Source: Leifsonia virtsii (GTDB lineage: Bacteria; Actinomycetota; Actinomycetes; Actinomycetales; Microbacteriaceae). Taken from it: DNA of 64,000 bases. Positions 1 through 64,000 of the stretch are shown in pieces. The notes under the pieces were generated by a model. The model was not told where the DNA came from. It searched no databases and saw nothing but the letters and a program-made list of their open reading frames with translations. Made by a program: the position numbers and the translations under genes. The stretch lies in assembly GCF_030433675.1 (NCBI RefSeq), contig NZ_JAROCB010000001.1, positions 555,333 to 619,332 of the forward strand, given 5' to 3'. How positions within the stretch are numbered: position 1 is the stretch's first letter; the number at the start of each line of letters is the position of its first letter.

Positions 1-409
1 TCGCGGCCAGGTCGGGGTCGTCGGCCCAGCCGCCGTCGCCGCCGAGCGCGGCCACGGTCGTGACGCCGGCTCCGTGCAGGGCGCTCACGGCCTCCGTCAG
101 CCACGCCGAGAAGGGGCCTTCGTCGGCGGCCCACGGCACCGAGAGGTAGACCGTGCGCAGGCGGTGCGCGGCGGCGAAGGAGGCGAGCGCCTGCGGCTCG
201 AACTGGGGCATCCCCTGCCCGCGCGCGTCCACCGCCGGGTCGATCGGGTTGCCCCACGCCCACATGGAGGTGATCGCGGACGCCGGCGAGGTCCCGTCGG
301 TCCGGGTGCTCACGGCCGCCGCCGGCGAGGTTGCGGCGAGGGTGGCTCCGGAGAGGGCGACCGTGAGGACGGACGCGGCGATCGCGGCCTTGAGACGTCG
401 AACCCGCAT
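1..409 (-). CDS. secreted protein, truncated at the window edge
   Basis: Only the first 136 codons are inside the window; the gene runs off the left edge. The start is the ATG at 409, preceded by a GGAAGGG ribosome site about 7 nt upstream. The N-terminus is a clear Sec signal peptide: basic residues (MRVRRLK), a hydrophobic alanine/valine-rich stretch, and an Ala-x-Ala cleavage region near residues 29-32. There is no lipobox cysteine. The mature part begins with a tryptophan-rich segment (SMWAWGNPID) followed by alternating strand-like (RTVYLSVPW, TTVAALGG) and helix-like segments, which suggests a TIM-barrel exported enzyme such as a glycoside hydrolase. That last point is inference; I do not recognise the family. 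A TAGACT -10 lies on the same strand at 492-497. Confidence 0.75.
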   Translation of the reverse strand, partial: MRVRRLKAAIAASVLTVALSGATLAATSPAAAVSTRTDGTSPASAITSMWAWGNPIDPAVDARGQGMPQFEPQALASFAAAHRLRTVYLSVPWAADEGPFSAWLTEAVSALHGAGVTTVAALGGDGGWADDPDLAA

Positions 410-507
410 GGCACACCCTTCCTGGACAGGACACTTTCGGCACTGCGGTTTCGGGTGTGCAGTACGTCCATCATGTCAGGATCCACGGCGGAGTCTATGC
501 CGCATTC

Positions 508-553
508 GGGGTACACGAAACGGGGCACAGGTGTGCCCCACTTCGTTGTCCCC
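508..553 (-). terminator. hairpin downstream of the LLM-class oxidoreductase
   Basis: An 18-bp perfect palindrome (GGGGCACA at 522-529, TGTGCCCC at 532-539) sits inside a weaker outer pairing of GGGG (508-511) with CCCC (550-553). It begins 12 nt past the stop codon of the minus-strand gene ending at 565, so termination is the simplest role. There is no U-tract. Confidence 0.5.
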
Positions 554-564
554 TCGACCAGGTG

Positions 565-1590
565 CTAGTGGCGCCAGCCGAGCGCGGGGGCGATCTGGGT
601 GACGATCGTCTCCAGCAGGTGGGCGTTGTAGTCGACGCCCAGCTGGTTCGGGACGGTGACGAGCAGCGTGTCGGCGTCGGCCACCGCGGCGTCCTCCCGC
701 AGCTCCTCGACGATCCGCTCGGGCTCGCCGACGTAGCTCTTGCCGAACCGCGCGAGACCCCCGTCGAGGTGCCCGACCTGGTCGTGCCGGTCGGCGAGCG
801 CCGAGGCGCCGAAGTACCGGCGGTCGAGGTCGGTCGTGATCGGCAGGATGCTGCGGCTGACCGACACGCGCGGCTCCCGCTCCCAGCCGGCGGCCTTCCA
901 GGCGTCCCGGTACTGCTGCAGCTGCTCGGCGTGGAGGTCGGAGAACGGCACGCCGGTGTCCTCGGTGAGGAGGGTCGAGCTCATGAGATTCATGCCCTGC
1001 TCGGCCGCCCAGGCCGCGGTCGCTCGTGTACCGGCGCCCCACCAGATCCGGTCGCCGAGGCTGGGGGACTGCGGCTCGATCGCGAGCGCGCCGCGCTGGC
1101 CGCCGGTCATGGACGGGTTCGCCTCCGCCACGCCTGCCCCGGCGATCGCCGCGCGGAACAGCTCGGTGTGCCGGCGGGCCATGTCCGCATCCGTCTCGCC
1201 CTCGGCGGGCACGTAGCCGAACGACTCCGACCCGCGCAGCGCCGTCTCGGGTGATCCGCGGCTGACGCCGAGCTGGAGCCGGCCGCCGCTGATCAGGTCG
1301 GCCGCCGCCGCGTCCTCGGCCATGTAGAGCGGGTTCTCGTAGCGCATGTCGATCACGGCCGTCCCGATCTCGATGCTCGAGGTGCGCGCGCCGATCGCGG
1401 CGAGCAGGGGGAAGGGCGACGCCAGCTGCGGCGCGAAGTGGTGGACGCGGACGAACGCGCCGTCCGCTCCGAGTTCCTCGGCCGCGACGGCCAGCTCGAT
1501 GGTCTGCGTGAGGGCGTCGGCCGCGGTGCGCGACACGGAGCCCGGGATGGGCTGGTAGTGCCCGAAGCTGAGGAACCCGATGCGTTTCAC
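565..1590 (-). CDS. LLM-class flavin-dependent oxidoreductase (luciferase-like)
   Basis: A 341-residue protein of the bacterial luciferase-like monooxygenase family, which uses reduced F420 or FMN. The start is taken as the GTG at 1590 (product begins with KRIGFLSFGHY), because a GGAG motif lies 5 nt upstream and the family begins just here; the reading frame stays open further upstream but without family similarity. Family hallmarks are visible: the N-terminal beta strand, AEELGADGAFVRVHH, the IEIGTAVIDMRYENPLY segment, GGRLQLGVSRGSPE, and a C-terminal LGVDYNAHLLETI helix region. Substrate is not predictable from sequence. It is divergent from the metallo-hydrolase gene starting at 1673, leaving 82 bp for two promoters. 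Confidence 0.88.
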   Translation of the reverse strand: MKRIGFLSFGHYQPIPGSVSRTAADALTQTIELAVAAEELGADGAFVRVHHFAPQLASPFPLLAAIGARTSSIEIGTAVIDMRYENPLYMAEDAAAADLISGGRLQLGVSRGSPETALRGSESFGYVPAEGETDADMARRHTELFRAAIAGAGVAEANPSMTGGQRGALAIEPQSPSLGDRIWWGAGTRATAAWAAEQGMNLMSSTLLTEDTGVPFSDLHAEQLQQYRDAWKAAGWEREPRVSVSRSILPITTDLDRRYFGASALADRHDQVGHLDGGLARFGKSYVGEPERIVEELREDAAVADADTLLVTVPNQLGVDYNAHLLETIVTQIAPALGWRH

Positions 1591-1659
1591 ATCCACTCCA
1601 ATCGGTCCTGCGTGCAGCGTATTCCGTCGGACCCCTCTCCGGGGCGGCGGCACCGCGGC

Positions 1660-1665
1660 TAGGCT
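1660..1665 (+). promoter_or_regulatory. -10 hexamer TAGGCT, predicted leaderless start
   Basis: TAGGCT ends 7 nt before the ATG at 1673, placing the expected transcription start at the start codon itself. No Shine-Dalgarno sequence is present. No clear -35 is visible. Confidence 0.55.
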
Positions 1666-1672
1666 CGCGGAC

Positions 1673-2497
1673 ATGGCGGAGTGGCTGTGCGCGACCTGCG
1701 CGGTGGAGACGACCCCGATCGTGGACGAGACGGGCGAGCGTCCGCCCGCGGCCTGCCCGATCTGCGAGGACGAGCGGCAGTACGTGCCGCCCACCGGTCA
1801 GGAGTGGACGACGCTGCAACGCCTCCAGCGCGACGGCGAGCGCGTGGTGGTCACCGAGCTCGAGCCCGACCTGTACGGCCTGCGCAGTGAGCCGCGGGTC
1901 GGCATCGGGCAGCAGAGCATCCTGCTGCGCACCCCGGAGGGGAACCTGCTGTGGGACCCCACCGGCTACGTCGACGAGGCCGCAGCCGCCGCCGTGCAGG
2001 ACCTCGGCGGCGCCGCCGTGATCGCGACCAGCCACCCGCACATGTTCGGCGCGCAGGTGAGCTGGTCGCGCATGCTGGGCGACCCTCCCGTGCTCGTCAA
2101 CGCGGCCGATCGGCACTGGGTGCAGCGGGAGGACGCGGCCATCCGGTCGTGGACGGGCGAGATCGAGGTGCTGCCCGGCGTCACCCTGCGCACGGTCGGC
2201 GGGCACTTCCCCGGGAGCGCGGTGGTGCACTGGGATCGCGGCGTCGTGCTCAGCGGGGACACCGTGTTTCCCGGGCCGTCGCAGAAGTGGGTGACGTTCC
2301 AGCGCAGCTACCCGAACGACATCCCGCTGTCGGCCGCCGTGGTGCGACGGGTGGCCGACACCGTGTGCGATCGGCCCTTCGACCGGATGTACGGCAACCT
2401 GGGCAACGTCGTCCCGCAGGACGCGCGCGAGGCCGTGCTGCGCTCCGCCGAGCGCTACATCGGCTGGGTGAGCGGCGCGTTCGACCACCTCACGTGA
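1673..2497 (+). CDS. metallo-beta-lactamase-fold protein with N-terminal zinc ribbon and degenerate metal motif
   Basis: A 274-residue protein. The N-terminus carries two CxxC-type pairs (C6/C9 and C28/C31), a likely zinc ribbon. The rest has the metallo-beta-lactamase fold order: strand QSILLRTPEGNLLWDPTG, then H121-P-H123 where HxHxDH is expected, then GGH178FPGS, then LSGD196T. The Asp and second His of HxHxDH are replaced by Phe125 and Gly126, so the second metal site looks incomplete. Hydrolase activity is therefore uncertain; it may bind one metal or none. The ATG at 1673 lies 7 nt after a TAGGCT -10. It converges with thioredoxin with only 22 bp between stops. Confidence 0.85.
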   Translation: MAEWLCATCAVETTPIVDETGERPPAACPICEDERQYVPPTGQEWTTLQRLQRDGERVVVTELEPDLYGLRSEPRVGIGQQSILLRTPEGNLLWDPTGYVDEAAAAAVQDLGGAAVIATSHPHMFGAQVSWSRMLGDPPVLVNAADRHWVQREDAAIRSWTGEIEVLPGVTLRTVGGHFPGSAVVHWDRGVVLSGDTVFPGPSQKWVTFQRSYPNDIPLSAAVVRRVADTVCDRPFDRMYGNLGNVVPQDAREAVLRSAERYIGWVSGAFDHLT

Positions 2498-2519
2498 GCT
2501 GCGGCCGGGCGCGTCCCGG

Positions 2520-2843
2520 TCAGAGGAACGCGGCGAGCTCCAGCTCCATGGCGGGCTTCGGCTTGGCGCCGATGATCGTCTTGACGACCTCCCCGTCCTG
2601 GAACACCTGCATCACCGGCAGGGCGAGCGCCTTGTAGGCGACCGTCGTCTCCATGTTCTCGTCGGCGTTGATCTTGACGATGCGGATGCGGTCGGCGTGC
2701 TCCTCCTGCAGCTGCTGCAGGATGGGCGACAGCGCGCGGCACGGACCGCACCACTCCGCCCAGAACTCTACGACCGTGGTGCCGGGGGCCGCGAGCACCT
2801 CATCTCGGAAGCTGGCGTCCGTGACGCTCTCGATCGTGGTCAT
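2520..2843 (-). CDS. trxA: thioredoxin
   Basis: A 107-residue cytoplasmic disulfide reductase with the classical active site WCGPC (C32 and C35) and the cis-proline segment ALALPVMQVFQDGEVV. The length and single domain are those of an ordinary thioredoxin; no signal peptide or membrane segment is present, so it is not a thiol-disulfide protein of the cell envelope. No thioredoxin reductase gene is adjacent. The start ATG at 2843 lies 6 nt after a TAACGT hexamer on the same strand, so the transcript is probably leaderless. It is divergent from the FBP-domain gene at 2927. Confidence 0.95.
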   Translation of the reverse strand: MTTIESVTDASFRDEVLAAPGTTVVEFWAEWCGPCRALSPILQQLQEEHADRIRIVKINADENMETTVAYKALALPVMQVFQDGEVVKTIIGAKPKPAMELELAAFL

Positions 2844-2849
2844 GCGGCC

Positions 2850-2855
2850 ACGTTA
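2850..2855 (-). promoter_or_regulatory. -10 hexamer TAACGT of trxA, predicted leaderless start
   Basis: On the minus strand TAACGT ends 6 nt before the ATG of trxA; no Shine-Dalgarno sequence separates them. Confidence 0.5.
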
Positions 2856-2926
2856 AGGTCTGACCCCGGGGGCAGAGTCAAGCGGTGCCGCGCGGAACCT
2901 GTGCGAGCATGGACGTGGAGGTGCGC

Positions 2927-3427
2927 ATGGAGATCCTGAGCCCGCAGCAGATCCGCGAGTCGTTCGTCAACTGCTCCCGCAGCGAAGCCGAGGAGCTGCC
3001 CCTGCCGCCGGGGCTGCACGAGGTGGACTGGGCCCGGCGCGAGTACCTCGGCTGGCGCGACCCGAAGCTCCCGCAGCGTGGCTACGTCGTCATCCCGACG
3101 ACCGACGGCCCGGTGGGGATCGTGCTGCGCGCCTCGGAGGCGAGCATGCGGTCGCACGCGCCGTCGATGTGCGGCTGGTGCCAGGACGTGCACCTCACCA
3201 ACGACGTCTGGTTCTGGTCCGCGCGCCGAGCGGGCCAGTCCGGCCGCAACGGGCACACGGTCGGGACGCTGGTGTGCGGCGCGTTCGAGTGCAGCGCCAA
3301 CGTGCGCAGGACTCCGCCGCCGTCGTACGTCGGGTTCGACGCCGACCGGGTGGTGGAGGAGAGGATCACCGGCCTCGCCGAGCGGGCCAGGCGCTTCGCC
3401 GCGACGGTGGTCGGAGCCCGCATCTAG
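2927..3427 (+). CDS. FBP-domain treble-clef zinc-finger protein (EF-G-binding-like)
   Basis: A 166-residue protein. The ATG at 2927 is chosen because GGAGG lies 6 nt upstream; another ATG at 2909 has no such site. Four cysteines form two pairs (C82/C85 in MCGWC and C117/C122 in VCGAFEC), matching the treble-clef FBP domain found in FusB-type EF-G-binding proteins and widespread in Actinobacteria. The N-terminal half (ESFVNCSRSEAEELPLP) is also typical of the family. FusB proteins rescue EF-G stalled by fusidic acid, but the chromosomal actinobacterial members have no firmly established role, so function is left open. The stop is 3 bp from the tRNA gene on the other strand. Confidence 0.85.
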   Translation: MEILSPQQIRESFVNCSRSEAEELPLPPGLHEVDWARREYLGWRDPKLPQRGYVVIPTTDGPVGIVLRASEASMRSHAPSMCGWCQDVHLTNDVWFWSARRAGQSGRNGHTVGTLVCGAFECSANVRRTPPPSYVGFDADRVVEERITGLAERARRFAATVVGARI

Positions 3428-3430
3428 TCG

Positions 3431-3513
3431 TGCCGCTGGTGGGACTCGAACCCACACGCCCTTTCGGACAAAGCATTTTGAGTGCTCCGCGTCTGCCATT
3501 CCGCCACAGCGGC
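3431..3513 (-). tRNA. tRNA-Leu (anticodon CAA)
   Basis: On the minus strand the 83-nt segment folds as a class II tRNA: acceptor stem GCCGCTG with CAGCGGC, an anticodon stem GAGCA/TGCTT around the loop CTCAAAA giving anticodon CAA (reads TTG), a variable arm typical of leucine tRNAs, and a T-arm containing GGTTCGAGTCC. The discriminator base is A and CCA is not encoded. Confidence 0.93.
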
Positions 3514-3538
3514 GCACAACATCACCTGAACAATACCG

Positions 3539-3544
3539 TAGGCT
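3539..3544 (+). promoter_or_regulatory. -10 hexamer TAGGCT, predicted leaderless start of pdtaR
   Basis: TAGGCT ends 7 nt before the GTG at 3552. No ribosome binding site lies between, so translation probably begins at the transcript end. Confidence 0.55.
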
Positions 3545-3551
3545 TTTCCTC

Positions 3552-4157
3552 GTGACTGACCAGGAAACGACTCCCACCGCACCCCGCCGCGTCGTCGTGG
3601 CGGAGGACGAATCGCTCATCCGCCTCGACATCGTCGAGATCCTGCGCGACAACGGTTTCGAGGTCGTCGGGGAGGCCGGCGACGGCGAGACGGCCGTCGC
3701 GCTGGCGACCGAACTGCGGCCCGACCTGGTGATCATGGACGTCAAGATGCCCCAGCTCGACGGCATCTCGGCGGCCGAGCGCCTCTCGAAGGACCACATC
3801 GCGCCCGTCGTGCTGCTGACCGCGTTCAGCCAGAAGGAGCTCGTGGAGCGCGCGACCGAGGCCGGTGCCCTGGCCTACGTCGTGAAGCCGTTCACGCCGA
3901 ACGACCTGCTGCCCGCGATCGAGATCGCGCTCGCCCGCTACCAGCAGATCATCGCGCTCGAGGCCGAGGTCTCCGACATGGTGCAGCGGTTCGAGACCCG
4001 CAAGCTGGTCGACCGCGCGAAGGGCCTGCTCAACGAGAAGATGGGCCTCAGCGAGCCGGAGGCGTTCCGCTGGATCCAGAAGGCCTCCATGGACCGTCGA
4101 CTCACCATGCACGACGTCGCCCAGGCGATCATCGACCAGCTCGCCCCCAAGAAGTAA
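3552..4157 (+). CDS. pdtaR: ANTAR-domain response regulator (PdtaR-like)
   Basis: A 201-residue response regulator. The receiver domain (residues about 13-125) has the acidic pocket AEDE (E18, D19), phospho-acceptor D63 in LVIMDVKMP, T90 and K112 in VKPF. The C-terminal ANTAR domain (about 140-200) contains KLVDRAKGLLNEKMGLSEPEAFRWIQ. ANTAR domains bind paired-hairpin RNA and antiterminate transcription, so this is a signal-controlled RNA-binding regulator; M. tuberculosis Rv1626 (PdtaR) has the same layout and its partner kinase is PdtaS. No histidine kinase gene is adjacent here, so the pair is split or outside the window. The start is GTG at 3552. Confidence 0.93.
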   Translation: MTDQETTPTAPRRVVVAEDESLIRLDIVEILRDNGFEVVGEAGDGETAVALATELRPDLVIMDVKMPQLDGISAAERLSKDHIAPVVLLTAFSQKELVERATEAGALAYVVKPFTPNDLLPAIEIALARYQQIIALEAEVSDMVQRFETRKLVDRAKGLLNEKMGLSEPEAFRWIQKASMDRRLTMHDVAQAIIDQLAPKK

Positions 4158-4173
4158 GGGCCTCCCAAGCCGA

Positions 4174-4230
4174 CAGCTCCTGAGTTCTTCGAGCGGATCG
4201 CGGCGATCCGCTCGAAGAAGTCAGGAGCTG
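4174..4230. repeat. long near-perfect palindrome between convergent genes
   Basis: Two 28-nt arms (4174-4201 and 4203-4230) are inverted copies with one mismatch. The left arm begins CAGCTCCTGAGTTCTTCGAG. It lies between the stop codons of pdtaR (4157) and the thioesterase (4239), so a bidirectional terminator is likely. There is no U-tract. A related sequence occurs at 47377-47434. Confidence 0.85.
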
Positions 4231-4238
4231 TTCGCGTG

Positions 4239-4643
4239 TCAGAGCTCCTTGATCAGGTTCGTGATGCGGATCGTGGAGCAGCGGCGGCCCTGGTCGTCCG
4301 TGACGGCGATCTCGTGCGTGGTCAGCGTCCGGCCCAGGTGGATGGGCGTGCACACCCCGGTGACGTAGCCGGTCGTCGCCGAGCGCGTGTGCGACGCGTT
4401 GATCTCGATCCCGACCGCGAGGCGGCCCTCGCCGGCGTAGAGGTTGGCCGACATCGAGCCGAGCGACTCGCCCAGCACGACGTAGGCGCCGCCGTGGAGC
4501 AGGTCGGCGGGCTGCGTGTTGCCCTCGACCGGCATGCGCGCCACAGCGCGCTCCACGGTGAACTCGAGCATCTCGATGCCCATCTTCTCGGCCAGTGCGC
4601 CGAGCCCTCTCTGCTGCACGTACGCGAGCGCGTCCTCGGTCAT
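4239..4643 (-). CDS. PaaI/YdiI-type hotdog-fold acyl-CoA thioesterase
   Basis: A 134-residue single hotdog domain. The family's helix segment reads QPADLLHGGAYVVLGESLGS: the HGG turn and the catalytic acidic residue in GES are present. The central strands GIEINASHTRSATTGYVTG and the C-terminal TIRITNL strand complete the fold. Members hydrolyse aromatic or polyketide acyl-CoA esters such as 1,4-dihydroxy-2-naphthoyl-CoA in menaquinone synthesis; no menaquinone gene is adjacent, so the substrate is open. The ATG at 4643 is preceded by AGGAG about 9 nt upstream. It is divergent from polA with 57 bp between starts. Confidence 0.88.
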   Translation of the reverse strand: MTEDALAYVQQRGLGALAEKMGIEMLEFTVERAVARMPVEGNTQPADLLHGGAYVVLGESLGSMSANLYAGEGRLAVGIEINASHTRSATTGYVTGVCTPIHLGRTLTTHEIAVTDDQGRRCSTIRITNLIKEL

Positions 4644-4688
4644 CCTCGGCCTCTCCTGACGGTCGTCTGGACTGTCACCGGCCCCTTG

Positions 4689-4694
4689 TAGGCT
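4689..4694 (+). promoter_or_regulatory. -10 hexamer TAGGCT of polA, predicted leaderless start
   Basis: TAGGCT ends 6 nt before the GTG start of polA at 4701. No Shine-Dalgarno sequence is present. Confidence 0.55.
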
Positions 4695-4700
4695 GGCCTG

Positions 4701-7388
4701 GTGTCAGACTCCGAAAAGCCTACCCTCCTCGTCATAGACGGCCATTCGCTCGCGTTCCGGGCCTTCTACGCACTCCCGGTGGACAGCTTCGTGAACCGCG
4801 AGGGTCAGCACACGAACGCGATCCACGGCTTCATCGCGATGTTCATCAACCTGCTGCAGCAGCAGAAGCCGACCCACCTCGCGGTCGCGTTCGACATCTC
4901 CCGCTACTCGTTCCGCACGCGCGAGTACCCGGAGTACAAGGGCACCCGCGGCGAGACGCCGTCGGAGTTCGCCGGACAGGTCCCGCTGCTCGAAGAAGCC
5001 CTGCACGCGATGAACGTGACGACCATCGCGAAGGAGGACTACGAGGCCGACGACATCCTCGCCACCCTCGCGCGACAGGGCGTCGAGCAGGGCTTCCGGG
5101 TGCTGCTGGTGTCGGGCGACCGCGACACCATCCAGCTCGTCAACGACGACGTGACGCTGTTGTACCCGAACGTCCGGGGCGTCTCCGAGCTCAAGATCTA
5201 CGACCCGGCGGCGGTGCGCGAGAAGTACGGCATCGATCCGCACCAGTATCCCGAGATCGCGGCCCTCGTCGGCGAGACCAGCGACAACCTGATCGGCATC
5301 GACAAGGTCGGCGAGAAGACCGCCGTCAAGTGGGTGCAGCAGTACGGCACGGTCGAGAACATCGTCGCGCACGCCGACGAGATCAAGGGAGTGGTCGGCC
5401 AGAACCTGCGCGACCAGAAGGAGAACGCGCTGCGCAACCGCCGGCTGAACCAGCTGCGCGACGACGTGGAGCTGCCGATCGGCCCGGCCGACCTGGAGCG
5501 GAAGCCGCTCAACGAGAGCGCGGTGCGCGACATCTTCGCGCGGCTGCAGTTCAAGACGCTGCTCGAGCGACTGATGAAGACGGCGGCAGAAGAGGGCATG
5601 CTCGACGGCGCGGCGGGTGCCCTCGAGGTCGGCGACGCGGGTGCGGTGAGCGCGCCCGCGGTGCGCACGATGATCGACGAGGAGCTCGCGAACTGGCTGG
5701 CCAAAGCCTCGGCAGACGGCAACGCGGTCGCCGTGCAGCTGGAGACCGGCCCCGCAGGGCTGGGTGGTCCGAGATTGGCGGGCTTCGGCCTCGCCACCGC
5801 CGACGACTCCGTCTACGTGCCGTGGGTCGCCGGCCGGCCCGACTACACCGCGCTGGAGGAGTGGCTCGCGAGCAGCGCTCCGAAGTACTTCTTCCACGCC
5901 AAGCCGCAGTTCAAGGCTCTGAGCCGCGCCGGCTTCGTCGTCGACGGGCTCGCCTTCGATACGCGCATCGCCTCCTGGCTCGTGAAGCCGGGCGCCGCCG
6001 CGCAGTCCCTCGCCGAGCAGGTCTACGAGGTGCTCGGCGAGACGCTGCCCGTCTCCGACCCGAACCAGCTCGTCCCGATCAACGATGCGGTCAGCCCGGC
6101 CACCGAGGCGTGGTTCATCCGCCGTGTCGCCGAGGGGCAGATGATCGCGCTCGACGAGGGCACCCGCGGGGTGCTCGACGACATCGAGCTGCCGCTGGTC
6201 GCCGTGCTCGCCGAGATGGAGCTGAACGGCGTCACCATCGACAGCGCCGTGCTCGCCCGGCTGCGCGGCCAGCTCACCGACAAGGCCAACGACTTCGCGG
6301 CGCAGGCGTACGCGCAGATCGGGCACGAGATCAACCTCGGCTCGCCGAAGCAGCTCCAGCAGGTCCTCTTCGAGGAGCTCGGGATGCCGAAGACGCGCGC
6401 CACGAAGACCGGCTACTCGACCGACGCCGGATCGCTGGCCGACCTGCAGGAGAAGAACCCGCATCCGTTCCTCGGCCTGCTGCTGCAGCACCGCGACGCG
6501 ACCAAGCTCAAGCAGATCGTCGAGACCCTCGAGCGGTCGGTCGAGGGCGACGGCCGCATCCACACCACCTACGACCAGACCGGCACGAGCACGGGCCGCA
6601 TCTCGTCGAACGACCCGAACCTGCAGAACATCCCGATCCGCACGGAGGAGGGGCGGGAGATCCGCGCCGCGTTCCGGCACGGCGAGGGCTTCGAGACGCT
6701 CCTGACCGCCGATTACTCGCAGATCGAGATGCGGATCATGGCGCACCTCTCCGAAGACCCGGGCCTCATCGAGGCGTTCAACGCGGGGGAGGACCTGCAC
6801 CGGTTCGTCGGCTCCCGCGTCTTCGGGGTCTCGCCGGCCGAGGTCACCCCTGCCATGCGCACCAAGGTCAAGGCGATGTCGTACGGCCTCGCCTACGGCC
6901 TGAGCGCGTTCGGCCTCTCGAAGCAGCTGCGCATCGAGACCTCCGAGGCGCGCCAGCTGATGAGCGACTACTTCGAGAGGTTCGGCTCGGTGCGCGACTA
7001 CCTGCGCAACGTGGTCGAGCAGGCGCGCGTCGACGGCTTCACCGAGACGATCTTCGGCCGCCGCCGGCCGTTCGCCGACCTCACCTCGACCAACCGCGTC
7101 CTGCGCGAGAACGCCGAACGCCAGGCGCTGAACGCGCCCATCCAGGGCTCGGCCGCCGACATCATGAAGGTCGCGATGCTCGGCATCGCGGGCGACATGA
7201 TCGACCAGCGCCTGGAATCCCGGATGCTGCTGCAGGTGCACGACGAGCTCATCTTCGAGGTGGCGACGGGCGAGTGGGACGCGCTGGAGTCGATCGTGCG
7301 CACCCGCATGGCGGGCGCCGCCGACCTCCGGGTTCCGCTCGAGGTGCAGGTCGGCCGCGGCGCGAACTGGGACGCCGCCGCGCACTGA
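4701..7388 (+). CDS. polA: DNA polymerase I
   Basis: An 895-residue repair and Okazaki-fragment polymerase. The N-terminal 5'-3' exonuclease (about 1-300) shows LLVIDGHSLAFRAFYAL, EADD, GDRDTIQL and SDNLIGI. The middle 3'-5' exonuclease-like region lacks the catalytic acids: where FDTET is expected the sequence reads VQLET, and the later aspartate motif is also lost, so proofreading is predicted absent, as in many actinobacterial and Thermus enzymes. The polymerase domain has motif A (DYSQIEMR, D671), the O-helix RTKVKAMSYGLAYG and motif C (QVHDE, D848). Start is GTG at 4701. It is monocistronic and divergent from the thioesterase. Confidence 0.97.
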   Translation: MSDSEKPTLLVIDGHSLAFRAFYALPVDSFVNREGQHTNAIHGFIAMFINLLQQQKPTHLAVAFDISRYSFRTREYPEYKGTRGETPSEFAGQVPLLEEALHAMNVTTIAKEDYEADDILATLARQGVEQGFRVLLVSGDRDTIQLVNDDVTLLYPNVRGVSELKIYDPAAVREKYGIDPHQYPEIAALVGETSDNLIGIDKVGEKTAVKWVQQYGTVENIVAHADEIKGVVGQNLRDQKENALRNRRLNQLRDDVELPIGPADLERKPLNESAVRDIFARLQFKTLLERLMKTAAEEGMLDGAAGALEVGDAGAVSAPAVRTMIDEELANWLAKASADGNAVAVQLETGPAGLGGPRLAGFGLATADDSVYVPWVAGRPDYTALEEWLASSAPKYFFHAKPQFKALSRAGFVVDGLAFDTRIASWLVKPGAAAQSLAEQVYEVLGETLPVSDPNQLVPINDAVSPATEAWFIRRVAEGQMIALDEGTRGVLDDIELPLVAVLAEMELNGVTIDSAVLARLRGQLTDKANDFAAQAYAQIGHEINLGSPKQLQQVLFEELGMPKTRATKTGYSTDAGSLADLQEKNPHPFLGLLLQHRDATKLKQIVETLERSVEGDGRIHTTYDQTGTSTGRISSNDPNLQNIPIRTEEGREIRAAFRHGEGFETLLTADYSQIEMRIMAHLSEDPGLIEAFNAGEDLHRFVGSRVFGVSPAEVTPAMRTKVKAMSYGLAYGLSAFGLSKQLRIETSEARQLMSDYFERFGSVRDYLRNVVEQARVDGFTETIFGRRRPFADLTSTNRVLRENAERQALNAPIQGSAADIMKVAMLGIAGDMIDQRLESRMLLQVHDELIFEVATGEWDALESIVRTRMAGAADLRVPLEVQVGRGANWDAAAH

Positions 7389-7403
7389 GCCGGGGCCGGG
7401 TCG

Positions 7404-7440
7404 TCGTCCACAGGGCGGAGCGTCCGACGACTTGTCCACA
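7404..7440 (+). promoter_or_regulatory. pair of DnaA-box-like 9-mers
   Basis: TTGTCCACA at 7432-7440 equals the consensus DnaA box of Streptomyces-type Actinobacteria, and TCGTCCACA at 7404-7412 differs by one base. Both are in the same orientation, 28 bp apart, in the short space after polA. Only two boxes are present, so this is not an origin; a DnaA-titration or regulatory site is possible. Confidence 0.3.
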
Positions 7441-7478
7441 CCTTCGGCCTTTCCGTGCCGCCGGGACGCGGTCGTCGG

Positions 7479-7484
7479 TAGTGT
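7479..7484 (+). promoter_or_regulatory. -10 hexamer TAGTGT, predicted leaderless start
   Basis: TAGTGT ends 6 nt before the ATG at 7491, with no ribosome binding site between. Confidence 0.5.
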
Positions 7485-7490
7485 CGAAGC

Positions 7491-9164
7491 ATGACCAACG
7501 ATCAGAAGCGCGAACCCACCCCGGTCGACACGATCGCCGAGGAGTGGGTCGACACCCAGCTCGAGCTGTACCCGGAGTACCACGTCTGGCTCGGCCGTCC
7601 CGGCCGTGAGGGCGAGTACGCGGACTACTCGCCGGCCGGCGCGGAGCACGCCACGGCCAAGGTGAAGGAGGCGCTCGCGCGCATCCAGGCGGCGGAGCCG
7701 GTCGACGAGATCGACCGCATCACCAAGATGGACCTCGCTCGCGAGCTGCAGCTCACCGTCGAGAAGCACGAGGCCGGCTTCGGCCAGCGCGACCTCAACG
7801 TCATCGCCTCGCCCGCGCAGGAGCTGCGCGAGGTCTTCGACCTGGTCCCGACCGACACGGAGGACGACTGGGCCAACGTCGCCAAGCGGCTGCACAACCT
7901 CCCCGCGGCCATGCAGGGCTACATCGAGACGCTGCGCAGCGGCATCGCGGCGGGCAACGTCCCGGCGGTGCGGCAGGTGCGCGAGGTGCTCGCCCAGGCC
8001 CGCAAGCAGGTCGCCGACACCGGGTTCTTCTTCGAGTTCACGGCGGCGGCCCGTCCTCTGAACGGTGTGCTGCCCGAGTCGCTGAAGGCCGACCTGGCGG
8101 CGGGTGCGGGCGAGTCGGCACAGGCGTACGCCGCGCTGGTTGACTTCCTGGAGAACGAGCTCGCGCCGCACGCCCCGGAGAAGGACGCGGTCGGCCGCGA
8201 GCACTACGCCCTCGCCTCTCGCGGCTTCCTCGGGGCGACGGTCGACCTCGACGAGACCTACGAGTGGGGCATCGAAGAGCTCGCCCGCATGCGCGCCGAG
8301 CAGGAGTCGATCGCGAACGAGATCAAGCCGGGCGCGAGCGTGCTCGAGGCGATCGCGTTCCTCGACGGCGACGCCAGCCGGAAGCTGCACGGCACCGACG
8401 CGCTGCAGCGCTGGATGCAGGAGACCAGCGATCGCGCGATCGAGGAGCTCGGCAAGTCCCACTTCGACATCCCGGCCGAGATCCGCCGTCTGGAGTGCAT
8501 GATCGCGCCGACGCAGGAAGGCGGCATCTACTACACCGGGCCGAGCGACGACTTCGCGCGCGCCGGCCGGATGTGGTGGAGCGTGCCCGAGGGCGTGACC
8601 GAGTTCGACACCTGGCGTGAGCTCACCACGGTCTACCACGAGGGCGTTCCGGGTCACCACCTGCAGATCGCCCAGGCCACCTACAACAAGGCGCAGCTCA
8701 ACTCGTGGCGGCGCATCGCAGGTACCTCCGGCCACGCCGAGGGCTGGGCGCTGTACGCGGAGCGTCTCATGGAGCAGCTGGGCTACCTCGACGACCCGGC
8801 CGACCGCCTGGGCATGCTCGACGGGCAGCGCATGCGCGCGGCGCGTGTCGTGCTCGACATCGGCGTGCACCTCGAGAAGCCGCTGCCCGACGGATCGCGG
8901 GCGTGGACCGGGGAGGACGCCTTCCCGTTCCTCCGCGAGAACGTCAACATGAACGACGGGTTCGTGCGGTTCGAGGTGAACCGCTACCTCGGCTGGCCGG
9001 GGCAGGCGCCGTCGTACAAGATCGGGCAGCGCATCTGGGAGCAGCTGCGCGACGAGTACGCCCGCCGCGAGGGCGACGCGTTCGACATCAAGGCCTTCCA
9101 CAAGAAGGCGCTCGACATCGGCGGCGTCGGCCTCGACACGCTGAAGGCGGCGCTGCTCGACTGA
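7491..9164 (+). CDS. DUF885-family zinc-peptidase-like protein
   Basis: A 557-residue cytoplasmic protein of the DUF885 family. The signature VYHEGVPGHH is present, with H383, E384, H389 and H390 giving an HExxxHH-like metal motif, followed by GHAEGWALYAERLMEQLG where the family's third ligand (Glu) is expected, and the C-terminal GQRIWEQLRDEYARREG. DUF885 proteins resemble M32/M2-type metallopeptidases, and a few have been described as dipeptidases; the specificity of this one is unknown. Expression is probably from the TAGTGT -10 six bases upstream. The next gene begins about 26 bp downstream on the same strand. Confidence 0.88.
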   Translation: MTNDQKREPTPVDTIAEEWVDTQLELYPEYHVWLGRPGREGEYADYSPAGAEHATAKVKEALARIQAAEPVDEIDRITKMDLARELQLTVEKHEAGFGQRDLNVIASPAQELREVFDLVPTDTEDDWANVAKRLHNLPAAMQGYIETLRSGIAAGNVPAVRQVREVLAQARKQVADTGFFFEFTAAARPLNGVLPESLKADLAAGAGESAQAYAALVDFLENELAPHAPEKDAVGREHYALASRGFLGATVDLDETYEWGIEELARMRAEQESIANEIKPGASVLEAIAFLDGDASRKLHGTDALQRWMQETSDRAIEELGKSHFDIPAEIRRLECMIAPTQEGGIYYTGPSDDFARAGRMWWSVPEGVTEFDTWRELTTVYHEGVPGHHLQIAQATYNKAQLNSWRRIAGTSGHAEGWALYAERLMEQLGYLDDPADRLGMLDGQRMRAARVVLDIGVHLEKPLPDGSRAWTGEDAFPFLRENVNMNDGFVRFEVNRYLGWPGQAPSYKIGQRIWEQLRDEYARREGDAFDIKAFHKKALDIGGVGLDTLKAALLD

Positions 9165-9190
9165 GCGGCGGCCTGCGCATCGTCCCTCCG

Positions 9191-9844
9191 GTGGCCTCTC
9201 CCTACCGCGCCGTGCTCGGGCCGGCGTTCGCTGAGCTGCATCCGCGGCTGCAGACGTACTTCGACGCCATCCCGGCCGGCTCGGTGGGGCGGGGCTCCGG
9301 AGAGTTCGACACCGTGGGAACCCCGCGGCACTGGCTGTGGCCGGTGCTCGCGCTGTTCGCGCCGGCGCATGTGCTGTTCCCGGTCTGGGAGCGGCGTGTC
9401 CCGTTCACCGTAGAGAACCGGCCTGTCGTGGGTGGCAAGGGCTCACCGGCCGTGGCGGCCGAGCGGATGTTCGCCCTGCGCGGCCGCACGGTCACGATGA
9501 TCGACGAGATCGGGGTGGAGGATGGTGCTCTGGTCGACCGGCTCGGAAGCCCGGTGCGCACGGTCGCCCGGTTCGCCGCGTCCGTCCGCGACGGAGGGCT
9601 CCGGCTCCGGTCGACCGCGGTCTGGATCGTCGTCGCCGGGCGGAAGGTGCGCATCCCGCGGCCGCTCGCCCCGGTCGTGGTGCTGACCGAGCGGTGGGAC
9701 GACGAGGCGGAGCGCCAGCGGGTGTCGATCACCGTCACGGCGCCGGTGATCGGGCGGATGTACCAGTACGGCGGCCGGTTCCACTACGGCGTCGAGGCAG
9801 CAGGCAATCAGAGCAACGAAGAGAAGGGGGAGCGGTCGCCGTGA
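9191..9844 (+). CDS. DUF4166 domain protein
   Basis: A 217-residue protein counted from the GTG at 9191 (product begins ASPYRAVLGPAF). No convincing ribosome site precedes it, so the exact start is uncertain, and it may be translated by coupling to the gene upstream. The body matches DUF4166: LHPRLQTYFDAIP, GSGEFDTVGTPRHWLWPVLA and the C-terminal APVIGRMYQYGGRFHY. The following epimerase gene starts inside its stop codon (GTGA at 9841). DUF4166 often occurs next to or fused with NAD-dependent epimerases of the TIGR01777 type, which is what is seen here. The biochemical role is not known. Confidence 0.8.
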   Translation: MASPYRAVLGPAFAELHPRLQTYFDAIPAGSVGRGSGEFDTVGTPRHWLWPVLALFAPAHVLFPVWERRVPFTVENRPVVGGKGSPAVAAERMFALRGRTVTMIDEIGVEDGALVDRLGSPVRTVARFAASVRDGGLRLRSTAVWIVVAGRKVRIPRPLAPVVVLTERWDDEAERQRVSITVTAPVIGRMYQYGGRFHYGVEAAGNQSNEEKGERSP

Positions 9845-10824
9845 GCGAACGCATCGTGATCGCCGGAGCGTCCGGTTTCGTCGGACGCTATCTGGAGCAG
9901 CACTACCGGAGCGCGGGAGCGGAGGTCGTCCTGGTCGGGCGCGCGGGTCCCGACGTCCGATGGGACGATTCCGACGGGCTGCGTGCGGCCGTCACGGGCG
10001 CGTCCGCGGTGATCAATCTCGCCGGGAAGAGCGTCAACTGCCGCTACAACGACGCCAACCGGGCCGAGATCTTCCGGTCGCGGCTGGAGACCACGCGCGC
10101 CGTGGGCGACGCGATCGCCGCGAGCGACGCGCCCCCGCCGAACTGGTTCAACGCCTCGACCGCGACGATCTACCGGCACGCCGAGGACCGGCCGATGACC
10201 GAATCGACGGGCGAGCTCGGCACCGGCTTCTCGGTCGAGGTCGCGAAAGCCTGGGAGCGCGAGCTGTTCGCCGGCGACCTGCCCGCCACACGCCGGATCG
10301 CACTGCGCATGGCGATCGTCCTCGGCGACGGCAGTGCCCTGACACCGCTGGTGAACCTGGTGCGCGCGGGCCTCGGCGGGCCGCAGGTCGACGGGCCCTG
10401 GTTCGCCACGCCGGCGCGGCGGAGCGCCGGCACGTTCCACGAGTTCCGGGCGCGCGGGGGAGCGCAGCGGTTCAGCTGGGTGCACATCGCCGACGTCCTC
10501 GGCGTCATCGAGTTCCTCCCCGACAGGCCCGACCTGAGCGGCGCGGTGAACGTGTCGTCGCCGAACCCGACCGACGACCGCACGCTCATGGCCACGCTGC
10601 GCCGCCTGCTCGGCCGGCGGATCGGCCTTCCGGCGTACCGCTGGATGCTCGAGATCGGCTCCGCGGCGATCCGCACCGAGACCGAACTCGTGCTGAAGAG
10701 CCGGTGGGTGGTGCCCGAGCGACTGCTCGACGCCGGCTACTCGTTCGCCTACCCCGAACTGGAGCCGGCGCTGCGCGACATCCTCACCGACCGCGGCTTG
10801 CTGCACGGTGTCGGAGCCCGGTAG
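9841..10824 (+). CDS. TIGR01777-family NAD-dependent epimerase/dehydratase-like protein
   Basis: A 327-residue extended short-chain dehydrogenase fold. The N-terminal dinucleotide motif is IAGASGFVGRYL, followed by ASAVINLAGKSVNCRY, whose NLAG and NCRY elements are diagnostic of the SDR39U1/TIGR01777 (YfcH-like) group. The C-terminal LKSRWVVPERLLDAGYSFAYPELEPAL matches the family's domain of unknown function. A usual substrate is not established for these proteins. The GTG start overlaps the DUF4166 stop by 4 bp, so the two are translationally coupled. The stop codon overlaps the -10 of the rpsA promoter. Confidence 0.88.
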   Translation: MSERIVIAGASGFVGRYLEQHYRSAGAEVVLVGRAGPDVRWDDSDGLRAAVTGASAVINLAGKSVNCRYNDANRAEIFRSRLETTRAVGDAIAASDAPPPNWFNASTATIYRHAEDRPMTESTGELGTGFSVEVAKAWERELFAGDLPATRRIALRMAIVLGDGSALTPLVNLVRAGLGGPQVDGPWFATPARRSAGTFHEFRARGGAQRFSWVHIADVLGVIEFLPDRPDLSGAVNVSSPNPTDDRTLMATLRRLLGRRIGLPAYRWMLEIGSAAIRTETELVLKSRWVVPERLLDAGYSFAYPELEPALRDILTDRGLLHGVGAR

Positions 10825-10827
10825 ACT
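10798..10827 (+). promoter_or_regulatory. promoter of rpsA
   Basis: TTGCTG (10798-10803) and TAGACT (10822-10827) are separated by 18 bp, the normal spacing for housekeeping sigma. Transcription would start near 10835, giving a 5' leader of about 95 nt before the rpsA ATG. The -10 overlaps the stop codon of the gene upstream. Confidence 0.65.
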
Positions 10828-10930
10828 AGAACGTCACTTGTGTGACATCCCTATCCGCCTGCCCTTCGCGGAACACAACGAAAACCATCGCGATCGGCCT
10901 GATTCCTGTCCATTACGGAGCACCCACTAC

Positions 10931-12373
10931 ATGACAACCGCAACGACCGACAAGGCACCCAAGCAGGTCGCCGTCAACGACATCGGATCTGCTGAGGACT
11001 TTCTTGCCGCGGTCGAAAAGACGCTGAAGTTCTTCAACGACGGAGACCTGATCGAGGGCACTGTCGTCAAGATCGACCGCGACGAGGTCCTCCTCGACGT
11101 CGGTTACAAGACGGAGGGCGTCATCCCCTCCCGCGAACTTTCCATCAAGCACGACGTCGACCCCAGCGAGGTCGTCGAGGTCGGCGACACCGTCGAGGCT
11201 CTCGTTCTCCAGAAGGAGGACAAGGAGGGTCGCCTCATCCTGTCCAAGAAGCGTGCGCAGTACGAGCGCGCCTGGGGCGATGTGGAGAAGATCAAGGAGG
11301 CCGACGGCGTCGTCACCGGTACGGTGATCGAGGTCGTCAAGGGCGGCCTGATCGTCGACATCGGCCTGCGCGGCTTCCTGCCGGCGTCGCTCATCGAGCT
11401 GCGCCGCGTCCGCGACCTGACGCCGTACCTGGGCCAGGAGATCGAGGCCAAGATCCTCGAGCTCGACAAGAACCGCAACAACGTGGTGCTCTCGCGCCGC
11501 GCGCTGCTGGAGCAGACCCAGTCGGAGTCCCGCACGACCTTCCTCAACAACCTGCACAAGGGCCAGGTCCGCAAGGGCGTCGTCTCGTCGATCGTCAACT
11601 TCGGTGCGTTCGTCGACCTCGGCGGCGTCGACGGCCTCGTCCACGTGTCGGAGCTCTCCTGGAAGCACATCGAGCACGCCTCCGAGGTCGTCGAGGTGGG
11701 CCAGGAGGTCACCGTCGAGATCCTCGAGGTCGACCTCGACCGCGAGCGCGTCTCGCTGTCGCTCAAGGCGACGCAGGAGGACCCGTGGCAGGTCTTCGCC
11801 CGCACCCACGCGATCGGTCAGGTCGCACCGGGCAAGGTCACCAAGCTGGTCCCGTTCGGTGCGTTCGTCCGCGTCGCCGACGGCATCGAGGGCCTCGTGC
11901 ACATCTCGGAGCTGTCCGGCAAGCACGTCGAGCTGGCCGAGCAGGTCGTCTCGGTGGGCGACGAGGTGTTCGTCAAGGTCATCGACATCGACCTGGAGCG
12001 CCGCCGCATCTCGCTGTCGCTCAAGCAGGCGAACGAGGGCGTCGACCCGGAGGGCACGGAGTTCGACCCGGCGCTCTACGGCATGGTCACCGAGTACGAC
12101 GAGCAGGGCAACTACAAGTACCCGGAGGGCTTCGACCCGGAGACCAACGAGTGGAAGGAAGGCTTCGAGGCGCAGCGCGACGAGTGGGAGCAGCAGTACG
12201 CTGCGGCCCAGGCGCGCTGGGAGGCGCACAAGCGCCAGGTCGCCAAGGGCCTCGAGGAGGCGGCTGCCGACAGCGGCACCTCGTCCTACTCCTCCGAGAC
12301 GGGTTCGGGCGGAACGCTCGCCGACGACGAGTCCCTCGCGGCTCTGCGCGAGAAGCTCAGCTCCAACAACTGA
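10931..12373 (+). CDS. rpsA: 30S ribosomal protein S1
   Basis: A 480-residue S1 protein with four clear S1/OB-fold repeats: about residues 37-106 (DLIEGTVVKIDRDEVLLDVG), 123-188 (GVVTGTVIEVVKGG), 209-277 (KGVVSSIVNFGAFVDLGGVDG) and 294-363 (GKVTKLVPFGAFVRVADGIEG). Four repeats is the usual actinobacterial form, compared with six in E. coli. The acidic, glutamate-rich C-terminal tail (WKEGFEAQRDEWEQQYAAAQ) is typical of this phylum. It helps load mRNA onto the small subunit. A strong hairpin terminator follows the stop. Confidence 0.97.
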   Translation: MTTATTDKAPKQVAVNDIGSAEDFLAAVEKTLKFFNDGDLIEGTVVKIDRDEVLLDVGYKTEGVIPSRELSIKHDVDPSEVVEVGDTVEALVLQKEDKEGRLILSKKRAQYERAWGDVEKIKEADGVVTGTVIEVVKGGLIVDIGLRGFLPASLIELRRVRDLTPYLGQEIEAKILELDKNRNNVVLSRRALLEQTQSESRTTFLNNLHKGQVRKGVVSSIVNFGAFVDLGGVDGLVHVSELSWKHIEHASEVVEVGQEVTVEILEVDLDRERVSLSLKATQEDPWQVFARTHAIGQVAPGKVTKLVPFGAFVRVADGIEGLVHISELSGKHVELAEQVVSVGDEVFVKVIDIDLERRRISLSLKQANEGVDPEGTEFDPALYGMVTEYDEQGNYKYPEGFDPETNEWKEGFEAQRDEWEQQYAAAQARWEAHKRQVAKGLEEAAADSGTSSYSSETGSGGTLADDESLAALREKLSSNN

Positions 12374-12388
12374 GCATCCTCTCCCGGG

Positions 12389-12416
12389 AGCGGCCGGTCC
12401 TTCGGGGCCGGCCGCT
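12389..12416 (+). terminator. rpsA terminator hairpin with UUCG loop
   Basis: A 12-bp stem (12389-12400 with 12405-12416, one G-U pair) is closed by the stable tetraloop TTCG. It is followed by TCGTCGTT instead of a U-run, the same tail seen after rbpA and rpmE2. Confidence 0.75.
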
Positions 12417-12435
12417 TCGTCGTTCCCCGGACACG

Positions 12436-12503
12436 CGACTGCGGTGGTTCGGAACATCTGCGGCGGGGCGCGCGGGCGCAGACGTTCCAAACCACCGCAG
12501 TCG
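12436..12503. repeat. long inverted repeat, GACTGCGGT type
   Basis: Arms of 27 nt (12436-12462 and 12477-12503) pair with two mismatches around a 14-nt GC-rich loop. The left arm starts CGACTGCGGTGGTTCGGAAC. It lies just upstream of the coaE promoter, beyond the normal rpsA terminator, so it may separate the two transcription units. The same GACTGCGGT beginning is used by arms at 31790 and 31868. Confidence 0.85.
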
Positions 12504-12515
12504 GAGAGGCGCGGC

Positions 12516-12521
12516 TAGGCT
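12516..12521 (+). promoter_or_regulatory. -10 hexamer TAGGCT of coaE, predicted leaderless start
   Basis: TAGGCT ends 6 nt before the GTG at 12528. It lies 12 bp after the end of the preceding inverted repeat. Confidence 0.55.
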
Positions 12522-12527
12522 GGACCG

Positions 12528-13130
12528 GTGCAGCTGATCGGACTCACCGGCGGGATCGCCTCCGGAAAATCGACCATCGCGTCCCGGCTGGCCGAGCACG
12601 GCGCGGTCGTGGTGGACGCGGACCGCATCGCCCGCGAGGTCGTGGAGCCCGGCACCGCGGCGCTCGCCCGGATCGCCGAGCGCTTCGGCGACGGCGTGAT
12701 CGCGCCGGACGGCAGTCTCGACCGGCCGGCTCTCGGCGCGATCGTCTTCGGCGACCCCGTGGCGCTGAAGGACCTGAACGGGATCACGCACCCGGCCGTG
12801 CTCGCCGCGTCGACGGCCCGCTTCGAGGCGGCCGCGGCGGCGGATCCGGACGCGATCGTCGTCTACGACGTCCCGCTGCTGGTCGAGTCGGCCAACGAGT
12901 ACCCGTTCGACCGCATCGTCGTGGCGCACGCCGACGAGGCGACCCGCATCCACCGCCTGGTGGAGCTGCGCGGGATGGACGCCGCCGAGGCCGAGCGCCG
13001 CATCCGCTCCCAGGCCTCCGACGAGGAGCGGCTGGCCGTCGCCGACGTCGTCATCGACACCGGCGGCACGCTGCAGCACACCCGCGACCAGGTGGATGCG
13101 CTCTGGAGCGAGCTGCGCTCCGGCGCCTGA
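12528..13130 (+). CDS. coaE: dephospho-CoA kinase
   Basis: A 200-residue kinase that adds the 3' phosphate to dephospho-CoA, the last step of coenzyme A synthesis. The P-loop GGIASGKS is at residues 8-15, followed by the family motifs VVDADRIAREVVEPG and THPAV, and YDVPLLVESANEYPFDRIVVV-type lid region. The length is normal for a single-domain CoaE; many actinobacterial homologues carry an extra C-terminal UPF0157/GrpB-like domain, and this one does not. Start is GTG, with a -10 directly upstream. It is followed by uvrB after a 77-bp gap containing its own promoter. Confidence 0.95.
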   Translation: MQLIGLTGGIASGKSTIASRLAEHGAVVVDADRIAREVVEPGTAALARIAERFGDGVIAPDGSLDRPALGAIVFGDPVALKDLNGITHPAVLAASTARFEAAAAADPDAIVVYDVPLLVESANEYPFDRIVVAHADEATRIHRLVELRGMDAAEAERRIRSQASDEERLAVADVVIDTGGTLQHTRDQVDALWSELRSGA

Positions 13131-13178
13131 CCGCGCGACAGGGCGGCGGCGTTCCGCTCTGAGCGAGGGCAGGCCCCA

Positions 13179-13201
13179 GTGTCGGTGGTCCTTCCTAGAC
13201 T
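13179..13201 (+). promoter_or_regulatory. PafBC-type DNA-damage promoter of uvrB
   Basis: GTGTCGGTG (13179-13187), an 8-bp spacer and TAGACT (13196-13201) match the LexA-independent actinobacterial damage promoter TTGTCRGTG-N8-TANNNT at all but the first base. The -10 ends 6 nt before the uvrB ATG. Confidence 0.82.
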
Positions 13202-13207
13202 GGAGGC

Positions 13208-15274
13208 ATGCTTCCCACGCGCTCCGTCCGTCCCTTCGAGGTCGTCAGCGAGTACAGCCCGAGCGGCGACCAGCCGCAGGCGATCGCCGAGCTCGCCGGG
13301 CGCATCAACGCGGGCGAGACCGACGTGGTGCTGCTGGGCGCGACCGGTACGGGCAAGTCCGCGACGACCGCGTGGCTGATCGAGCAGGTGCAGCGGCCGA
13401 CGCTGGTGCTCGCGCACAACAAGACGCTCGCGGCGCAGCTCGCCAACGAGTTCCGCGAGCTGCTGCCCAACAACGCCGTCGAGTACTTCGTCTCGTACTA
13501 CGACTACTACCAGCCTGAGGCGTACGTCCCGCAGACCGACACCTTCATCGAGAAGGACTCGTCGATCAACGCCGAGGTGGAGCGGCTGCGGCACTCGACC
13601 ACCAACTCGCTGCTCAGCCGGCGCGACGTGGTCGTCGTGTCCACCGTGTCCTGCATCTACGGCCTGGGCGCGGCGGAGGAGTACCTGGAGGCGATGGTCG
13701 CGCTGCAGGTGGGGCAGAACGTCGGTCGCGACGCGCTCATCCACCGCTTCGTCAACATGCAGTACGAGCGCAATGACGTCGACTTCTCGCGCGGCAAGTT
13801 CCGCGTCCGCGGCGACACCATCGAGATCATCCCGGTGTACGAGGAGCACGCGATCCGCATCGAGCTGTTCGGCGACGAGATCGAGGCGCTGTACTCGCTG
13901 CACCCGCTGACCGGCGAGGTGATCCAGAAGATGGACGCCGTGTCGGTCTTCCCGGCGACGCACTACGCCGCGAGCCCGGCGACGATGCAGCGCGCGATCG
14001 GCACCATCCAGGAGGAGCTGGGGGAGCGGCTGCAGGAGCTGGAGCGCGAGGGCAAGCTGCTGGAGGCCCAGCGGCTGCGTATGCGCACGCAGTTCGACCT
14101 GGAGATGATGGAGCAGATCGGCTTCTGCTCCGGCATCGAGAACTACTCGCGGCACATCGACGGCCGGCTGCCGGGCGAGGCGCCGCACTGCCTGCTCGAC
14201 TACTTCCCGGACGACTTCCTCGTGGTCATCGACGAGTCGCACGTCACCGTGCCGCAGATCGGCGCCATGTACGAGGGCGACGCGTCGCGCAAGCGCACGC
14301 TGGTGGAGCACGGTTTCCGTCTCCCGAGCGCGCTCGACAACCGGCCGCTCAAATGGAACGAGTTCAAGGACAGGGTCGGCCAGACCGTGTACCTGTCGGC
14401 CACGCCGGGCAAGTACGAGATGGGCATCGCCGACGGCGTCGTGGAGCAGATCATCCGCCCGACCGGCCTCGTCGATCCCGAGATCGTGGTGAAGCCCACG
14501 AAGGGCCAGATCGACGACCTGCTCGAGGAGATCCGCGTCCGCGTGGAGCGGGACGAGCGCGTGCTCGTCACCACGCTGACGAAGAAGATGGCCGAGGAGC
14601 TCACCGACTTCCTCGCCGAGGCCGGGGTGAAGGTGCGCTACCTGCACTCCGACGTCGACACGCTGCGCCGCGTCGAGCTGCTGACCGAGTTGCGGGCGGG
14701 TGTGTACGACGTGCTCGTCGGCATCAACCTGCTGCGCGAGGGACTAGACCTGCCGGAGGTGTCGCTGGTCGCGATCCTCGACGCCGACAAGGAGGGCTTC
14801 CTGCGGTCGTCGACCTCGCTCATCCAGACGATCGGCCGCGCGGCGCGTAACGTCTCGGGCTCGGTGCACATGTACGCGGACGTCCTGACCGACTCCATGA
14901 AGAGCGCGATCGAGGAGACCGAGCGCCGCCGCGAGAAGCAGATCGAGTACAACCGGGTGAACGGGATCGACCCGCAGCCGCTCCGGAAGCGCATCGCCGA
15001 CATCACGGACGTGCTCGCGCGCGAGGAGGCCGACACCGCCCGCATGCTCGCCGGGCGAGAGCAGAAGCGCAAGAGCCCGACGCCGAACCTGCGCAACGGC
15101 GGCATCGCCGCACAGGGCGCGGCCGAGTTGGAGTCGCTGATCGCCGACCTCAACCAGCAGATGCTGGCGGCGGCGGGCGAGCTCAAGTTCGAGCTGGCGG
15201 CGCGGCTGCGCGACGAGCTCTCCGACCTCAAGCGCGACCTCCGGCAGATGGAGAAGGCGGGCCACCTGGGCTGA
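13208..15274 (+). CDS. uvrB: UvrABC excinuclease subunit B
   Basis: A 688-residue damage-verifying helicase-like subunit of nucleotide excision repair. The Walker A motif GATGTGKS is at 44-51, the beta-hairpin that clamps DNA is at about 93-106 ([14 protein letters not shown]), the DESH Walker B lies in [11 protein letters not shown], and helicase motifs V/VI are in [15 protein letters not shown] and QTIGRAARN. The C-terminal UVR domain (about 640-680) that contacts UvrC is present. The start ATG follows its own damage promoter; GGAGG is next to the start but too close to act as a ribosome site. uvrA lies 4.3 kb downstream, behind the MoxR cluster. Confidence 0.97.
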
Positions 15275-15302
15275 CCATTGCCCGCCGACTGCCGCCGCGG
15301 GT

Positions 15303-15308
15303 TACGGT
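15303..15308 (+). promoter_or_regulatory. -10 hexamer TACGGT, predicted leaderless start of the MoxR operon
   Basis: TACGGT ends 6 nt before the GTG at 15315, within the 40-bp gap after uvrB. Confidence 0.4.
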
Positions 15309-15314
15309 GGCAGG

Positions 15315-16043
15315 GTGGCAGTGAGGACGACGGGACGCCGGTGGACGCTCGCGGCCTGCGTCGTGCTGGTCGGGGTCGCCGTGGTCGCGGTCGCGTTCCA
15401 GGGCGTACCCGAGTTCAGCGGGCCACGGGTGTTCCTCCCTCAGGGGCCGGTGCGCACCGGCGCCCCCGACCAGGGGATGACCGGCACGCCGCAGCCGCAC
15501 GAGACCACCCATCCGCTCCGCCTGGATCTCACCTGGCTCCTGGTCGCGCTCATCATTCTCGCGGTCATCGTCGTCTTGGCGATCCTCTGGCGCCGCCGTC
15601 GGCGGCCGCAGGCGCCCCCGACCCTGCCCGAGCTCGCCGACCTGTCCGACAGCGAGCTCTCCGACGCGCCGCGCGAAGAGGAGCCTGAGCCGGAACCCGA
15701 GCAGGTGCGCCGCGGCCTCGATCGCGCCGCCGAGGAGCTCGCCGCGCGACGCGAACCCCGCGACGCCATCGAACGCGCCTGGGTGGGGCTGGAGGAGGGG
15801 GCGGCCGACTCGGGCGTGCGCCGGCTCCCCGCGGAGACGCCCGCCGAGTTCGCCGCCCGGGTCGTCGCCCGGGTGGACGCCGACCGCGAGGCCGCCGCAG
15901 GCCTCCTCTCCGTCTACCAGCGCGCCCGTTTCGGCTCCGGACCCGTCACGGTAGAGGACGTGGACACCGCCCGCGCCGCGGTGGAGGCCCTCCGCGCCTC
16001 CTGGGGCCGCCACCCCGCCGCCGGACGAGGGACGGCCTCGTGA
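15315..16043 (+). CDS. DUF4129 membrane protein, first gene of the MoxR operon
   Basis: A 242-residue protein with a hydrophobic segment at about 9-30, an extracytoplasmic loop, a second transmembrane helix (LTWLLVALIILAVIVVLAIL, about 72-92) and an RRRRR stop-transfer signal. The cytoplasmic C-terminal part (RDAIERAWVGLEEGAADSGV onward) is the DUF4129 domain, which usually accompanies MoxR, DUF58 and transglutaminase-like proteins. It probably sits at the membrane as part of the MoxR-dependent complex; the molecular role is unknown. The start is GTG at 15315 (a second GTG at 15321 is possible). The stop overlaps the next start by 4 bp (GTGA). Confidence 0.85.
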   Translation: MAVRTTGRRWTLAACVVLVGVAVVAVAFQGVPEFSGPRVFLPQGPVRTGAPDQGMTGTPQPHETTHPLRLDLTWLLVALIILAVIVVLAILWRRRRRPQAPPTLPELADLSDSELSDAPREEEPEPEPEQVRRGLDRAAEELAARREPRDAIERAWVGLEEGAADSGVRRLPAETPAEFAARVVARVDADREAAAGLLSVYQRARFGSGPVTVEDVDTARAAVEALRASWGRHPAAGRGTAS

Positions 16044-16588
16044 CCCGCTCGCGCCGCCTGCCGCCGCGCGTGCTGCGACGGCTGATCCTGTCCGTCCTCC
16101 TCGGCGTCGCCGTCGGGGCCGCGGCCTGGTCCCTCGGGATGGACGTGGCGCACGCCGTCGGACTGGGGGCGGCGGCCGCGGCGTTCGTCGCCTGCCTCTC
16201 GGCGCTGGGGGAGGCGGCCGACCTGACCTGGGCCGTTCCCGCGCCGGAGCCGCGCCCCGGCGCCCGGCGCGACATCGTCCAGCTCGGCTGGTCGCTCGGC
16301 TCCCGCGGCGGCCGCGTCTCGCCGGAGGGGCTGCGGCGCCTGCGGCTGGTCGCCGAGCGCGCCCTCGCCGTCCACGGTCTCGACCTGCACGACAGCACGG
16401 CCGACCCCGAGCTCGAGGGCCTGCTCGGCGCCGACGTGCTGGCCGTGCTCCGCCGAGGCTCCACCGCGGCACCGCCCCGGACGGCGTTCGTCGGCGTCGT
16501 GCTGCAACGACTCGAGGCACTCGACGACGCCGCGCCCATCCGTCCCACCGCCCACCCCGCCCCCGAGGAGCCGCACCGTGCACGATGA
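16040..16588 (+). CDS. small membrane protein of the MoxR operon
   Basis: A 182-residue protein I do not recognise as a named family. It has two hydrophobic segments near the N-terminus (about 13-30 and 35-58) and then a soluble, alanine- and arginine-rich C-terminal domain containing GARRDIVQLGWSLGSRGG. The C-terminus is proline/alanine-rich. Its GTG start overlaps the DUF4129 gene and its end overlaps moxR by 11 bp, so it is almost certainly co-translated with them. It probably acts as a membrane partner of that cluster. Confidence 0.75.
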   Translation: MTRSRRLPPRVLRRLILSVLLGVAVGAAAWSLGMDVAHAVGLGAAAAAFVACLSALGEAADLTWAVPAPEPRPGARRDIVQLGWSLGSRGGRVSPEGLRRLRLVAERALAVHGLDLHDSTADPELEGLLGADVLAVLRRGSTAAPPRTAFVGVVLQRLEALDDAAPIRPTAHPAPEEPHRAR

Positions 16589-17600
16589 CTCTCGCCCCAC
16601 CGATCCGGAGCCGCTCGCCGTCCCCGAGGTCGCCCGGCTCGGCGCCGACGTGCTCGACCGGGTCGGCACCGTGGTCGTCGGGATGAGCGACCCGCTCCGC
16701 ATCGCCTTCGCGACCCTCCTCGCCGGCGGCCACGTGCTGTTCGAGGATGTGCCGGGGCTGGGCAAGACCCTGGCCGCGCGCAGCATCGCCGCCGCCGTCG
16801 GCCTCGACTTCCGCCGGCTGCAGTGCACACCCGACCTGCTGCCGTCCGACATCACCGGCTCCTTCGTCTACGTGCCGGGCTCGGCCGAGTTCGAGTTCCG
16901 GCCCGGACCGGTCTTCACCGGGCTGTTCCTGGCCGACGAGATCAACCGCACGTCGCCCAAGACGCAGTCCGCGCTGCTCGAGGCGATGGCCGAGGGGCAG
17001 GTGTCGGTGGAGGGCCGCAGCTTCCCGCTCCCGACGCCGTTCCACGTCGTGGCCACCGCCAACCCGATCGAGTCGGAGGGCACGTACGCGCTGCCCGAGG
17101 CGCAGCTCGACCGGTTCATGGTGCGGCTGAGCGTCGGCTACCCGGACGAGGAGGGCGAGTCGCGCGTGCTGCTCGCCCGGGTGGCCCGACGGCACGAGGT
17201 CGCGCAGGTCGAGCCGGTGATCGACGCGGCGACACTGGCCGCGATGCAGGCCGGCGTGGAGGCGGTGGATGTGGACCCGGACATCGCCGCGTACTGCGTC
17301 CGCCTGGCCGCCGCGACGCGCGCACACCGCTCCGTCGAGGTCGGGGCGTCGCCGCGCGGCTCGCAGGGACTGCTGCTGGTGGCCCGTGCCCTGGCCGTGC
17401 TCGACGGCCGGGATTTCGTCCTCCCGGACGACGTCAAGGCGGTCGCCGTGCCCGTGCTCGCCCACCGCCTCACGCTGACCGTGCAGGCCTGGACCGGTGG
17501 GGTGAGCGCCGAGCAGGTGGTCCGGGAGGTCGTCGCCACGGTCGCCGGTCCGCCCGCCGTCGGCGTCGGCCGGCGCGGACACGCGGACGGACGTGACTGA
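16578..17600 (+). CDS. MoxR-family AAA+ ATPase
   Basis: A 340-residue AAA+ chaperone-like ATPase. Walker A is EDVPGLGKT (about 56-64), Walker B is LFLADEINR, and sensor 1 is VVATANPIESEGTYALPEAQLDRF, whose PEAQLDRF element is diagnostic of MoxR. The C-terminal lid includes SPRGSQGLLLVARALAVLDGR. MoxR ATPases are thought to help assemble or activate von Willebrand factor type A proteins or metal cofactors; the DUF58 gene that follows is the expected client. The start is GTG at 16578, overlapping the upstream gene by 11 bp; the end overlaps the DUF58 gene by 8 bp. Confidence 0.92.
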   Translation: MHDDSRPTDPEPLAVPEVARLGADVLDRVGTVVVGMSDPLRIAFATLLAGGHVLFEDVPGLGKTLAARSIAAAVGLDFRRLQCTPDLLPSDITGSFVYVPGSAEFEFRPGPVFTGLFLADEINRTSPKTQSALLEAMAEGQVSVEGRSFPLPTPFHVVATANPIESEGTYALPEAQLDRFMVRLSVGYPDEEGESRVLLARVARRHEVAQVEPVIDAATLAAMQAGVEAVDVDPDIAAYCVRLAAATRAHRSVEVGASPRGSQGLLLVARALAVLDGRDFVLPDDVKAVAVPVLAHRLTLTVQAWTGGVSAEQVVREVVATVAGPPAVGVGRRGHADGRD

Positions 17601-18918
17601 CAGCGGGCGGCCGCCCGTCGATGGCGGCTGGATGGTGAGCCCGGCACTCGCAGGGGCGGTGATCGTCGGTCTGGTGGGGCTGGTCGCGGCATTCGTCATG
17701 TCGCGGCCGGAACCCGCGTTCGTCGGCGCCCCGCTTCTGCTGGCGGCGGCGCTCGCATGGGATCGCCGTCCGCCCAGGGAGGCGAGCGTCGAGGGAGGCA
17801 CGCAGCCCCGCAAGACCGTCGAGGTGGAGGAGGCCGCCTCCGCCCCGTCCGCCACCCCGACGGTCGCCGTGCGCATCGCGGCGTCCGCGGTACGGCATCC
17901 CGACGCCGTGCAGGTGCGGCTCGAGCTCGGGGGAGAGGCGCCGGTCGACGTCCTCCTCACCCCGCGGGCCGCCGAGCGCATCGCCGGGGAGATCCCTCTC
18001 GTGCACTCCGGGCAGCAGCGGCTCGCCGCCGCCCAGGCGCGGGAGCTCGGGGCCGACGCGTCGTGGGCCTCCGAGCCGGGGGAGCAGGCGGAGCTCGACC
18101 GGGTGGTCCGCCCGCGGCGTCGCCCGGTCCGGGCGCTGCCCCTGCCTGCGCGGCTGCTCGGGCTCACCGGCCAGCACATCTCGACGCGGCCCGGCGACGG
18201 CGGAGAGTTCCGCGATGTCGACCTGTTCCATCCCGGGGATCGGCTGCGGCGCATCGACTGGCGCGCGACCGCCCGGGCCGCCCGGGTCGGCGAACTCTAC
18301 GTGCGGCGGACGACGGCGACCTCGGATGCCGCGGTGCACCTGGTCGTGGACGCGCGCGACGACGTGAGCGGCGTGGTGGCGGACTGGTCGCGGGCGTACC
18401 CGCGCCCGGCGCTCTCATCGCTCGATGTCGCGCGGGAGGCCGCCGCGTCCCTCACGGCCGCGTACACGGCGGCAGGCGACAGGGTCGGCTTCGACGACCT
18501 GGGCGGAGCGCAGCGGGTACTGCCGCCCCGCGCCGGGGCGCGGCACCGCGAGCGCGTGCTGCGCGCTGTCGACCTGACGACGGCGACCGGCACCCTGTAC
18601 CAGCGGGTGCGGTCACCCCGCCTCTCGCCGGGCGCGCTGGTCTTCGTGCTCTCGACGTTCCTCGACGACCAGCCGGTCACGCTCGCGCTCACCTGGCGGG
18701 CGGCCGGGCACCGGGTGATCGCGGTGGATGTGCTTCCCGCGCGCGACGCCCGAGACCTGAGCGCGCGCGAGCGCCTCGCGCTGCGGACGATCGAGCTGGA
18801 GCGCCGGCTGCGGCTCCAGCAGCTGCAGTCGGGCGGTGTCGAAGTGATGCCCTGGGCCGACGTCCCCGCCCGCGAGGCGGCCCTGCGCGCCCTGACCGGC
18901 GGAGGGCGCAGGCGATGA
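17593..18918 (+). CDS. DUF58 protein (von Willebrand A-like), MoxR partner
   Basis: A 441-residue protein. Two hydrophobic helices at about 16-52 anchor it in the membrane. The DUF58 core is evident in GGEFRDVDLFHPGDRLRRIDWRATAR, where the D-x-R-x-I-D-W-x-x-x-A motif is the family signature, followed by a von Willebrand A-like domain beginning AVHLVVDARDDV and containing GALVFVLSTFLDD. DUF58 proteins are encoded next to MoxR throughout bacteria. GTG start at 17593; the final ATGA overlaps the next start. The transglutaminase gene that often completes this cluster is missing here. Confidence 0.88.
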   Translation: MTDSGRPPVDGGWMVSPALAGAVIVGLVGLVAAFVMSRPEPAFVGAPLLLAAALAWDRRPPREASVEGGTQPRKTVEVEEAASAPSATPTVAVRIAASAVRHPDAVQVRLELGGEAPVDVLLTPRAAERIAGEIPLVHSGQQRLAAAQARELGADASWASEPGEQAELDRVVRPRRRPVRALPLPARLLGLTGQHISTRPGDGGEFRDVDLFHPGDRLRRIDWRATARAARVGELYVRRTTATSDAAVHLVVDARDDVSGVVADWSRAYPRPALSSLDVAREAAASLTAAYTAAGDRVGFDDLGGAQRVLPPRAGARHRERVLRAVDLTTATGTLYQRVRSPRLSPGALVFVLSTFLDDQPVTLALTWRAAGHRVIAVDVLPARDARDLSARERLALRTIELERRLRLQQLQSGGVEVMPWADVPAREAALRALTGGGRRR

Positions 18919-19442
18919 GCCAGGACCGCACGGCAGACCGCGCCGCCGCCCTCGGCGTCCGAACCCTCCCCGGTTGGGCTGTGCGCGTCCTGTTCGCCGC
19001 CGTCGCCCTCTCGCTGCTGCTTGTCGGGGTGCCGGAGGGCCCGTGGACCGCCATCGGCGCCCTCCTGGTCGGCGTCTCGGTGTGGCGCCCGCGGTGGATG
19101 ACGGCGTGGGTGCTCGCCGGCGTCCTGCTGCTCTCGTCGCTGGTGGAGCCAGGGACCCTGACCCTGCGCGTCCTCGCGCTGGTGGCCGGGGTGCACGCGC
19201 TGCACGTCCTCGGCTCGTGGATGCTCGCGGTCCCGTCGGCGGCGCGGCTGCAACCGGCCGTGCTGCTCCCGTCGCTGCGCCGGTACGTGCTCGTCCAGGT
19301 CCCGGTGCAGGTGGCGACGGTCGCCCTGCTCGTCACCGGGCAGCGGGCGTCGGTCCCAGTCCTGGCCGCGGTCACCGGGGCCGCCCTGGTGGCGCTGGCG
19401 GCGATGCTGCTGCCACCGCTGCTCCGCCGGCCACCGCGCTGA
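18915..19442 (+). CDS. polytopic membrane protein, last gene of the MoxR operon
   Basis: A 175-residue protein with about five hydrophobic segments (for example [48 protein letters not shown] and [20 protein letters not shown]). There is no recognisable catalytic motif. The ATG at 18915 overlaps the DUF58 stop (ATGA). Its position as the last, translationally coupled member suggests it works with the MoxR/DUF58 pair. It might stand in for the membrane half of the usual transglutaminase-TgpA protein, but no transglutaminase triad is encoded; that is only a guess. Confidence 0.75.
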
Positions 19443-19471
19443 GCGGGTCCGATCGCATCCCGCCGGTTCCA

Positions 19472-19494
19472 ATGTCGGTGGTCGCGCCTAGACT
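19472..19494 (+). promoter_or_regulatory. PafBC-type DNA-damage promoter of uvrA
   Basis: ATGTCGGTG (19472-19480), an 8-bp spacer and TAGACT (19489-19494) match TTGTCRGTG-N8-TANNNT except at the first base. It is nearly identical to the uvrB element at 13179-13201. Transcription would begin near 19501. Confidence 0.82.
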
Positions 19495-19527
19495 CACGCG
19501 TGCGTGGGGTCGCCCTGCCCGAGAGGG

Positions 19528-19533
19528 TAGAAT
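19528..19533 (+). promoter_or_regulatory. second -10 hexamer TAGAAT before uvrA
   Basis: TAGAAT ends 7 nt before an ATG at 19541 that opens a 23-codon ORF. This would be a constitutive leaderless promoter downstream of the damage-inducible one. Confidence 0.45.
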
Positions 19534-19540
19534 CGAACGG

Positions 19541-19612
19541 ATGTTCGACGGTGGTGTGCGGTGCGCGGTGGGCGAACACCGGCCGGCGGCTTCGACAGAT
19601 GGCGGAGAATAA
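19541..19612 (+). CDS. possible 23-residue upstream ORF of uvrA
   Basis: The ORF starts with ATG at 19541 (MFDGGVRC...) and stops at TAA 19610-19612. It sits 7 nt after a TAGAAT -10, the spacing seen at many leaderless genes in this window. The stop lies 6 nt before a GTG in the uvrA frame (19619), so ribosomes finishing it could restart on uvrA. It has no homology I can recognise. It may be a control peptide or chance. Confidence 0.35.
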
Positions 19613-19618
19613 GAGCGA

Positions 19619-22603
<2,985 letters not shown>

Positions 22604-22606
22604 GGG

Positions 22607-24652
22607 ATGGCCGACACTGTCAGCTACCGGCCGAAGGCCGGCGAGATCCCGACCCAGCCGGGGGTGTACCGCTTCCGCGACAAGAACCGCCGAGTGCTGT
22701 ACGTCGGCAAGGCCAAGAACCTCCGGTCGCGGCTGAGTAACTACTTCCAGCCGCTGCGCAGCCTGCACGAGCGCACCCGGCGCATGGTGACCACCGCGTC
22801 CAGTGTCGAGTGGACGGTGGTGGGCACCGAGTACGAGGCGCTGCAGCTCGAGTACACCTGGATCAAGGAGTTCAACCCGCCGTTCAACGTCAAGTTCCGG
22901 GACGACAAGACCTACCCGTACCTCGCGGTCACCCTGGGCGACCGCATCCCGCGGGTGATGATCACGCGCAACCGGAACATGAAGGACGCGCGCTACTTCG
23001 GCCCGTACACGAAGGTCTGGGCGATCCGCGAGACGGTCGACCTGATGCTGAAGGCGTTCCCGGTGCGGTCGTGCTCCGACGGCGTGTACCGTCGCGCCGA
23101 GCTGACCGGGCGGCCCTGTCTGCTCGGCGACATCGGCAAGTGCGCGGCTCCCTGCGTGGGCCGGATCACGCCGGAGGACCACAAGGCGCTCGCCATCGAC
23201 TTCGCGTCGTTCATGGCCGGCAACGACAGCGGCTACCTGCGCGATCTGACCGAGAAGATGAAGCAGGCCGCGAGCACGATGGACTACGAGGCCGCCGCGC
23301 GTCACCGCGACGCCATCCAGGCGCTGGAGGGCGTGCTCGGCAAGAGCGCGGTCGTGCTGCCCGAGACCATCGACGCCGACGTCTTCGGCATCGCCCATGA
23401 CGAGCTCGCGGCCGCGGTGCAGCAGTTCATCGTGCGCGGCGGCCGGGTGCGCGGTGTGCGCAGCTGGGTCGTCGACAAGGAGCTCGACATGGACCTCGGC
23501 GAGCTCGTCGAGACCGTCGTGCAGAACGCCTACGACGGTCCGGACGCTCCGCCGCGCGAGATCCTCGTGCCCGAGCTGCCGGACGACACCGCCGAGCTCG
23601 AGCAGTGGCTCACCCAGCGTCGCCGCGAGACACCCGACCCGTCGGCGCCGCGTGGCCGGCACACCGGGCGCGTCGAGCTGCGCACCGCGCAGCGCGGCGA
23701 CAAGGCGGCCCTGGCGCAGACCGTCTCGATGAACGCGAAGAACGCTCTGGTGCTCTACAAGACGCGCCGCAGCTCCGACTTCGTCGCGCGCTCCAAGGCG
23801 CTGAACGACATCCAGGACGCCCTCGGCATGGTCGACGCGCCGCTGCGGATGGAGTGCTACGACGTCTCGCACCTGAGCGGCACCAACATCGTCGCGTCGA
23901 TGGTCGTGTTCGAGGACGGACTGCCGCGCAAGGACCAGTACCGCCGGTTCAGCATCCCGGAGTCCACCGACGACACGGAGTCGATCTACCAGGTCATCTC
24001 GCGGCGGCTGGCGTACCTCAAGGAGACGCCGGCGACGGTGACCGGCTCCGATGAGACGGCGCTCGACGCCGACGCGGAGGCCGCGCTCGACTCCGAGGGC
24101 GCCGCGGGCGCCGACGAGGTCGTGGAGGCCGCGGCCGAACGCCGCCGCCGCAAGTTCTCCTACCCGCCGAACCTGCTCATCGTCGACGGCGGCCAGCCGC
24201 AGGTCGCGGCCGCCAAGCGCGCGCTCGACGAGTCCGGAGTGACCGGAATCCAGCTTGCCGGTATCGCGAAGCGGCTGGAGGAGATCTGGCTGCCCGACTC
24301 CGACTTCCCGGTCATCCTGCCGCGCAACAGCGACGCGCTGTTCCTCATCCAGCGGCTGCGCGACGAGGCCCACCGGTTCGCGATCACCTACCAGCGGGCG
24401 CGCCGCAAGCGCGACATCGGCACCGTCCTCGGCGAGATCCCCGGCCTCGGCCCGTCGCGGGTGAAGGAGCTGCTGAAGCACTTCGGCTCCGTCGCCCAGC
24501 TGCGCAAGGCGTCGCCGGAGCAGATCGCGGAGGTCCGCGGCGTCGGCCCGACCCTCGCAGCGGCGATCTTCGAACGCCTGGCGGAGGGCGGCCGCGGAGA
24601 CACCGCGGATGCGCAGCAGGAAGAGGGGCGGGCGACGGGCGCCAGAAGCTAG
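22607..24652 (+). CDS. uvrC: UvrABC excinuclease subunit C
   Basis: A 681-residue dual nuclease. The N-terminal GIY-YIG domain ([25 protein letters not shown]) makes the 3' incision; the UVR segment at about 203-238 ([25 protein letters not shown]) contacts UvrB; the central RNase H-like domain ([24 protein letters not shown] and [17 protein letters not shown]) makes the 5' incision; the C-terminal helix-hairpin-helix pair ([18 protein letters not shown] and [16 protein letters not shown]) binds DNA. An acidic, alanine-rich insert lies at about 480-510. It starts 3 bp after uvrA, so it shares the uvrA damage promoter. Confidence 0.96.
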
Positions 24653-24690
24653 GCTTGGGGGCACATCCAGTGAGCGGAGGAGACCGGTCG

Positions 24691-25584
24691 ATGGCCACCG
24701 ACGGCGACACACCAGCAAGCGCAGAGCAGCAGGAAGTGCTCATCGTCACGGGGATGTCGGGCGCCGGCCGCTCGACGGTCGCCAACGCGCTGGAGGACCT
24801 CGACTGGTACGTCGTCGACAACCTCCCGCCGCAGATGCTCCGGCCGCTGCTCGAGCTGGCCAACCGGGCCGAGTCCGGCCTGCCGCGCATCGCCGCGGTC
24901 GTCGACGTGCGCGGCCGCACCTACTTCTCCGACCTGCGCGAGATGATCCAGAGCCTGCGCGAGGGCACCAAGGTGCGCGTGCTGTTCCTGGAGGCGTCGG
25001 ACGCGGTCCTGGTGCGCCGGTTCGAGCAGGTGCGCCGGCCGCACCCGCTGCAGGGCGACGGCACGCTCCTCGACGGCATCTCGGCCGAGCGGACGCGGCT
25101 GCGCGAGATCCGGGAGGCGAGCGACATCATCGTCGACACCTCCGACCTCAACATCCACCAGCTCGCCACCAACATCACCGACACCTTCGCCGCGGAGGAC
25201 GCGGCCGACGTGCAGGTGACCGTGATGAGCTTCGGCTTCAAGTACGGGCTGCCCGCCGACGCCGACATGGTCGCCGACGCCCGCTTCCTGCCGAACCCGT
25301 TCTGGAACCCCGAACTGCGGCCGCACACCGGCCTCGAGGAGGTCGTGCGCGACTACGTGCTGGAGCAGGACGGCGCCGAGGACTTCATCCAGGGCTACGT
25401 GTCGGCCCTGCGCCCGATCATGGCGGGCTACCAGCGCGAGAACAAACGTCACGCGCTGATCGCGATAGGCTGCACTGGCGGAAAGCACCGGTCCGTCGCG
25501 ATTGCGGAAGAGCTCGCGGCACGGTTGCGCACCTTCCCCGGTCTGTCGGTCAACACCAAGCACCGAGACCTCGGCCGCGAATGA
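24691..25584 (+). CDS. rapZ: RapZ-family nucleotide-binding protein
   Basis: A 297-residue protein. ATG at 24691 is chosen because GGAGGAG lies 8 nt upstream. The P-loop GMSGAGRS (21-28) has arginine in place of the usual lysine. It is followed by WYVVDNLPPQML and the C-terminal GCTGGKHRSVAIAEELA motif of the RapZ/YvcJ family. In E. coli RapZ controls an sRNA that tunes amino-sugar synthesis; in Gram-positives the protein hydrolyses nucleotides and its target is unsettled. A TAGGCT hexamer overlaps the uvrC stop (24650-24655). whiA follows after 55 bp; the yvcK gene that often lies between them is absent. Confidence 0.93.
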   Translation: MATDGDTPASAEQQEVLIVTGMSGAGRSTVANALEDLDWYVVDNLPPQMLRPLLELANRAESGLPRIAAVVDVRGRTYFSDLREMIQSLREGTKVRVLFLEASDAVLVRRFEQVRRPHPLQGDGTLLDGISAERTRLREIREASDIIVDTSDLNIHQLATNITDTFAAEDAADVQVTVMSFGFKYGLPADADMVADARFLPNPFWNPELRPHTGLEEVVRDYVLEQDGAEDFIQGYVSALRPIMAGYQRENKRHALIAIGCTGGKHRSVAIAEELAARLRTFPGLSVNTKHRDLGRE

Positions 25585-25639
25585 TCGCGGCTCACCCATA
25601 CATGGCACCATCCCTGCCTTGAGACAGTAAGGAATCCGA

Positions 25640-26620
25640 TTGGCTCTCACCGCCGACGTCAAGGACGAGCTCACGAAGGTCGAGGTCAGCAAGACCACGG
25701 TCCGGGCAGCAGAACTGGCCACCATCCTCCGGTTCTCGGGCGGTCTGCACCTGATCGGCGGCCGGATCGCGGTCGAGAGCGAGCTCGACACGCCTGAGCT
25801 CGCGCGCCGGGTCCGGAAGGACCTGGCCGAGCTGTACGGCGTCCGCAGCGACGTCTCCGTGACGCCGGCCTCCGGCATCCGCCGTTCCAGCCAGTACCTC
25901 GTCCGCGTCCTCGACGGCGGGGAGACCCTTGCCCGCCAGACCGGCCTGCTCGACGCGCGCCGCCGCCCGATCCGCGGCCTCCCGAACCGCCTCACCACCG
26001 GCTCCCGCGACGAGCTCGCCGCCGTCTGGCGCGGCGCGTTCCTCGCGAACGGTTCGCTGACCGACCCGGGCCGCTCCGCGGCGCTGGAGGTCACCTGCCC
26101 GGGCAACGAGGCCGCCATGGCCCTGGTCGGCGCGGCCGGCCGGCTCGGGATCTCCGCGAAAGCCCGCGAGGTCCGCGGCGTCCACCGGGTGGTCATCCGC
26201 GACGGCGAGGCGATCAGCGCCATGCTCGTCGCGATGGGCGCCGCCCAGACCGTGGCGAACTGGGAGGAGCTCCGCCAGCGCCGCGAGGTGCGCGCCAACG
26301 CCAACCGCCTGGTGAACTTCGACGACGCCAACCTGCGCCGCTCCGCGCAGGCCGCGGTCGCCGCCTGCGCCCGCGTGGAGCGCGCGCTCGAGATCCTCGG
26401 CCCGGAGGTCCCGAAGCACCTCCGCTACGCGGGCGAGCTGCGCCTCGCGCACCGCGACGCCAGCCTCGACGAGCTCGGCCATCACGCCGACCCGCCGATG
26501 ACCAAGGATGCGGTCGCCGGCCGCATCCGCCGCCTCCTGGCGATGGCCGACAAGCGCGCGAGCGACCTCGGCATCCCCGGCACCGAGGCCAGCCTCCCCG
26601 CCGATCTCGACGAGGTGTAG
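25640..26620 (+). CDS. whiA: WhiA DNA-binding regulator
   Basis: A 326-residue protein combining an N-terminal LAGLIDADG homing-endonuclease-like fold ([40 protein letters not shown]) with a C-terminal helix-turn-helix ([27 protein letters not shown]). In Streptomyces WhiA works with WhiB to start sporulation septation; in non-sporulating Actinobacteria it is conserved and linked to cell division or growth control. The start is TTG at 25640, supported by AAGGA seven nt upstream; no alternative ATG or GTG fits. It is the last gene of the rapZ unit. Confidence 0.95.
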
Positions 26621-26694
26621 CTTTCCCGGTGTACGTTTCGGAGGGGGACCCGCGTCGGCGGAAGCATCCGCCGGCCGCCCGGGTTGCACCCGAT

Positions 26695-26707
26695 GACTCG
26701 ACGAGTC
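26695..26707. promoter_or_regulatory. 13-bp palindrome upstream of sodA
   Basis: GACTCGACGAGTC is a perfect inverted repeat with a central base, 31 bp before the sodA ATG. It could be an operator. A separate small hairpin (GGCGGA/TCCGCC, within 26658-26673) lies upstream and may end whiA transcription. Confidence 0.3.
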
Positions 26708-26738
26708 GCTCGAATCACAACAACAGTGGAGATGAGTA

Positions 26739-27365
26739 ATGGCTGACTACACGCTGCCTGACCTTCCGTACGACTACTCGGCCCTGGAGCCGAACATCAG
26801 CGGCCGGATCATGGAGCTGCACCACGACAAGCACCACAAGACGTACGTGGACGGCGCCAACACCGCGCTGGCGAAGCTCGCGGAGGCCCGCGACGCCGAC
26901 GACCTGACCTACGTCAACAAGCTCGAGAAGGACCTGGCGTTCAACCTCGCCGGCCACGTCAACCACACCGTGTTCTGGAACAACCTCTCCCCGGACGGCG
27001 GCGACAAGCCGGTCGGCGAGCTGGCCGCGGCGATCGACGAGTTCTTCGGCTCGTACGACAAGTTCCGCGCCCACTTCACGGCGTCGGCGCTCGGCATCCA
27101 GGGCTCCGGCTGGTCGATCCTCGCCTGGGACTCGCTCGGTCAGAAGCTCATCATCGAGCAGCTGTACGACCACCAGGGCAACCTGGCCGCGGCGACCGTG
27201 CCGCTCCTCATGCTCGACATGTGGGAGCACGCCTTCTACCTCGACTACGTCAACGTGAAGGCCGACTATGTCAAGGCGTTCTGGAACATCACCAACTGGG
27301 CCGATGTGAACGACCGCTTCGTCCGGGCGCGCGAGAAGACCGCGGGTCTGCTGCTACTGTCGTAG
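26739..27365 (+). CDS. sodA: manganese/iron superoxide dismutase
   Basis: A 208-residue cytoplasmic superoxide dismutase. Metal ligands are H28 ([13 protein letters not shown]), H76 (GHVNHTVFW), D160 and H164 ([11 protein letters not shown]). The glutamine in DHQGN before AAATVPLL is at the position typical of the manganese form, but metal choice cannot be proved from sequence. No signal peptide is present. It has a GGAG ribosome site and a 118-bp upstream region of its own; a perfect hairpin terminator follows, so it is a separate unit inserted between whiA and gap. Confidence 0.96.
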
Positions 27366-27372
27366 GCAGGAT

Positions 27373-27403
27373 GGCGTCCCGGGAGGGTGCCTCCCGGGAC
27401 GCC
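27373..27403 (+). terminator. sodA terminator hairpin
   Basis: A perfect 14-bp stem (27373-27386 with 27390-27403, GGCGTCCCGGGAGG and its complement) with a 3-nt loop starts 8 nt past the sodA stop. There is no U-tract. Confidence 0.8.
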
Positions 27404-27456
27404 GACGTCCGCAACAACCACCCACCAAAGTGCGCCGTGCGGCGCCCATCGAGTAA

Positions 27457-28473
<1,017 letters not shown>

Positions 28474-28488
28474 CCCCAGGCGACCGAC

Positions 28489-29706
28489 GTGACGCTCCGT
28501 ACCCTCGACTCACTCGGTTCGCTCGCCGGCAAGCGCGTCGTCGTCCGTTGCGATCTCAACGTGCCCCTGGAGGGCTCGAAGATCACGGACGACGGCCGCG
28601 TGCGGGCGTCGATCCCCACCCTCAACGCCCTGATCAACCAGGGTGCGCGGGTGGTCGTCATCTCCCACCTGGGCCGTCCTGACGGCGCGCCCGACGCCAA
28701 GTACAGCCTGGCGCCGGTCGCCCAGCGGCTCTCCGAGCTGCTCGGCAAGCCGGTGACCTTCGCCCGCGACACCGTCGGCGGAGGCGCTCAGGATGCCGTC
28801 GCCGGGCTTGCGGACGGCGACGTCGCCCTGCTGGAGAACCTCCGGTTCAACCCGGGGGAGACCGCGAAGGACGAGGCGGAGCGCACGAGCTTCGCCGAGA
28901 AGCTCGCCGCGTTCGGCGACGCCTTCGTCTCCGACGGCTTCGGCGTGGTCCACCGCAAGCAGGCCAGCGTGTACGAGCTCGCGAAGCTCCTTCCGAGCGC
29001 CGCGGGCACGCTCATCCAGGCCGAGCTCGAGGTGCTCGACCGGCTGACCGAGACCCCGGAGCGCCCGTACGCGGTCGTCCTCGGCGGGTCGAAGGTCTCC
29101 GACAAGCTCGGCGTCATCGGCCACCTCCTGCCGAAGGTGAACTCGCTGCTCATCGGCGGCGGGATGCTGTTCACGTTCCTCGCGGCCCAGGGGCACAAGG
29201 TCGGCTCGAGCCTGCTCGAGGCCGACCAGATCGACACCGTGAAGGGTTACCTGGGGAAGGCCGAGGAGCTCGGCGTCGAGATCGTGCTCCCGCGCGACGT
29301 GGTGGTGGCCTCGAAGTTCGGCGCCGACGCGGAGCAGGCGGTGCGCCCGATCGACGCGATCGAGGACACCGAGTGGGGCGACAAGGGCCTCGGGCTCGAC
29401 ATCGGGCCGGAGACGGCCGAGCTGTTCTCGGAGTACATCCGGGGCGCGAAGACGGTGTTCTGGAACGGCCCGATGGGCGTGTTCGAGCTCGCTCCGTTCG
29501 CCGCGGGCACCAAGGCGGTCGCCCAGGCGCTCACCGAGGTCGACGGCCTGAGCGTCGTCGGCGGCGGAGACTCCGCGGCGGCCGTGCGTGCGCTCGGCTT
29601 CCGCGACGACCAGTTCGGTCACATCTCGACGGGCGGGGGCGCGAGCCTCGAGTTCCTCGAAGGCAAGCGACTCCCCGGACTGGAGGTCCTCGGATGGCAG
29701 CAGTGA
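28489..29706 (+). CDS. pgk: phosphoglycerate kinase
   Basis: A 405-residue enzyme making ATP from 1,3-bisphosphoglycerate. The substrate-binding [10 protein letters not shown] and [10 protein letters not shown] segments are in the N-terminal domain; the C-terminal nucleotide domain shows [22 protein letters not shown] and the glycine-rich [10 protein letters not shown]. Start is GTG at 28489. Its last 13 bp overlap the tpiA start, which has its ribosome site inside pgk. Confidence 0.97.
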
Positions 29707-30497
29707 GCCCCACGGTGCGGCGCGTCCCGCTCATCGCCGGCAACTGGAAGATGAACCTGGACCACCTCCAGGCGATCGCCTTCGTGCAGAAGCTGGCGTG
29801 GACGTTGAAGGACGCGAGCCACGACTTCTCGGCCGTCGAGGTCGCGGTCTTCCCGCCGTTCACCGACCTGCGCAGCGTGCAGACGCTGGTCGCGGCCGAC
29901 AAGCTGCCGATCGCGTTCGGCGGTCAGGACGTCTCCGAGCACGAGTCCGGTGCGTACACCGGCGAGATCTCGGCCGCGTTCCTCGAGGCGCTGGAGAGCC
30001 GCTACGTCATCATCGGCCACTCCGAGCGGCGGACGCTGCACGGCGAGACCGACGAGCAGGTGGCCGCAAAGGTGACCGCTGCGCTCAAGCACAACATCGC
30101 GCCGATCATCTGCGTCGGCGAGACCGCGGAAGACCTGGAGACCCACGGCGCCAGCGCCGTCCCGGTCGCCCAGCTCCGTGCGGCCCTCGCCGGTGTCGAC
30201 TCGGCCGCGGACGTCGTGGTCGCCTATGAGCCCGTGTGGGCCATCGGCTCCGGTCAGGCGGCGACGCCCGAGCAGGCGGAGCAGGTCTGCGCCGCGCTGC
30301 GCGGCGTGGTCGCCGAGGTGCTGGGCGACGACGTGGCGGCCAAGACGCGCATCCTCTACGGCGGATCGGTGAAGTCGGGCAACATCGCCGGCTTCATGCG
30401 CGAGCCCAACGTCGACGGCGCGCTCGTCGGCGGGGCGAGCCTCGACGTCAACGAGTTCGCGGCCATCGTCCGGTATCAGAAGCACGTCGGGATCTGA
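29694..30497 (+). CDS. tpiA: triosephosphate isomerase
   Basis: A 267-residue TIM barrel interconverting dihydroxyacetone phosphate and glyceraldehyde-3-phosphate. Catalytic residues are N17 and K19 (GNWKMN), H109 (IIGHSERR) and E179 ([12 protein letters not shown]); the phosphate-binding YGGSVKSGN and GALVGGASL loops are present. The ATG at 29694 has GGAGG 7 nt upstream and overlaps pgk by 13 bp, indicating translational coupling. Confidence 0.97.
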
Positions 30498-30511
30498 GAG
30501 CGCCCGCGAGT

Positions 30512-30517
30512 TATACT
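30512..30517 (+). promoter_or_regulatory. -10 hexamer TATACT upstream of secG
   Basis: TATACT is the best match to the consensus in this region; transcription would begin near 30524 and give a 48-nt leader before the secG GTG. A matching -35 is not obvious. Confidence 0.5.
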
Positions 30518-30571
30518 GGCAGTTGGTTTTCCCCGGGGTTTCGCTCCGGGTCGCTTCCCGAAAGGTTCTCC

Positions 30572-30817
30572 GTGCTGATTCTCCAGGTCGTCCTGCAGGT
30601 CCTGCTGGGCATCACCAGCCTCCTGCTGACCTTGCTCATCCTTCTGCACAAGGGCCGCGGTGGCGGTCTGTCCGACATGTTCGGCGGCGGTGTCACCTCC
30701 AACCTCGGCGCGTCCGGGGTCGCGGAGCGCAACCTCAACCGGATCACGGTCATCCTCGGGCTGATCTGGATCACGTGCATCGTGGTCCTCGGCCTGATCA
30801 CCAAGTTCAGCGCGTAA
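30572..30817 (+). CDS. secG: preprotein translocase subunit SecG
   Basis: An 81-residue membrane protein of the Sec translocon. Two hydrophobic helices (about 3-24 and 56-77) flank the conserved cytoplasmic loop HKGRGGGLSDMFGGG. The start is GTG at 30572 with AAAGG six nt upstream. SecG follows tpiA in many Gram-positives and assists SecYE in protein export. rbpA begins 28 bp downstream. Confidence 0.94.
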   Translation: MLILQVVLQVLLGITSLLLTLLILLHKGRGGGLSDMFGGGVTSNLGASGVAERNLNRITVILGLIWITCIVVLGLITKFSA

Positions 30818-30845
30818 GCGCGCCCCACCGGAGAAGGAGAAGAGC

Positions 30846-31211
30846 ATGGCTTCCGGAGGCAGTGCCATCCGCGGCTCGCGCGTCGGCGCGGGTCCCATGG
30901 GCGAGCAGGACCGCGGCTTCCACGCGGAGCGTATCGCCGTGTCCTACTGGGACGCGCTCGGCAACGAGACCGTCCGCTATTTCGCCGCGAACCTCCCCGA
31001 GGAGGAGATCCCCGACGTCATCGACTCGCCGTCGACCGGCCTTCCCGCCGGCCGCGACAAGGAGAACCCGCCGTCGGTGGCGAAGACGGAGCCGTACAAG
31101 ACGCACCTCGCGTACGTGAAGGAGCGCCGCAGCGAGGAGGAGGCGGAGCAGCTGCTCGAGGACGCCCTCAACCAGCTCCGCGCCCGCCGCGGTCGCCCCA
31201 CCACCAACTAG
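30846..31211 (+). CDS. rbpA: RNA polymerase-binding protein RbpA
   Basis: A 121-residue actinobacterial transcription factor that stabilises sigma-A (group 1/2) holoenzyme and open complexes. The N-terminal SAIRGSRVGAGPM tail, a central core, and the C-terminal helices (THLAYVKERRSEEEAEQLLEDALNQLRARR), which form the sigma interaction domain, match the family. It contains no cysteine, so the zinc site known in the Streptomyces protein is absent, as in M. tuberculosis RbpA. A good GGAGAAGGAG ribosome site precedes the ATG. A hairpin terminator follows. Confidence 0.92.
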   Translation: MASGGSAIRGSRVGAGPMGEQDRGFHAERIAVSYWDALGNETVRYFAANLPEEEIPDVIDSPSTGLPAGRDKENPPSVAKTEPYKTHLAYVKERRSEEEAEQLLEDALNQLRARRGRPTTN

Positions 31212-31222
31212 CACCACGCGCA

Positions 31223-31256
31223 CGAAGGCCGTCCACCTCGCGGTGGGCGGCCTTCG
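31223..31256 (+). terminator. rbpA terminator hairpin
   Basis: A 15-bp stem (31223-31237 with 31242-31256, one G-U pair) begins CGAAGGCC and closes with a 4-nt loop. It is followed by TCGTCCCC instead of a U-run. Confidence 0.8.
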
Positions 31257-31270
31257 TCGTCCCCGCCTGC

Positions 31271-31326
31271 GATTCGTCACGAATCGCGCCCGTTCGTCAC
31301 GAATCGCGCCCGTTCGTGACGAGTGG
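31271..31326 (+). promoter_or_regulatory. tandem operator-like repeats, 20-bp period
   Basis: The unit TTCGTCACGAATCGCGCCCG occurs at 31273-31292 and 31293-31312, with a third partial copy (TTCGTGACGA) from 31313. Each contains the dyad TTCGT-S-ACGA. The period is close to two helical turns, so a regulator would bind all three on one face, next to a TACACT -10 at 31334. Confidence 0.6.
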
Positions 31327-31333
31327 TCGGGGC

Positions 31334-31339
31334 TACACT
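31334..31339 (+). promoter_or_regulatory. -10 hexamer TACACT before the gene at 31361
   Basis: TACACT would start transcription near 31346, 15 nt before the ATG, leaving room for the GGGAGG ribosome site. The third operator-like repeat overlaps the expected -35 position. Confidence 0.45.
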
Positions 31340-31360
31340 GCATCCCACGGGAGGTGCGGG

Positions 31361-31786
31361 ATGCGCGGATCGCCGGAGGAGCAGGCGGGAGCGTCGCGCG
31401 CCCTCGCCGACGAGGTGGGGAGCACCAGCCTCGCGGCGCTGCTCGATGCGGCCGTCGACCGCGCGGAGGAGGCCGAGCTCCTGTTGACCCGGTACGAGGA
31501 CGGCGCGCCGCTCGTCGCCGTGGATGCGCGCCGCAGCCTCCGCCTGCGGGTCGCCTTCGCCGAACTGCAGCGCTGGGTGGACGAGCTCGACCTCGCCGGG
31601 CGCGACGCGGAGGTGCGCGACGAGACGTCGCGGCTGCTCGCGTTCTACCTGCACCTGCTGACGCACGCGTTCGAGCGCGGCATCCGAGCCGAGCACGACC
31701 GCTTCGCGATCCGCGGCCGCGGACCGCTGACCGGCGCTCCGGCCGCGCGCCTCGCGACCCTGCGCGAGCGTGTCCGCGCCGCCTGA
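31361..31786 (+). CDS. unknown helical protein
   Basis: A 141-residue protein I do not recognise. The ATG at 31361 is selected because GGGAGG ends 6 nt upstream. The sequence is alanine-, arginine- and leucine-rich with no membrane segment, signal peptide or cysteine; long helices are predicted (LAALLDAAVDRAEEAELLLTR, LRVAFAELQRWVDELD, RLLAFYLHLLTHAFERG). It stands alone between rbpA and the convergent pgl gene. The upstream 20-bp repeats suggest it is regulated. Confidence 0.7.
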   Translation: MRGSPEEQAGASRALADEVGSTSLAALLDAAVDRAEEAELLLTRYEDGAPLVAVDARRSLRLRVAFAELQRWVDELDLAGRDAEVRDETSRLLAFYLHLLTHAFERGIRAEHDRFAIRGRGPLTGAPAARLATLRERVRAA

Positions 31787-31789
31787 CGC

Positions 31790-31883
31790 GACTGCGGCCT
31801 CCCGTCACTACCGCGGGTGCTCGCGCACCCGCACACGTGACACGAGACCGCAGTCACCCGGGAAGGGGACTGCGGTCTCGTGT
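31790..31883. repeat. three-armed inverted repeat with alternative pairings
   Basis: Arm A (31790-31808) can pair with arm B (31837-31855) with three mismatches, enclosing a perfect 8-bp inner hairpin (31813-31820 with 31825-31832, TCGC loop). The last 16 nt of arm B (31840-31855) can instead pair perfectly with arm C (31868-31883). Arms A and C both begin GACTGCGG. It lies between the convergent gene ending at 31786 and pgl ending at 31894. Confidence 0.85.
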
Positions 31884-31893
31884 CGGGTGGAGC

Positions 31894-32664
31894 TCAGTAG
31901 CTCGGAGCGATGAGGTTCTCGGGCACGTCGACGGCGGCATCCTTGTCCACGAAGAACACGGTGCGCTTCCGGCCCTTGGCGCCGGCGACCGGCACCTCGG
32001 TGTAGCTCGCGCCCGCGAGCGCGAGGCCCAGGGCGCTCGCCTTGTCGCTGCCGGCGAGCACCAGCCAGATGCGGTCCGACGAGTTGATCACCGGACGCGT
32101 GAGGCTCAGGCGCGCCGGCGGCGGCTTGGGGGAGTCGCGCTCGGCGATCACCGACGCCTTGTCCTCGCGGATGCCGGCCCGGTCGGGGAACAGCGACGCG
32201 ATGTGACCGTCGGGGCCGACGCCGAGGAAGGTGATGTCGAACTTCGGCACCGGCCAGCCCTCGTGCCCGAAGGCCTCGAGCTCCGCCGCATACACGCTCG
32301 CGGCCTCGTCGATGTCCGGGATCTCATCCGACGACGGGAACGGGTGGACGTTCTCCGGCGGCACCGCGATGTGATCGAGCAGCGCCTCGCGCGCCTGGAG
32401 CTCGTTCCGGTCGGGGTCGTTCCGCGGCACGAACCGCTCGTCGCCCCACCAGAAGTGCACCTTCGACCAGTCGATGGTGTCGCGGGCGGGGGAGGCGCTG
32501 ACCGCCTCCAGCACCGCGATGCCCATCGTTCCGCCGGTCAGCGCGATGTTCGCGTGACCCTGGTCGTCGAGGATGTCGATCGTCTTGGTGAGGAAGCGCG
32601 CGGCCACCGAGGCCGTGAGCGCCTCCTTGTCCGGGTGGACGAGCACCCGCCGTTCGTTCGTCAT
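31894..32664 (-). CDS. pgl: 6-phosphogluconolactonase
   Basis: A 256-residue DevB/SOL-type lactonase that opens 6-phosphogluconolactone, the second step of the oxidative pentose phosphate pathway. The motifs IALTGGTMGI, WSKVHFWWGDERFVP, DITFLGVGPDGHIASLFPDR and ARLSLTRPVINSSDRIWLVLAG are all conserved. The ATG overlaps the opcA stop (ATGA), so it is translated with opcA. It is the last gene of the minus-strand operon tkt-tal-pgi-zwf-opcA-pgl. Confidence 0.95.
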   Translation of the reverse strand: MTNERRVLVHPDKEALTASVAARFLTKTIDILDDQGHANIALTGGTMGIAVLEAVSASPARDTIDWSKVHFWWGDERFVPRNDPDRNELQAREALLDHIAVPPENVHPFPSSDEIPDIDEAASVYAAELEAFGHEGWPVPKFDITFLGVGPDGHIASLFPDRAGIREDKASVIAERDSPKPPPARLSLTRPVINSSDRIWLVLAGSDKASALGLALAGASYTEVPVAGAKGRKRTVFFVDKDAAVDVPENLIAPSY

Positions 32665-33626
32665 GCCCTGGCGCCTGCTCCTTCGTCAGAGGTCTCCAGC
32701 AGTTCGAGACCCTTGGTGATCACCTCGCCGTAGAGGTCGTCCGGGTCCAGCCTACGCAGTTCCTCGGCCAGGCAGTCGCGGAGACTGCGGCGTGGCAGGG
32801 ACAGGTCGTGCGTCGGCTGGCCGGGCTGAGACAGGCGGGCGACGTTCGGGACCTCGCGCTCCAGCTCGATGACGCCGGAGGCGCGCTCCATCTTCACCCC
32901 GTGGATGCCGCCGGAGCCGATCGCGCGCGAGGCGAGGTCGTAGTGCACCGGAACCTGCAGCTGCAGGCGCAGCCACGCGGCGAGGAGGAGGGTCGAGGGG
33001 GAGTCGGCCGCGCCGGCCACGTCGACGCCGGTGATCGGCTCGAACGGCGGCTGATCGAGCACGGCGGCGAGCTGCGCGCGCCACAGGGTGAGCCGGGTCC
33101 AGGCGAAGTCGGTGTCGCCGGGGGCGTACGTCTTGCCGAGGTGGAACAGGAACTCCTGCGGGTTCGGCTGCGCCGATGCGTCGGTGATCCGCCGGGTGGC
33201 GATGCGGCCGAGAGGAGAGGTGGACGCCTTCTCGGGCGCCACCCCCGGCCACCAGACCACGACCGGGGCGTCGGGGAGCAGGAGGCCGGTGACCAGCCCC
33301 TCCTCGTCGCTCGCGGTCTCGCCGTAGGCCCGGAGCACGATGACCTCGCTCGCGCCGGCGTCGCCGCCGACACGGATCTGCGCGTCGAGACGGGCCTCGC
33401 CCTTGCTGCGCTCGCGGTCCTCCTCGGTGGACACCACGATGACGCGCATCGGGTGCTCGCGGGAGGCGTCGTTGGCGGCCTCGATGGCCTCCTCCTCCTG
33501 ACCGAGGTGGGTCGCGATGACCAGCGTGAGCACGCGACCGAGGGCGACGGCGCCGCCCTCCTCGCGGATCTTCACGAGGGCCTTCGAGATGTTGCTGACG
33601 CTCGTCGCGGGAAGGTCGACGATCAT
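32661..33626 (-). CDS. opcA: glucose-6-phosphate dehydrogenase assembly protein OpcA
   Basis: A 321-residue protein required for active glucose-6-phosphate dehydrogenase in Cyanobacteria and Actinobacteria. The ATG at 33626 overlaps the zwf stop (ATGA), which fixes the start; the frame remains open far upstream but that part lies inside zwf. Conserved segments are MRVIVVSTEEDRE, GLLLPDAPVVVWWPG, RRITDASAQPNP, DFAWTRLTLWRAQLAAVLDQPP and the C-terminal CLAEELRRLDPDDLYGEVI. No catalytic motif is known. Confidence 0.94.
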   Translation of the reverse strand: MIVDLPATSVSNISKALVKIREEGGAVALGRVLTLVIATHLGQEEEAIEAANDASREHPMRVIVVSTEEDRERSKGEARLDAQIRVGGDAGASEVIVLRAYGETASDEEGLVTGLLLPDAPVVVWWPGVAPEKASTSPLGRIATRRITDASAQPNPQEFLFHLGKTYAPGDTDFAWTRLTLWRAQLAAVLDQPPFEPITGVDVAGAADSPSTLLLAAWLRLQLQVPVHYDLASRAIGSGGIHGVKMERASGVIELEREVPNVARLSQPGQPTHDLSLPRRSLRDCLAEELRRLDPDDLYGEVITKGLELLETSDEGAGARA

Positions 33627-35164
33627 GGACGCCTCCAAACGCGGCCGTCGCGCTCCAAGAGCTCGTCGGCCGACTTCGGGCCCCAGGTTCCGGGGCGGTA
33701 CTGCTCTGGCTGGCCCTGCGTGGCCCAGAAGTCCTCGATCGGGTCGAGGATCTTCCAGGAGAGCTCGACCTCCTCGTGGCGCGGGAACAGGGGCGGGTCG
33801 CCGAGCAGCACATCCAGGATGAGCCGCTCGTAGGCCTCGGGGCTCGCCTCGGTGAAGGCGTGGCCGTAGCCGAAGTCCATGCTCACGTCGCGCACCTGCA
33901 TGCCGGCGCCGGGGACCTTCGAGCCGAAGCGGATGGTCACACCCTCGTCGGGCTGCACGCGGATGACGAGCGCGTTCTGGCCGAGCGCGCTGGTCTGCGA
34001 CTCCGCGAAGAGCTGCTGAGGGGCGCGCTTGAACACGACCGCGATCTCGGTGACGCGGCGGCCGAGGCGCTTGCCCGCGCGCAGGTAGAACGGGACGCCC
34101 GCCCAGCGGCGGGTGCCGATCTCCAGCTTGATGGCCGCGTAGGTCTCCGTCGTGGACTGGGGGTTCATCCCGTCCTCCTCGAGGAAGCCGACGACCTTCT
34201 CGCCGCCCTGCCATCCCGGGCCGTACTGGCCGCGCGCGGTCGACTTCGCCAGGTCCTTCGGCAGCCGCACGGCGGCGAGCACCTTCTCCTTCTCAGCGCG
34301 CAGGTCTGCGGCGTTGAACGAGATGGGCTCCTCCATGGCTGTGAGGGCGAGGAGCTGCAGCAGGTGGTTCTGGATGACGTCGCGCGCCGCGCCGATGCCG
34401 TCGTAGTACCCCGCACGACCGCCCACGCCGATGTCCTCGGCCATGGTGATCTGCACGTGGTCGACGTAGTTGGCGTTCCAGATCGGCTCGTACAGCTCGT
34501 TCGCGAAGCGCAGCGCCAGGATGTTCTGGACCGTCTCCTTGCCGAGGTAGTGGTCGATGCGGAACACCGAGTCCGGCGGGAACACGGTCTCGACGACCGC
34601 GTTGAGCTCCCGCGCCGACTGCAGGTCGTGCCCGAACGGCTTCTCGATGACGACGCGTCGCCAGCCGTCGCCGGACTGGTCGGCGAGGCCGGAGCGCTTG
34701 AGCTGCTCCGTCACGATCGGGAACGCCTTCGGCGGGATGGACAGGTAGAACGCGTGGTTGCCCATCGTCCCGCGCTCCGCGTCCAGCTGCTCGACGGTCT
34801 CCTTGAGGCGCTGGAACGCCTCGTCGTCGTCGAACTCGCCGGGCACGAAGCGGATGCCCTGTGCCAGCTGCTTCCACACGTCGTCGTCGAACGGCGTGCG
34901 CGCGTACTGCTTGACCGCCTCGTACACGACCTTCTCGAAGTCCTGGTCCTCCCAGTCGCGCCGGGCGAACCCGACGAGGGAGAACCCGGGCGGCAGCAGG
35001 CCGCGGTTCGCGAGGTCGTACACCGCGGGCATCAGCTTCTTGCGCGACAGGTCGCCCGTCACGCCGAAGATGATGAGGCTGCTGGGCCCCGCGATGCGAT
35101 TGAGGCGGCGGTCGGAGGGCAACCGCAGCGGGTTGAACTCCGGGGTGATCTCCACCGGTGACAA
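33623..35164 (-). CDS. zwf: glucose-6-phosphate 1-dehydrogenase
   Basis: A 513-residue enzyme oxidising glucose-6-phosphate with NADP. The coenzyme motif GVTGDLSRKKLMPA is near residue 34 and the active-site signature RIDHYLGKE is conserved. The start is TTG at 35164: an AAGGAG ribosome site lies 8 nt upstream, and the next candidate GTG is too far from it. It is followed directly by opcA (ATGA overlap) and preceded by pgi with a 24-bp gap. Confidence 0.96.
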   Translation of the reverse strand: MSPVEITPEFNPLRLPSDRRLNRIAGPSSLIIFGVTGDLSRKKLMPAVYDLANRGLLPPGFSLVGFARRDWEDQDFEKVVYEAVKQYARTPFDDDVWKQLAQGIRFVPGEFDDDEAFQRLKETVEQLDAERGTMGNHAFYLSIPPKAFPIVTEQLKRSGLADQSGDGWRRVVIEKPFGHDLQSARELNAVVETVFPPDSVFRIDHYLGKETVQNILALRFANELYEPIWNANYVDHVQITMAEDIGVGGRAGYYDGIGAARDVIQNHLLQLLALTAMEEPISFNAADLRAEKEKVLAAVRLPKDLAKSTARGQYGPGWQGGEKVVGFLEEDGMNPQSTTETYAAIKLEIGTRRWAGVPFYLRAGKRLGRRVTEIAVVFKRAPQQLFAESQTSALGQNALVIRVQPDEGVTIRFGSKVPGAGMQVRDVSMDFGYGHAFTEASPEAYERLILDVLLGDPPLFPRHEEVELSWKILDPIEDFWATQGQPEQYRPGTWGPKSADELLERDGRVWRRP

Positions 35165-35188
35165 GTGTCGGTCTCCTTTATCGGGACT

Positions 35189-36799
35189 TCAGTTGACGGC
35201 CTCGAACAGCGAGACGACATCCGCCTCGGGGTTCGTGAGCGTGAGGGTCAGCACCGGACGGCCGTGCTCGCCGAGGACGCTGGCGTCGCCGGCGGCCTGG
35301 GCCTGGATGAGCTGGCCGAACGTGAACGGTCGGCCGGGGATCTCGAGGTCCTCCGGCGCCGTCGCGGTGATCTGCAGGAACACGCCGACGGCGGGGCCGC
35401 CCTTGTGGAACTGTCCGGTCGAGTGCAGGAAGCGCGGGCCCCACCCGAAGGTGACGGGACGGTTCGCCTTGGCCGCCAGCAGGTCGCGGATCCCCGCGAG
35501 CTGGGGGAGGGCGAGGCGGTCCACGTAGGCCTGCACCGCGACGTAGCCGTCCGGGCCGAGCTGCGCGAGCAGCGCGTCCACCGCGGCGTCGAGCGTCGTG
35601 GCGTCGCCCAGGAACGAGCCGGTGGTGCGCACCTCGATGCCGCCCGCGGTGAACGCGGGGGCGACGGGCTCGGGCCGGTTGTCGAGCAGCGAGCGGGCGG
35701 CGGCCTTCGCGGCCTCCACGTCGGGCTGGTCGAACGGGTTGATGCCGAGCAGGCGTCCCGCGACCGCGACCGCGTACTCCCAGACGATCAGCTGCGCGCC
35801 GAGGCTGCCGGAGACGAGGATCTCGCCCTCGTGGCGGTCCGCCGGGAACAGGTGGTGGGCCTCCGCGTTGGCCACGAGGCGCACGATCTGCAGGTCGGCC
35901 GGCTTCGACTCGAGCTCGGGGGCGAGCTTGTCGAGCACGACGGGGAGAAGCCCCGTGCCCTCCTTGCCGGTGGACTCGGCGATCAGCTGCTCCGCCCAGT
36001 CGGCGAAGCCGACGATGTGGGTGCCGTCCGCCACGATGCCCAGCTTATCCTTCAGCGGGCTGGTGCCAGCGATGGCCGCGCCGAGCACCAGGCCCGGGTT
36101 CTCCTCGTTGTCGACGGCGAGCTCGATCTGCGTCGCGTCGGCCTCGTCGAGGAGCTCGGCGATGTCGACGCCGGCGAGGCCGGAGGGCACCAGGCCGAAC
36201 GCGGTGAGCGCCGAGTAGCGGCCGCCCACGTTCGGGTCGGCGTTGAACACGCGGTAGCCGGCCTCGCGCGCCGACTGGTCGAGCGGCGAGCCCGGGTCGG
36301 TGACGATGACGATCCGCTCGAGCGGGTCGATCCCGGCGTCCTGGAACCACTTCTCGTAGACGCGCTTCTGGCTGTCGGTCTCGAGCGTCGAGCCGGACTT
36401 CGAGGAGATGACCACCGCGGTGGCCTCGAGCCGGTCGCGCAGCGCGGAGAGCACCTGGCCGGGGTCGGTCGAGTCGAGCACGGTGAGCTCGGCCTCGGCC
36501 GTCCGGGTGATGACCTCGGGCGCGAGCGACGAGCCGCCCATGCCGCCGAGGACGATGTGGTGCACGCCCTTGGCGCGGAGCTCGTCGCGCAGGGCGACGA
36601 TCTCCGGCACGAGCGGCCGCGAGATGGCGACGGCCTCGGTCCAGCCGAGACGCTTGCTCGCCTCCGGCTCGGCCGCGGGGCCCCAGAGGGCCGGGTCCTG
36701 AGCCGCGATGCCCGACGCGACCTTGTCGGCGACGAGCTGGGGGACGACGGTCTTGACGGCCTCGGCGGCAGGCCCGGTGACGTGGATGCGGAACGTCAC
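35189..36799 (-). CDS. pgi: glucose-6-phosphate isomerase
   Basis: A 536-residue enzyme linking glucose-6-phosphate and fructose-6-phosphate. The GTG at 36799 overlaps the transaldolase stop (GTGA) and begins [14 protein letters not shown]; the reading frame is open further upstream but that part lies within tal. Characteristic segments are [47 protein letters not shown] and the C-terminal [18 protein letters not shown]. This is the divergent actinobacterial/cyanobacterial Pgi type. Confidence 0.93.
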
Positions 36800-37926
36800 T
36801 TGGCGGCTCCCTCGAGCGCGTTCTTCACGGTCTCGACGAGCTCGCCCCAGGAGACGACGAACTTGTCCACGCCCTCGCGCTCGAGCAGCTCGGTGACCTC
36901 GTCGTACGAGATGCCGAGGTCGGCGAGCTTGTTGAGCACGTCGTTCGACTCGGCGTAGCTGCCGGTGACGGTGTCGCCGGTGATGCGGCCGTGGTCGAAG
37001 GTCGCGTCGAGCGTCTTCTCCGGCATGGTGTTGACGGTGTTCGGGGCGACGAGCTCCTCGACGTACAGCGTGTCGGGCAGGCTCGGGTCCTTGACGCCGG
37101 TGGAGGCCCACAGCGGGCGCTGCTCGTTGGCGCCGGCCGCGACGAGCTGCTTGGCGCGCTCGGTGGCGAACTCCTGCTCGTAGACCTCGTAGGCGAGGCG
37201 GGCGTTGGCGATGCCGGCCTTGCTCTTGAGGGCGAGGGCCTCGTCGGTGCCGATGGCGCTCAGGCGCTTGTCCACCTCGGTGTCGACGCGCGACACGAAG
37301 AACGACGCGACCGAGTGGATGCCGGACAGGTCGATGCCCGCCTCCTTGGCCTTCTCGAGGCCGGTGAGGTACGCGTCGATGACCTGGCGGTAGCGCTCCA
37401 GGCTGAAGATCAGGGTCACGTTGACGCTGATGCCGGCCGCGATGGTCTCGGTGATGGCCTCGAGGCCCTCGACCGTCGCCGGGATCTTGATCATCACGTT
37501 CTGCTTCTGGATCTTGTCCGAGAGCTTCTTGGCGGCGAAGATCGTCGCCTGCGTGTCGTGGGCGAGGCCGGGGGCGACCTCGATGGACACGCGGCCGTCG
37601 ACGCCGTTGGAGCGCTCGTAGACCTCGTGGAAGATGTCGCTCGCGTTGGCGACGTCGTCGGTGGTGATCTCGAAGATCGCGTCGTCGACGGACACGCCGG
37701 CGGCGGCGAGCTGGCGGACCTGCTCGTCGTACGCCTCGCCCTTGGAGAGCGCGGCGGCGAAGATCGTCGGGTTCGTGGTCACGCCGACCACGTTCTTCTC
37801 GGCGATCAGCTTCTGCAGGCCGCCGGAATTGATGCGCTCACGCGAGAGGTCGTCCAGCCAGATGCTGACGCCCGCGGCCGACAGGGCGGCGGTGGGGGTC
37901 TCGGTGGTGGAGGTGGTGTCGGTCAT
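36796..37926 (-). CDS. tal: transaldolase
   Basis: A 376-residue TIM-barrel enzyme of the non-oxidative pentose phosphate pathway. The Schiff-base lysine is K147 in [25 protein letters not shown] and [18 protein letters not shown] are the other signatures of the long (TalB-related, actinobacterial) form. A GGAG ribosome site precedes the ATG at 37926. It starts 27 bp after tkt and overlaps pgi by 4 bp. Confidence 0.96.
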
Positions 37927-37953
37927 TTGTCTTTATCTCCTCAGTGCCCGCGC

Positions 37954-40044
37954 TCAGAGCGACGCGAGCGATTCCTTCGCGGCGGACACGGCGTGCTCGG
38001 TGGTCATGCCGAACTCGCGGAACAGGGTCTTGTAGTCGGCCGAGGCACCGAAGTGCTCGATCGACACGCTGCGGCCGTGGTCGCCGACGATCTTGTCCCA
38101 GGCGAGCGCCAGGCCGGCCTCGATCGAGACACGGGCCTTGACGGCCGCCGGGAGCACCTTCTCGCGGTACTCGGCGGGCTGCTCGTCGAACCACTCCAGG
38201 CTCGGGGCGGAGACGACGCGGGCGTTAATGCCCTCGCCCTTCAGCACCTCGCGGGCCTCGAGCGCGATCTGGACCTCGGAGCCGGTCGCGATGAAGATCA
38301 CGTCCGGCGTGCCGCCCGGCGCCTCGGCCAAGATGTAGGCGCCCTTCGCGACGTTCTTGGCCGACGCGAGGGTGTCGCCCTCGGCGTCGCCCTCTCCGCG
38401 CTCGAACACGGGGATGTTCTGGCGGGTCAGCGCGATGCCGGCCGGGCCCTGGCGGCGCTCCAGCATGGTCTTCCACGCCCACGCGACCTCGTTCGCGTCG
38501 CCCGGGCGGACGACCGTGAAGTTCGGGATCGCGCGCAGCGTCGACAGCTGCTCGATCGGCTGGTGCGTCGGTCCGTCCTCGCCGAGGGCGACCGAGTCGT
38601 GCGTCCAGACGAAGATCGACGGGATGTTCATCAGGGCCGACAGGCGCAGCGACGGGCGCTGGTAGTCGCTGAAGATGAGGAACGTTCCGCCGAACGGACG
38701 CGTCGGGCCGTGCAGCACGATGCCGTTGATGATCGCGGCCATCGCGTGCTCGCGGATGCCGAAGTGCAGGACGCGGCCGTAGGGGTTGCCGGTCCACTCG
38801 TGGGTCGAGCGCTCGCTCGGCACGAACGACGGCGCGCCCTCGATGGTGGTGTTGTTGGACTCGGCCAGGTCGGCCGAGCCGCCCCACAGCTCCGGCATGG
38901 CCGGCGCAAGGGCGTTGAGCACCTTGCCGGACGCGGCGCGGGTGGAGACGTCCTTGCCCGGCTCGAACACGGGGAGCACGCTCTCCAAGTCGGGCGCCTC
39001 GCCGCGGAGGAGGCGGTCGAGCAGCTCCTTGCGCTCGGGGTTGGCCTCGGCCCAGGCGTCGAAGCCCTTCTGCCACTCGGCACGCTGCTCGGCGCCGCGC
39101 TCGACGGCCTTGCGCGTGTGCTCGATGACCTCTTCGGCGACCTCGAAGGTCTGCTCCGGGTCGAAGCCGAGCACCTCCTTGACGGCGCGCAGCTCGTCGG
39201 CGCCCAGGGCGGAGCCGTGGATCTTGCCGGTGTTCTGCTTCTTCGGCGACGGCCAGCCGATGATCGTCTTCAGGATGATCAGCGACGGCTTGTCGGTGAC
39301 CGCCTTCGCGTTCTCGATCGCCTGGAAGAGCTCCTCGACGTCCTCCTTGTAGACGCCGGTCTTCTTCCAGTCGACGACCTGGACGTCCCAGTGGTAAGCC
39401 TCGTAGCGCTTCTGCACGTCCTCCGTGAAGGCGATGTCGGTGTCGTCCTCGATCGAGATCTGGTTGCTGTCGTAGATCGCGATCAGGTTGCCGAGCTCCT
39501 GGTGGCCGGCGAGCGACGACGCCTCGGAGCTGACGCCCTCCTCCAGGTCGCCGTCGGAGGCGATCACGTAGACGTGGTGGTCGAACGGGCTGGTGCCGGG
39601 GGTGGCGTCGGGGTCGAACAGGCCCCGCTCGAACCGCTGGGCATAAGCGAAACCGACGGCGGAGGAGATGCCCTGGCCCAGGGGGCCGGTGGTGATCTCC
39701 ACGCCGTCGGTGTGTCCGTACTCGGGGTGGCCGGGGGTGAGGGAGCCCCAGGTGCGGAGCGCCTTGAGGTCGTCGAGCTCGAGACCGTAGCCGCCGAGGT
39801 AGAGCTGGATGTACTGGGTCAGCGACGAGTGGCCGGCCGACAGGATGAAGCGGTCGCGGCCCAGCCAGTGCTGGTCGTGCGGATCGCGGCGCATCACCTT
39901 CTGGAAGAGCAGGTAGGCGGCGGGGGCGAGGCTCATGGCGGTGCCGGGATGCCCGTTGCCCACCTTCTCCACCGCATCGGCCGCGAGGACGCGGGCCGTG
40001 TCTACTGCCTTGTTGTCAATGGGATCCCACTGCAGTGCTGCCAC
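37954..40044 (-). CDS. tkt: transketolase
   Basis: A 696-residue thiamine-diphosphate enzyme and first gene of the pentose phosphate operon. The N-terminal TPP-binding half has GHPGTAMSLAPAAYLLFQ, LSAGHSSLTQYIQLYLGGYGLE, TTGPLGQGISSAVGFA and the metal/TPP motif IASDGDLEEGVSSEASSLAGHQELGNLIAIYDSNQ in separate stretches; the pyrimidine domain shows FVWTHDSVALGEDGPTHQP. The ATG at 40044 follows a long leader of more than 150 nt. Confidence 0.97.
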   Translation of the reverse strand: MAALQWDPIDNKAVDTARVLAADAVEKVGNGHPGTAMSLAPAAYLLFQKVMRRDPHDQHWLGRDRFILSAGHSSLTQYIQLYLGGYGLELDDLKALRTWGSLTPGHPEYGHTDGVEITTGPLGQGISSAVGFAYAQRFERGLFDPDATPGTSPFDHHVYVIASDGDLEEGVSSEASSLAGHQELGNLIAIYDSNQISIEDDTDIAFTEDVQKRYEAYHWDVQVVDWKKTGVYKEDVEELFQAIENAKAVTDKPSLIILKTIIGWPSPKKQNTGKIHGSALGADELRAVKEVLGFDPEQTFEVAEEVIEHTRKAVERGAEQRAEWQKGFDAWAEANPERKELLDRLLRGEAPDLESVLPVFEPGKDVSTRAASGKVLNALAPAMPELWGGSADLAESNNTTIEGAPSFVPSERSTHEWTGNPYGRVLHFGIREHAMAAIINGIVLHGPTRPFGGTFLIFSDYQRPSLRLSALMNIPSIFVWTHDSVALGEDGPTHQPIEQLSTLRAIPNFTVVRPGDANEVAWAWKTMLERRQGPAGIALTRQNIPVFERGEGDAEGDTLASAKNVAKGAYILAEAPGGTPDVIFIATGSEVQIALEAREVLKGEGINARVVSAPSLEWFDEQPAEYREKVLPAAVKARVSIEAGLALAWDKIVGDHGRSVSIEHFGASADYKTLFREFGMTTEHAVSAAKESLASL

Positions 40045-40204
40045 GTTGAAAACTGACCCTTCGTAGATATGGTGAGGGTCGTCGTGGTACCCGCACCGGT
40101 TGAGGTAGTGCGCGCCGTGGACGTCATCGGCGCCGGAGTCTCATCCGTCACGGTCCTACAAAAGAGGCGGGCGGTACAGGGGTTCCGGCTGGCGAGCATC
40201 TCCA

Positions 40205-40210
40205 AGTATA
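40205..40210 (-). promoter_or_regulatory. -10 hexamer TATACT of the pentose phosphate operon
   Basis: Best consensus match on the minus strand upstream of tkt. No convincing -35 is visible. The predicted leader of about 155 nt is long enough to hold control elements, but I do not recognise one. Confidence 0.45.
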
Positions 40211-40300
40211 GGTAACACGCACGAAACGTGGGGTGTTCCCCCAGCCGGTTATGCCTCAGGCGGACACGCAGCGTCCGCCCGGCTCCGCCTCTACGTGACG

Positions 40301-40306
40301 TAGACT
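40301..40306 (+). promoter_or_regulatory. -10 hexamer TAGACT of ctaB
   Basis: TAGACT precedes the ctaB ATG by 45 nt, giving a leader of about 40 nt that contains the GAGGAG ribosome site. Confidence 0.5.
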
Positions 40307-40351
40307 TTCCGCGGGCCCTTCCGCCCAGCCGCCGACACCACACGAGGAGCA

Positions 40352-41284
40352 ATGGACGTCGCTGTAGAGAGCCGTGTCGAATCCGACCGCATCGGCGTTG
40401 CCCGCAAGGTGAAGGCGTATTTCGCCCTCACCAAGCCCCGGGTCGTCGAACTGCTGCTGGTGACGACGGTTCCGACGATGATCCTGGCGGCGGGCGGCAT
40501 CCCGAATCTCTGGCTGGTGGTCGCCACCGTGATCGGCGGCTACATGAGCGCGGGGTCGGCCGGCGCGTTCAACTGCTACATCGACCGCGACATCGACCGC
40601 GTGATGCGGCGCACGAAGAACCGCCCGCTGGTGACGGGGGAGCTCTCCGACCGCGAGGCGCTCGTGTTCGCCTGGGCGCTCGGCATCGCGTCGGTGCTCG
40701 TGCTCGGCTTCTTCACCAACTGGCTGGCGGCGGGTCTCTCGGTCGCGGCCATCCTGCTCTACGTCGTCTTCTACACGCTCATCCTCAAGCGCCGCACCCC
40801 GCAGAACATCGTCTGGGGCGGCGTCGCGGGCTGTATGCCGGTGCTGATCGGCTGGGCGGCCGTGACCGGCTCGCTCGACTGGGCGCCGTTCATCCTGTTC
40901 GGGATCATCTTCCTCTGGACGCCGCCGCACTACTGGCCGCTTTCGATGAAGTACCGCGCCGACTACCAGGAGGCGGGTGTCCCGATGCTCGCGGTCGTCC
41001 GAGGCCGCGCGGTGGTCGGCCTGCAGGTCATCCTCTACGCCTGGGCGATGGTGGCGTGCTCCCTGCTGCTCATCCCGGTCGCGCACATGGGGCTGCTGTA
41101 CACGGCGGTGTCGCTGGTGGCGGGCGGCTGGTTCATCTACGAGTCGCACCGGCTCTACAACCTCGCGATCCGGCACGAGACGGTGTCGCCGATGCGCGTG
41201 TTCCACGGCTCGATCGCCTACCTGACGCTCATCTTCCTGGCCGTCGCGATCGACCCGCTGCTCCCGTTCCTGCACTTCGCCTAA
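40352..41284 (+). CDS. ctaB: protoheme IX farnesyltransferase (heme o synthase)
   Basis: A 310-residue polytopic membrane enzyme of the UbiA superfamily that farnesylates heme b to heme o for cytochrome oxidase. About nine hydrophobic segments are present. The diphosphate-binding motif [20 protein letters not shown] has the NxxxDxxxD pattern, and [21 protein letters not shown] and [19 protein letters not shown] are CtaB-specific. It is divergent from tkt. ctaA lies nearby on the opposite strand. Confidence 0.96.
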
Positions 41285-41302
41285 CCGCCCGGAGCTCGCG
41301 CG

Positions 41303-41391
41303 CTTGCGTCGGCGATTCGGGCGCGTTCCGTTCGAATCTCCGACGGGAGGCGGCCCAGCAGGAGATTCGAACGCATTCGATCCGACGGAAG
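41303..41391. repeat. nested imperfect inverted repeat between ctaB and the acetyltransferase
   Basis: A perfect 13-bp core (CGTTCGAATCTCC at 41329-41341 with its complement at 41361-41373) is flanked by outer arms (41303-41312 with 41382-41391, one mismatch). The left half has an 8-nt excess. A run of six T occurs 30 bp later, at about 41421. A terminator for ctaB is likely. Confidence 0.75.
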
Positions 41392-41450
41392 CTGGAGAAG
41401 CCGACGTGAGGGTCGCTCGGTTTTTTCTGCCGCGGGGTGCGTCCGGCGTC

Positions 41451-41456
41451 TAGCAT
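41451..41456 (+). promoter_or_regulatory. -10 hexamer TAGCAT, predicted leaderless start
   Basis: TAGCAT ends 6 nt before the ATG at 41463; a GTG at 41457 would be too close to the hexamer, which supports the ATG. Confidence 0.45.
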
Positions 41457-41462
41457 GTGCGC

Positions 41463-42023
41463 ATGACGGCACAGTTGCTGACGGCGCACCTGGTGACCGA
41501 GCGCCTCGTGCTCGACGCTCCAGGGGAGTCCGACATCCCGGACGTGCTGGAGGCCTGCCTCGACGCCGAGACGCAGGCGTGGGTGCCGCTGCCGCAGCCG
41601 TACACCCGCGCGAGCGCGGAGTTCTTCGTCCGTTCGTACTGCCCGCACGGGCTTGCCAGCCACCGGTACAGGGTGTGGGCGATCCACCCGCGGGAGGGCG
41701 GCCGCCTGATCGGCGCGCTGGAGGTGCGCAGCGACGACCGGCCGGGGAGCGCATCCCTCGGCTGCTGGTCCGCGCCCTGGGCCCGAGGGCAGGGCTACCT
41801 GAGCGAGGCGCTGCGGGCGGTCGCGGCCTTCGCGCTCGACCCGGCGCGCGGCGGCTTCGACCAGCTCAACTGGGAGTACGTGCCCGAGAACGCGGCGAGC
41901 AGGCGGCTGGCCGAGGCGGCCGGCTTCGACTTCAGCGCGCGCACCAGGACGCTCGTCGAGCTGCACGGCCGGATGCGCGAGGCGCGCGTCGGGACGCTAC
42001 GCCGCGACGACGTCCTGCGCTGA
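41463..42023 (+). CDS. GNAT-family N-acetyltransferase
   Basis: A 186-residue GNAT protein of the RimJ/RimL-like group. It begins with the typical LVTERLVLDAPGESD strand, has the acetyl-CoA-binding region GCWSAPWARGQGYLSEALRAVAAFAL, and ends with LNWEYVPENAASRRLAEAAGFDF. Members acetylate protein N-termini, antibiotics or small metabolites; the substrate here is unknown. Its last 27 bp overlap the end of ctaA on the other strand, a tail-to-tail overlap. Confidence 0.88.
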   Translation: MTAQLLTAHLVTERLVLDAPGESDIPDVLEACLDAETQAWVPLPQPYTRASAEFFVRSYCPHGLASHRYRVWAIHPREGGRLIGALEVRSDDRPGSASLGCWSAPWARGQGYLSEALRAVAAFALDPARGGFDQLNWEYVPENAASRRLAEAAGFDFSARTRTLVELHGRMREARVGTLRRDDVLR

Positions 42024-42938
42024 GTCCTCGCGTGCCCCGAGCGTCTCCGCCGGCGCCTTCAGCGCCAGGACGACCGCGGTCATGGCGGCCGCGAGCAGCG
42101 CCGCGAGCATCATGTGGATGCCGACGAGGATGCCGGGGAGCCCGGTGTTCGCCTGGATGAGGCCCACCGCGATCTGCAGCACCTCGACCGCCAGCAGGTA
42201 CTGCGCGAACCGGTGCACGGGCGTGAGCCGGTAACGGAACGACCCGACCACGAGCACGAGCGTCAGCGTGAAGGTGACGTACGCCGGGATCGCGTGCACG
42301 TGCTGCAGGATCTCGGGGTTCAGCCCGTTGCGAGGGGCGTTGGCGTCGCCGGCGTGCGGACCGCTGCCGGTGGTCAGGATGCCGACCAGGATCGTGACGG
42401 CGACCACCGCGCTGGTGAGGTGGGCGACCCCGGCGAACCAGCCGGGGACCGCGCGCACACGCGGACCGGGCACGGCGTAGACGCGCACGACGAACGCCGT
42501 GCACAGCGCGACGAGCGCGATCGAGACCACGAAGTGCAGTCCGACGACGTACGGGTTGAGGTGGCTCAGCACGCTCAGGCCCCCCACGACGGCCTGCGCG
42601 GGGATGCCGAGGCCGGCGATCAGGGTGAGCCAGAACAGGTCAGGGCGCTGCTTGCGCAGCCTCAGGATCATGAGGAAGGCGAGGATCGCGACGATGCCGA
42701 GCAGAACGCTCAGCACGCGGTTGCCGAACTCGATGAAGCCGTGGACGCCCATCTCCGGCGTGTTCACGATGGAGTCGGCCGTGCACTTCGGCCAGGTGGG
42801 ACAGCCCAGCCCGCTCGCCGTCAGCCGGACGAGACCGCCGGTGCCGACCAGGACGATCTGGCCGACGAGGTAGACCCAGGCGATCACCTTCAGCCGTGCG
42901 TCCACACGGTCGGGCAGCCAGGCGATGAGGCGCTTCAT
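41997..42938 (-). CDS. ctaA: heme A synthase (COX15/CtaA)
   Basis: A 313-residue membrane protein with about eight transmembrane segments that oxidises heme o to heme a. The N-terminal IVLVGTGGLVRLTASGLGCPTWPKC contains the conserved cysteine pair region, and heme-ligand histidines are in GVHGFIEFGNRVLS, LHFVVSIALVAL, QHVHAIPAYVT and ILVGIHMMLAALLA. The ATG at 42938 is used; a TTG at 42980 would add 14 residues. The gene overlaps the acetyltransferase by 27 bp at the 3' ends. Confidence 0.93.
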   Translation of the reverse strand: MKRLIAWLPDRVDARLKVIAWVYLVGQIVLVGTGGLVRLTASGLGCPTWPKCTADSIVNTPEMGVHGFIEFGNRVLSVLLGIVAILAFLMILRLRKQRPDLFWLTLIAGLGIPAQAVVGGLSVLSHLNPYVVGLHFVVSIALVALCTAFVVRVYAVPGPRVRAVPGWFAGVAHLTSAVVAVTILVGILTTGSGPHAGDANAPRNGLNPEILQHVHAIPAYVTFTLTLVLVVGSFRYRLTPVHRFAQYLLAVEVLQIAVGLIQANTGLPGILVGIHMMLAALLAAAMTAVVLALKAPAETLGAREDSAQDVVAA

Positions 42939-43250
42939 GGGAATGTCGGACTCCTGGATCGGATGCGGATACTCGGGCAATGCGCAGGCGCGCCTCTACT
43001 AATACCGCGCCGCACCTGTAGAATTGGTGGGTTCGAGGAACGCGCCTCGGTGCGCGTGCGCGCAAACGGTTTCCTCCGTCCGCGCCGGGGCATCGAGGCC
43101 TGCCTCCACGGACAGTTTAGGTACGCGAAGTACTGATCGCACACAACCACCCGCGCAATCAGGACGCTCGCACGACCGGCGTGAGCCGCGCGTCGCGAGG
43201 GGAATGAGCCGGACTGATATCCGGTTACGAGTGGAGGAAACGAGGTAGAT
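42939..43250. other. divergent ctaA/sufB regulatory region
   Basis: This 312-bp space holds no gene I can support. On the plus strand TAGAAT (43019-43024) is the likely sufB -10, predicting a leader of about 220 nt. On the minus strand TAAACT (43114-43119) is a possible ctaA -10. A small dyad (GTAC-GCGAA-GTAC at 43120-43132) lies near the latter. The suf repressor gene sufR, often located here in Actinobacteria, is absent. Confidence 0.55.
43019..43024 (+). promoter_or_regulatory. -10 hexamer TAGAAT of the suf operon
   Basis: Good -10 match; it would give an unusually long leader of about 220 nt before sufB. No -35 match is evident. Confidence 0.45.
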
Positions 43251-44669
43251 ATGTCAGACATCCTGATCGATCGGCCTGAGCTCGCCTCTCTGGGGCAGTA
43301 CGAGTTCGGCTGGGCGGATTCCGACGCAGCGGGTGCCTCCGCACGTCGCGGGCTCTCACCCGAGGTGGTGAAGGACATCTCCGGACTCAAGAACGAGCCC
43401 GAGTGGATGCTGCAGCGCCGTCTGAAAGCCCTCCAGCTGTTCGAGCGCAAGCCGATGCCGACCTGGGGTGCCGACCTGTCGGAGATCGACTTCGACAACA
43501 TCAAGTACTTCGTCCGCTCCACCGAGAAGCAGGCGCAGAGCTGGGAGGACCTGCCGGAGGACATCCGGAACACGTACGAGAAGCTGGGCATCCCGGAGGC
43601 GGAGCGTCAGCGCCTCGTCGCCGGCGTCGCCGCGCAGTACGAGTCCGAGGTCGTGTACCACCAGATCCGCGAAGACCTGGAGGAGCAGGGCGTCATCTTC
43701 CTCGACACCGACACGGCGCTGCGCGAGCACCCCGAGATCTTCGAGGAGTACTTCGGCACCGTGATCCCGGCCGGCGACAACAAGTTCGCGGCGCTCAACA
43801 CCGCCGTCTGGTCGGGCGGCTCGTTCGTGTACGTCCCGAAGGGCGTGCACGTCGAGATCCCGCTGCAGGCCTACTTCCGCATCAATACCGAGAACATGGG
43901 CCAGTTCGAGCGGACGCTGATCATCGCCGACGAGGGCTCCTACGTGCACTACATCGAGGGCTGCACGGCGCCGATCTACAAGTCCGACTCGCTGCACTCC
44001 GCGGTCGTCGAGATCATCGTCAAGAAGAACGCCCGCGTGCGCTACACGACCATCCAGAACTGGTCGAACAACGTCTACAACCTGGTCACCAAGCGGGCCA
44101 CCGCGGCCGAGGGCGCGACCATGGAGTGGATCGACGGCAACATCGGCTCCAAGGTCACGATGAAGTACCCGTCGATCTACCTGATGGGGGAGCACGCCAA
44201 GGGCGAGACCCTGTCCGTCGCCTTCGCCGGCCCGGGCCAGCACCAGGACGCCGGCGCCAAGATGATCCACATGGCGCCGTACACGCAGTCGTCGATCGTC
44301 TCCAAGTCGATCGCCCGCGGCGGCGGCCGTGCCGGTTACCGCGGCGAGGTGCGGGTGGACGCGAGCGCGCACCACTCCGCCAACACCGTGCGCTGCGACG
44401 CGCTGCTGGTCGACACGATCTCCCGGTCGGACACCTACCCGGCCATCGACATCCGGGTCGACGACGTGCAGCTCGGCCACGAGGCGACGGTGTCGCGCGT
44501 GAGCGAGGAGCAGCTCTTCTACCTGATGTCGCGCGGGCTCCCGGAGGACGAGGCCATGGCCATGATCGTCCGCGGCTTCATCGAGCCGATCGCCCGCGAG
44601 CTCCCCATGGAGTACGCCCTGGAACTCAACAAGCTCATCGAGATGGGCATGGAAGGCTCTGTCGGATGA
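43251..44669 (+). CDS. sufB: Fe-S cluster assembly scaffold SufB
   Basis: A 472-residue beta-helix protein on which the iron-sulfur cluster is built together with SufC and SufD. Typical segments are [61 protein letters not shown] and [22 protein letters not shown], where C382 matches the catalytic cysteine of E. coli SufB. The C-terminal [29 protein letters not shown] is diagnostic. A GAGG site lies just upstream of the ATG. The stop overlaps sufD (ATGA). Confidence 0.97.
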
Positions 44670-45883
44670 CGCAGATCGAGACGACGACGACCCCGCAGGC
44701 CGCGCCGGCCCCGACGCACATGCGCGCTCCCGTCCCCGTGCAGACCCGCTCCGAGCGGTTCACCTCGACCGAGGTCTCCGACTTCCCGGCGGTCACCGGG
44801 CGCGAGCCGATGTGGAAGTACACGCCGGTCGCGCGCATCCAGGAGCTGACCACCGGAGAGCTCGACGGCTCGCCCTACGTCTACGACGTGACGGCCGCGA
44901 AGGGCGTCTCGACGCTGTGGGTGGGCCGCGAGGACTCCCGCATCGGCCGCGCCGGGCAGCCGGAGGACCGCGCGTCCGCCAACGCCTGGACGGCGTTCGA
45001 GCAGGCGCTGCTGGTGAGCATCTCCGCAGACCTCAGCGGTGACCGCCGCGAGGTGACGCTGACCCGTTCTACACTCGGCGGAGCACCGCGCGCCGCGCAC
45101 ACGGTCGTCGAGGTGGCCGAGGGCGCGACCGCGACCCTCATCCTTCAGAACACCGGCGCCGCGCACCTGACCGAGAACGTCGAGTTCCTGCTCGGGAAGG
45201 ACGCAGACCTCACCGTCGTCTCCCTCCAGGAGTGGGACGACGACGCGCTGCACGTGGCCGCCCACTTCGCCGAGCTGGCGGAGGGCGCCCGGATCAAGCA
45301 CGTCGCCATCACGCTCGGCGGCGGCGTCGTGCGGCTGAACCCCTCCGCGCACCTGGCGGGCGCCCGGTCGGACGCCGAGCTGCTCGGCGCCTACTTCGCC
45401 GACGCGACCCAGCATCTCGAGCAGCAGGTGTACGTCTACCACGACGGTCCGGAGACCCGCAGCCGCGTCACCTACAAGGGTGCGCTGCAGGGCGAGGGCG
45501 CGCGCACGGTGTGGATCGGCGACGTGCTGATCGGGCCGAAGGCCGTCGGCACCGACACCTACGAGCAGAACCGCAACCTCGTGCTCACCGACGGCGCGCG
45601 CGCCGACTCGGTGCCGAACCTCGAGATCGAGACCGGCGACATCGTCGGCGCCGGGCACGCCAGCGCCACCGGTCGCTTCGACGACGAGCAGCTGTTCTAC
45701 CTGCAGTCCCGCGGCATCCCGGAGGAGGAGGCGCGCCGCCTCGTCGTCCGCGGCTTCCTCGCCGAGATCGTGCAGCAGATCGGTTCGCCCGCGCTGCAGG
45801 AGCGCCTGCAGGCCAAGATCGAGGCGGAGCTCGAAGCGACGTCGGTCACCGCGTCCGCCCCCTCCGCCGGGGCGGAGCACTGA
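44666..45883 (+). CDS. sufD: Fe-S cluster assembly protein SufD
   Basis: A 405-residue partner of SufB. The conserved C-terminal part includes [50 protein letters not shown] and [36 protein letters not shown], with the histidine needed for iron entry in GHAS. It starts within the sufB stop and ends one base into the Rieske-type gene (TGATG). Together with SufB and SufC it forms the SufBC2D complex. Confidence 0.95.
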
Positions 45884-46212
45884 TGGCGGCCGAGCGCGTC
45901 GCCGCGGTCGCGGAGCTGGTCGAGAACCAGGCCACCCGCGTCGTGGTGAACGGCGTGCCGATCGCTCTCGTGAAAGACTCCGCCGGCGACATCCACGCCA
46001 TCGGCGACACCTGCACGCACGGCGAGATCTCGCTGTCCGAGGGCTTCGTCGAGGACGAGACCCTGGAGTGCTGGGCGCACGGCTCGCAGTTCTCGCTCGT
46101 CACCGGCAAGCCCCTCAACCTCCCGGCCTATGAGCCGGTCCCCGTCTTCGCCGTCGAGATCATCGACGGAGACGTCTTCATCGACTCAAGCGTCACGAAA
46201 GAGATCAACTGA
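45883..46212 (+). CDS. Rieske-type [2Fe-2S] ferredoxin in the suf operon
   Basis: A 109-residue small Rieske protein. The cluster ligands C44, H46, C63 and H66 are in DTCTHGE and ECWAHGSQF, spaced as in ferredoxin subunits of non-heme iron oxygenases. No oxygenase gene is nearby; instead it is embedded in the suf operon, as in other Microbacteriaceae and some Actinobacteria, which suggests an electron supply role in cluster building. That role is inference. The start shares one base with the sufD stop; sufC begins 2 bp after its stop. Confidence 0.92.
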   Translation: MAAERVAAVAELVENQATRVVVNGVPIALVKDSAGDIHAIGDTCTHGEISLSEGFVEDETLECWAHGSQFSLVTGKPLNLPAYEPVPVFAVEIIDGDVFIDSSVTKEIN

Positions 46213-46214
46213 CC

Positions 46215-47009
<795 letters not shown>

Positions 47010-47020
47010 GGCGCCGGAGG

Positions 47021-47026
47021 TAGAAT
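47021..47026 (+). promoter_or_regulatory. internal -10 hexamer TAGAAT, predicted leaderless start
   Basis: TAGAAT ends 6 nt before the ATG at 47033, so the DUF59 gene may also be transcribed separately from the rest of the suf operon. Confidence 0.45.
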
Positions 47027-47032
47027 CCGCTT

Positions 47033-47362
47033 ATGCCCGCCACTCTGAGCCCCGCGCTCTTCGACCAGGTCGAGGAGGCGCTGAAGAACGTCATGGATCC
47101 CGAGCTCGGGATCAACGTCGTCGACCTCGGGCTGATCTACGACCTGGCCTGGGACGACGAGAACAACGCGCTCATCATCTCGATGACGCTCACGAGCGCC
47201 GGCTGCCCGCTGACCGACGTGCTGGAGGAGCAGACCGCCGAGGCGCTCGACGGCATCGTCGAGGCGTTCCGCATCAACTGGGTGTGGATGCCGCCGTGGG
47301 GCCCGGAGCGGATCACCGACGACGGTCGCGACATGATGCGCGCCCTCGGCTTCGCCATCTAG
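47033..47362 (+). CDS. DUF59 (MIP18/SufT-like) iron-sulfur assembly protein
   Basis: A 109-residue protein consisting of one MIP18-family domain. Conserved elements are MDPELGINVVDLGLIYD, MTLTSAGCPLTDVLEEQ with C58, and VWMPPWGPERITDDGRDMMRALGF. Related proteins (SufT, PaaD, MIP18) help deliver Fe-S clusters to target enzymes. It closes the suf operon here; sufS and sufU are not in the window. Confidence 0.92.
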   Translation: MPATLSPALFDQVEEALKNVMDPELGINVVDLGLIYDLAWDDENNALIISMTLTSAGCPLTDVLEEQTAEALDGIVEAFRINWVWMPPWGPERITDDGRDMMRALGFAI

Positions 47363-47376
47363 CTGTACCCATCCAT

Positions 47377-47434
47377 CAGTTCCGGACTTCTTCGACCGCG
47401 CCGCGGCGTGTCGGGTCGAAGAAGTCCGGAACTG
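47377..47434. repeat. long perfect inverted repeat after the suf operon
   Basis: Arms of 21 nt (47377-47397 and 47414-47434) are perfect complements with a 16-nt loop. The left arm starts CAGTTCCGGACTTCTTCGAC, closely related to the palindrome at 4174-4230. It starts 15 nt after the DUF59 stop, so it probably ends suf transcription. No U-tract is present. Confidence 0.87.
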
Positions 47435-47463
47435 TTTGCTGAGAACCGAAAGTAGGAACGACT

Positions 47464-49062
47464 GTGCTTGCCGTGCAGGGGCTTGAACTGCGCGTGGGTG
47501 CGCGCCTCCTGATGGAGGACGTGAGCTTCCGTGTCGCCGACGGCGACAAGATCGGACTCGTCGGGCGCAACGGCGCCGGGAAGACGACTCTCACGAAGGT
47601 GCTCGCGGGCGACCTCCTGCCGACGGCGGGCAAGGTCGACCGGTCCGGCGACCTCGGCTACCTGCCGCAGGACCCGCGGTCGGGCAACCTCGACGACCTG
47701 GCGCGCACGCGCATCCTGGACGCCCGCGGTCTCGGCTCCATCGTGCTCGGGATGCAGAAGGCGACGGTCGACATGGCGAGCTCCGACACCGCGGTGTCGG
47801 AGGCGGCGATGAAGACGTACGGGCGGCTGGAGGAGCGCTTCCACCTGCTCGGCGGGTACGCGGCGGAGGCGGAGGCGGCGTCCATCGCGTCGAACCTGAA
47901 CCTGCCCGACCGCATCCTGGAGCAGCCGCTCAAGACCCTCTCGGGCGGTCAGCGCCGCCGCATCGAGCTGGCGCGCATCCTCTTCTCGGACGCGCGCACG
48001 ATGATCCTCGACGAGCCGACCAACCACCTGGATGCCGACTCGATCCTGTGGCTGCGCGAGTTCCTGAAGAACTACACCGGCGGCTTCATCGTGATCTCGC
48101 ACGACGTCGACCTCGTCGGCGAGACGGTCAACCGCGTCTTCTACCTGGATGCGAACCGCCAGGTGATCGACATCTACAACATGGGTTGGAAGAACTACCA
48201 GCGCCAGCGCGCCGCCGACGAGGAGCGCCGCAAGAAGGAGCGCGCGAACGCCGAGAAGAAGGCCGGCGCGCTGCAGCTGCAGGCGGCGAAGTTCGGGGCG
48301 AAGGCGACGAAGGCGGCGGCCGCGCACCAGATGGTGGCGCGCGCCGAGAAGCTGCTCGCCGGTCTCGAGGACGTGCGCCAGGTCGACCGGGTGGCGAAGC
48401 TGCGCTTCCCGACCCCGGCGCCGTGCGGCCGGACGCCGCTGCAGGCGAGCGACCTGTCCAAGAGCTACGGGTCGCTGGAGATCTTCACCGCAGTCGACCT
48501 CGCGATCGACCGCGGTTCGAAGGTCGTGGTGCTCGGACTCAACGGTGCGGGCAAGACGACCCTGCTCCGGATGCTGGCCGGCGTCGACACACCCGACACC
48601 GGGCAGGTCGAGCCGGGACACGGCCTCCGCATCGGCTACTACGCCCAGGAGCACGAGACGATCGACGTCGACCGCACCGTGCTGCAGAACATGGTCTCGT
48701 CGTCGCCGAACCTCACCGAGACCGAGGCGCGCAAGGTGCTGGGCTCGTTCCTGTTCACCGGAGACGACGCCCACAAGCCGGCCGGGGTGCTGTCGGGCGG
48801 CGAGAAGACGCGCCTGGCGCTGGCGATGATCGTCGTCTCGGGAGCGAACGTGCTGTTGCTCGACGAGCCGACGAACAACCTCGACCCGGCGAGCCGCGAG
48901 GAGATCCTGGATGCCCTGGCTCACTACGAGGGCGCCGTCGTGCTGGTGAGCCACGACGAGGGCGCCGTCGAGGCGCTGAACCCCGAGCGGGTCCTCATCA
49001 TGCCCGACGGCACCGAGGACCACTGGAACCGCGACTACCTCGACCTCATCTCCCTCGCCTGA
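47464..49062 (+). CDS. ABC-F family ATPase
   Basis: A 532-residue soluble protein with two ABC cassettes and no membrane domain, the ABC-F layout of ribosome-associated factors. The first cassette has GRNGAGKTT (35-43), TLSGGQRRRIELARIL and MILDEPTNHLD; the second has GLNGAGKTT, VLSGGEKTRLALAMIV and LLLDEPTNNLD. The charged linker between them (about 240-290, ADEERRKKERANAEKK) is the part that reaches into the ribosome. Housekeeping and antibiotic-protection members are not separable by eye; the core-genome setting favours a housekeeping role. Start is GTG at 47464. Confidence 0.92.
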   Translation: MLAVQGLELRVGARLLMEDVSFRVADGDKIGLVGRNGAGKTTLTKVLAGDLLPTAGKVDRSGDLGYLPQDPRSGNLDDLARTRILDARGLGSIVLGMQKATVDMASSDTAVSEAAMKTYGRLEERFHLLGGYAAEAEAASIASNLNLPDRILEQPLKTLSGGQRRRIELARILFSDARTMILDEPTNHLDADSILWLREFLKNYTGGFIVISHDVDLVGETVNRVFYLDANRQVIDIYNMGWKNYQRQRAADEERRKKERANAEKKAGALQLQAAKFGAKATKAAAAHQMVARAEKLLAGLEDVRQVDRVAKLRFPTPAPCGRTPLQASDLSKSYGSLEIFTAVDLAIDRGSKVVVLGLNGAGKTTLLRMLAGVDTPDTGQVEPGHGLRIGYYAQEHETIDVDRTVLQNMVSSSPNLTETEARKVLGSFLFTGDDAHKPAGVLSGGEKTRLALAMIVVSGANVLLLDEPTNNLDPASREEILDALAHYEGAVVLVSHDEGAVEALNPERVLIMPDGTEDHWNRDYLDLISLA

Positions 49063-49068
49063 CCCCCG

Positions 49069-49133
49069 CCATCGAGTCCGCACAGACTGCACGCTTTCGG
49101 CTCGAAAGCGTCGATTCTTTGCGGACTCGATGG
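49069..49133. repeat. nested inverted repeat between convergent genes
   Basis: An outer perfect 14-bp pairing (CCATCGAGTCCGCA at 49069-49082 with 49120-49133) encloses an inner perfect 9-bp hairpin (ACGCTTTCG at 49091-49099 with 49103-49111, 3-nt loop). It fills the space between the ABC-F stop (49062) and the patatin stop (49141). Confidence 0.83.
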
Positions 49134-49140
49134 GGGTGAG

Positions 49141-50016
49141 TCAGCTCCAGCGAGCGGCGACGGAGGGGGCGACGGCGATGCCACGGGCGTGGCCGGCGCG
49201 CGCAGCGGCCGGGCGCAGGGACGCATCCATCGCGTTCTCGCCGTGCAGCTCCTCCGACTCGGGACCGACCACCTCGACGCGACTGCCGGAGGCGCGCAGC
49301 GCCTCGACCTGCGCCGCCAGGTGCGTGCCCCACGAGGCAGGCGCGAGCGACCGGCCGTTGAACGGCGACAGCACCAGCACGCGCTCGTAGCCGGCTGCGA
49401 GGTCGGCGTTCTCCGCGTTCACGCGGTAGCCGCCGTCGATGTAGCGTTCGTCGCCGATGCGGAACGGCCGGCCGCTCGACGTGCTGGCGGCCACCGCCTC
49501 GGCGATCGCGACCCCGCTGTCCCGGTCGAACACGACCGGTTCGGCGGTGCGGGCGTCCACGGCGGTGATCAGGATGCGGCGCTGCGGCCACTCCTGCACG
49601 GGCAGCCGGGCGGCGACGACCGACCGCCAGCGGTCCGACCAGGCGCCGTCGGAGGCGGCGTCGAGTTCGAGGGCCGAGGCGCTCATCCGTCGCCGCATGT
49701 CGTCCATGTCGGTGGAGGCGTCGATCACCGCCTGCACGCGCTGAACGCCGGTCGGGCGGCCGTCGGGCGCGGGAGGCGCGGGCGGACGCGCCGGGACAGA
49801 GGTGAGCGCCTGCGCGTACAGGTCGGCCGGTGCCGCGCCGGCCACCTGCGCCGCCGCGGTCGCGCCGGCGGACGTGCCGACGAGGAGGTCGGCGCCGGTG
49901 ACGTCGACACCGGCCTCGAACAGTCCGGCGATCACGCCGATCAGCCAGGCGTTGCCGGTGGAACCGCCGCCGCCGAGGACGAGCGCGCGGTCGTGGGAAG
50001 AAGAGGAAGTGTTCAT
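49141..50016 (-). CDS. patatin-like phospholipase
   Basis: A 291-residue protein with the patatin Ser-Asp dyad: the oxyanion hole LGGGGSTG at about 14-21, the nucleophile S49 in GTSAG, and D194 in the DGG motif (YIDGGYRVN). It has no signal peptide or membrane helix, so it is probably cytoplasmic or loosely membrane-bound. Patatins release fatty acids from phospholipids; the natural substrate is unknown. The ATG at 50016 has AAAGG eight nt upstream. It lies downstream of the SURF1 group with a 152-bp gap containing a possible short ORF. Confidence 0.9.
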   Translation of the reverse strand: MNTSSSSHDRALVLGGGGSTGNAWLIGVIAGLFEAGVDVTGADLLVGTSAGATAAAQVAGAAPADLYAQALTSVPARPPAPPAPDGRPTGVQRVQAVIDASTDMDDMRRRMSASALELDAASDGAWSDRWRSVVAARLPVQEWPQRRILITAVDARTAEPVVFDRDSGVAIAEAVAASTSSGRPFRIGDERYIDGGYRVNAENADLAAGYERVLVLSPFNGRSLAPASWGTHLAAQVEALRASGSRVEVVGPESEELHGENAMDASLRPAAARAGHARGIAVAPSVAARWS

Positions 50017-50066
50017 GGGAGTCGCCTTTCGCGAAATGCTGGGCGGCGCTCCCGGCGGCGGCTACC

Positions 50067-50117
50067 TCAGCCGCGCGATCGTGGACTGCAGGAGCGCCCA
50101 CTGGATGCTGCGTACAT
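50067..50117 (-). CDS. possible 16-residue leader ORF before the patatin gene
   Basis: An ATG at 50117 with a textbook GGAGGTGAG ribosome site opens a 16-codon frame (MYAASSGRSCSPRSRG) that stops at 50067, about 50 nt before the patatin start. The ribosome site is better than that of most genes here, which makes translation plausible. No attenuator structure or homologue is recognised. Confidence 0.3.
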   Translation of the reverse strand: MYAASSGRSCSPRSRG

Positions 50118-50168
50118 GGGTCTCACCTCCTGCCGTCGGAACACGATCGCCTCGACGATAGCAGAGAC

Positions 50169-51032
50169 TCAGCGCGCGGCGTCCAGCAGTTCGTCCTCGA
50201 CGTCCGCGTCCGACCGCTTCGCGCGGCGGCGGCGCTCCCGCTCGGCCGCGCGCGCCTTCTCGGCCGGGTCCTCGGAGTTGCGCTTGCGGTACTCGGTGAT
50301 CAGCGCGTAGCCGAGACCGAAGAAGCCGATCAGCGCGAAGATGATCCACTGGATCATGTACGACCAGTGGAGTCCCTCGTCCTGCGTCGGGGGAGAGGTC
50401 ACGGTCGGGGTGGGCGCGGTCGCGGGCGCCGGGTCCTCGCTGTCGAGCAGGCCGTACGCGCCGGTGTAGACGTCGGCGCCGCCGAGCTTCTGCTTGACGA
50501 CGGACAGCTGGATGGTGCCCACCTGGTCGCCCGCCGCCGTGCGTCCGGCGATGGCCGGCTCGCTCGCCTTCAGCCGCGCCACCACCGTGACGGTACCGGC
50601 GGGCGCGGCGGGCACGTGATCGGGGGAGTCCGTGTGGTTGCCGGTCGGCACCCAGCCGCGGTCGACGATGAACAGGGAGCCGTCGGGCGTGCGCAACGGG
50701 GTCAGCACCTCGAAGCCGGGACTGCCGTTGAAGGGCCGGTTGCGCACCAGGAGCTGCTTGTCCCGCTCGTACGTGCCGGTGACGGTGACCCGCGTCCACT
50801 CCTGCTTCGCGGAGTAGGAGCCGAGCGAGGGCAGCTCCTGCGTCAGCGGCCGCGGTGCCGAGTCGTAGTTGGCCGTGACCAGCGCGTTCGCGGCGGCGGC
50901 CTCCTTGCTGCGGGCGAGCTGCCAGTTGGAGAGGAAGCCGCAGGCGATGGCGAACGCGATCGCGAACGCGAGGTAGCCGAACCAGCGGCGCGAGAAGGCG
51001 AACCGCCAGCCGCCGCCCGAGGAGCCGCTCAC
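50169..51032 (-). CDS. SURF1 family protein
   Basis: A 287-residue membrane protein with one transmembrane helix near the N-terminus (WFGYLAFAIAFAIACGFLSNWQL) and one near the C-terminus (MIQWIIFALIGFFGLGYALI), the SURF1 topology. Internal SURF1 features are RVTVTGTYERDKQLLVRNRP, GFEVLTPLRTPDGSLFIVDRGWVP and the closing HWSYMIQW segment. SURF1 aids insertion of heme a into cytochrome c oxidase, which fits with ctaA and ctaB elsewhere in the window. The GTG at 51032 overlaps the preceding gene (GTGA). The C-terminal tail is highly charged. Confidence 0.92.
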   Translation of the reverse strand: MSGSSGGGWRFAFSRRWFGYLAFAIAFAIACGFLSNWQLARSKEAAAANALVTANYDSAPRPLTQELPSLGSYSAKQEWTRVTVTGTYERDKQLLVRNRPFNGSPGFEVLTPLRTPDGSLFIVDRGWVPTGNHTDSPDHVPAAPAGTVTVVARLKASEPAIAGRTAAGDQVGTIQLSVVKQKLGGADVYTGAYGLLDSEDPAPATAPTPTVTSPPTQDEGLHWSYMIQWIIFALIGFFGLGYALITEYRKRNSEDPAEKARAAERERRRRAKRSDADVEDELLDAAR

Positions 51033-51286
51033 GCCGTCGACCTCTCGGCGTCCGAGCCGGTGTCGGCGTCGGCCTCGGCGTCGGCGGCCGGGACGACCCG
51101 CAGCGGGAACTCGCGGGCCGCCAGGAACTCGCGGAGGAAGTCGACGTGCTCCGCGCACGCCAGCCAGACCTTGACCCGGTCCTCGGTGTGGATGCGCGGG
51201 TTGCGCCACTCGATGCGCCACGACGCGGTCACCTGGCAGCCGGCGCGCGAGCACGTCAGCGGCTCAGGCGCGTCCATCCCGATCAC
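51029..51286 (-). CDS. small cysteine-containing protein, probable zinc finger
   Basis: An 85-residue protein. The GTG at 51286 has GGAGG 7 nt upstream and overlaps the DUF3099 stop; its own stop overlaps the SURF1 start. Cysteines and a histidine (CSRAGC, then ACAEH) form a likely zinc site, with conserved aromatic residues between (SWRIEWRNPRIH). A similar small gene accompanies SURF1 in related actinobacteria as far as I recall. The function is unknown. Confidence 0.75.
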   Translation of the reverse strand: MIGMDAPEPLTCSRAGCQVTASWRIEWRNPRIHTEDRVKVWLACAEHVDFLREFLAAREFPLRVVPAADAEADADTGSDAERSTA

Positions 51287-51594
51287 TGCGCGTCCTCCCG
51301 GCCGTCCTCGCGCCTCCTCTGCTGCGGAGGCGTCACTGGAACGATAGCGCCCGGACGCTGAACATCCACTCGACCCTGCTCCACCGAGACGTTCGCGATG
51401 ACGACGGCGATGTACGGCAGGAAGATCGCGCCGACCAGCGGGACGGCGGCCCACCAGCCGGGGACGATGACGGCGACGATCAGGCAGACCACGCGGATGC
51501 TCATGGCGACCGAATACTTGATCATCCGGTGCCGTCGCTCCTCATCGGGAGAGAGGGGGAGAGTCGTGATCGACGGAGCTGAGGGCTTCTTCAT
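51283..51594 (-). CDS. DUF3099 membrane protein
   Basis: A 103-residue protein of the DUF3099 family. It starts MKKPSAPSITTLPLSPDEERRHRMIKY, in which the ITTLP...DxRRRxxxY pattern is typical, and has two transmembrane helices (about 32-50 and 53-73). The ATG at 51594 has GGAGG about 8 nt upstream. It is the first gene of a three-gene overlapping unit with the zinc-finger protein and SURF1. Function unknown. It is divergent from fabG. Confidence 0.85.
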   Translation of the reverse strand: MKKPSAPSITTLPLSPDEERRHRMIKYSVAMSIRVVCLIVAVIVPGWWAAVPLVGAIFLPYIAVVIANVSVEQGRVDVQRPGAIVPVTPPQQRRREDGREDAQ

Positions 51595-51619
51595 GTGCGT
51601 TGCCTCCAGCGTACGTCCA

Positions 51620-51625
51620 TAAACT
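51620..51625 (+). promoter_or_regulatory. -10 hexamer TAAACT of fabG
   Basis: TAAACT in the 86-bp divergent space between DUF3099 and fabG predicts a leader of about 50 nt for fabG. Confidence 0.4.
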
Positions 51626-51680
51626 TGTCTTCGGCCCTTCCGGGGCCGAATCCGCAGCAAGCAGTCCTGAAGGGAAGCGC

Positions 51681-52391
51681 ATGACCACGCCACGTACCGT
51701 CCTCGTCACCGGGGGCAACCGGGGGATCGGCTACGCCATCGCCGAGGAGTTCATCGCGCAGGGACACCGCGTCGCCGTCACCGCGCGGTCCGGCGAGGGT
51801 CCGGAAGGCGCGCTGACCGTGCGGGCGGACGTGACCGACAGCGCCTCCGTCGACGCCGCGTTCGGCGAGGTGGAGGAGAAGCTCGGCCCGGTGGAGGTCG
51901 TGGTCGCGAACGCGGGCATCACCAAGGACACGCTGCTCATGCGCATGACCGACGAGGCGTTCGACTCCGTCGTCGAGACGAACCTCGGCGGCGCGTTCCG
52001 GGTCGTGAAGCGGGCGAACAAGGGCATGCTGAAGGCGCGTTTCGGCCGCATCGTGCTCATCTCCAGTGTTGTCGGGCTGTTCGGCGGCGCCGGGCAGGTC
52101 AACTACGCGTCGTCGAAGGCGGCGCTGGTGGGCATGGCGCGGTCGATCACGCGCGAGCTCGGAGCGCGCGGCATCACCGCGAACGTCGTCGCTCCCGGCT
52201 TCATCGAGACCGACATGACGGCCGAGCTGCCCGAGGCGCAGCAGGCCGAGTACAAGAAGAGCATCCCGGCGGGCCGGTTCGCGGCTCCGTCCGAGGTCGC
52301 GAAGGCGGTGGCGTGGCTCGCCTCCGACGACGCCGGCTACATCTCCGGCGCCGTCATCCCCGTCGACGGCGGCCTCGGCATGGGCCACTGA
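51681..52391 (+). CDS. fabG: 3-oxoacyl-ACP reductase (short-chain dehydrogenase)
   Basis: A 236-residue short-chain dehydrogenase of the FabG1/MabA type, which reduces beta-ketoacyl-ACP with NADPH in fatty acid elongation. TGGNRGIG is at 10-17, the NAG motif is in VVVANAG, and the catalytic set is S in LISSVVG, Y142 and K146 (NYASSKAAL). The C-terminal ISGAVIPVDGGLGMGH is FabG-like. The usual fabI/inhA neighbour is absent. It has a GGGAAG ribosome site and converges with serB. Confidence 0.9.
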   Translation: MTTPRTVLVTGGNRGIGYAIAEEFIAQGHRVAVTARSGEGPEGALTVRADVTDSASVDAAFGEVEEKLGPVEVVVANAGITKDTLLMRMTDEAFDSVVETNLGGAFRVVKRANKGMLKARFGRIVLISSVVGLFGGAGQVNYASSKAALVGMARSITRELGARGITANVVAPGFIETDMTAELPEAQQAEYKKSIPAGRFAAPSEVAKAVAWLASDDAGYISGAVIPVDGGLGMGH

Positions 52392-52401
52392 CGCCCCCGC
52401 T

Positions 52402-52420
52402 CCCTCCCAAGCCAGGAGGG
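52402..52420. terminator. small hairpin between convergent fabG and serB
   Basis: A 6-bp stem (CCCTCC with GGAGGG) and 8- to 7-nt loop fills much of the 30-bp space between the two stop codons. Weak; it could serve both directions. Confidence 0.35.
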
Positions 52421-52421
52421 G

Positions 52422-53084
52422 TCAGGCCCGGAGGCCAAGGAGGGGGAGGACCTGGGAGAGGTCGGGGCGGTCGATGACGACATCGGCCTCGGCGCGCACG
52501 CGCGGTTTGGCGTTGAAGGCGACGGCGAGGCCGGCCTCGGCCATCATCCGCAGGTCGTTCGCGCCGTCGCCGATCGAGACGGTCTGCCGCAGGTGCACGC
52601 CGGCGTCCGCGGCCCAGAACAGCAGCGCCTGGGCCTTGGCGGCCGCATCCACCACCGGGCCGTCGACCTCGCCGGTCAGCACGCCGTCCCGCACCACGAG
52701 CCGGTTGGCGCGCCAGTGATCGAGCCCCAGCCGCTCGCCGATCGGGTCGAGGAGCTCGTGGAAACCGCCGGACACGACGCCGACGACCCCGCCGGCCGCG
52801 TGCACACCCGCGATCAGCTCCGGCACGCCCTCGGTCACGCGGATGCGCTCACCGACGTGCTGGAACACCTCCGCCGGCAGCCCGGCGAGGGTGCGCACAC
52901 GCTCCCGTAGGCTCGCCTCGAAGTCGAGCTCGCCGCGCATCGCCCGCTCGGTGATGTCGGCGACCTCGGTGCGTGAGCCCGCCTCCTCGGCGAGCAGCTC
53001 GATCACCTCGTCCTGGAGCAGCGTGGAGTCCGCGTCGAGGACGACGAGCACGGATGCGCCTCTCTGGTGTTCCCCGCCGGTCAT
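52422..53084 (-). CDS. serB: phosphoserine phosphatase
   Basis: A 220-residue HAD-family enzyme making serine from phosphoserine. The DxDST motif reads DADST with nucleophile D17 and acid/base D19; [14 protein letters not shown] carries the second motif and [25 protein letters not shown] the metal-binding motif. It lacks the N-terminal ACT domains found in longer mycobacterial forms. The ATG at 53084 overlaps the glgC stop (ATGA), which fixes the start although the frame is open further upstream. Confidence 0.94.
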
Positions 53085-54325
53085 GGAACGACGTGCACGC
53101 CCTTGCCGACCACGGTGATCCCGGAGTCGGTCACGGTGAAGCCGCGCGCCTTGTCCCGCGCCGGGTCGACGCCGATCTGGGCGCCCTCGGCGACCACCAC
53201 GTCCTTGTCGAGGATGGCGCGACCGACGAACGCGTTCGGCTCGATCACCGCACGCTCGAACACCACCGAGTCGACGACCTTCGCCCCGGAGTCCACCTTC
53301 GCCCACGGCCCGAGCACGCTGCGCTCCAGGTGCGCGCCCGAGATGACCGAGCCGAGCGACACGATGGAGTCGATGGTCGTGCCGAGCGCGCCGCGCCCGT
53401 CGCGCACGATCTTCGCGGGAGGGGAGTTCAGGACCTGGCTGAAGATCGGCCAGCTGTTGTTGTACAGGTTGAAGATCGGCAGCGCCGAGATGAGGTCCTG
53501 GTGGGCCTCGAAGAACGAGTCGATCGTTCCCACGTCGCGCCAGTAGTAGCGGTCGCGGTCGGTCGAACCCGGAACGTCGTTGTTGTTGAAGTCGTACACC
53601 GCCGCCTCGCCGCGAGCGACGAAGTCGGGGATGATGTCGCCACCCATGTCGTGGTTGGAGTCGGGACGGTCGCCGTCGCGCACCACGGCGTCGATGAGGG
53701 CGTCGGCGTCGAAGACGTAGTTGCCCATCGACGCGAGCACCTCCTCCGGCGAGTCGGGGAGTCCGATCGGGTCGCGCGGCTTCTCGCGGAACGCGCCGAT
53801 GCGGTCGGGGCGCTCCGGCTCCACCTCGATCACACCGAACTGGTCGGCGAGCGCGATGGGCTGGCGGATGGCGGCCACGGTCGCGGGGGCGCCGGAGGCG
53901 ATGTGCGCCTCGATCATCTGGCCGAAGTCCATCCGGTAGACGTGGTCCGCACCCACCACGACGACGATGTCGGGCTTCTCGTCGCGGAGCAGGTTGAGGC
54001 TCTGCAGGATGGCGTCCGCCGACCCGCTGAACCAGCGCTTGCCGAGCCGCTGCTGGGCCGGGACGGACGCGATGTAGGAGTTGGTGATGCCGTCGAGCCG
54101 CCAGGTCTGCGACACGTGGCGGTCGAGGCTGTGCGACTTGTACTGGGTCAGCACGACGATCTGGCGCAGCTGCGAGTTGATCAGGTTCGACAGGGCGAAG
54201 TCGATGAGGCGGTACTGCCCGCCGAACGGGACGGCGGGCTTCGCCCGGTCCGCCGTCAACGGCATCAGCCGCTTTCCCTCTCCGCCCGCGAGGACGATGC
54301 CGAAGATCTTCTTGCCTGGTGCCAT
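53081..54325 (-). CDS. glgC: glucose-1-phosphate adenylyltransferase
   Basis: A 414-residue enzyme making ADP-glucose, the donor for glycogen-like alpha-glucan. The nucleotidyl motif [17 protein letters not shown] lies at about 14-30, with [15 protein letters not shown]-type GSADAILQ, and [13 protein letters not shown] following; the C-terminal left-handed beta-helix holds the allosteric region. The ATG at 54325 is preferred over the GTG at 54331, because the TACTGT -10 ends 7 nt before the ATG and abuts the GTG. It is divergent from glgA/glgM and coupled to serB. Confidence 0.95.
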
Positions 54326-54332
54326 GTCCACA

Positions 54333-54338
54333 ACAGTA
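54333..54338 (-). promoter_or_regulatory. -10 hexamer TACTGT of glgC, predicted leaderless start
   Basis: On the minus strand TACTGT ends 7 nt before the glgC ATG. It faces away from the glgA -10 at 54360, and the two hexamers are 21 bp apart. Confidence 0.55.
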
Positions 54339-54341
54339 GAG

Positions 54342-54354
54342 GCGAAGTGTTCGC
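54342..54354. promoter_or_regulatory. central palindrome between the glgC and glgA promoters
   Basis: GCGAAGTGTTCGC is a perfect inverted repeat with a 3-nt centre. Its centre (54348) is within one base of the midpoint between the two divergent -10 hexamers, so one bound protein could control both genes. Confidence 0.45.
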
Positions 54355-54359
54355 TGTAC

Positions 54360-54365
54360 TAGCGT
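54360..54365 (+). promoter_or_regulatory. -10 hexamer TAGCGT of glgA/glgM, predicted leaderless start
   Basis: TAGCGT ends 7 nt before the ATG at 54373. This supports that ATG over the TTG at 54367. Confidence 0.5.
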
Positions 54366-54372
54366 TTTGGTC

Positions 54373-55563
54373 ATGCGCGTCGATCTTCTGACCCGGGAGT
54401 ACCCGCCGGACATCTACGGCGGGGCCGGAGTCCACGTGACCGAGCTGGTCAGGGCCCTCCGGGCGGACACCGAGGTTGTCGTGCGCGCCTTCGGCGAGCC
54501 GCGGGACGAGCCGGACACCGCGTCGTACCGCGTGCCCGCCGAGCTTCGGGAGGCCAACGGAGCGATCGCCACGCTCGGCGTGGACCTGCAGATGGCGCAG
54601 GACTGCGGGGGAGCCGACATCGTCCACTCGCACACCTGGTATGCGAACGGCGCCGGACACCTGGCGAAGCTGCTGCACGGCGTTCCGCACGTGGTCACGG
54701 CGCACAGCCTGGAGCCGCTGCGGCCCTGGAAGGCCGAGCAGCTGGGCGGCGGCTACCGCGTCTCCAGCTGGATCGAGAAGACCGCGTTCGAGGCCGCGGA
54801 CACCGTCATCGCCGTGAGCGACGGCATGCGGCGAGACATCCTCGCGTCCTACCCGGCACTCGACCCGACCAAGGTCGTGACGATCTACAACGGCATCGAC
54901 CTGGAGCGCTGGCAGCCGCTGCGCGACGACGACCGGGCGCGTGCGCTCGGCATCGACCCGGAGCGACCCGCCGTCATCTTCGTCGGACGCATCACCCGGC
55001 AGAAGGGCCTGCCGTACCTGCTGCGCGCCGCGCGCATGCTCCCGCCGGAGGTGCAGGTCATCCTGTGCGCCGGCGCCCCCGACACGCCGGAGATCCTCGC
55101 CGAGGTGACCGGCCTGGTGGAGCAGCTGCAGTCCGAGCGCGACGGAGTCGTCTGGATCGACCGGTTGCTGCCGAACGACGAGCTGCGGATCGCGCTCACC
55201 GCGTCCACCGTCTTCGTCTGCCCGTCGATCTACGAGCCGCTCGGGATCGTCAACCTGGAGGCCATGGCCTGCGGGCTGCCCGTGGTCGGCACCGCGACCG
55301 GCGGTATCCCCGAGGTGATCGTGGACGGCGTCACGGGCCGGCTGGTCCCCATCCAGCAGCTGCAGGACGGGACGGGCACGCCCACAGACCCGGACGCCTT
55401 CGTGGCCGACCTGGCCGCGGCGCTCACCGAGGTCGTCTCGGACCCGGCGCGCGCCGCCGAGATGGGCCGCGCGGGCCGCGAGCGGGCGGAGACGTCGTTC
55501 AGCTGGGCGGCCATCGCCGAGCAGACGCTCGACGTGTACCGGTCGCTCGTGAGCCGTCACTGA
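54373..55563 (+). CDS. glgA: GT4 glycogen synthase / maltose-1-phosphate synthase
   Basis: A 396-residue GT-B glycosyltransferase of family GT4, far shorter than the GT5 GlgA of E. coli. The N-terminal LTREYPPDIYGGAGVHVTELVRAL and the C-terminal donor site CPSIYEPLGIVNLEAMACGLPVVGTATGGIPEVI (read as two adjoining parts) are conserved. In M. tuberculosis the orthologue Rv1212c, also next to glgC, acts mainly as GlgM, making maltose-1-phosphate from ADP-glucose and glucose-1-phosphate for the GlgE pathway. The same is likely here, but glgE is not in the window. Confidence 0.9.
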   Translation: MRVDLLTREYPPDIYGGAGVHVTELVRALRADTEVVVRAFGEPRDEPDTASYRVPAELREANGAIATLGVDLQMAQDCGGADIVHSHTWYANGAGHLAKLLHGVPHVVTAHSLEPLRPWKAEQLGGGYRVSSWIEKTAFEAADTVIAVSDGMRRDILASYPALDPTKVVTIYNGIDLERWQPLRDDDRARALGIDPERPAVIFVGRITRQKGLPYLLRAARMLPPEVQVILCAGAPDTPEILAEVTGLVEQLQSERDGVVWIDRLLPNDELRIALTASTVFVCPSIYEPLGIVNLEAMACGLPVVGTATGGIPEVIVDGVTGRLVPIQQLQDGTGTPTDPDAFVADLAAALTEVVSDPARAAEMGRAGRERAETSFSWAAIAEQTLDVYRSLVSRH

Positions 55564-55580
55564 TCGACGCCGCGCTTGGG

Positions 55581-55586
55581 TAGGCT
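55581..55586 (+). promoter_or_regulatory. -10 hexamer TAGGCT, predicted leaderless start
   Basis: TAGGCT ends 7 nt before the ATG at 55594, with no ribosome site. Confidence 0.55.
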
Positions 55587-55593
55587 GGAAGAC

Positions 55594-56394
55594 ATGGCCG
55601 ACAGCGTTCTCCGACTTTCCGACGTGTCCGTTGTTCGGGACGGCAACCCCGTCCTGAAGGGAATCGACTGGGCGGTCGAGCCGGACGAGCGCTGGGTCAT
55701 CCTGGGCCGCAACGGCGCGGGGAAGACCACGATGCTGCAGATCGCCGCGGCGGCGCTGCACCCCAGCTCCGGCGAGGCCGTGGTGCTCGGCGAGTCGGTC
55801 GGCCACACGGACCTGGCCGAGCTGCGCCCCCTGCTCGGCTTCGCCTCCAGCGCGCTCGCCCGGCGCATCCCGCGCAACGAGCGTGTGCTCGACGTGGTGA
55901 TGACCGCCGCCTATGCGGTCACCGGACGCTGGAACGAGCTGTACGAGGAGATCGACGAGCGGCGTGCCCACCGCGTCCTCTCCGAGTGGCACCTCGACCA
56001 CCTGGCCGAGCGCACCTTCGGCAGCCTCTCCGACGGCGAGCAGAAGCGCGTCCAGATCGCGCGCTCGGTGATGACCGACCCGGAGATCCTGCTGCTCGAC
56101 GAGCCCGCCGCGAGCCTCGACCTCGGCGGCCGCGAGGAGCTGCTGCAGCTGCTCGGCGGCTACGCCAGTGACCCGAAGTCGCCCGCCATCGTCATGGTGA
56201 CCCATCACGTCGAGGAGATCCCGCAGGCCTTCAACCGCGCGCTGCTGCTCAAGGACGGCGAGATCATCGCGAAGGGCCCCATCGGCGAGGTGCTGACGAG
56301 CGAGAACCTCAGCCGCACCTTCGACATCGAGGTGGAGATCGCCGAGGCCGACGGCCGCTACACCGCCCGCGCGCGCCAGGCCGTCGCCGACTGA
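55594..56394 (+). CDS. stand-alone ABC ATP-binding protein
   Basis: A 266-residue single ABC cassette. Walker A is GRNGAGKTT, the signature reads SLSDGEQKR with Asp in place of the second-position Gly, and Walker B is [13 protein letters not shown] followed by the switch histidine in [10 protein letters not shown]. No permease or binding protein is encoded next to it, so its partner is elsewhere or it acts without a channel. The sequence has the flavour of the ModF/iron-uptake ATPase branch, but the substrate is unknown. It follows glgA by 30 bp but has its own -10. Confidence 0.88.
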
Positions 56395-56413
56395 GTTCTC
56401 GCGACCGATCTGC

Positions 56414-56419
56414 TAGACT
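56414..56419 (+). promoter_or_regulatory. -10 hexamer TAGACT of rpmE2
   Basis: TAGACT predicts a start near 56426 and a leader of about 124 nt before rpmE2. No zinc-regulator box is recognisable by eye. Confidence 0.5.
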
Positions 56420-56549
56420 CGATAGCTGGCCCCCGGAGTCTGGCGCGTCATCCCGACGCCGATCGCCTCCGCGGGTGCACAAGCTTCCCGTCCACGCGGT
56501 CTGCGCGGACACGACCGAACCGACTACTAGCTGCAACAAGGAAGTCCTG

Positions 56550-56801
56550 ATGAAGACTGGCATCCACCCCGACTACGCCCCCGTGGTTTTCCGCGACCTG
56601 GCCTCGGGTGCGACGTTCCTCACCCGTTCCACCGTCTCGAGCGACAAGACGATCGAGTGGGAGGACGGCAACACCTACCCGGTGATCGACGTCGAGATCT
56701 CGTCCGAGTCGCACCCGTTCTACACGGGCAAGCAGCGCATCCTCGACTCGGCCGGCCGCGTCGAGAAGTTCAACTCGCGCTACAAGAACTTCGGCAAGTA
56801 A
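56550..56801 (+). CDS. rpmE2: 50S ribosomal protein L31 type B
   Basis: An 83-residue ribosomal protein. It begins [20 protein letters not shown] and ends [13 protein letters not shown], both typical of type B L31. It has no cysteines, so it is the zinc-free paralogue that in many bacteria replaces the zinc-binding form when zinc is scarce; whether this genome also has a type A copy cannot be seen. AAGGAAG lies 5 nt before the ATG. A strong hairpin terminator follows. Confidence 0.95.
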
Positions 56802-56810
56802 GCCGCACCG

Positions 56811-56843
56811 CGAAGGCCCTCGTCCGCCGGACGGGGGCCTTCG
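56811..56843 (+). terminator. rpmE2 terminator hairpin
   Basis: A 15-bp stem (56811-56825 with 56829-56843, one G-U pair) begins CGAAGGCC, has a 3-nt loop and is followed by TCGTGTCC. The arm and tail resemble those of the rbpA terminator. Confidence 0.8.
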
Positions 56844-56877
56844 TCGTGTCCGGCGCGTTCGAGCGCCCGGCGTCCGG

Positions 56878-57195
56878 TCAGGAGGTCTGGTACTGGATGC
56901 CGGAGCTTGCGATGGCGGCGAAGATGATGATCGAGAAGATGATCCCCAGGGCCAGCGCGATGAAGCCGATGATCACCGCCGCCAGCGCAAGGCCGCGGCC
57001 CTGCTCGCCGGTGCGCTTGATCTGCGACAGCGCGACGAAGCCGAGGATGATTCCGAGGATGCTGATGAAGAACGTGGCGATGAACGCCACGATCGCCAAC
57101 ACGTTCCACCCCGGCTGCGCGGGAGCGCCGGGCTGGGAGTACTGCGGCTGCTGCTGCGGCGGCAGGGGCTGCGGGTTCAGGTTCGAGTCGCTCAT
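56878..57195 (-). CDS. DUF4190 small membrane protein
   Basis: A 105-residue protein. The first 30 residues are proline- and glutamine-rich and likely cytoplasmic and disordered (PQPLPPQQQPQYSQPG). Two transmembrane helices follow (about 31-55 and 72-98), separated by ALSQIKRTGEQGRGLAL, which is the DUF4190 signature (xxHxxIxRTGExGRGLA). Its function is unknown. The ATG at 57195 lies 7 nt after a TAGTGT -10 and is supported over longer frames by that spacing. Confidence 0.85.
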   Translation of the reverse strand: MSDSNLNPQPLPPQQQPQYSQPGAPAQPGWNVLAIVAFIATFFISILGIILGFVALSQIKRTGEQGRGLALAAVIIGFIALALGIIFSIIIFAAIASSGIQYQTS

Positions 57196-57202
57196 GCGGC
57201 AG

Positions 57203-57208
57203 ACACTA
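57203..57208 (-). promoter_or_regulatory. -10 hexamer TAGTGT, predicted leaderless start
   Basis: On the minus strand TAGTGT ends 7 nt before the ATG of the DUF4190 gene. Confidence 0.5.
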
Positions 57209-57259
57209 GCGGCTGAGCAGACCCTCAGGTAGCCCCCAGCGGAGGGGTGAGCGCCGGCG

Positions 57260-57946
57260 TCAGCGGATCGGCCAGTCTCCGGAGGTCGTGAACTCCGGAT
57301 CGCGTTCGCGCCGCATGTACTCCTGGAAGTCGGCGGCCTGCTCCCGGCACCAGTCGACCTGGCGGCGGTGCAGCTCTGCCGCCTCGAAGGCGAGGGCGTC
57401 CGCGTGGATGCGCGCGAGCGCTTGCGCGACACGGCCCGCGGCGATCGCGTCGGCGCCGGCGTCGTGCGCGGCGATGAGGTCGACGCCGTAGTGGGTCGCC
57501 GTCATCGTGAGCGTCCGCTTGCCGCGACGGTACTTGTCCACCGCCTTGTCGATCACCAGGGGGTCGACGATCGGGCCCGGGGAGACCAGCGGCGCGACGC
57601 CGTGGCGGCGGGCCTCCCGGTCGAGGAGCGTGAAGTCGTAGGGCGCGTTATAGGCGACCACCGGGATGCCGCGGTCGAACAGGCTGCGCAGCTGCGCCAC
57701 GATCGCTGCGACCGCGCGGGCCGGATCCATCCCGAGCTCGCGTGCACGCTCGGTCGTGATGCCGTGCACGGCCGTGGCCTCCGCCGGGATCTCGACGCCG
57801 GGGTCGACGATCCAGTCGCGGCGGTGCAGCACGGTGCCCTCTTCGTCGAGCAGCCCGACGTGGGCGGTCACGATGCGGGCGGACTCCACGTCGATGCCCG
57901 TCGTCTCAAGATCGAACACCCCGAGTCGCTGATGCCACCTACCCAT
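57260..57946 (-). CDS. DEDDh 3'-5' exonuclease (DnaQ/epsilon-like)
   Basis: A 228-residue exonuclease-fold protein. Exo I is VFDLETTG with D12 and E14, Exo II is VAYNAPYDFTLLDREA, and the Exo III region near HDAGADAIAAGR supplies the HxxxxD histidine and aspartate. It resembles the DnaQ-like proofreading family, but it is a free-standing protein with no polymerase gene nearby, so a repair or RNA-trimming role is equally possible. The ATG at 57946 is chosen because a TAGCGT -10 ends 7 nt upstream. Confidence 0.9.
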   Translation of the reverse strand: MGRWHQRLGVFDLETTGIDVESARIVTAHVGLLDEEGTVLHRRDWIVDPGVEIPAEATAVHGITTERARELGMDPARAVAAIVAQLRSLFDRGIPVVAYNAPYDFTLLDREARRHGVAPLVSPGPIVDPLVIDKAVDKYRRGKRTLTMTATHYGVDLIAAHDAGADAIAAGRVAQALARIHADALAFEAAELHRRQVDWCREQAADFQEYMRRERDPEFTTSGDWPIR

Positions 57947-57953
57947 GCCGACA

Positions 57954-57959
57954 ACGCTA
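57954..57959 (-). promoter_or_regulatory. -10 hexamer TAGCGT, predicted leaderless start
   Basis: On the minus strand TAGCGT ends 7 nt before the exonuclease ATG. Confidence 0.5.
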
Positions 57960-57990
57960 ACCACGACCCCCGTCACGCGCCGCGCAGCCA

Positions 57991-58053
57991 CGCCGAGTTG
58001 CACGTTGTGGTGGCTATCCGCCCCGAATAGCCACCACAACGTGCAGCTCGGCG
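57991..58053. repeat. long inverted repeat after treS
   Basis: Arms of 27 nt (57991-58017 and 58027-58053) pair with one mismatch around a 9-nt loop. The left arm starts CGCCGAGTTGCACGTTGTGG. It starts 8 nt past the treS stop on the minus strand and lies upstream of the exonuclease promoter. It is a likely treS terminator without a U-tract. Confidence 0.87.
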
Positions 58054-58061
58054 GGGGAGGG

Positions 58062-59771
58062 TCAGTCGCGGCGCGGCTCGATGTGCAGCCAGTAGAAGTT
58101 CTGGGTGCCGAGGGTGAGGGTGAAGCGGCCGTCTTCGGCCACGGTCGGGAACTCGGCGCCGCCGAAGAGGTCGTACAGCGCGCGTCCGGCGAACTCGGGG
58201 GCCTCCAGCGTGACCGACACCGGATTGTGCGCGAACGAGAACACGCACAGCACGTCCTCCGGCTGGTCGCCGAAGTGCGTGCCGCTGCCCTCGTAGGACC
58301 GAACGAACGCCAGCACCGACTCGTGGTCCGTCGGCAGCACGCGGATGTCGCCGAGCCCGAACACGGGGTGCGCCTTCCGCACGTGGATGACGTTGCGGAT
58401 CCAGTGCAGCAGCGACCGGGACTGCGCGAGCTGCGCCTCCACGTTCACCTGGTTGTAGTGGAAGACCAGCGACTGCACGACCGGCAGGAACAGCTTGCCG
58501 GGGTCGGCGCTGGAGAAGCCCGCGTTGCGGTCGGGCGTCCACTGCATCGGCGTGCGCGAGCTGTCGCGGTCGGGCAGCCAGATGTTGTCGCCCATCCCGA
58601 TCTCGTCGCCGTAGTAGAGGAACGGGCTGCCCGGCAGCGAGAAGAGCAGCGCGTGCGCCAGCTCTAGCTCGGCCCGGGAGTTGTCGAGCAGCGGCGCGAG
58701 CCGGCGGCGGATGCCGATGTTGGCGCGCATGCGCGGGTCGTAGGCGTACCAGCCGTACATCGCCTGCCGGTACTCCTCGCTCACCATCTCGAGCGTCAGC
58801 TCGTCGTGGTTGCGCAGGAACACGCCCCAGGCCGCGCCGTCGGGCACGTCGGTGGTCTCGGACAGCACCCGCACCAGCTCGCCGGCCTGCTGCGAGCGCA
58901 GCGCGTAGAAGATGCGCGGCATGACCGGGAAGTCGAAGGCCATGTGGCACTCCGGCTCCTCCTCGCTGCCGAAGAATGCCGCGACCTCGCGGGGCCACTG
59001 GTTGGCCTCGGCGATCATGATGCGGCCGGGGTACTCGCGGTCGACCCACTCCCGCAGCTTGATGATGAACTCGTGGGTCTTCGGCTCGCCCTCCCCGTTG
59101 CCCTCGTCGGACTCGTAGAGGTACGGGATGGCGTCGAGCCGGAAGCCGTCGACGCCCAGGTCGAGCCAGAACCGGATCATGTCGTACATCGCCTCGTGCA
59201 CGGCAGGGTTCTCGAAGTTGAGGTCGGGCTGGTGCGAGAAGAAGCGGTGGAAGTAGAACTGCCGGCGCGCCTCGTCGAAGGCCCAGTTGGAGTCCTCGGT
59301 GTCGACGAAGATGATGCGGATGTCCGGCCACTTGTCGTCGGTGTCGCTCCAGACGTAGAAGTCGCCGTACGGCCCGTCGGGATCGGAGCGCGACTGCTGG
59401 AACCACTCGTGCTGGTCGGAGGTGTGGTTGATCGGCAGGTCGATGATGATGCGCATGTTGCGCTCGTGCGCCTTGGTGACGAGCTCGCGGAACTCGTCGA
59501 TCGTCCCGAACTCGGGGAGGATCGCCTTGAAGTCGGCGACGTCGTAGCCGCCGTCGCGCAGCGGGGACTGGAAGAACGGGGGCAGCCAGAGCGCGTCGAT
59601 GCCGAGCCACTGCAGGTAGTCCAGCTTGGACGTGAGCCCGGCGATGTCACCGGAGCCGTCGCCGTTGCTGTCGACGAACGACCGGACCATGACCTCGTAG
59701 AAGACCGACCGGCGGTACCACTGGGGGTCGAGGGCGAGCCCGGGCAGCGTGATGGGCGCGGTGAAACTCAC
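58062..59771 (-). CDS. treS: trehalose synthase (maltose glucosylmutase)
   Basis: A 569-residue GH13 enzyme that interconverts maltose and trehalose. The start is GTG at 59771 with GGAGAG close upstream. Catalytic residues are nucleophile D213 (GVDGFRLDAIP), acid/base E255 (MIAEANQWP) and D323 (FLRNHDE). The N-terminal YRRSVFYEVMVRSFVDSNGDG and the phrase DLPINHTSDQHEWF are TreS hallmarks. It is not fused to a maltokinase, and no mak gene is beside it. A LacI-type operator overlaps its predicted transcription start. Confidence 0.95.
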   Translation of the reverse strand: MSFTAPITLPGLALDPQWYRRSVFYEVMVRSFVDSNGDGSGDIAGLTSKLDYLQWLGIDALWLPPFFQSPLRDGGYDVADFKAILPEFGTIDEFRELVTKAHERNMRIIIDLPINHTSDQHEWFQQSRSDPDGPYGDFYVWSDTDDKWPDIRIIFVDTEDSNWAFDEARRQFYFHRFFSHQPDLNFENPAVHEAMYDMIRFWLDLGVDGFRLDAIPYLYESDEGNGEGEPKTHEFIIKLREWVDREYPGRIMIAEANQWPREVAAFFGSEEEPECHMAFDFPVMPRIFYALRSQQAGELVRVLSETTDVPDGAAWGVFLRNHDELTLEMVSEEYRQAMYGWYAYDPRMRANIGIRRRLAPLLDNSRAELELAHALLFSLPGSPFLYYGDEIGMGDNIWLPDRDSSRTPMQWTPDRNAGFSSADPGKLFLPVVQSLVFHYNQVNVEAQLAQSRSLLHWIRNVIHVRKAHPVFGLGDIRVLPTDHESVLAFVRSYEGSGTHFGDQPEDVLCVFSFAHNPVSVTLEAPEFAGRALYDLFGGAEFPTVAEDGRFTLTLGTQNFYWLHIEPRRD

Positions 59772-59796
59772 GGCTCTCCTTGAGCGTCGGGGGGAC

Positions 59797-59810
59797 TGCA
59801 AGCGATTGCA
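59797..59810. promoter_or_regulatory. LacI-family operator at treS
   Basis: TGCAAGCGATTGCA is a 14-bp dyad of the type bound by LacI/GalR sugar repressors (TGNAANCGNTTNCA-like). It lies just downstream of the predicted treS start (-10 at 59819-59824), where a bound repressor would block transcription. Confidence 0.65.
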
Positions 59811-59818
59811 ACCAGAGA

Positions 59819-59824
59819 AGTCTA
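59819..59824 (-). promoter_or_regulatory. -10 hexamer TAGACT of treS
   Basis: Minus-strand TAGACT predicts a start near 59812 and a 40-nt leader that contains the operator and the GGAGAG ribosome site. Confidence 0.55.
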
Positions 59825-59858
59825 TGGCGTGCGCACCGTGCGCTGTCCAGTCCCTGCC

Positions 59859-59864
59859 TAGACT
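59859..59864 (+). promoter_or_regulatory. -10 hexamer TAGACT, predicted leaderless start
   Basis: TAGACT ends 7 nt before the ATG at 59872. Confidence 0.55.
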
Positions 59865-59871
59865 GGTCAGG

Positions 59872-60777
59872 ATGACTGTCACCTCACCCTACGCAGCCGC
59901 TCTGGAGCGCGTGCCCGTACGCGAGGGGACGGTCGCGATCCTCGGTTCCTCCACCCGCTTCTGGGACTACGGAGACCGGGATGCGGACACCACCCTGGTG
60001 CTGGTGCACGGCTTCCGCGGCGACCACCACGGGCTCGAGCCGGTGGTCGCCCAGCTCGACGGCGTGCGCATGGTCTCGCCCGACCTGCCGGGCTTCGGCG
60101 AGTCCACGCCGATGACGGAGGCGCACCACGACATCGACGGCTACGGGCGCTGGCTCGGCGCCTTCGTCGAGAGCCTCGGGCTGACCGGGCGCGTCGTGCT
60201 GCTCGGCCACTCGTTCGGCTCGATCGTGGTCGCCGGCGCGCTGGCCGGTCCGCACGGCACCGTGCCGCGCCCGGACGCGGTGGTGCTGGTGAACCCGATC
60301 GGTCAGCCCGCGCTGGAGGGCCCGCGCGGCATCCTGACCCGGCTCGCGATCTTCTACTACTGGCTGGCGGCCGTACTGCCCGAGCGGCTCGGCTTCGGGC
60401 TGCTGCGCAACGCCCTGATCGTGCGCGTGATGAGCGTCGCCATGGCGAAAACGCGCGAGCCGGCGCTGCGGCGCTGGATCCACGACCAGCACGACCGCTA
60501 CTTCTCGGCGTTCAGCGACCGCCGGGTGGTGCTCGAGGCCTTCCGCGCCTCGGTGTCGCACGACGTCAGCGAGTACGCGTCCCGCATCTCGGAGCGCACC
60601 CTGCTCGTCGCCGCCGAGAAGGACGACATCACGCCGATCGCGGCCGAGTACCGGCTGCAGACGCTCTTCCCCGACGCCCGGATCGTGGCGATCCCGGAGG
60701 TCGGGCACCTCATCCACTACGAGACTCCGGAGACGGCCGCCTGCGCTGTCCGCGACTTCCTGGCGGAGCTGTCGTGA
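59872..60777 (+). CDS. alpha/beta-hydrolase
   Basis: A 301-residue alpha/beta-hydrolase. The oxyanion motif LVLVHGFRGD and the nucleophile elbow GHSFGS (S114) are clear, and the catalytic histidine is in PEVGHLIHYE near the C-terminus. A helical cap region (FYYWLAAVLPERLGFGLLRN) may interact with membrane lipids. The substrate is unknown. The ATG at 59872 directly follows a -10. The stop overlaps the glycosyltransferase start (GTGA), so the two proteins are made together and may act on the same molecule. Confidence 0.88.
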   Translation: MTVTSPYAAALERVPVREGTVAILGSSTRFWDYGDRDADTTLVLVHGFRGDHHGLEPVVAQLDGVRMVSPDLPGFGESTPMTEAHHDIDGYGRWLGAFVESLGLTGRVVLLGHSFGSIVVAGALAGPHGTVPRPDAVVLVNPIGQPALEGPRGILTRLAIFYYWLAAVLPERLGFGLLRNALIVRVMSVAMAKTREPALRRWIHDQHDRYFSAFSDRRVVLEAFRASVSHDVSEYASRISERTLLVAAEKDDITPIAAEYRLQTLFPDARIVAIPEVGHLIHYETPETAACAVRDFLAELS

Positions 60778-61853
60778 GGGTCCTGTTCGACTGCCGGTAC
60801 ACCCGGATCGGCCGCCACGACGGCATCAGCCGCTACACCGCGGGCGTCGTCACGGAGCTGGCGAAGCTTCATCCCGTGACGATGCTCATCAGCGACCACC
60901 GGCAGCTGGAGCTGCTGCCCGACCTGCCGTGGGAGCTCATCCCGTCGCCGACAGCGGTGGGGGAGCCGTGGGTCGCGCGCACGGTGAACCGGCTGAACCC
61001 GGACGTGGTGTTCACCCCGATGCAGACCATGGGCGGATTCGGGCGCAAGTACCGGCTGGTGCTGACGGTCCACGACCTCATCTACTACCGGCACCCCACG
61101 CCGCCCCGCGATCTTCCCGCGTTCGTGCGCGGCCTCTGGCGGCTGTACCACCTCTCCTGGTGGCCGCAGCGGATGCTGCTGAACCGGTCGGACGCCGTGG
61201 TGACCGTGTCGGAGACGACGAAGGGCCTCATCGCGGAGCACCGCCTCACCAAGCGGCCGGTCTACGTCGTGCCGAACGCGGCCGACATGCCGGCGCTCGC
61301 CCCCGGCCGCGTCGAACGCACCGCGCCGGAGAGCAAGAGCCTGGTGTACATGGGCTCGTTCATGCCGTACAAGAACGTGGACACGCTGGTGCGCGCGGTG
61401 GCGCTCCTGCCGGAGTACACCCTCCACCTGATGAGCCGTGTCTCCGACGCCGAGCGCCGGCGGCTGAGCGAGCTGGCGCCCGGCGCCCGGCTGGTGTTCC
61501 ACGACGGAGCGAGCGACGAGGAGTACGCCGAGACGCTCGCGGCGGCGACGGCGCTCGTGACGGCGTCGCACGACGAGGGGTTCGGCATCCCGCTGGTGGA
61601 GGCCATGACGCTCGGGACGCCGGTGGTCGTGAGCGACATCCCGATCTTCCGCGAGATCGGCGGCCGCGCCGCGCTGTTCTTCGACGCGGACGACCCCGAG
61701 CAGGTCGCCGCGCGCGTGCGCCACCTCGAGGAGGAGGGTGTCTGGGCCGCCCGCTCGGCCGCCTCGCGCGAGCAGGCGGAGCGCTACACCTGGGAGGGCT
61801 CGGCGCGGCACCTGCTCACCGTGCTGGAGGCGACGGCGCTGCGTTCGCGCTGA
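60774..61853 (+). CDS. GT4 glycosyltransferase
   Basis: A 359-residue GT-B glycosyltransferase. The C-terminal donor domain has SLVYMGSFMPYKNVDTLVRAV, ASHDEGFGIPLVEAMTLGTPVVVSDIPIFREIGG with the ExGxxxxxxE pattern, and FFDADDPEQVAARV. The sequence resembles mannosyltransferases of the WbaZ/MtfB group acting on a lipid or cell-envelope glycan, but the sugar and acceptor are unknown. GTG start, coupled to the hydrolase gene; converges with the carboxypeptidase gene. Confidence 0.9.
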   Translation: MRVLFDCRYTRIGRHDGISRYTAGVVTELAKLHPVTMLISDHRQLELLPDLPWELIPSPTAVGEPWVARTVNRLNPDVVFTPMQTMGGFGRKYRLVLTVHDLIYYRHPTPPRDLPAFVRGLWRLYHLSWWPQRMLLNRSDAVVTVSETTKGLIAEHRLTKRPVYVVPNAADMPALAPGRVERTAPESKSLVYMGSFMPYKNVDTLVRAVALLPEYTLHLMSRVSDAERRRLSELAPGARLVFHDGASDEEYAETLAAATALVTASHDEGFGIPLVEAMTLGTPVVVSDIPIFREIGGRAALFFDADDPEQVAARVRHLEEEGVWAARSAASREQAERYTWEGSARHLLTVLEATALRSR

Positions 61854-61865
61854 GCGCGCCGGCGC

Positions 61866-61928
61866 CATCCATGGGTCGCAACACGCCGTTTCGGCGCGAC
61901 CTGAGCGGCGTGTTGCGCCCCATAGATG
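61866..61928. repeat. long inverted repeat between convergent genes
   Basis: Arms of 23 nt (61866-61888 and 61906-61928) pair with two mismatches around a 17-nt loop. The left arm starts CATCCATGGGTCGCAACACG. It fills the space between the glycosyltransferase stop (61853) and the carboxypeptidase stop (61942). Likely bidirectional terminator; no U-tract. Confidence 0.86.
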
Positions 61929-61941
61929 CGAGGGCCGCGGG

Positions 61942-63198
61942 TCAGGCGCCGAAGCCGCCGGGATGCGCGAGACGCCAGCCGAAGCCGGGGTCGGGCACAT
62001 CGGTCGCGAGCGCGAGCGGGACGGTCTCGGTCTTCCCGTTCAGGGTGAAGGTTCCCTGGCCGAGGATGTCGCCCTTGAAGCCGGAGGAGAGCGGCCGGGT
62101 CTGCAGGTCGACGGCGATGGGCGTGTCCGACCACACCAGGAACGTCTTGGTCTCGGTCGCGATCAGCTTCGACGAGGCGCCCCAGGCGGTCTTGTAGGTG
62201 CCGAAGGTCTGGCCCTTCTCGACCGCGGTGACCTGGTGGAAGCCCGCCTTCACGCTGGTCAGCAGGCCCTTCACGCCGGCCCAGAGGTCGTCGTGGGTCG
62301 GCGCTCCGAGCACCACCCCGATCACGCGGACCTTCGTGTCGCCGACCGGGACCTGTGCCGAGAAGAGCAGGCAGTTGCCCGCCTCGTCGGTGTTGCCGGT
62401 CTTGATCCCGTCCATCCCCTCGAAGCCCAGCAGGGTGTTCGTGTTGTCCTGCGAACCGGCGCCCGGGAGCGTCACGTTCTTCTGCGACACGATCGCGGAG
62501 AGGGCGGGGGAGGCGAGCACGAGCTTGCCGAGGCCGATGAGGTCCTTCGTCGTGCTGACGTTGCGGGGGTCGAGGCCGTCCGGCGTGACGATCTTGGTGC
62601 CGGTGAAGCCGTGCTGCGAGAGCCAGCCGTTGGCCGCATCCACGTAGGCGTCGGTCGAGCCGAAGGCCCAGTTGGCGAGCGAGATGGCGTAGTTGTTCGC
62701 CGAGGGGAGGAGCATCGCCTCCAGCGCCTGCTTCTCCGTCAGTGAGGTGCCCGCGACGACGGGGGCCCAGGAGCCGCCCTCGGCGACCACCTGGTTCCAG
62801 ATGTCGACGTCGCGCTGGGTGAAGGCGATGTCGGGGCCGTCCTCTGTGCCGTTCAACGGCTTCTTGTCGAGGATGACGAGCGCCGTGATGGTCTTCGTGA
62901 CGCTGGCGATCGGGACACTGGCATCGGTGCCGGTGGACGCCGACGCGCCCGGGTAGTCTGGCGCGACGAAGGCGGACGCGCCGTAGCCGGGCCACGCGAG
63001 TTGCACGGCGGGCTGCACGATCGTCTTGTCGTGCGCGGTGACGGCGGCGGTCGCCGGCACGGGGGCGACGAGGGAGGCCACGACGTAGGCGAACGCCGCG
63101 AGCACGGCGATCAGGGTGCCGAAGACGACGACGCGGCGGCGACGGTAGACGGTGCGGGAGACACGGCGCGGCGGATCGACGACAACTTGCTGGGGCAC
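61942..63198 (-). CDS. D-alanyl-D-alanine carboxypeptidase (penicillin-binding protein)
   Basis: A 418-residue S11/S13-like low-molecular-weight penicillin-binding protein. A basic N-terminus and one transmembrane helix (about 23-44) anchor it outside the membrane. The active-site triad of motifs is complete: SVTK (S99-K102), SAN (S166-N168) and KTG (K266-G268). It trims or remodels peptidoglycan stem peptides. Start is GTG at 63198, six nt after a TAAAAT -10. It converges with the glycosyltransferase gene. Confidence 0.92.
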   Translation of the reverse strand: MPQQVVVDPPRRVSRTVYRRRRVVVFGTLIAVLAAFAYVVASLVAPVPATAAVTAHDKTIVQPAVQLAWPGYGASAFVAPDYPGASASTGTDASVPIASVTKTITALVILDKKPLNGTEDGPDIAFTQRDVDIWNQVVAEGGSWAPVVAGTSLTEKQALEAMLLPSANNYAISLANWAFGSTDAYVDAANGWLSQHGFTGTKIVTPDGLDPRNVSTTKDLIGLGKLVLASPALSAIVSQKNVTLPGAGSQDNTNTLLGFEGMDGIKTGNTDEAGNCLLFSAQVPVGDTKVRVIGVVLGAPTHDDLWAGVKGLLTSVKAGFHQVTAVEKGQTFGTYKTAWGASSKLIATETKTFLVWSDTPIAVDLQTRPLSSGFKGDILGQGTFTLNGKTETVPLALATDVPDPGFGWRLAHPGGFGA

Positions 63199-63204
63199 GG
63201 TCGG

Positions 63205-63210
63205 ATTTTA
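63205..63210 (-). promoter_or_regulatory. -10 hexamer TAAAAT, predicted leaderless start
   Basis: On the minus strand TAAAAT, a near-consensus hexamer, ends 6 nt before the GTG of the carboxypeptidase gene. Confidence 0.55.
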
Positions 63211-63217
63211 GCGGGGC

Positions 63218-64000
63218 CTACCGATGCGAGGGCTGAGAACGCGCGCGGAGCGCCCAGAGTGCCACGGCCGAGGCCGACGCGACGTTGAGCGAGTCGACGC
63301 CGTGCAGCATCGGGATGGTGACCACGGTGTCCGCCGCCGACAGCGCCCGCCGGCTGAGACCGTCACCCTCCGCGCCGAAGACCATCGCGACGCGCTCCGG
63401 AGGGTCGGCGGCGTAGTCGTCGAGGGTGACCGCGTCGTCCGCCAGCGCCAGTGCGGCGATGTCGAAGCCGGCGCCGTGCAGCAGTGGTGCGGCCGCATCC
63501 CAATCGGGGAGACGCGTCCACGGCACCTGCAGGACCGTTCCCATGCTCACCCGGACACTGCGGCGGTACAGCGGGTCGGCGCAGCGCGGCGTCACGAGCA
63601 CGGCATCCGCGCCGAGGCCCGCGACCGCGCGGAAGATCGCCCCGACGTTGGTGTGGTCGACGATGTCCTCGAGCACGACGACGCGGCGGGCGTCGCGGAG
63701 AAGGTCGGCGGGGTCGGGGAGCACGGGACGGTGCATCGCCGCGAGCGCTCCGCGGTGCAGGTGGTAGCCGGTCAGCTGCTCCAGCACGGCGGGCTCGCCG
63801 ACGAAGACCGGGACGTCGGGGTAGGGCGCGAGGAGCGGTTCCACATCCGGCAGCCATTGCTCCTGGAGCAGCACCGATCGCGGGCGGTGCCCGGCGGCCA
63901 GGGCTCGCGTGATCACCTTGGTCGACTCGGCGATGTAGAGGCCGCCCGCGGGCTCGGCGACGCGCCGGAGCGCGACGTCGGTGAGCCGGGAGTAGTCGGC
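63218..64000 (-). CDS. TrmH/SpoU-family RNA 2'-O-methyltransferase, truncated at the window edge
   Basis: The 5' end lies beyond the right edge; 260 codons are visible, beginning ADYSRLTDVALRR, so the gene continues past 64000 and the internal GTG at 63916 is not the start. The N-terminal substrate-binding part contains GLYIAESTKVITRALAAGHRPRSVLL; the SPOUT knot has VVVLEDIVDHTNVGAIFR (motif 1), MVFGAEGDGLS (motif 2) and IPMLHGVDSLNVASASAVAL (motif 3). It methylates a ribose in tRNA or rRNA; the target is not predictable. Confidence 0.93.
   Translation of the reverse strand, partial: ADYSRLTDVALRRVAEPAGGLYIAESTKVITRALAAGHRPRSVLLQEQWLPDVEPLLAPYPDVPVFVGEPAVLEQLTGYHLHRGALAAMHRPVLPDPADLLRDARRVVVLEDIVDHTNVGAIFRAVAGLGADAVLVTPRCADPLYRRSVRVSMGTVLQVPWTRLPDWDAAAPLLHGAGFDIAALALADDAVTLDDYAADPPERVAMVFGAEGDGLSRRALSAADTVVTIPMLHGVDSLNVASASAVALWALRARSQPSHR

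Follow-up and report, generated by a model that had tools for sequence, protein, structure and literature searches.

What are the eight long inverted repeats that lie between genes in the window (the whole 64,000-nucleotide stretch of Leifsonia virtsii DNA analysed here), and what might they do there? Most gene ends here are without a U-tailed terminator by the rule used in this report, and how mRNA ends are defined in high-GC actinobacteria is not settled. The eight sites, with their family assignments and the scores of an ungapped hairpin scan, are as follows.

4173..4231: family A palindrome, score 26, arms of 28-29 bp, arm ACAGCTCCTGAGTTCTTCGA..; flanked by the ends of a response-regulator-like gene (+, 4157) and of a hotdog thioesterase gene (-, 4239)
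12436..12503: family D palindrome, score 21; 3' of rpsA (30S protein S1), before coaE
31790..31884: D-type composite with outer arms GACTGCGG.. and ..CCGCAGTC, an inner stem at 31813-31832 and a further hairpin at 31839-31884; flanked by a small gene (+) and one for 6-phosphogluconolactonase (-)
41303..41391: family G, imperfect dyad, mostly one orientation; 3' of a UbiA prenyltransferase gene
47377..47434: family A palindrome, score 21; end of a suf operon, from a SufBD-core gene at 43251-44669 through a SUF-associated-like gene at 47033-47362
49069..49133: family E palindrome, score 19; where an ABC-F ATPase gene (+, end at 49062) meets a patatin-like gene (-, end at 49141)
57991..58053: family B palindrome, score 24; 3' end of the alpha-amylase-family gene at 58062-59771 (-), followed by an exonuclease-domain gene (-)
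61866..61928: family C palindrome, score 17, arms ending in GTCGCAACACGCCG; flanked by glycosyltransferase (+) and D-Ala-D-Ala carboxypeptidase-family (-) genes

Long inverted repeats in the window

All eight repeats claimed in an earlier note on this DNA were recovered by a scan that was ungapped and counted Watson-Crick pairs only (match +1, mismatch −2). The window holds seven hairpins with a score of at least 16, among them 31839-31884 with a score of 17, whereas 98 of 100 third-order Markov windows used as the chance control held none and the other two held one each. In a repeat-pair search seven of the eight sites were among the 25 longest of 65 pairs, with arms of 23-36 nt that are 85-91% complementary. 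The weak case by hairpin score is 41303-41391, as its core of 13 bp (41329-41373) scores 13 and hairpins scoring at least 13 occurred in 53 of the 100 Markov windows, but it is a repeat with 27 places in its own genome. That the repeats are long was upheld; the ordinary hairpins of the window at 27373, 31222 and 56811 score 13-14. Rfam at gathering score gave a tRNA as the sole match in the window.

On the gene map, which was made with the report's own codon-usage caller, the repeats come after stop codons, and four of them (4173, 31839, 49069 and 61866) lie between convergent genes, the number given in the earlier note. The remaining four are between tandem genes, and none is between divergent genes.

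Dispersed families in the genome

Contrary to the earlier note, the repeats do not each have a sequence of their own, and the statement that they are not simple copies did not hold: 4173 and 47377 belong together in a family, and all but one of the eight sites are members of dispersed families with many relatives in the genome; an origin as unrelated one-off palindromes was thereby rejected. The 31790 site is the D-type composite, and a query with 31826-31897 gave only weak matches elsewhere. Searches of the genome, as proposed in the earlier note, yielded six multicopy families in about 209 distinct places, clustered by hand among the matches listed: A with 40 (including two single-arm matches), B with 40, C with 36, D with 42, E with 24 and G with 27. 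The family labels are short motifs chosen by the author; the places of family C are exact-pattern places, and this family is defined by ACACGCCG, so that its content of the core described below is by definition. The median dyad length is 48-74 nt in families A-F (pooled set), and elements may be clustered, with four C elements within 0.67 kb of the related genome G022. The elements are several families of dispersed, near-perfect extragenic palindromes of about 50-80 bp, REP-like in distribution and longer than REPs. In the open-licence literature no paper was found on such repeats in Leifsonia or Microbacteriaceae.

Position at gene ends and lack of a U-tract

The window together with 380 kb of further stretches of the same genome contained 40 hairpins with a score of at least 16, of which 22 were convergent, 13 tandem, none divergent, one in a gene and four unplaced, in a sample whose intergenic total of 34.3 kb includes about 10.3 kb of divergent spaces. 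Of the 19 stretches of 20 kb, twelve were placed on family A matches and the family proportions are therefore biased, which also applies to the 44 of 74 convergent ends that have an element. For 57 hairpins the nearest stop codon was at a median of 11 nt (range −9 to 302). The pooled set, partly chosen by family, gave 156 convergent, 69 tandem, 6 divergent and 20 unplaced elements (n = 251). There was no strand bias.

The description of the repeats as U-tract-free held: in the pooled set, where 327 transcribed ends of family hairpins were read, T makes up 15.3% of the 12 nt that follow; TTTT or at least four T in the first 8 nt was found at nine of these ends, all of family A. Gene ends without an element and with a gap of at least 40 had a U-tailed hairpin in 14 of 139 cases by the report's rule, compared to 9 of 57 element ends, some of these nine being sub-hairpins of the element itself, so the two kinds of hairpin are not complementary in occurrence. 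The element at 12436 stands behind an ordinary conserved terminator-like hairpin (12389-12416). Among 897 pairs of tandem elements, read on the strand that is transcribed, there were 14 G-U and 10 A-C mismatches, which is no clear G-U excess and thus no direct sign of selection at the RNA level. The genome encodes Rho (TIGR00767, 641 bits).

Arms, loops and turnover between relatives

Between the genomes G020 and G022 (95% identity) arm sites differed in 37 of 886 and loop sites in 40 of 295 cases (Fisher p = 1.7e-7), counted only in pairs still recognised as same-family hairpins, and arms thus change about 3 times slower than loops. That arms are kept complementary was upheld. Family A showed changes on both sides in 18 of 27 pairs, with 86 covarying cells against 32 in shuffles. 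Of 443 pairs compared between G020 and G022, 31 carried a change in one partner and none had both partners replaced to give a different Watson-Crick pair, in line with gradual compensation. Against the more distant G010 (about 92%) both partners had been so replaced in 11 of 315 and 12 of 224 pairs, 5 and 10 of them in one F element. Gene conversion or palindrome formation, suggested earlier as the cause of the paired arms, would be neither needed nor excluded on this thin evidence.

Comparison of orthologous junctions, another proposal of the earlier note, showed filled, empty and swapped junctions among relatives, with a given junction occupied by different families in related species. Opposite G022:38433 and G022:165901 the genome G010 has a family A and a family E element, respectively (by eye), and in at least two cases scored as having none, opposite G022:182844 and 287047, a shorter or degraded hairpin remains. 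In G016 the ortholog of 4173 is a perfect dyad with a score of 29, only an arm relic is left at 12436, the family G element of 41303 is present (it was not seen in four other relatives), and the junction 61853/61942, with 61866 in the window, is 22 bp without an element. G009 has a plain D palindrome at the 31790 junction. At 52391/52422 there is no element in the L. virtsii genome, G019 or G009. The absence at several orthologous junctions indicates that the element is dispensable there. Across 28 genus genomes the copies of family A range from 0 to at least 75, with no match in G011, G015, G018 and G026 and at least 150 (both strands counted) in G016.

The end of the suf operon had a fold z below −2 in 27 of the 28 genus genomes and −1.76 in the other one, with differing sequence families; z was calculated from dinucleotide-shuffle energies, and the in-gene control was below −2 in 3 of 28. 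A loose stem-length measure failed, for many of the genomes, to distinguish this locus from mononucleotide shuffles.

A one-sided core in or beside the loop

A one-sided core, CGGCGTGTCG (CGACACGCCG), lies in or beside the loop and recurs with unrelated arms, both in this genome and in another genus. Relative to transcription it was found in 8 sense and 6 antisense orientations. All 21 loci of genus g46 have the core (by eye), which is no unbiased share since the model that found them includes it, and 80 kb of unselected g46 DNA (L254-L257) held three long hairpins, none with the core.

A putative barrier at 3' ends and its alternatives

The best explanation, judged from sequence and with the chances about evenly balanced, is that the elements are REP-like palindromes acting with Rho as strand-symmetric 3'-end barriers. 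Transcription of either neighbouring gene would turn the palindrome into a highly stable hairpin within the 3' untranslated RNA; transcription would end mainly via Rho further downstream, and the hairpin would block 3'-to-5' exonucleases and so fix and protect the mRNA end. Symmetry would provide the same barrier for both strands, and convergent junctions may be favoured because one symmetric element serves both. The families would have spread by copying over evolutionary time and been lost by deletion, giving the swaps at the same junction. In Term-seq of Streptomyces clavuligerus 353 of 1,427 3' ends were highly structured yet U-poor, and these are read, in the part of the paper drawn on here, as I-shaped terminators or as Rho 3' ends guarded by a stem-loop (PMC8269248). 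As counterpoints, U-tailed hairpins also occur at element ends and are not replaced by the elements, and a conserved unpaired loop core is unnecessary for a mere barrier. With about 200 natural palindromes of exchangeable families and with filled, empty and swapped junctions, the ending or protection of mRNA by a U-tract-free hairpin is directly testable.

It is possible, if doubtful, that the elements are instead non-autonomous mobile or selfish palindromes without a host role, which survive at 3' ends since insertion there is harmless, and which would be spread by a putative enzyme. The range of family A counts within the genus, presence and absence differing in size by about the element length, and the core common to unrelated arms are in favour of this. 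The slower change of arms than loops speaks against it, as do the filled/empty pairs, which show no clear target-site duplication and whose flanks have diverged; and for all 12 L. virtsii family A elements that have a counterpart in the sister an element is retained, a count biased by the choice of sister pieces for family A. The RAYT/IS200 route was rejected, as Y1_Tnp (PF01797) was found in none of 28 genus genomes (the control rings in 5 of 14) and in none of 8 genomes including four of genus g46. Among the guesses of the earlier note, a bidirectional 3'-end element and a non-autonomous dispersed element thus became the two leading readings, and the nucleoid-protein site stands as a rival of slight probability only.

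Conserved loops on interchangeable stems are typical of recognition hairpins such as those of rolling-circle origins. Families A, B, C and E and the g46 family could be one superfamily united by the core, with arms that vary from family to family and from genus to genus and whose two sides change together, and a candidate non-Y1 single-strand DNA enzyme or loop-binding protein could spread and rewrite the elements at gene ends in this bacterial family. This is unlikely overall.

Long-stemmed but otherwise ordinary Rho-independent terminators would explain the strong hairpins directly after stop codons, but are very improbable, being mostly refuted by the missing U-tract; nor would plain terminators be expected to form families whose arm sequence is conserved. 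Equally remote are DNA-level sites for gyrase, a nucleoid protein or a cruciform, which would deal with positive supercoils where genes converge, as proposed for E. coli BIMEs. REPs bind gyrase, Pol I and IHF, according to the part of PMC1525189 consulted, and strand symmetry, convergent preference and the lack of a clear G-U excess are compatible with such sites; however, about one third of the elements are between tandem genes, and unrelated arms at the same junction would be intolerable to a sequence-specific arm binder. A role as recombination joints for the gain or loss of gene cassettes is hardly conceivable, although Leifsonia sp. C5G2 (L077) has a 2.8-kb cassette between two family A palindromes where the L. 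virtsii genome has one (the C5G2 pieces were family-selected), since in the larger set of 23 large insertions, from three pairwise and not independent comparisons of about 380 kb, none had an element within 150 bp of either end.

Comparison with known systems

MITEs are short non-coding repeats with inverted repeats, whereas the elements here have hardly any internal region, no clear target-site duplication and no autonomous partner found in the searches made. The TRIT of M. tuberculosis is a repeat sequence family that may double as a terminator hairpin. The same is described, in the section of PMC2267715 concerned, for DUS/USS hairpins of Neisseria and Pasteurella, but the arms here are far longer and differ between families, and no uptake role is known. 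A stable stem-loop without a U-tract at 3' ends downstream of the stop is shared with I-shaped terminators, which, like Rho ends, are defined in the part of PMC8269248 used here by transcript ends and not as repeat families, whereas the present elements are known from sequence.

The closest likeness is to REPs and BIMEs, such as GTAG REPs with RAYT and the PU-BIMEs of E. coli, as dispersed extragenic palindromes, convergent or tandem and near stop codons, with several families per genome and clusters. The high copy number of GTAG/RAYT REPs is seen here in the roughly 209 places of one genome, and their location 3' of ORFs is also that of the elements; in two species most conv-REPs are less than 20 bp from both ORF ends, as stated in a passage of PMC3733652. 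REPs are 20-40 bp and thus shorter than the dyads here, and unlike them some families share a loop core; a one-sided GTAG tag was not seen in the family A alignment (by eye). CGTC REPs resemble the elements in REP-like location and in the lack of a dedicated transposase, and the passage describing them names five phyla, Actinobacteria not among them (PMC3733652). They have their tag at one end, whereas family E arms have CGTC/GACG on both sides and family A none (by eye). The elements are best read as REP-like, longer than REPs and without a known transposase, and should the core be a recognition site, they would represent a REP-like spreading system of that kind.

Dispersed families of long palindromes

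All eight inverted repeats described in the earlier note are present in the window, and long hairpins are indeed more numerous than chance predicts: seven of the eight score at least 16 in an ungapped Watson-Crick scan (match +1, mismatch -2), compared with none in 98 of 100 Markov-3 windows and one in the other two. The claim that each repeat is unique in sequence was contradicted by BLAST, single window hairpins matching many places in the own genome (4.2 Mb, 10 contigs; window at G000:C2:555333-619332). Rows from these single-hairpin queries were clustered by hand into distinct places.

Table. Palindrome families, their window sites and their places in the own genome
Family A; sites 4173 and 47377; query 4166-4238; at least 40 distinct places (71 rows), including the 47377 site, two being single-arm matches
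Family B; site 57991; query 57985-58059; at least 40 distinct places (70 rows)
Family C; site 61866; 36 places of the 61866 type (exact pattern)
Family D; sites 12436 and 31790; query 12430-12509; at least 42 distinct places (60 rows)
Family E; site 49069; query 49064-49138; 24 distinct places (41 rows)
Family G; site 41303; query 41296-41412; at least 27 distinct places (35 rows)

The palindrome at 31790-31884 is a D-type composite whose ortholog in the relative G009 is a plain D palindrome; in the own genome, query 31826-31897 gave none but weak matches. Family F was not found in the window and was seen in relatives and in the fetched stretch L027. A hairpin of almost pure C and G homopolymer runs (L024:7354-7407) resembles no family. 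Palindromes often lie at contig ends, both in the close sister Leifsonia sp. C5G2, G016 (C10:26-98, C31:24-96, C9:18-91, C32:54-127), and in the own genome (G000:C8:64-125 and C6:456129-456192 of 456233), as if breaking short-read assemblies, so copy numbers from draft genomes may be too low.

Position at gene ends and strand symmetry

The window and 380 kb of further own stretches hold 40 hairpins scoring at least 16, with 22 between convergent genes, 13 between tandem genes, one intragenic, four unplaced and none in divergent spaces, which account for about 10.3 kb out of 34.3 kb of intergenic sequence. Across 57 hairpins from the own genome and five relatives, the closest stop codon lies a median of 11 nt away (range -9 to 302). 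In a pooled, partly family-selected set of 251 distinct hairpins (score at least 15), 156 lie between convergent genes, 69 between tandem and 6 between divergent ones, with 20 unplaced. The own sample, which is enriched for family A, has 74 convergent gene ends whose gap is 40 nt or more, and an element sits at 44 of these. Family A arms carry TGA on both strands. At L010:6479-6543, in another fetched stretch, the called genes 5551-6492 (+) and 6530-8032 (-) both terminate within the palindrome, which may supply both stop codons.

No U-tract follows the hairpins, T making up 15.3% of the 12 nt downstream of 327 transcribed ends; nine of these ends were T-rich by our rule, every one of family A. 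Gene ends that lack an element have a U-tailed hairpin, again by our rule, in 14 of 139 cases, and those with an element in 9 of 57. Among 897 pairs in tandem elements, read on the transcribed strand, 14 are G-U and 10 A-C mismatches, and the one-sided loop core ran along the transcript in 8 cases and against it in 6. The few T downstream and the near-equal mismatch and orientation counts argue for strand symmetry and not classical intrinsic termination. Rho is encoded in the own genome (L025). A barrier at both gene ends is the most likely reading, in our judgement about as likely as not; the link between the hairpin and the end of the mRNA is inferred.

The same junctions in relatives

Where the suf operon ends, the ungapped hairpin score is at least 9 in 24 of the 28 genomes of the genus-level set, and the remaining four (G026, G009, G006, G027) are predicted to fold into a hairpin that contains G-U pairs, bulges or mismatches. 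Folding energy there gives z below -2 in 27 of 28 genomes (median -5.4, exception -1.76), versus 3 of 28 for an in-gene stretch, and the arms come from several sequence families across genomes. Junction 4157|4239 holds family A in the own genome and G016, and F palindromes in other relatives, of the GATTTG..CAAATC type in G022 and G009 and of the ATTCGTCACGAAT type in G019 and G010. Junction 52391|52422 has no element in the own genome, G019 and G009, A in G016, G022 and G010, and B in G020.

A three-way comparison of G022, G020 and G010 covered about 380 kb at 95% and 92% identity. The 29 hairpins of G022 had the same family in G020 at 21 sites, another family at one, none at one and no synteny at six; in G010 the numbers were 13 same, three other (one a labelling error), ten none or below threshold and three without synteny. 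An arm relic was found at the 12436 site in G016 and, by eye, at the 49069 junction in G019. Covariance-model matches to family A range from 0 in four genomes to at least 150 rows in G016, both strands counted. A purely selfish, mobile palindrome ranks next after the barrier at gene ends, and we hold it to be rather unlikely.

Other arrangements were also seen. In C5G2, L077:3950-6876 is a cassette flanked by two family A palindromes, containing by eye an ABC-2 transporter-like gene, its ATPase and a TetR regulator; the own genome has one A (L025:10517-10593) between the same flanking gene pair. Around 31268-31330 of the window, TTCGTGACGAA-type boxes form a short array behind a conserved terminator-like hairpin; among the orthologs, the array has grown into a long tandem one (containing N's) in G016 and gives way to F palindromes in G022 and G009. 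A BIME-like cluster of four family C palindromes in 0.67 kb (G022:C1, about 1369601-1370266) has two members without a C counterpart in G010 by flank test.

Arms, loops and the shared core

Between G020 and G022, 37 of 886 arm sites differ versus 40 of 295 loop sites (Fisher p = 1.7e-7), counting only pairs still scored as same-family hairpins, whereby one or two cases were dropped. Watson-Crick changes on both sides affect 0 of 443 pairs in G020-G022, 11 of 315 in G010-G022 and 12 of 224 in G010-G020, a single F element holding 5 of the 11 and 10 of the 12. An alignment of 32 family A sequences, with the pairing scheme taken from its own consensus, shows both-side changes at 18 of 27 pairs (86 cells versus a shuffled mean of 32).

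Intergenic DNA carries the core CGGCGTGTCG at 29 times the density of coding DNA, with 15 intergenic and 5 coding copies in the own sample and 12 and 5 in relatives. With at most one mismatch, loop regions contain it in 57 of 110 A elements (shuffled 1 of 110), 3 of 26 B elements and 4 of 17 E elements (shuffled 0), and in none of 22 F or 7 D elements; in C it lies within the arms, though C is defined by part of the core.

Among the best 24 candidates per genome in 199 Microbacteriaceae genomes of 85 genera, A-type matches came from seven genomes of four genera: the own genus, g46 (19 in G072, 21 in G196), and g12 and g58 with single matches. Twenty g46 loci yielded 21 palindromes, ten each in convergent and tandem spaces and one in a divergent space, their arms unrelated to A and the core shared in either orientation; the search model contains the core, which biases this share, and many core-bearing elements nevertheless exist in g46. 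The exact C pattern was found outside the genus in six genomes of 5 of 84 genera (249 genomes), at one to three copies each. Sixteen 20 kb stretches from other genera, coding and intergenic DNA together, held nine long palindromes of different sequence. L253 (genus g71) has a distinct palindrome with arms of the TGAGCTTGTCGAAG type, which may be a further repeat family of comparable kind; this motif is common among Microbacterium relatives.

Comparison with known systems

Identity with GTAG/RAYT REPs was rejected, as the Y1 transposase was found in none of the 28 genomes of the genus and in none of a set of eight that included four of g46, and inspection of the family A alignment by eye showed no one-sided GTAG tag. 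Background for comparison comes from TRIT, MITE features and rolling-circle hairpins. Parts of PMC8269248, PMC3733652, PMC2267715, PMC1525189 and PMC3526491 served as comparison literature. In the way they work, the palindromes would resemble REP/BIME elements and the U-lack 3' ends of Streptomyces.
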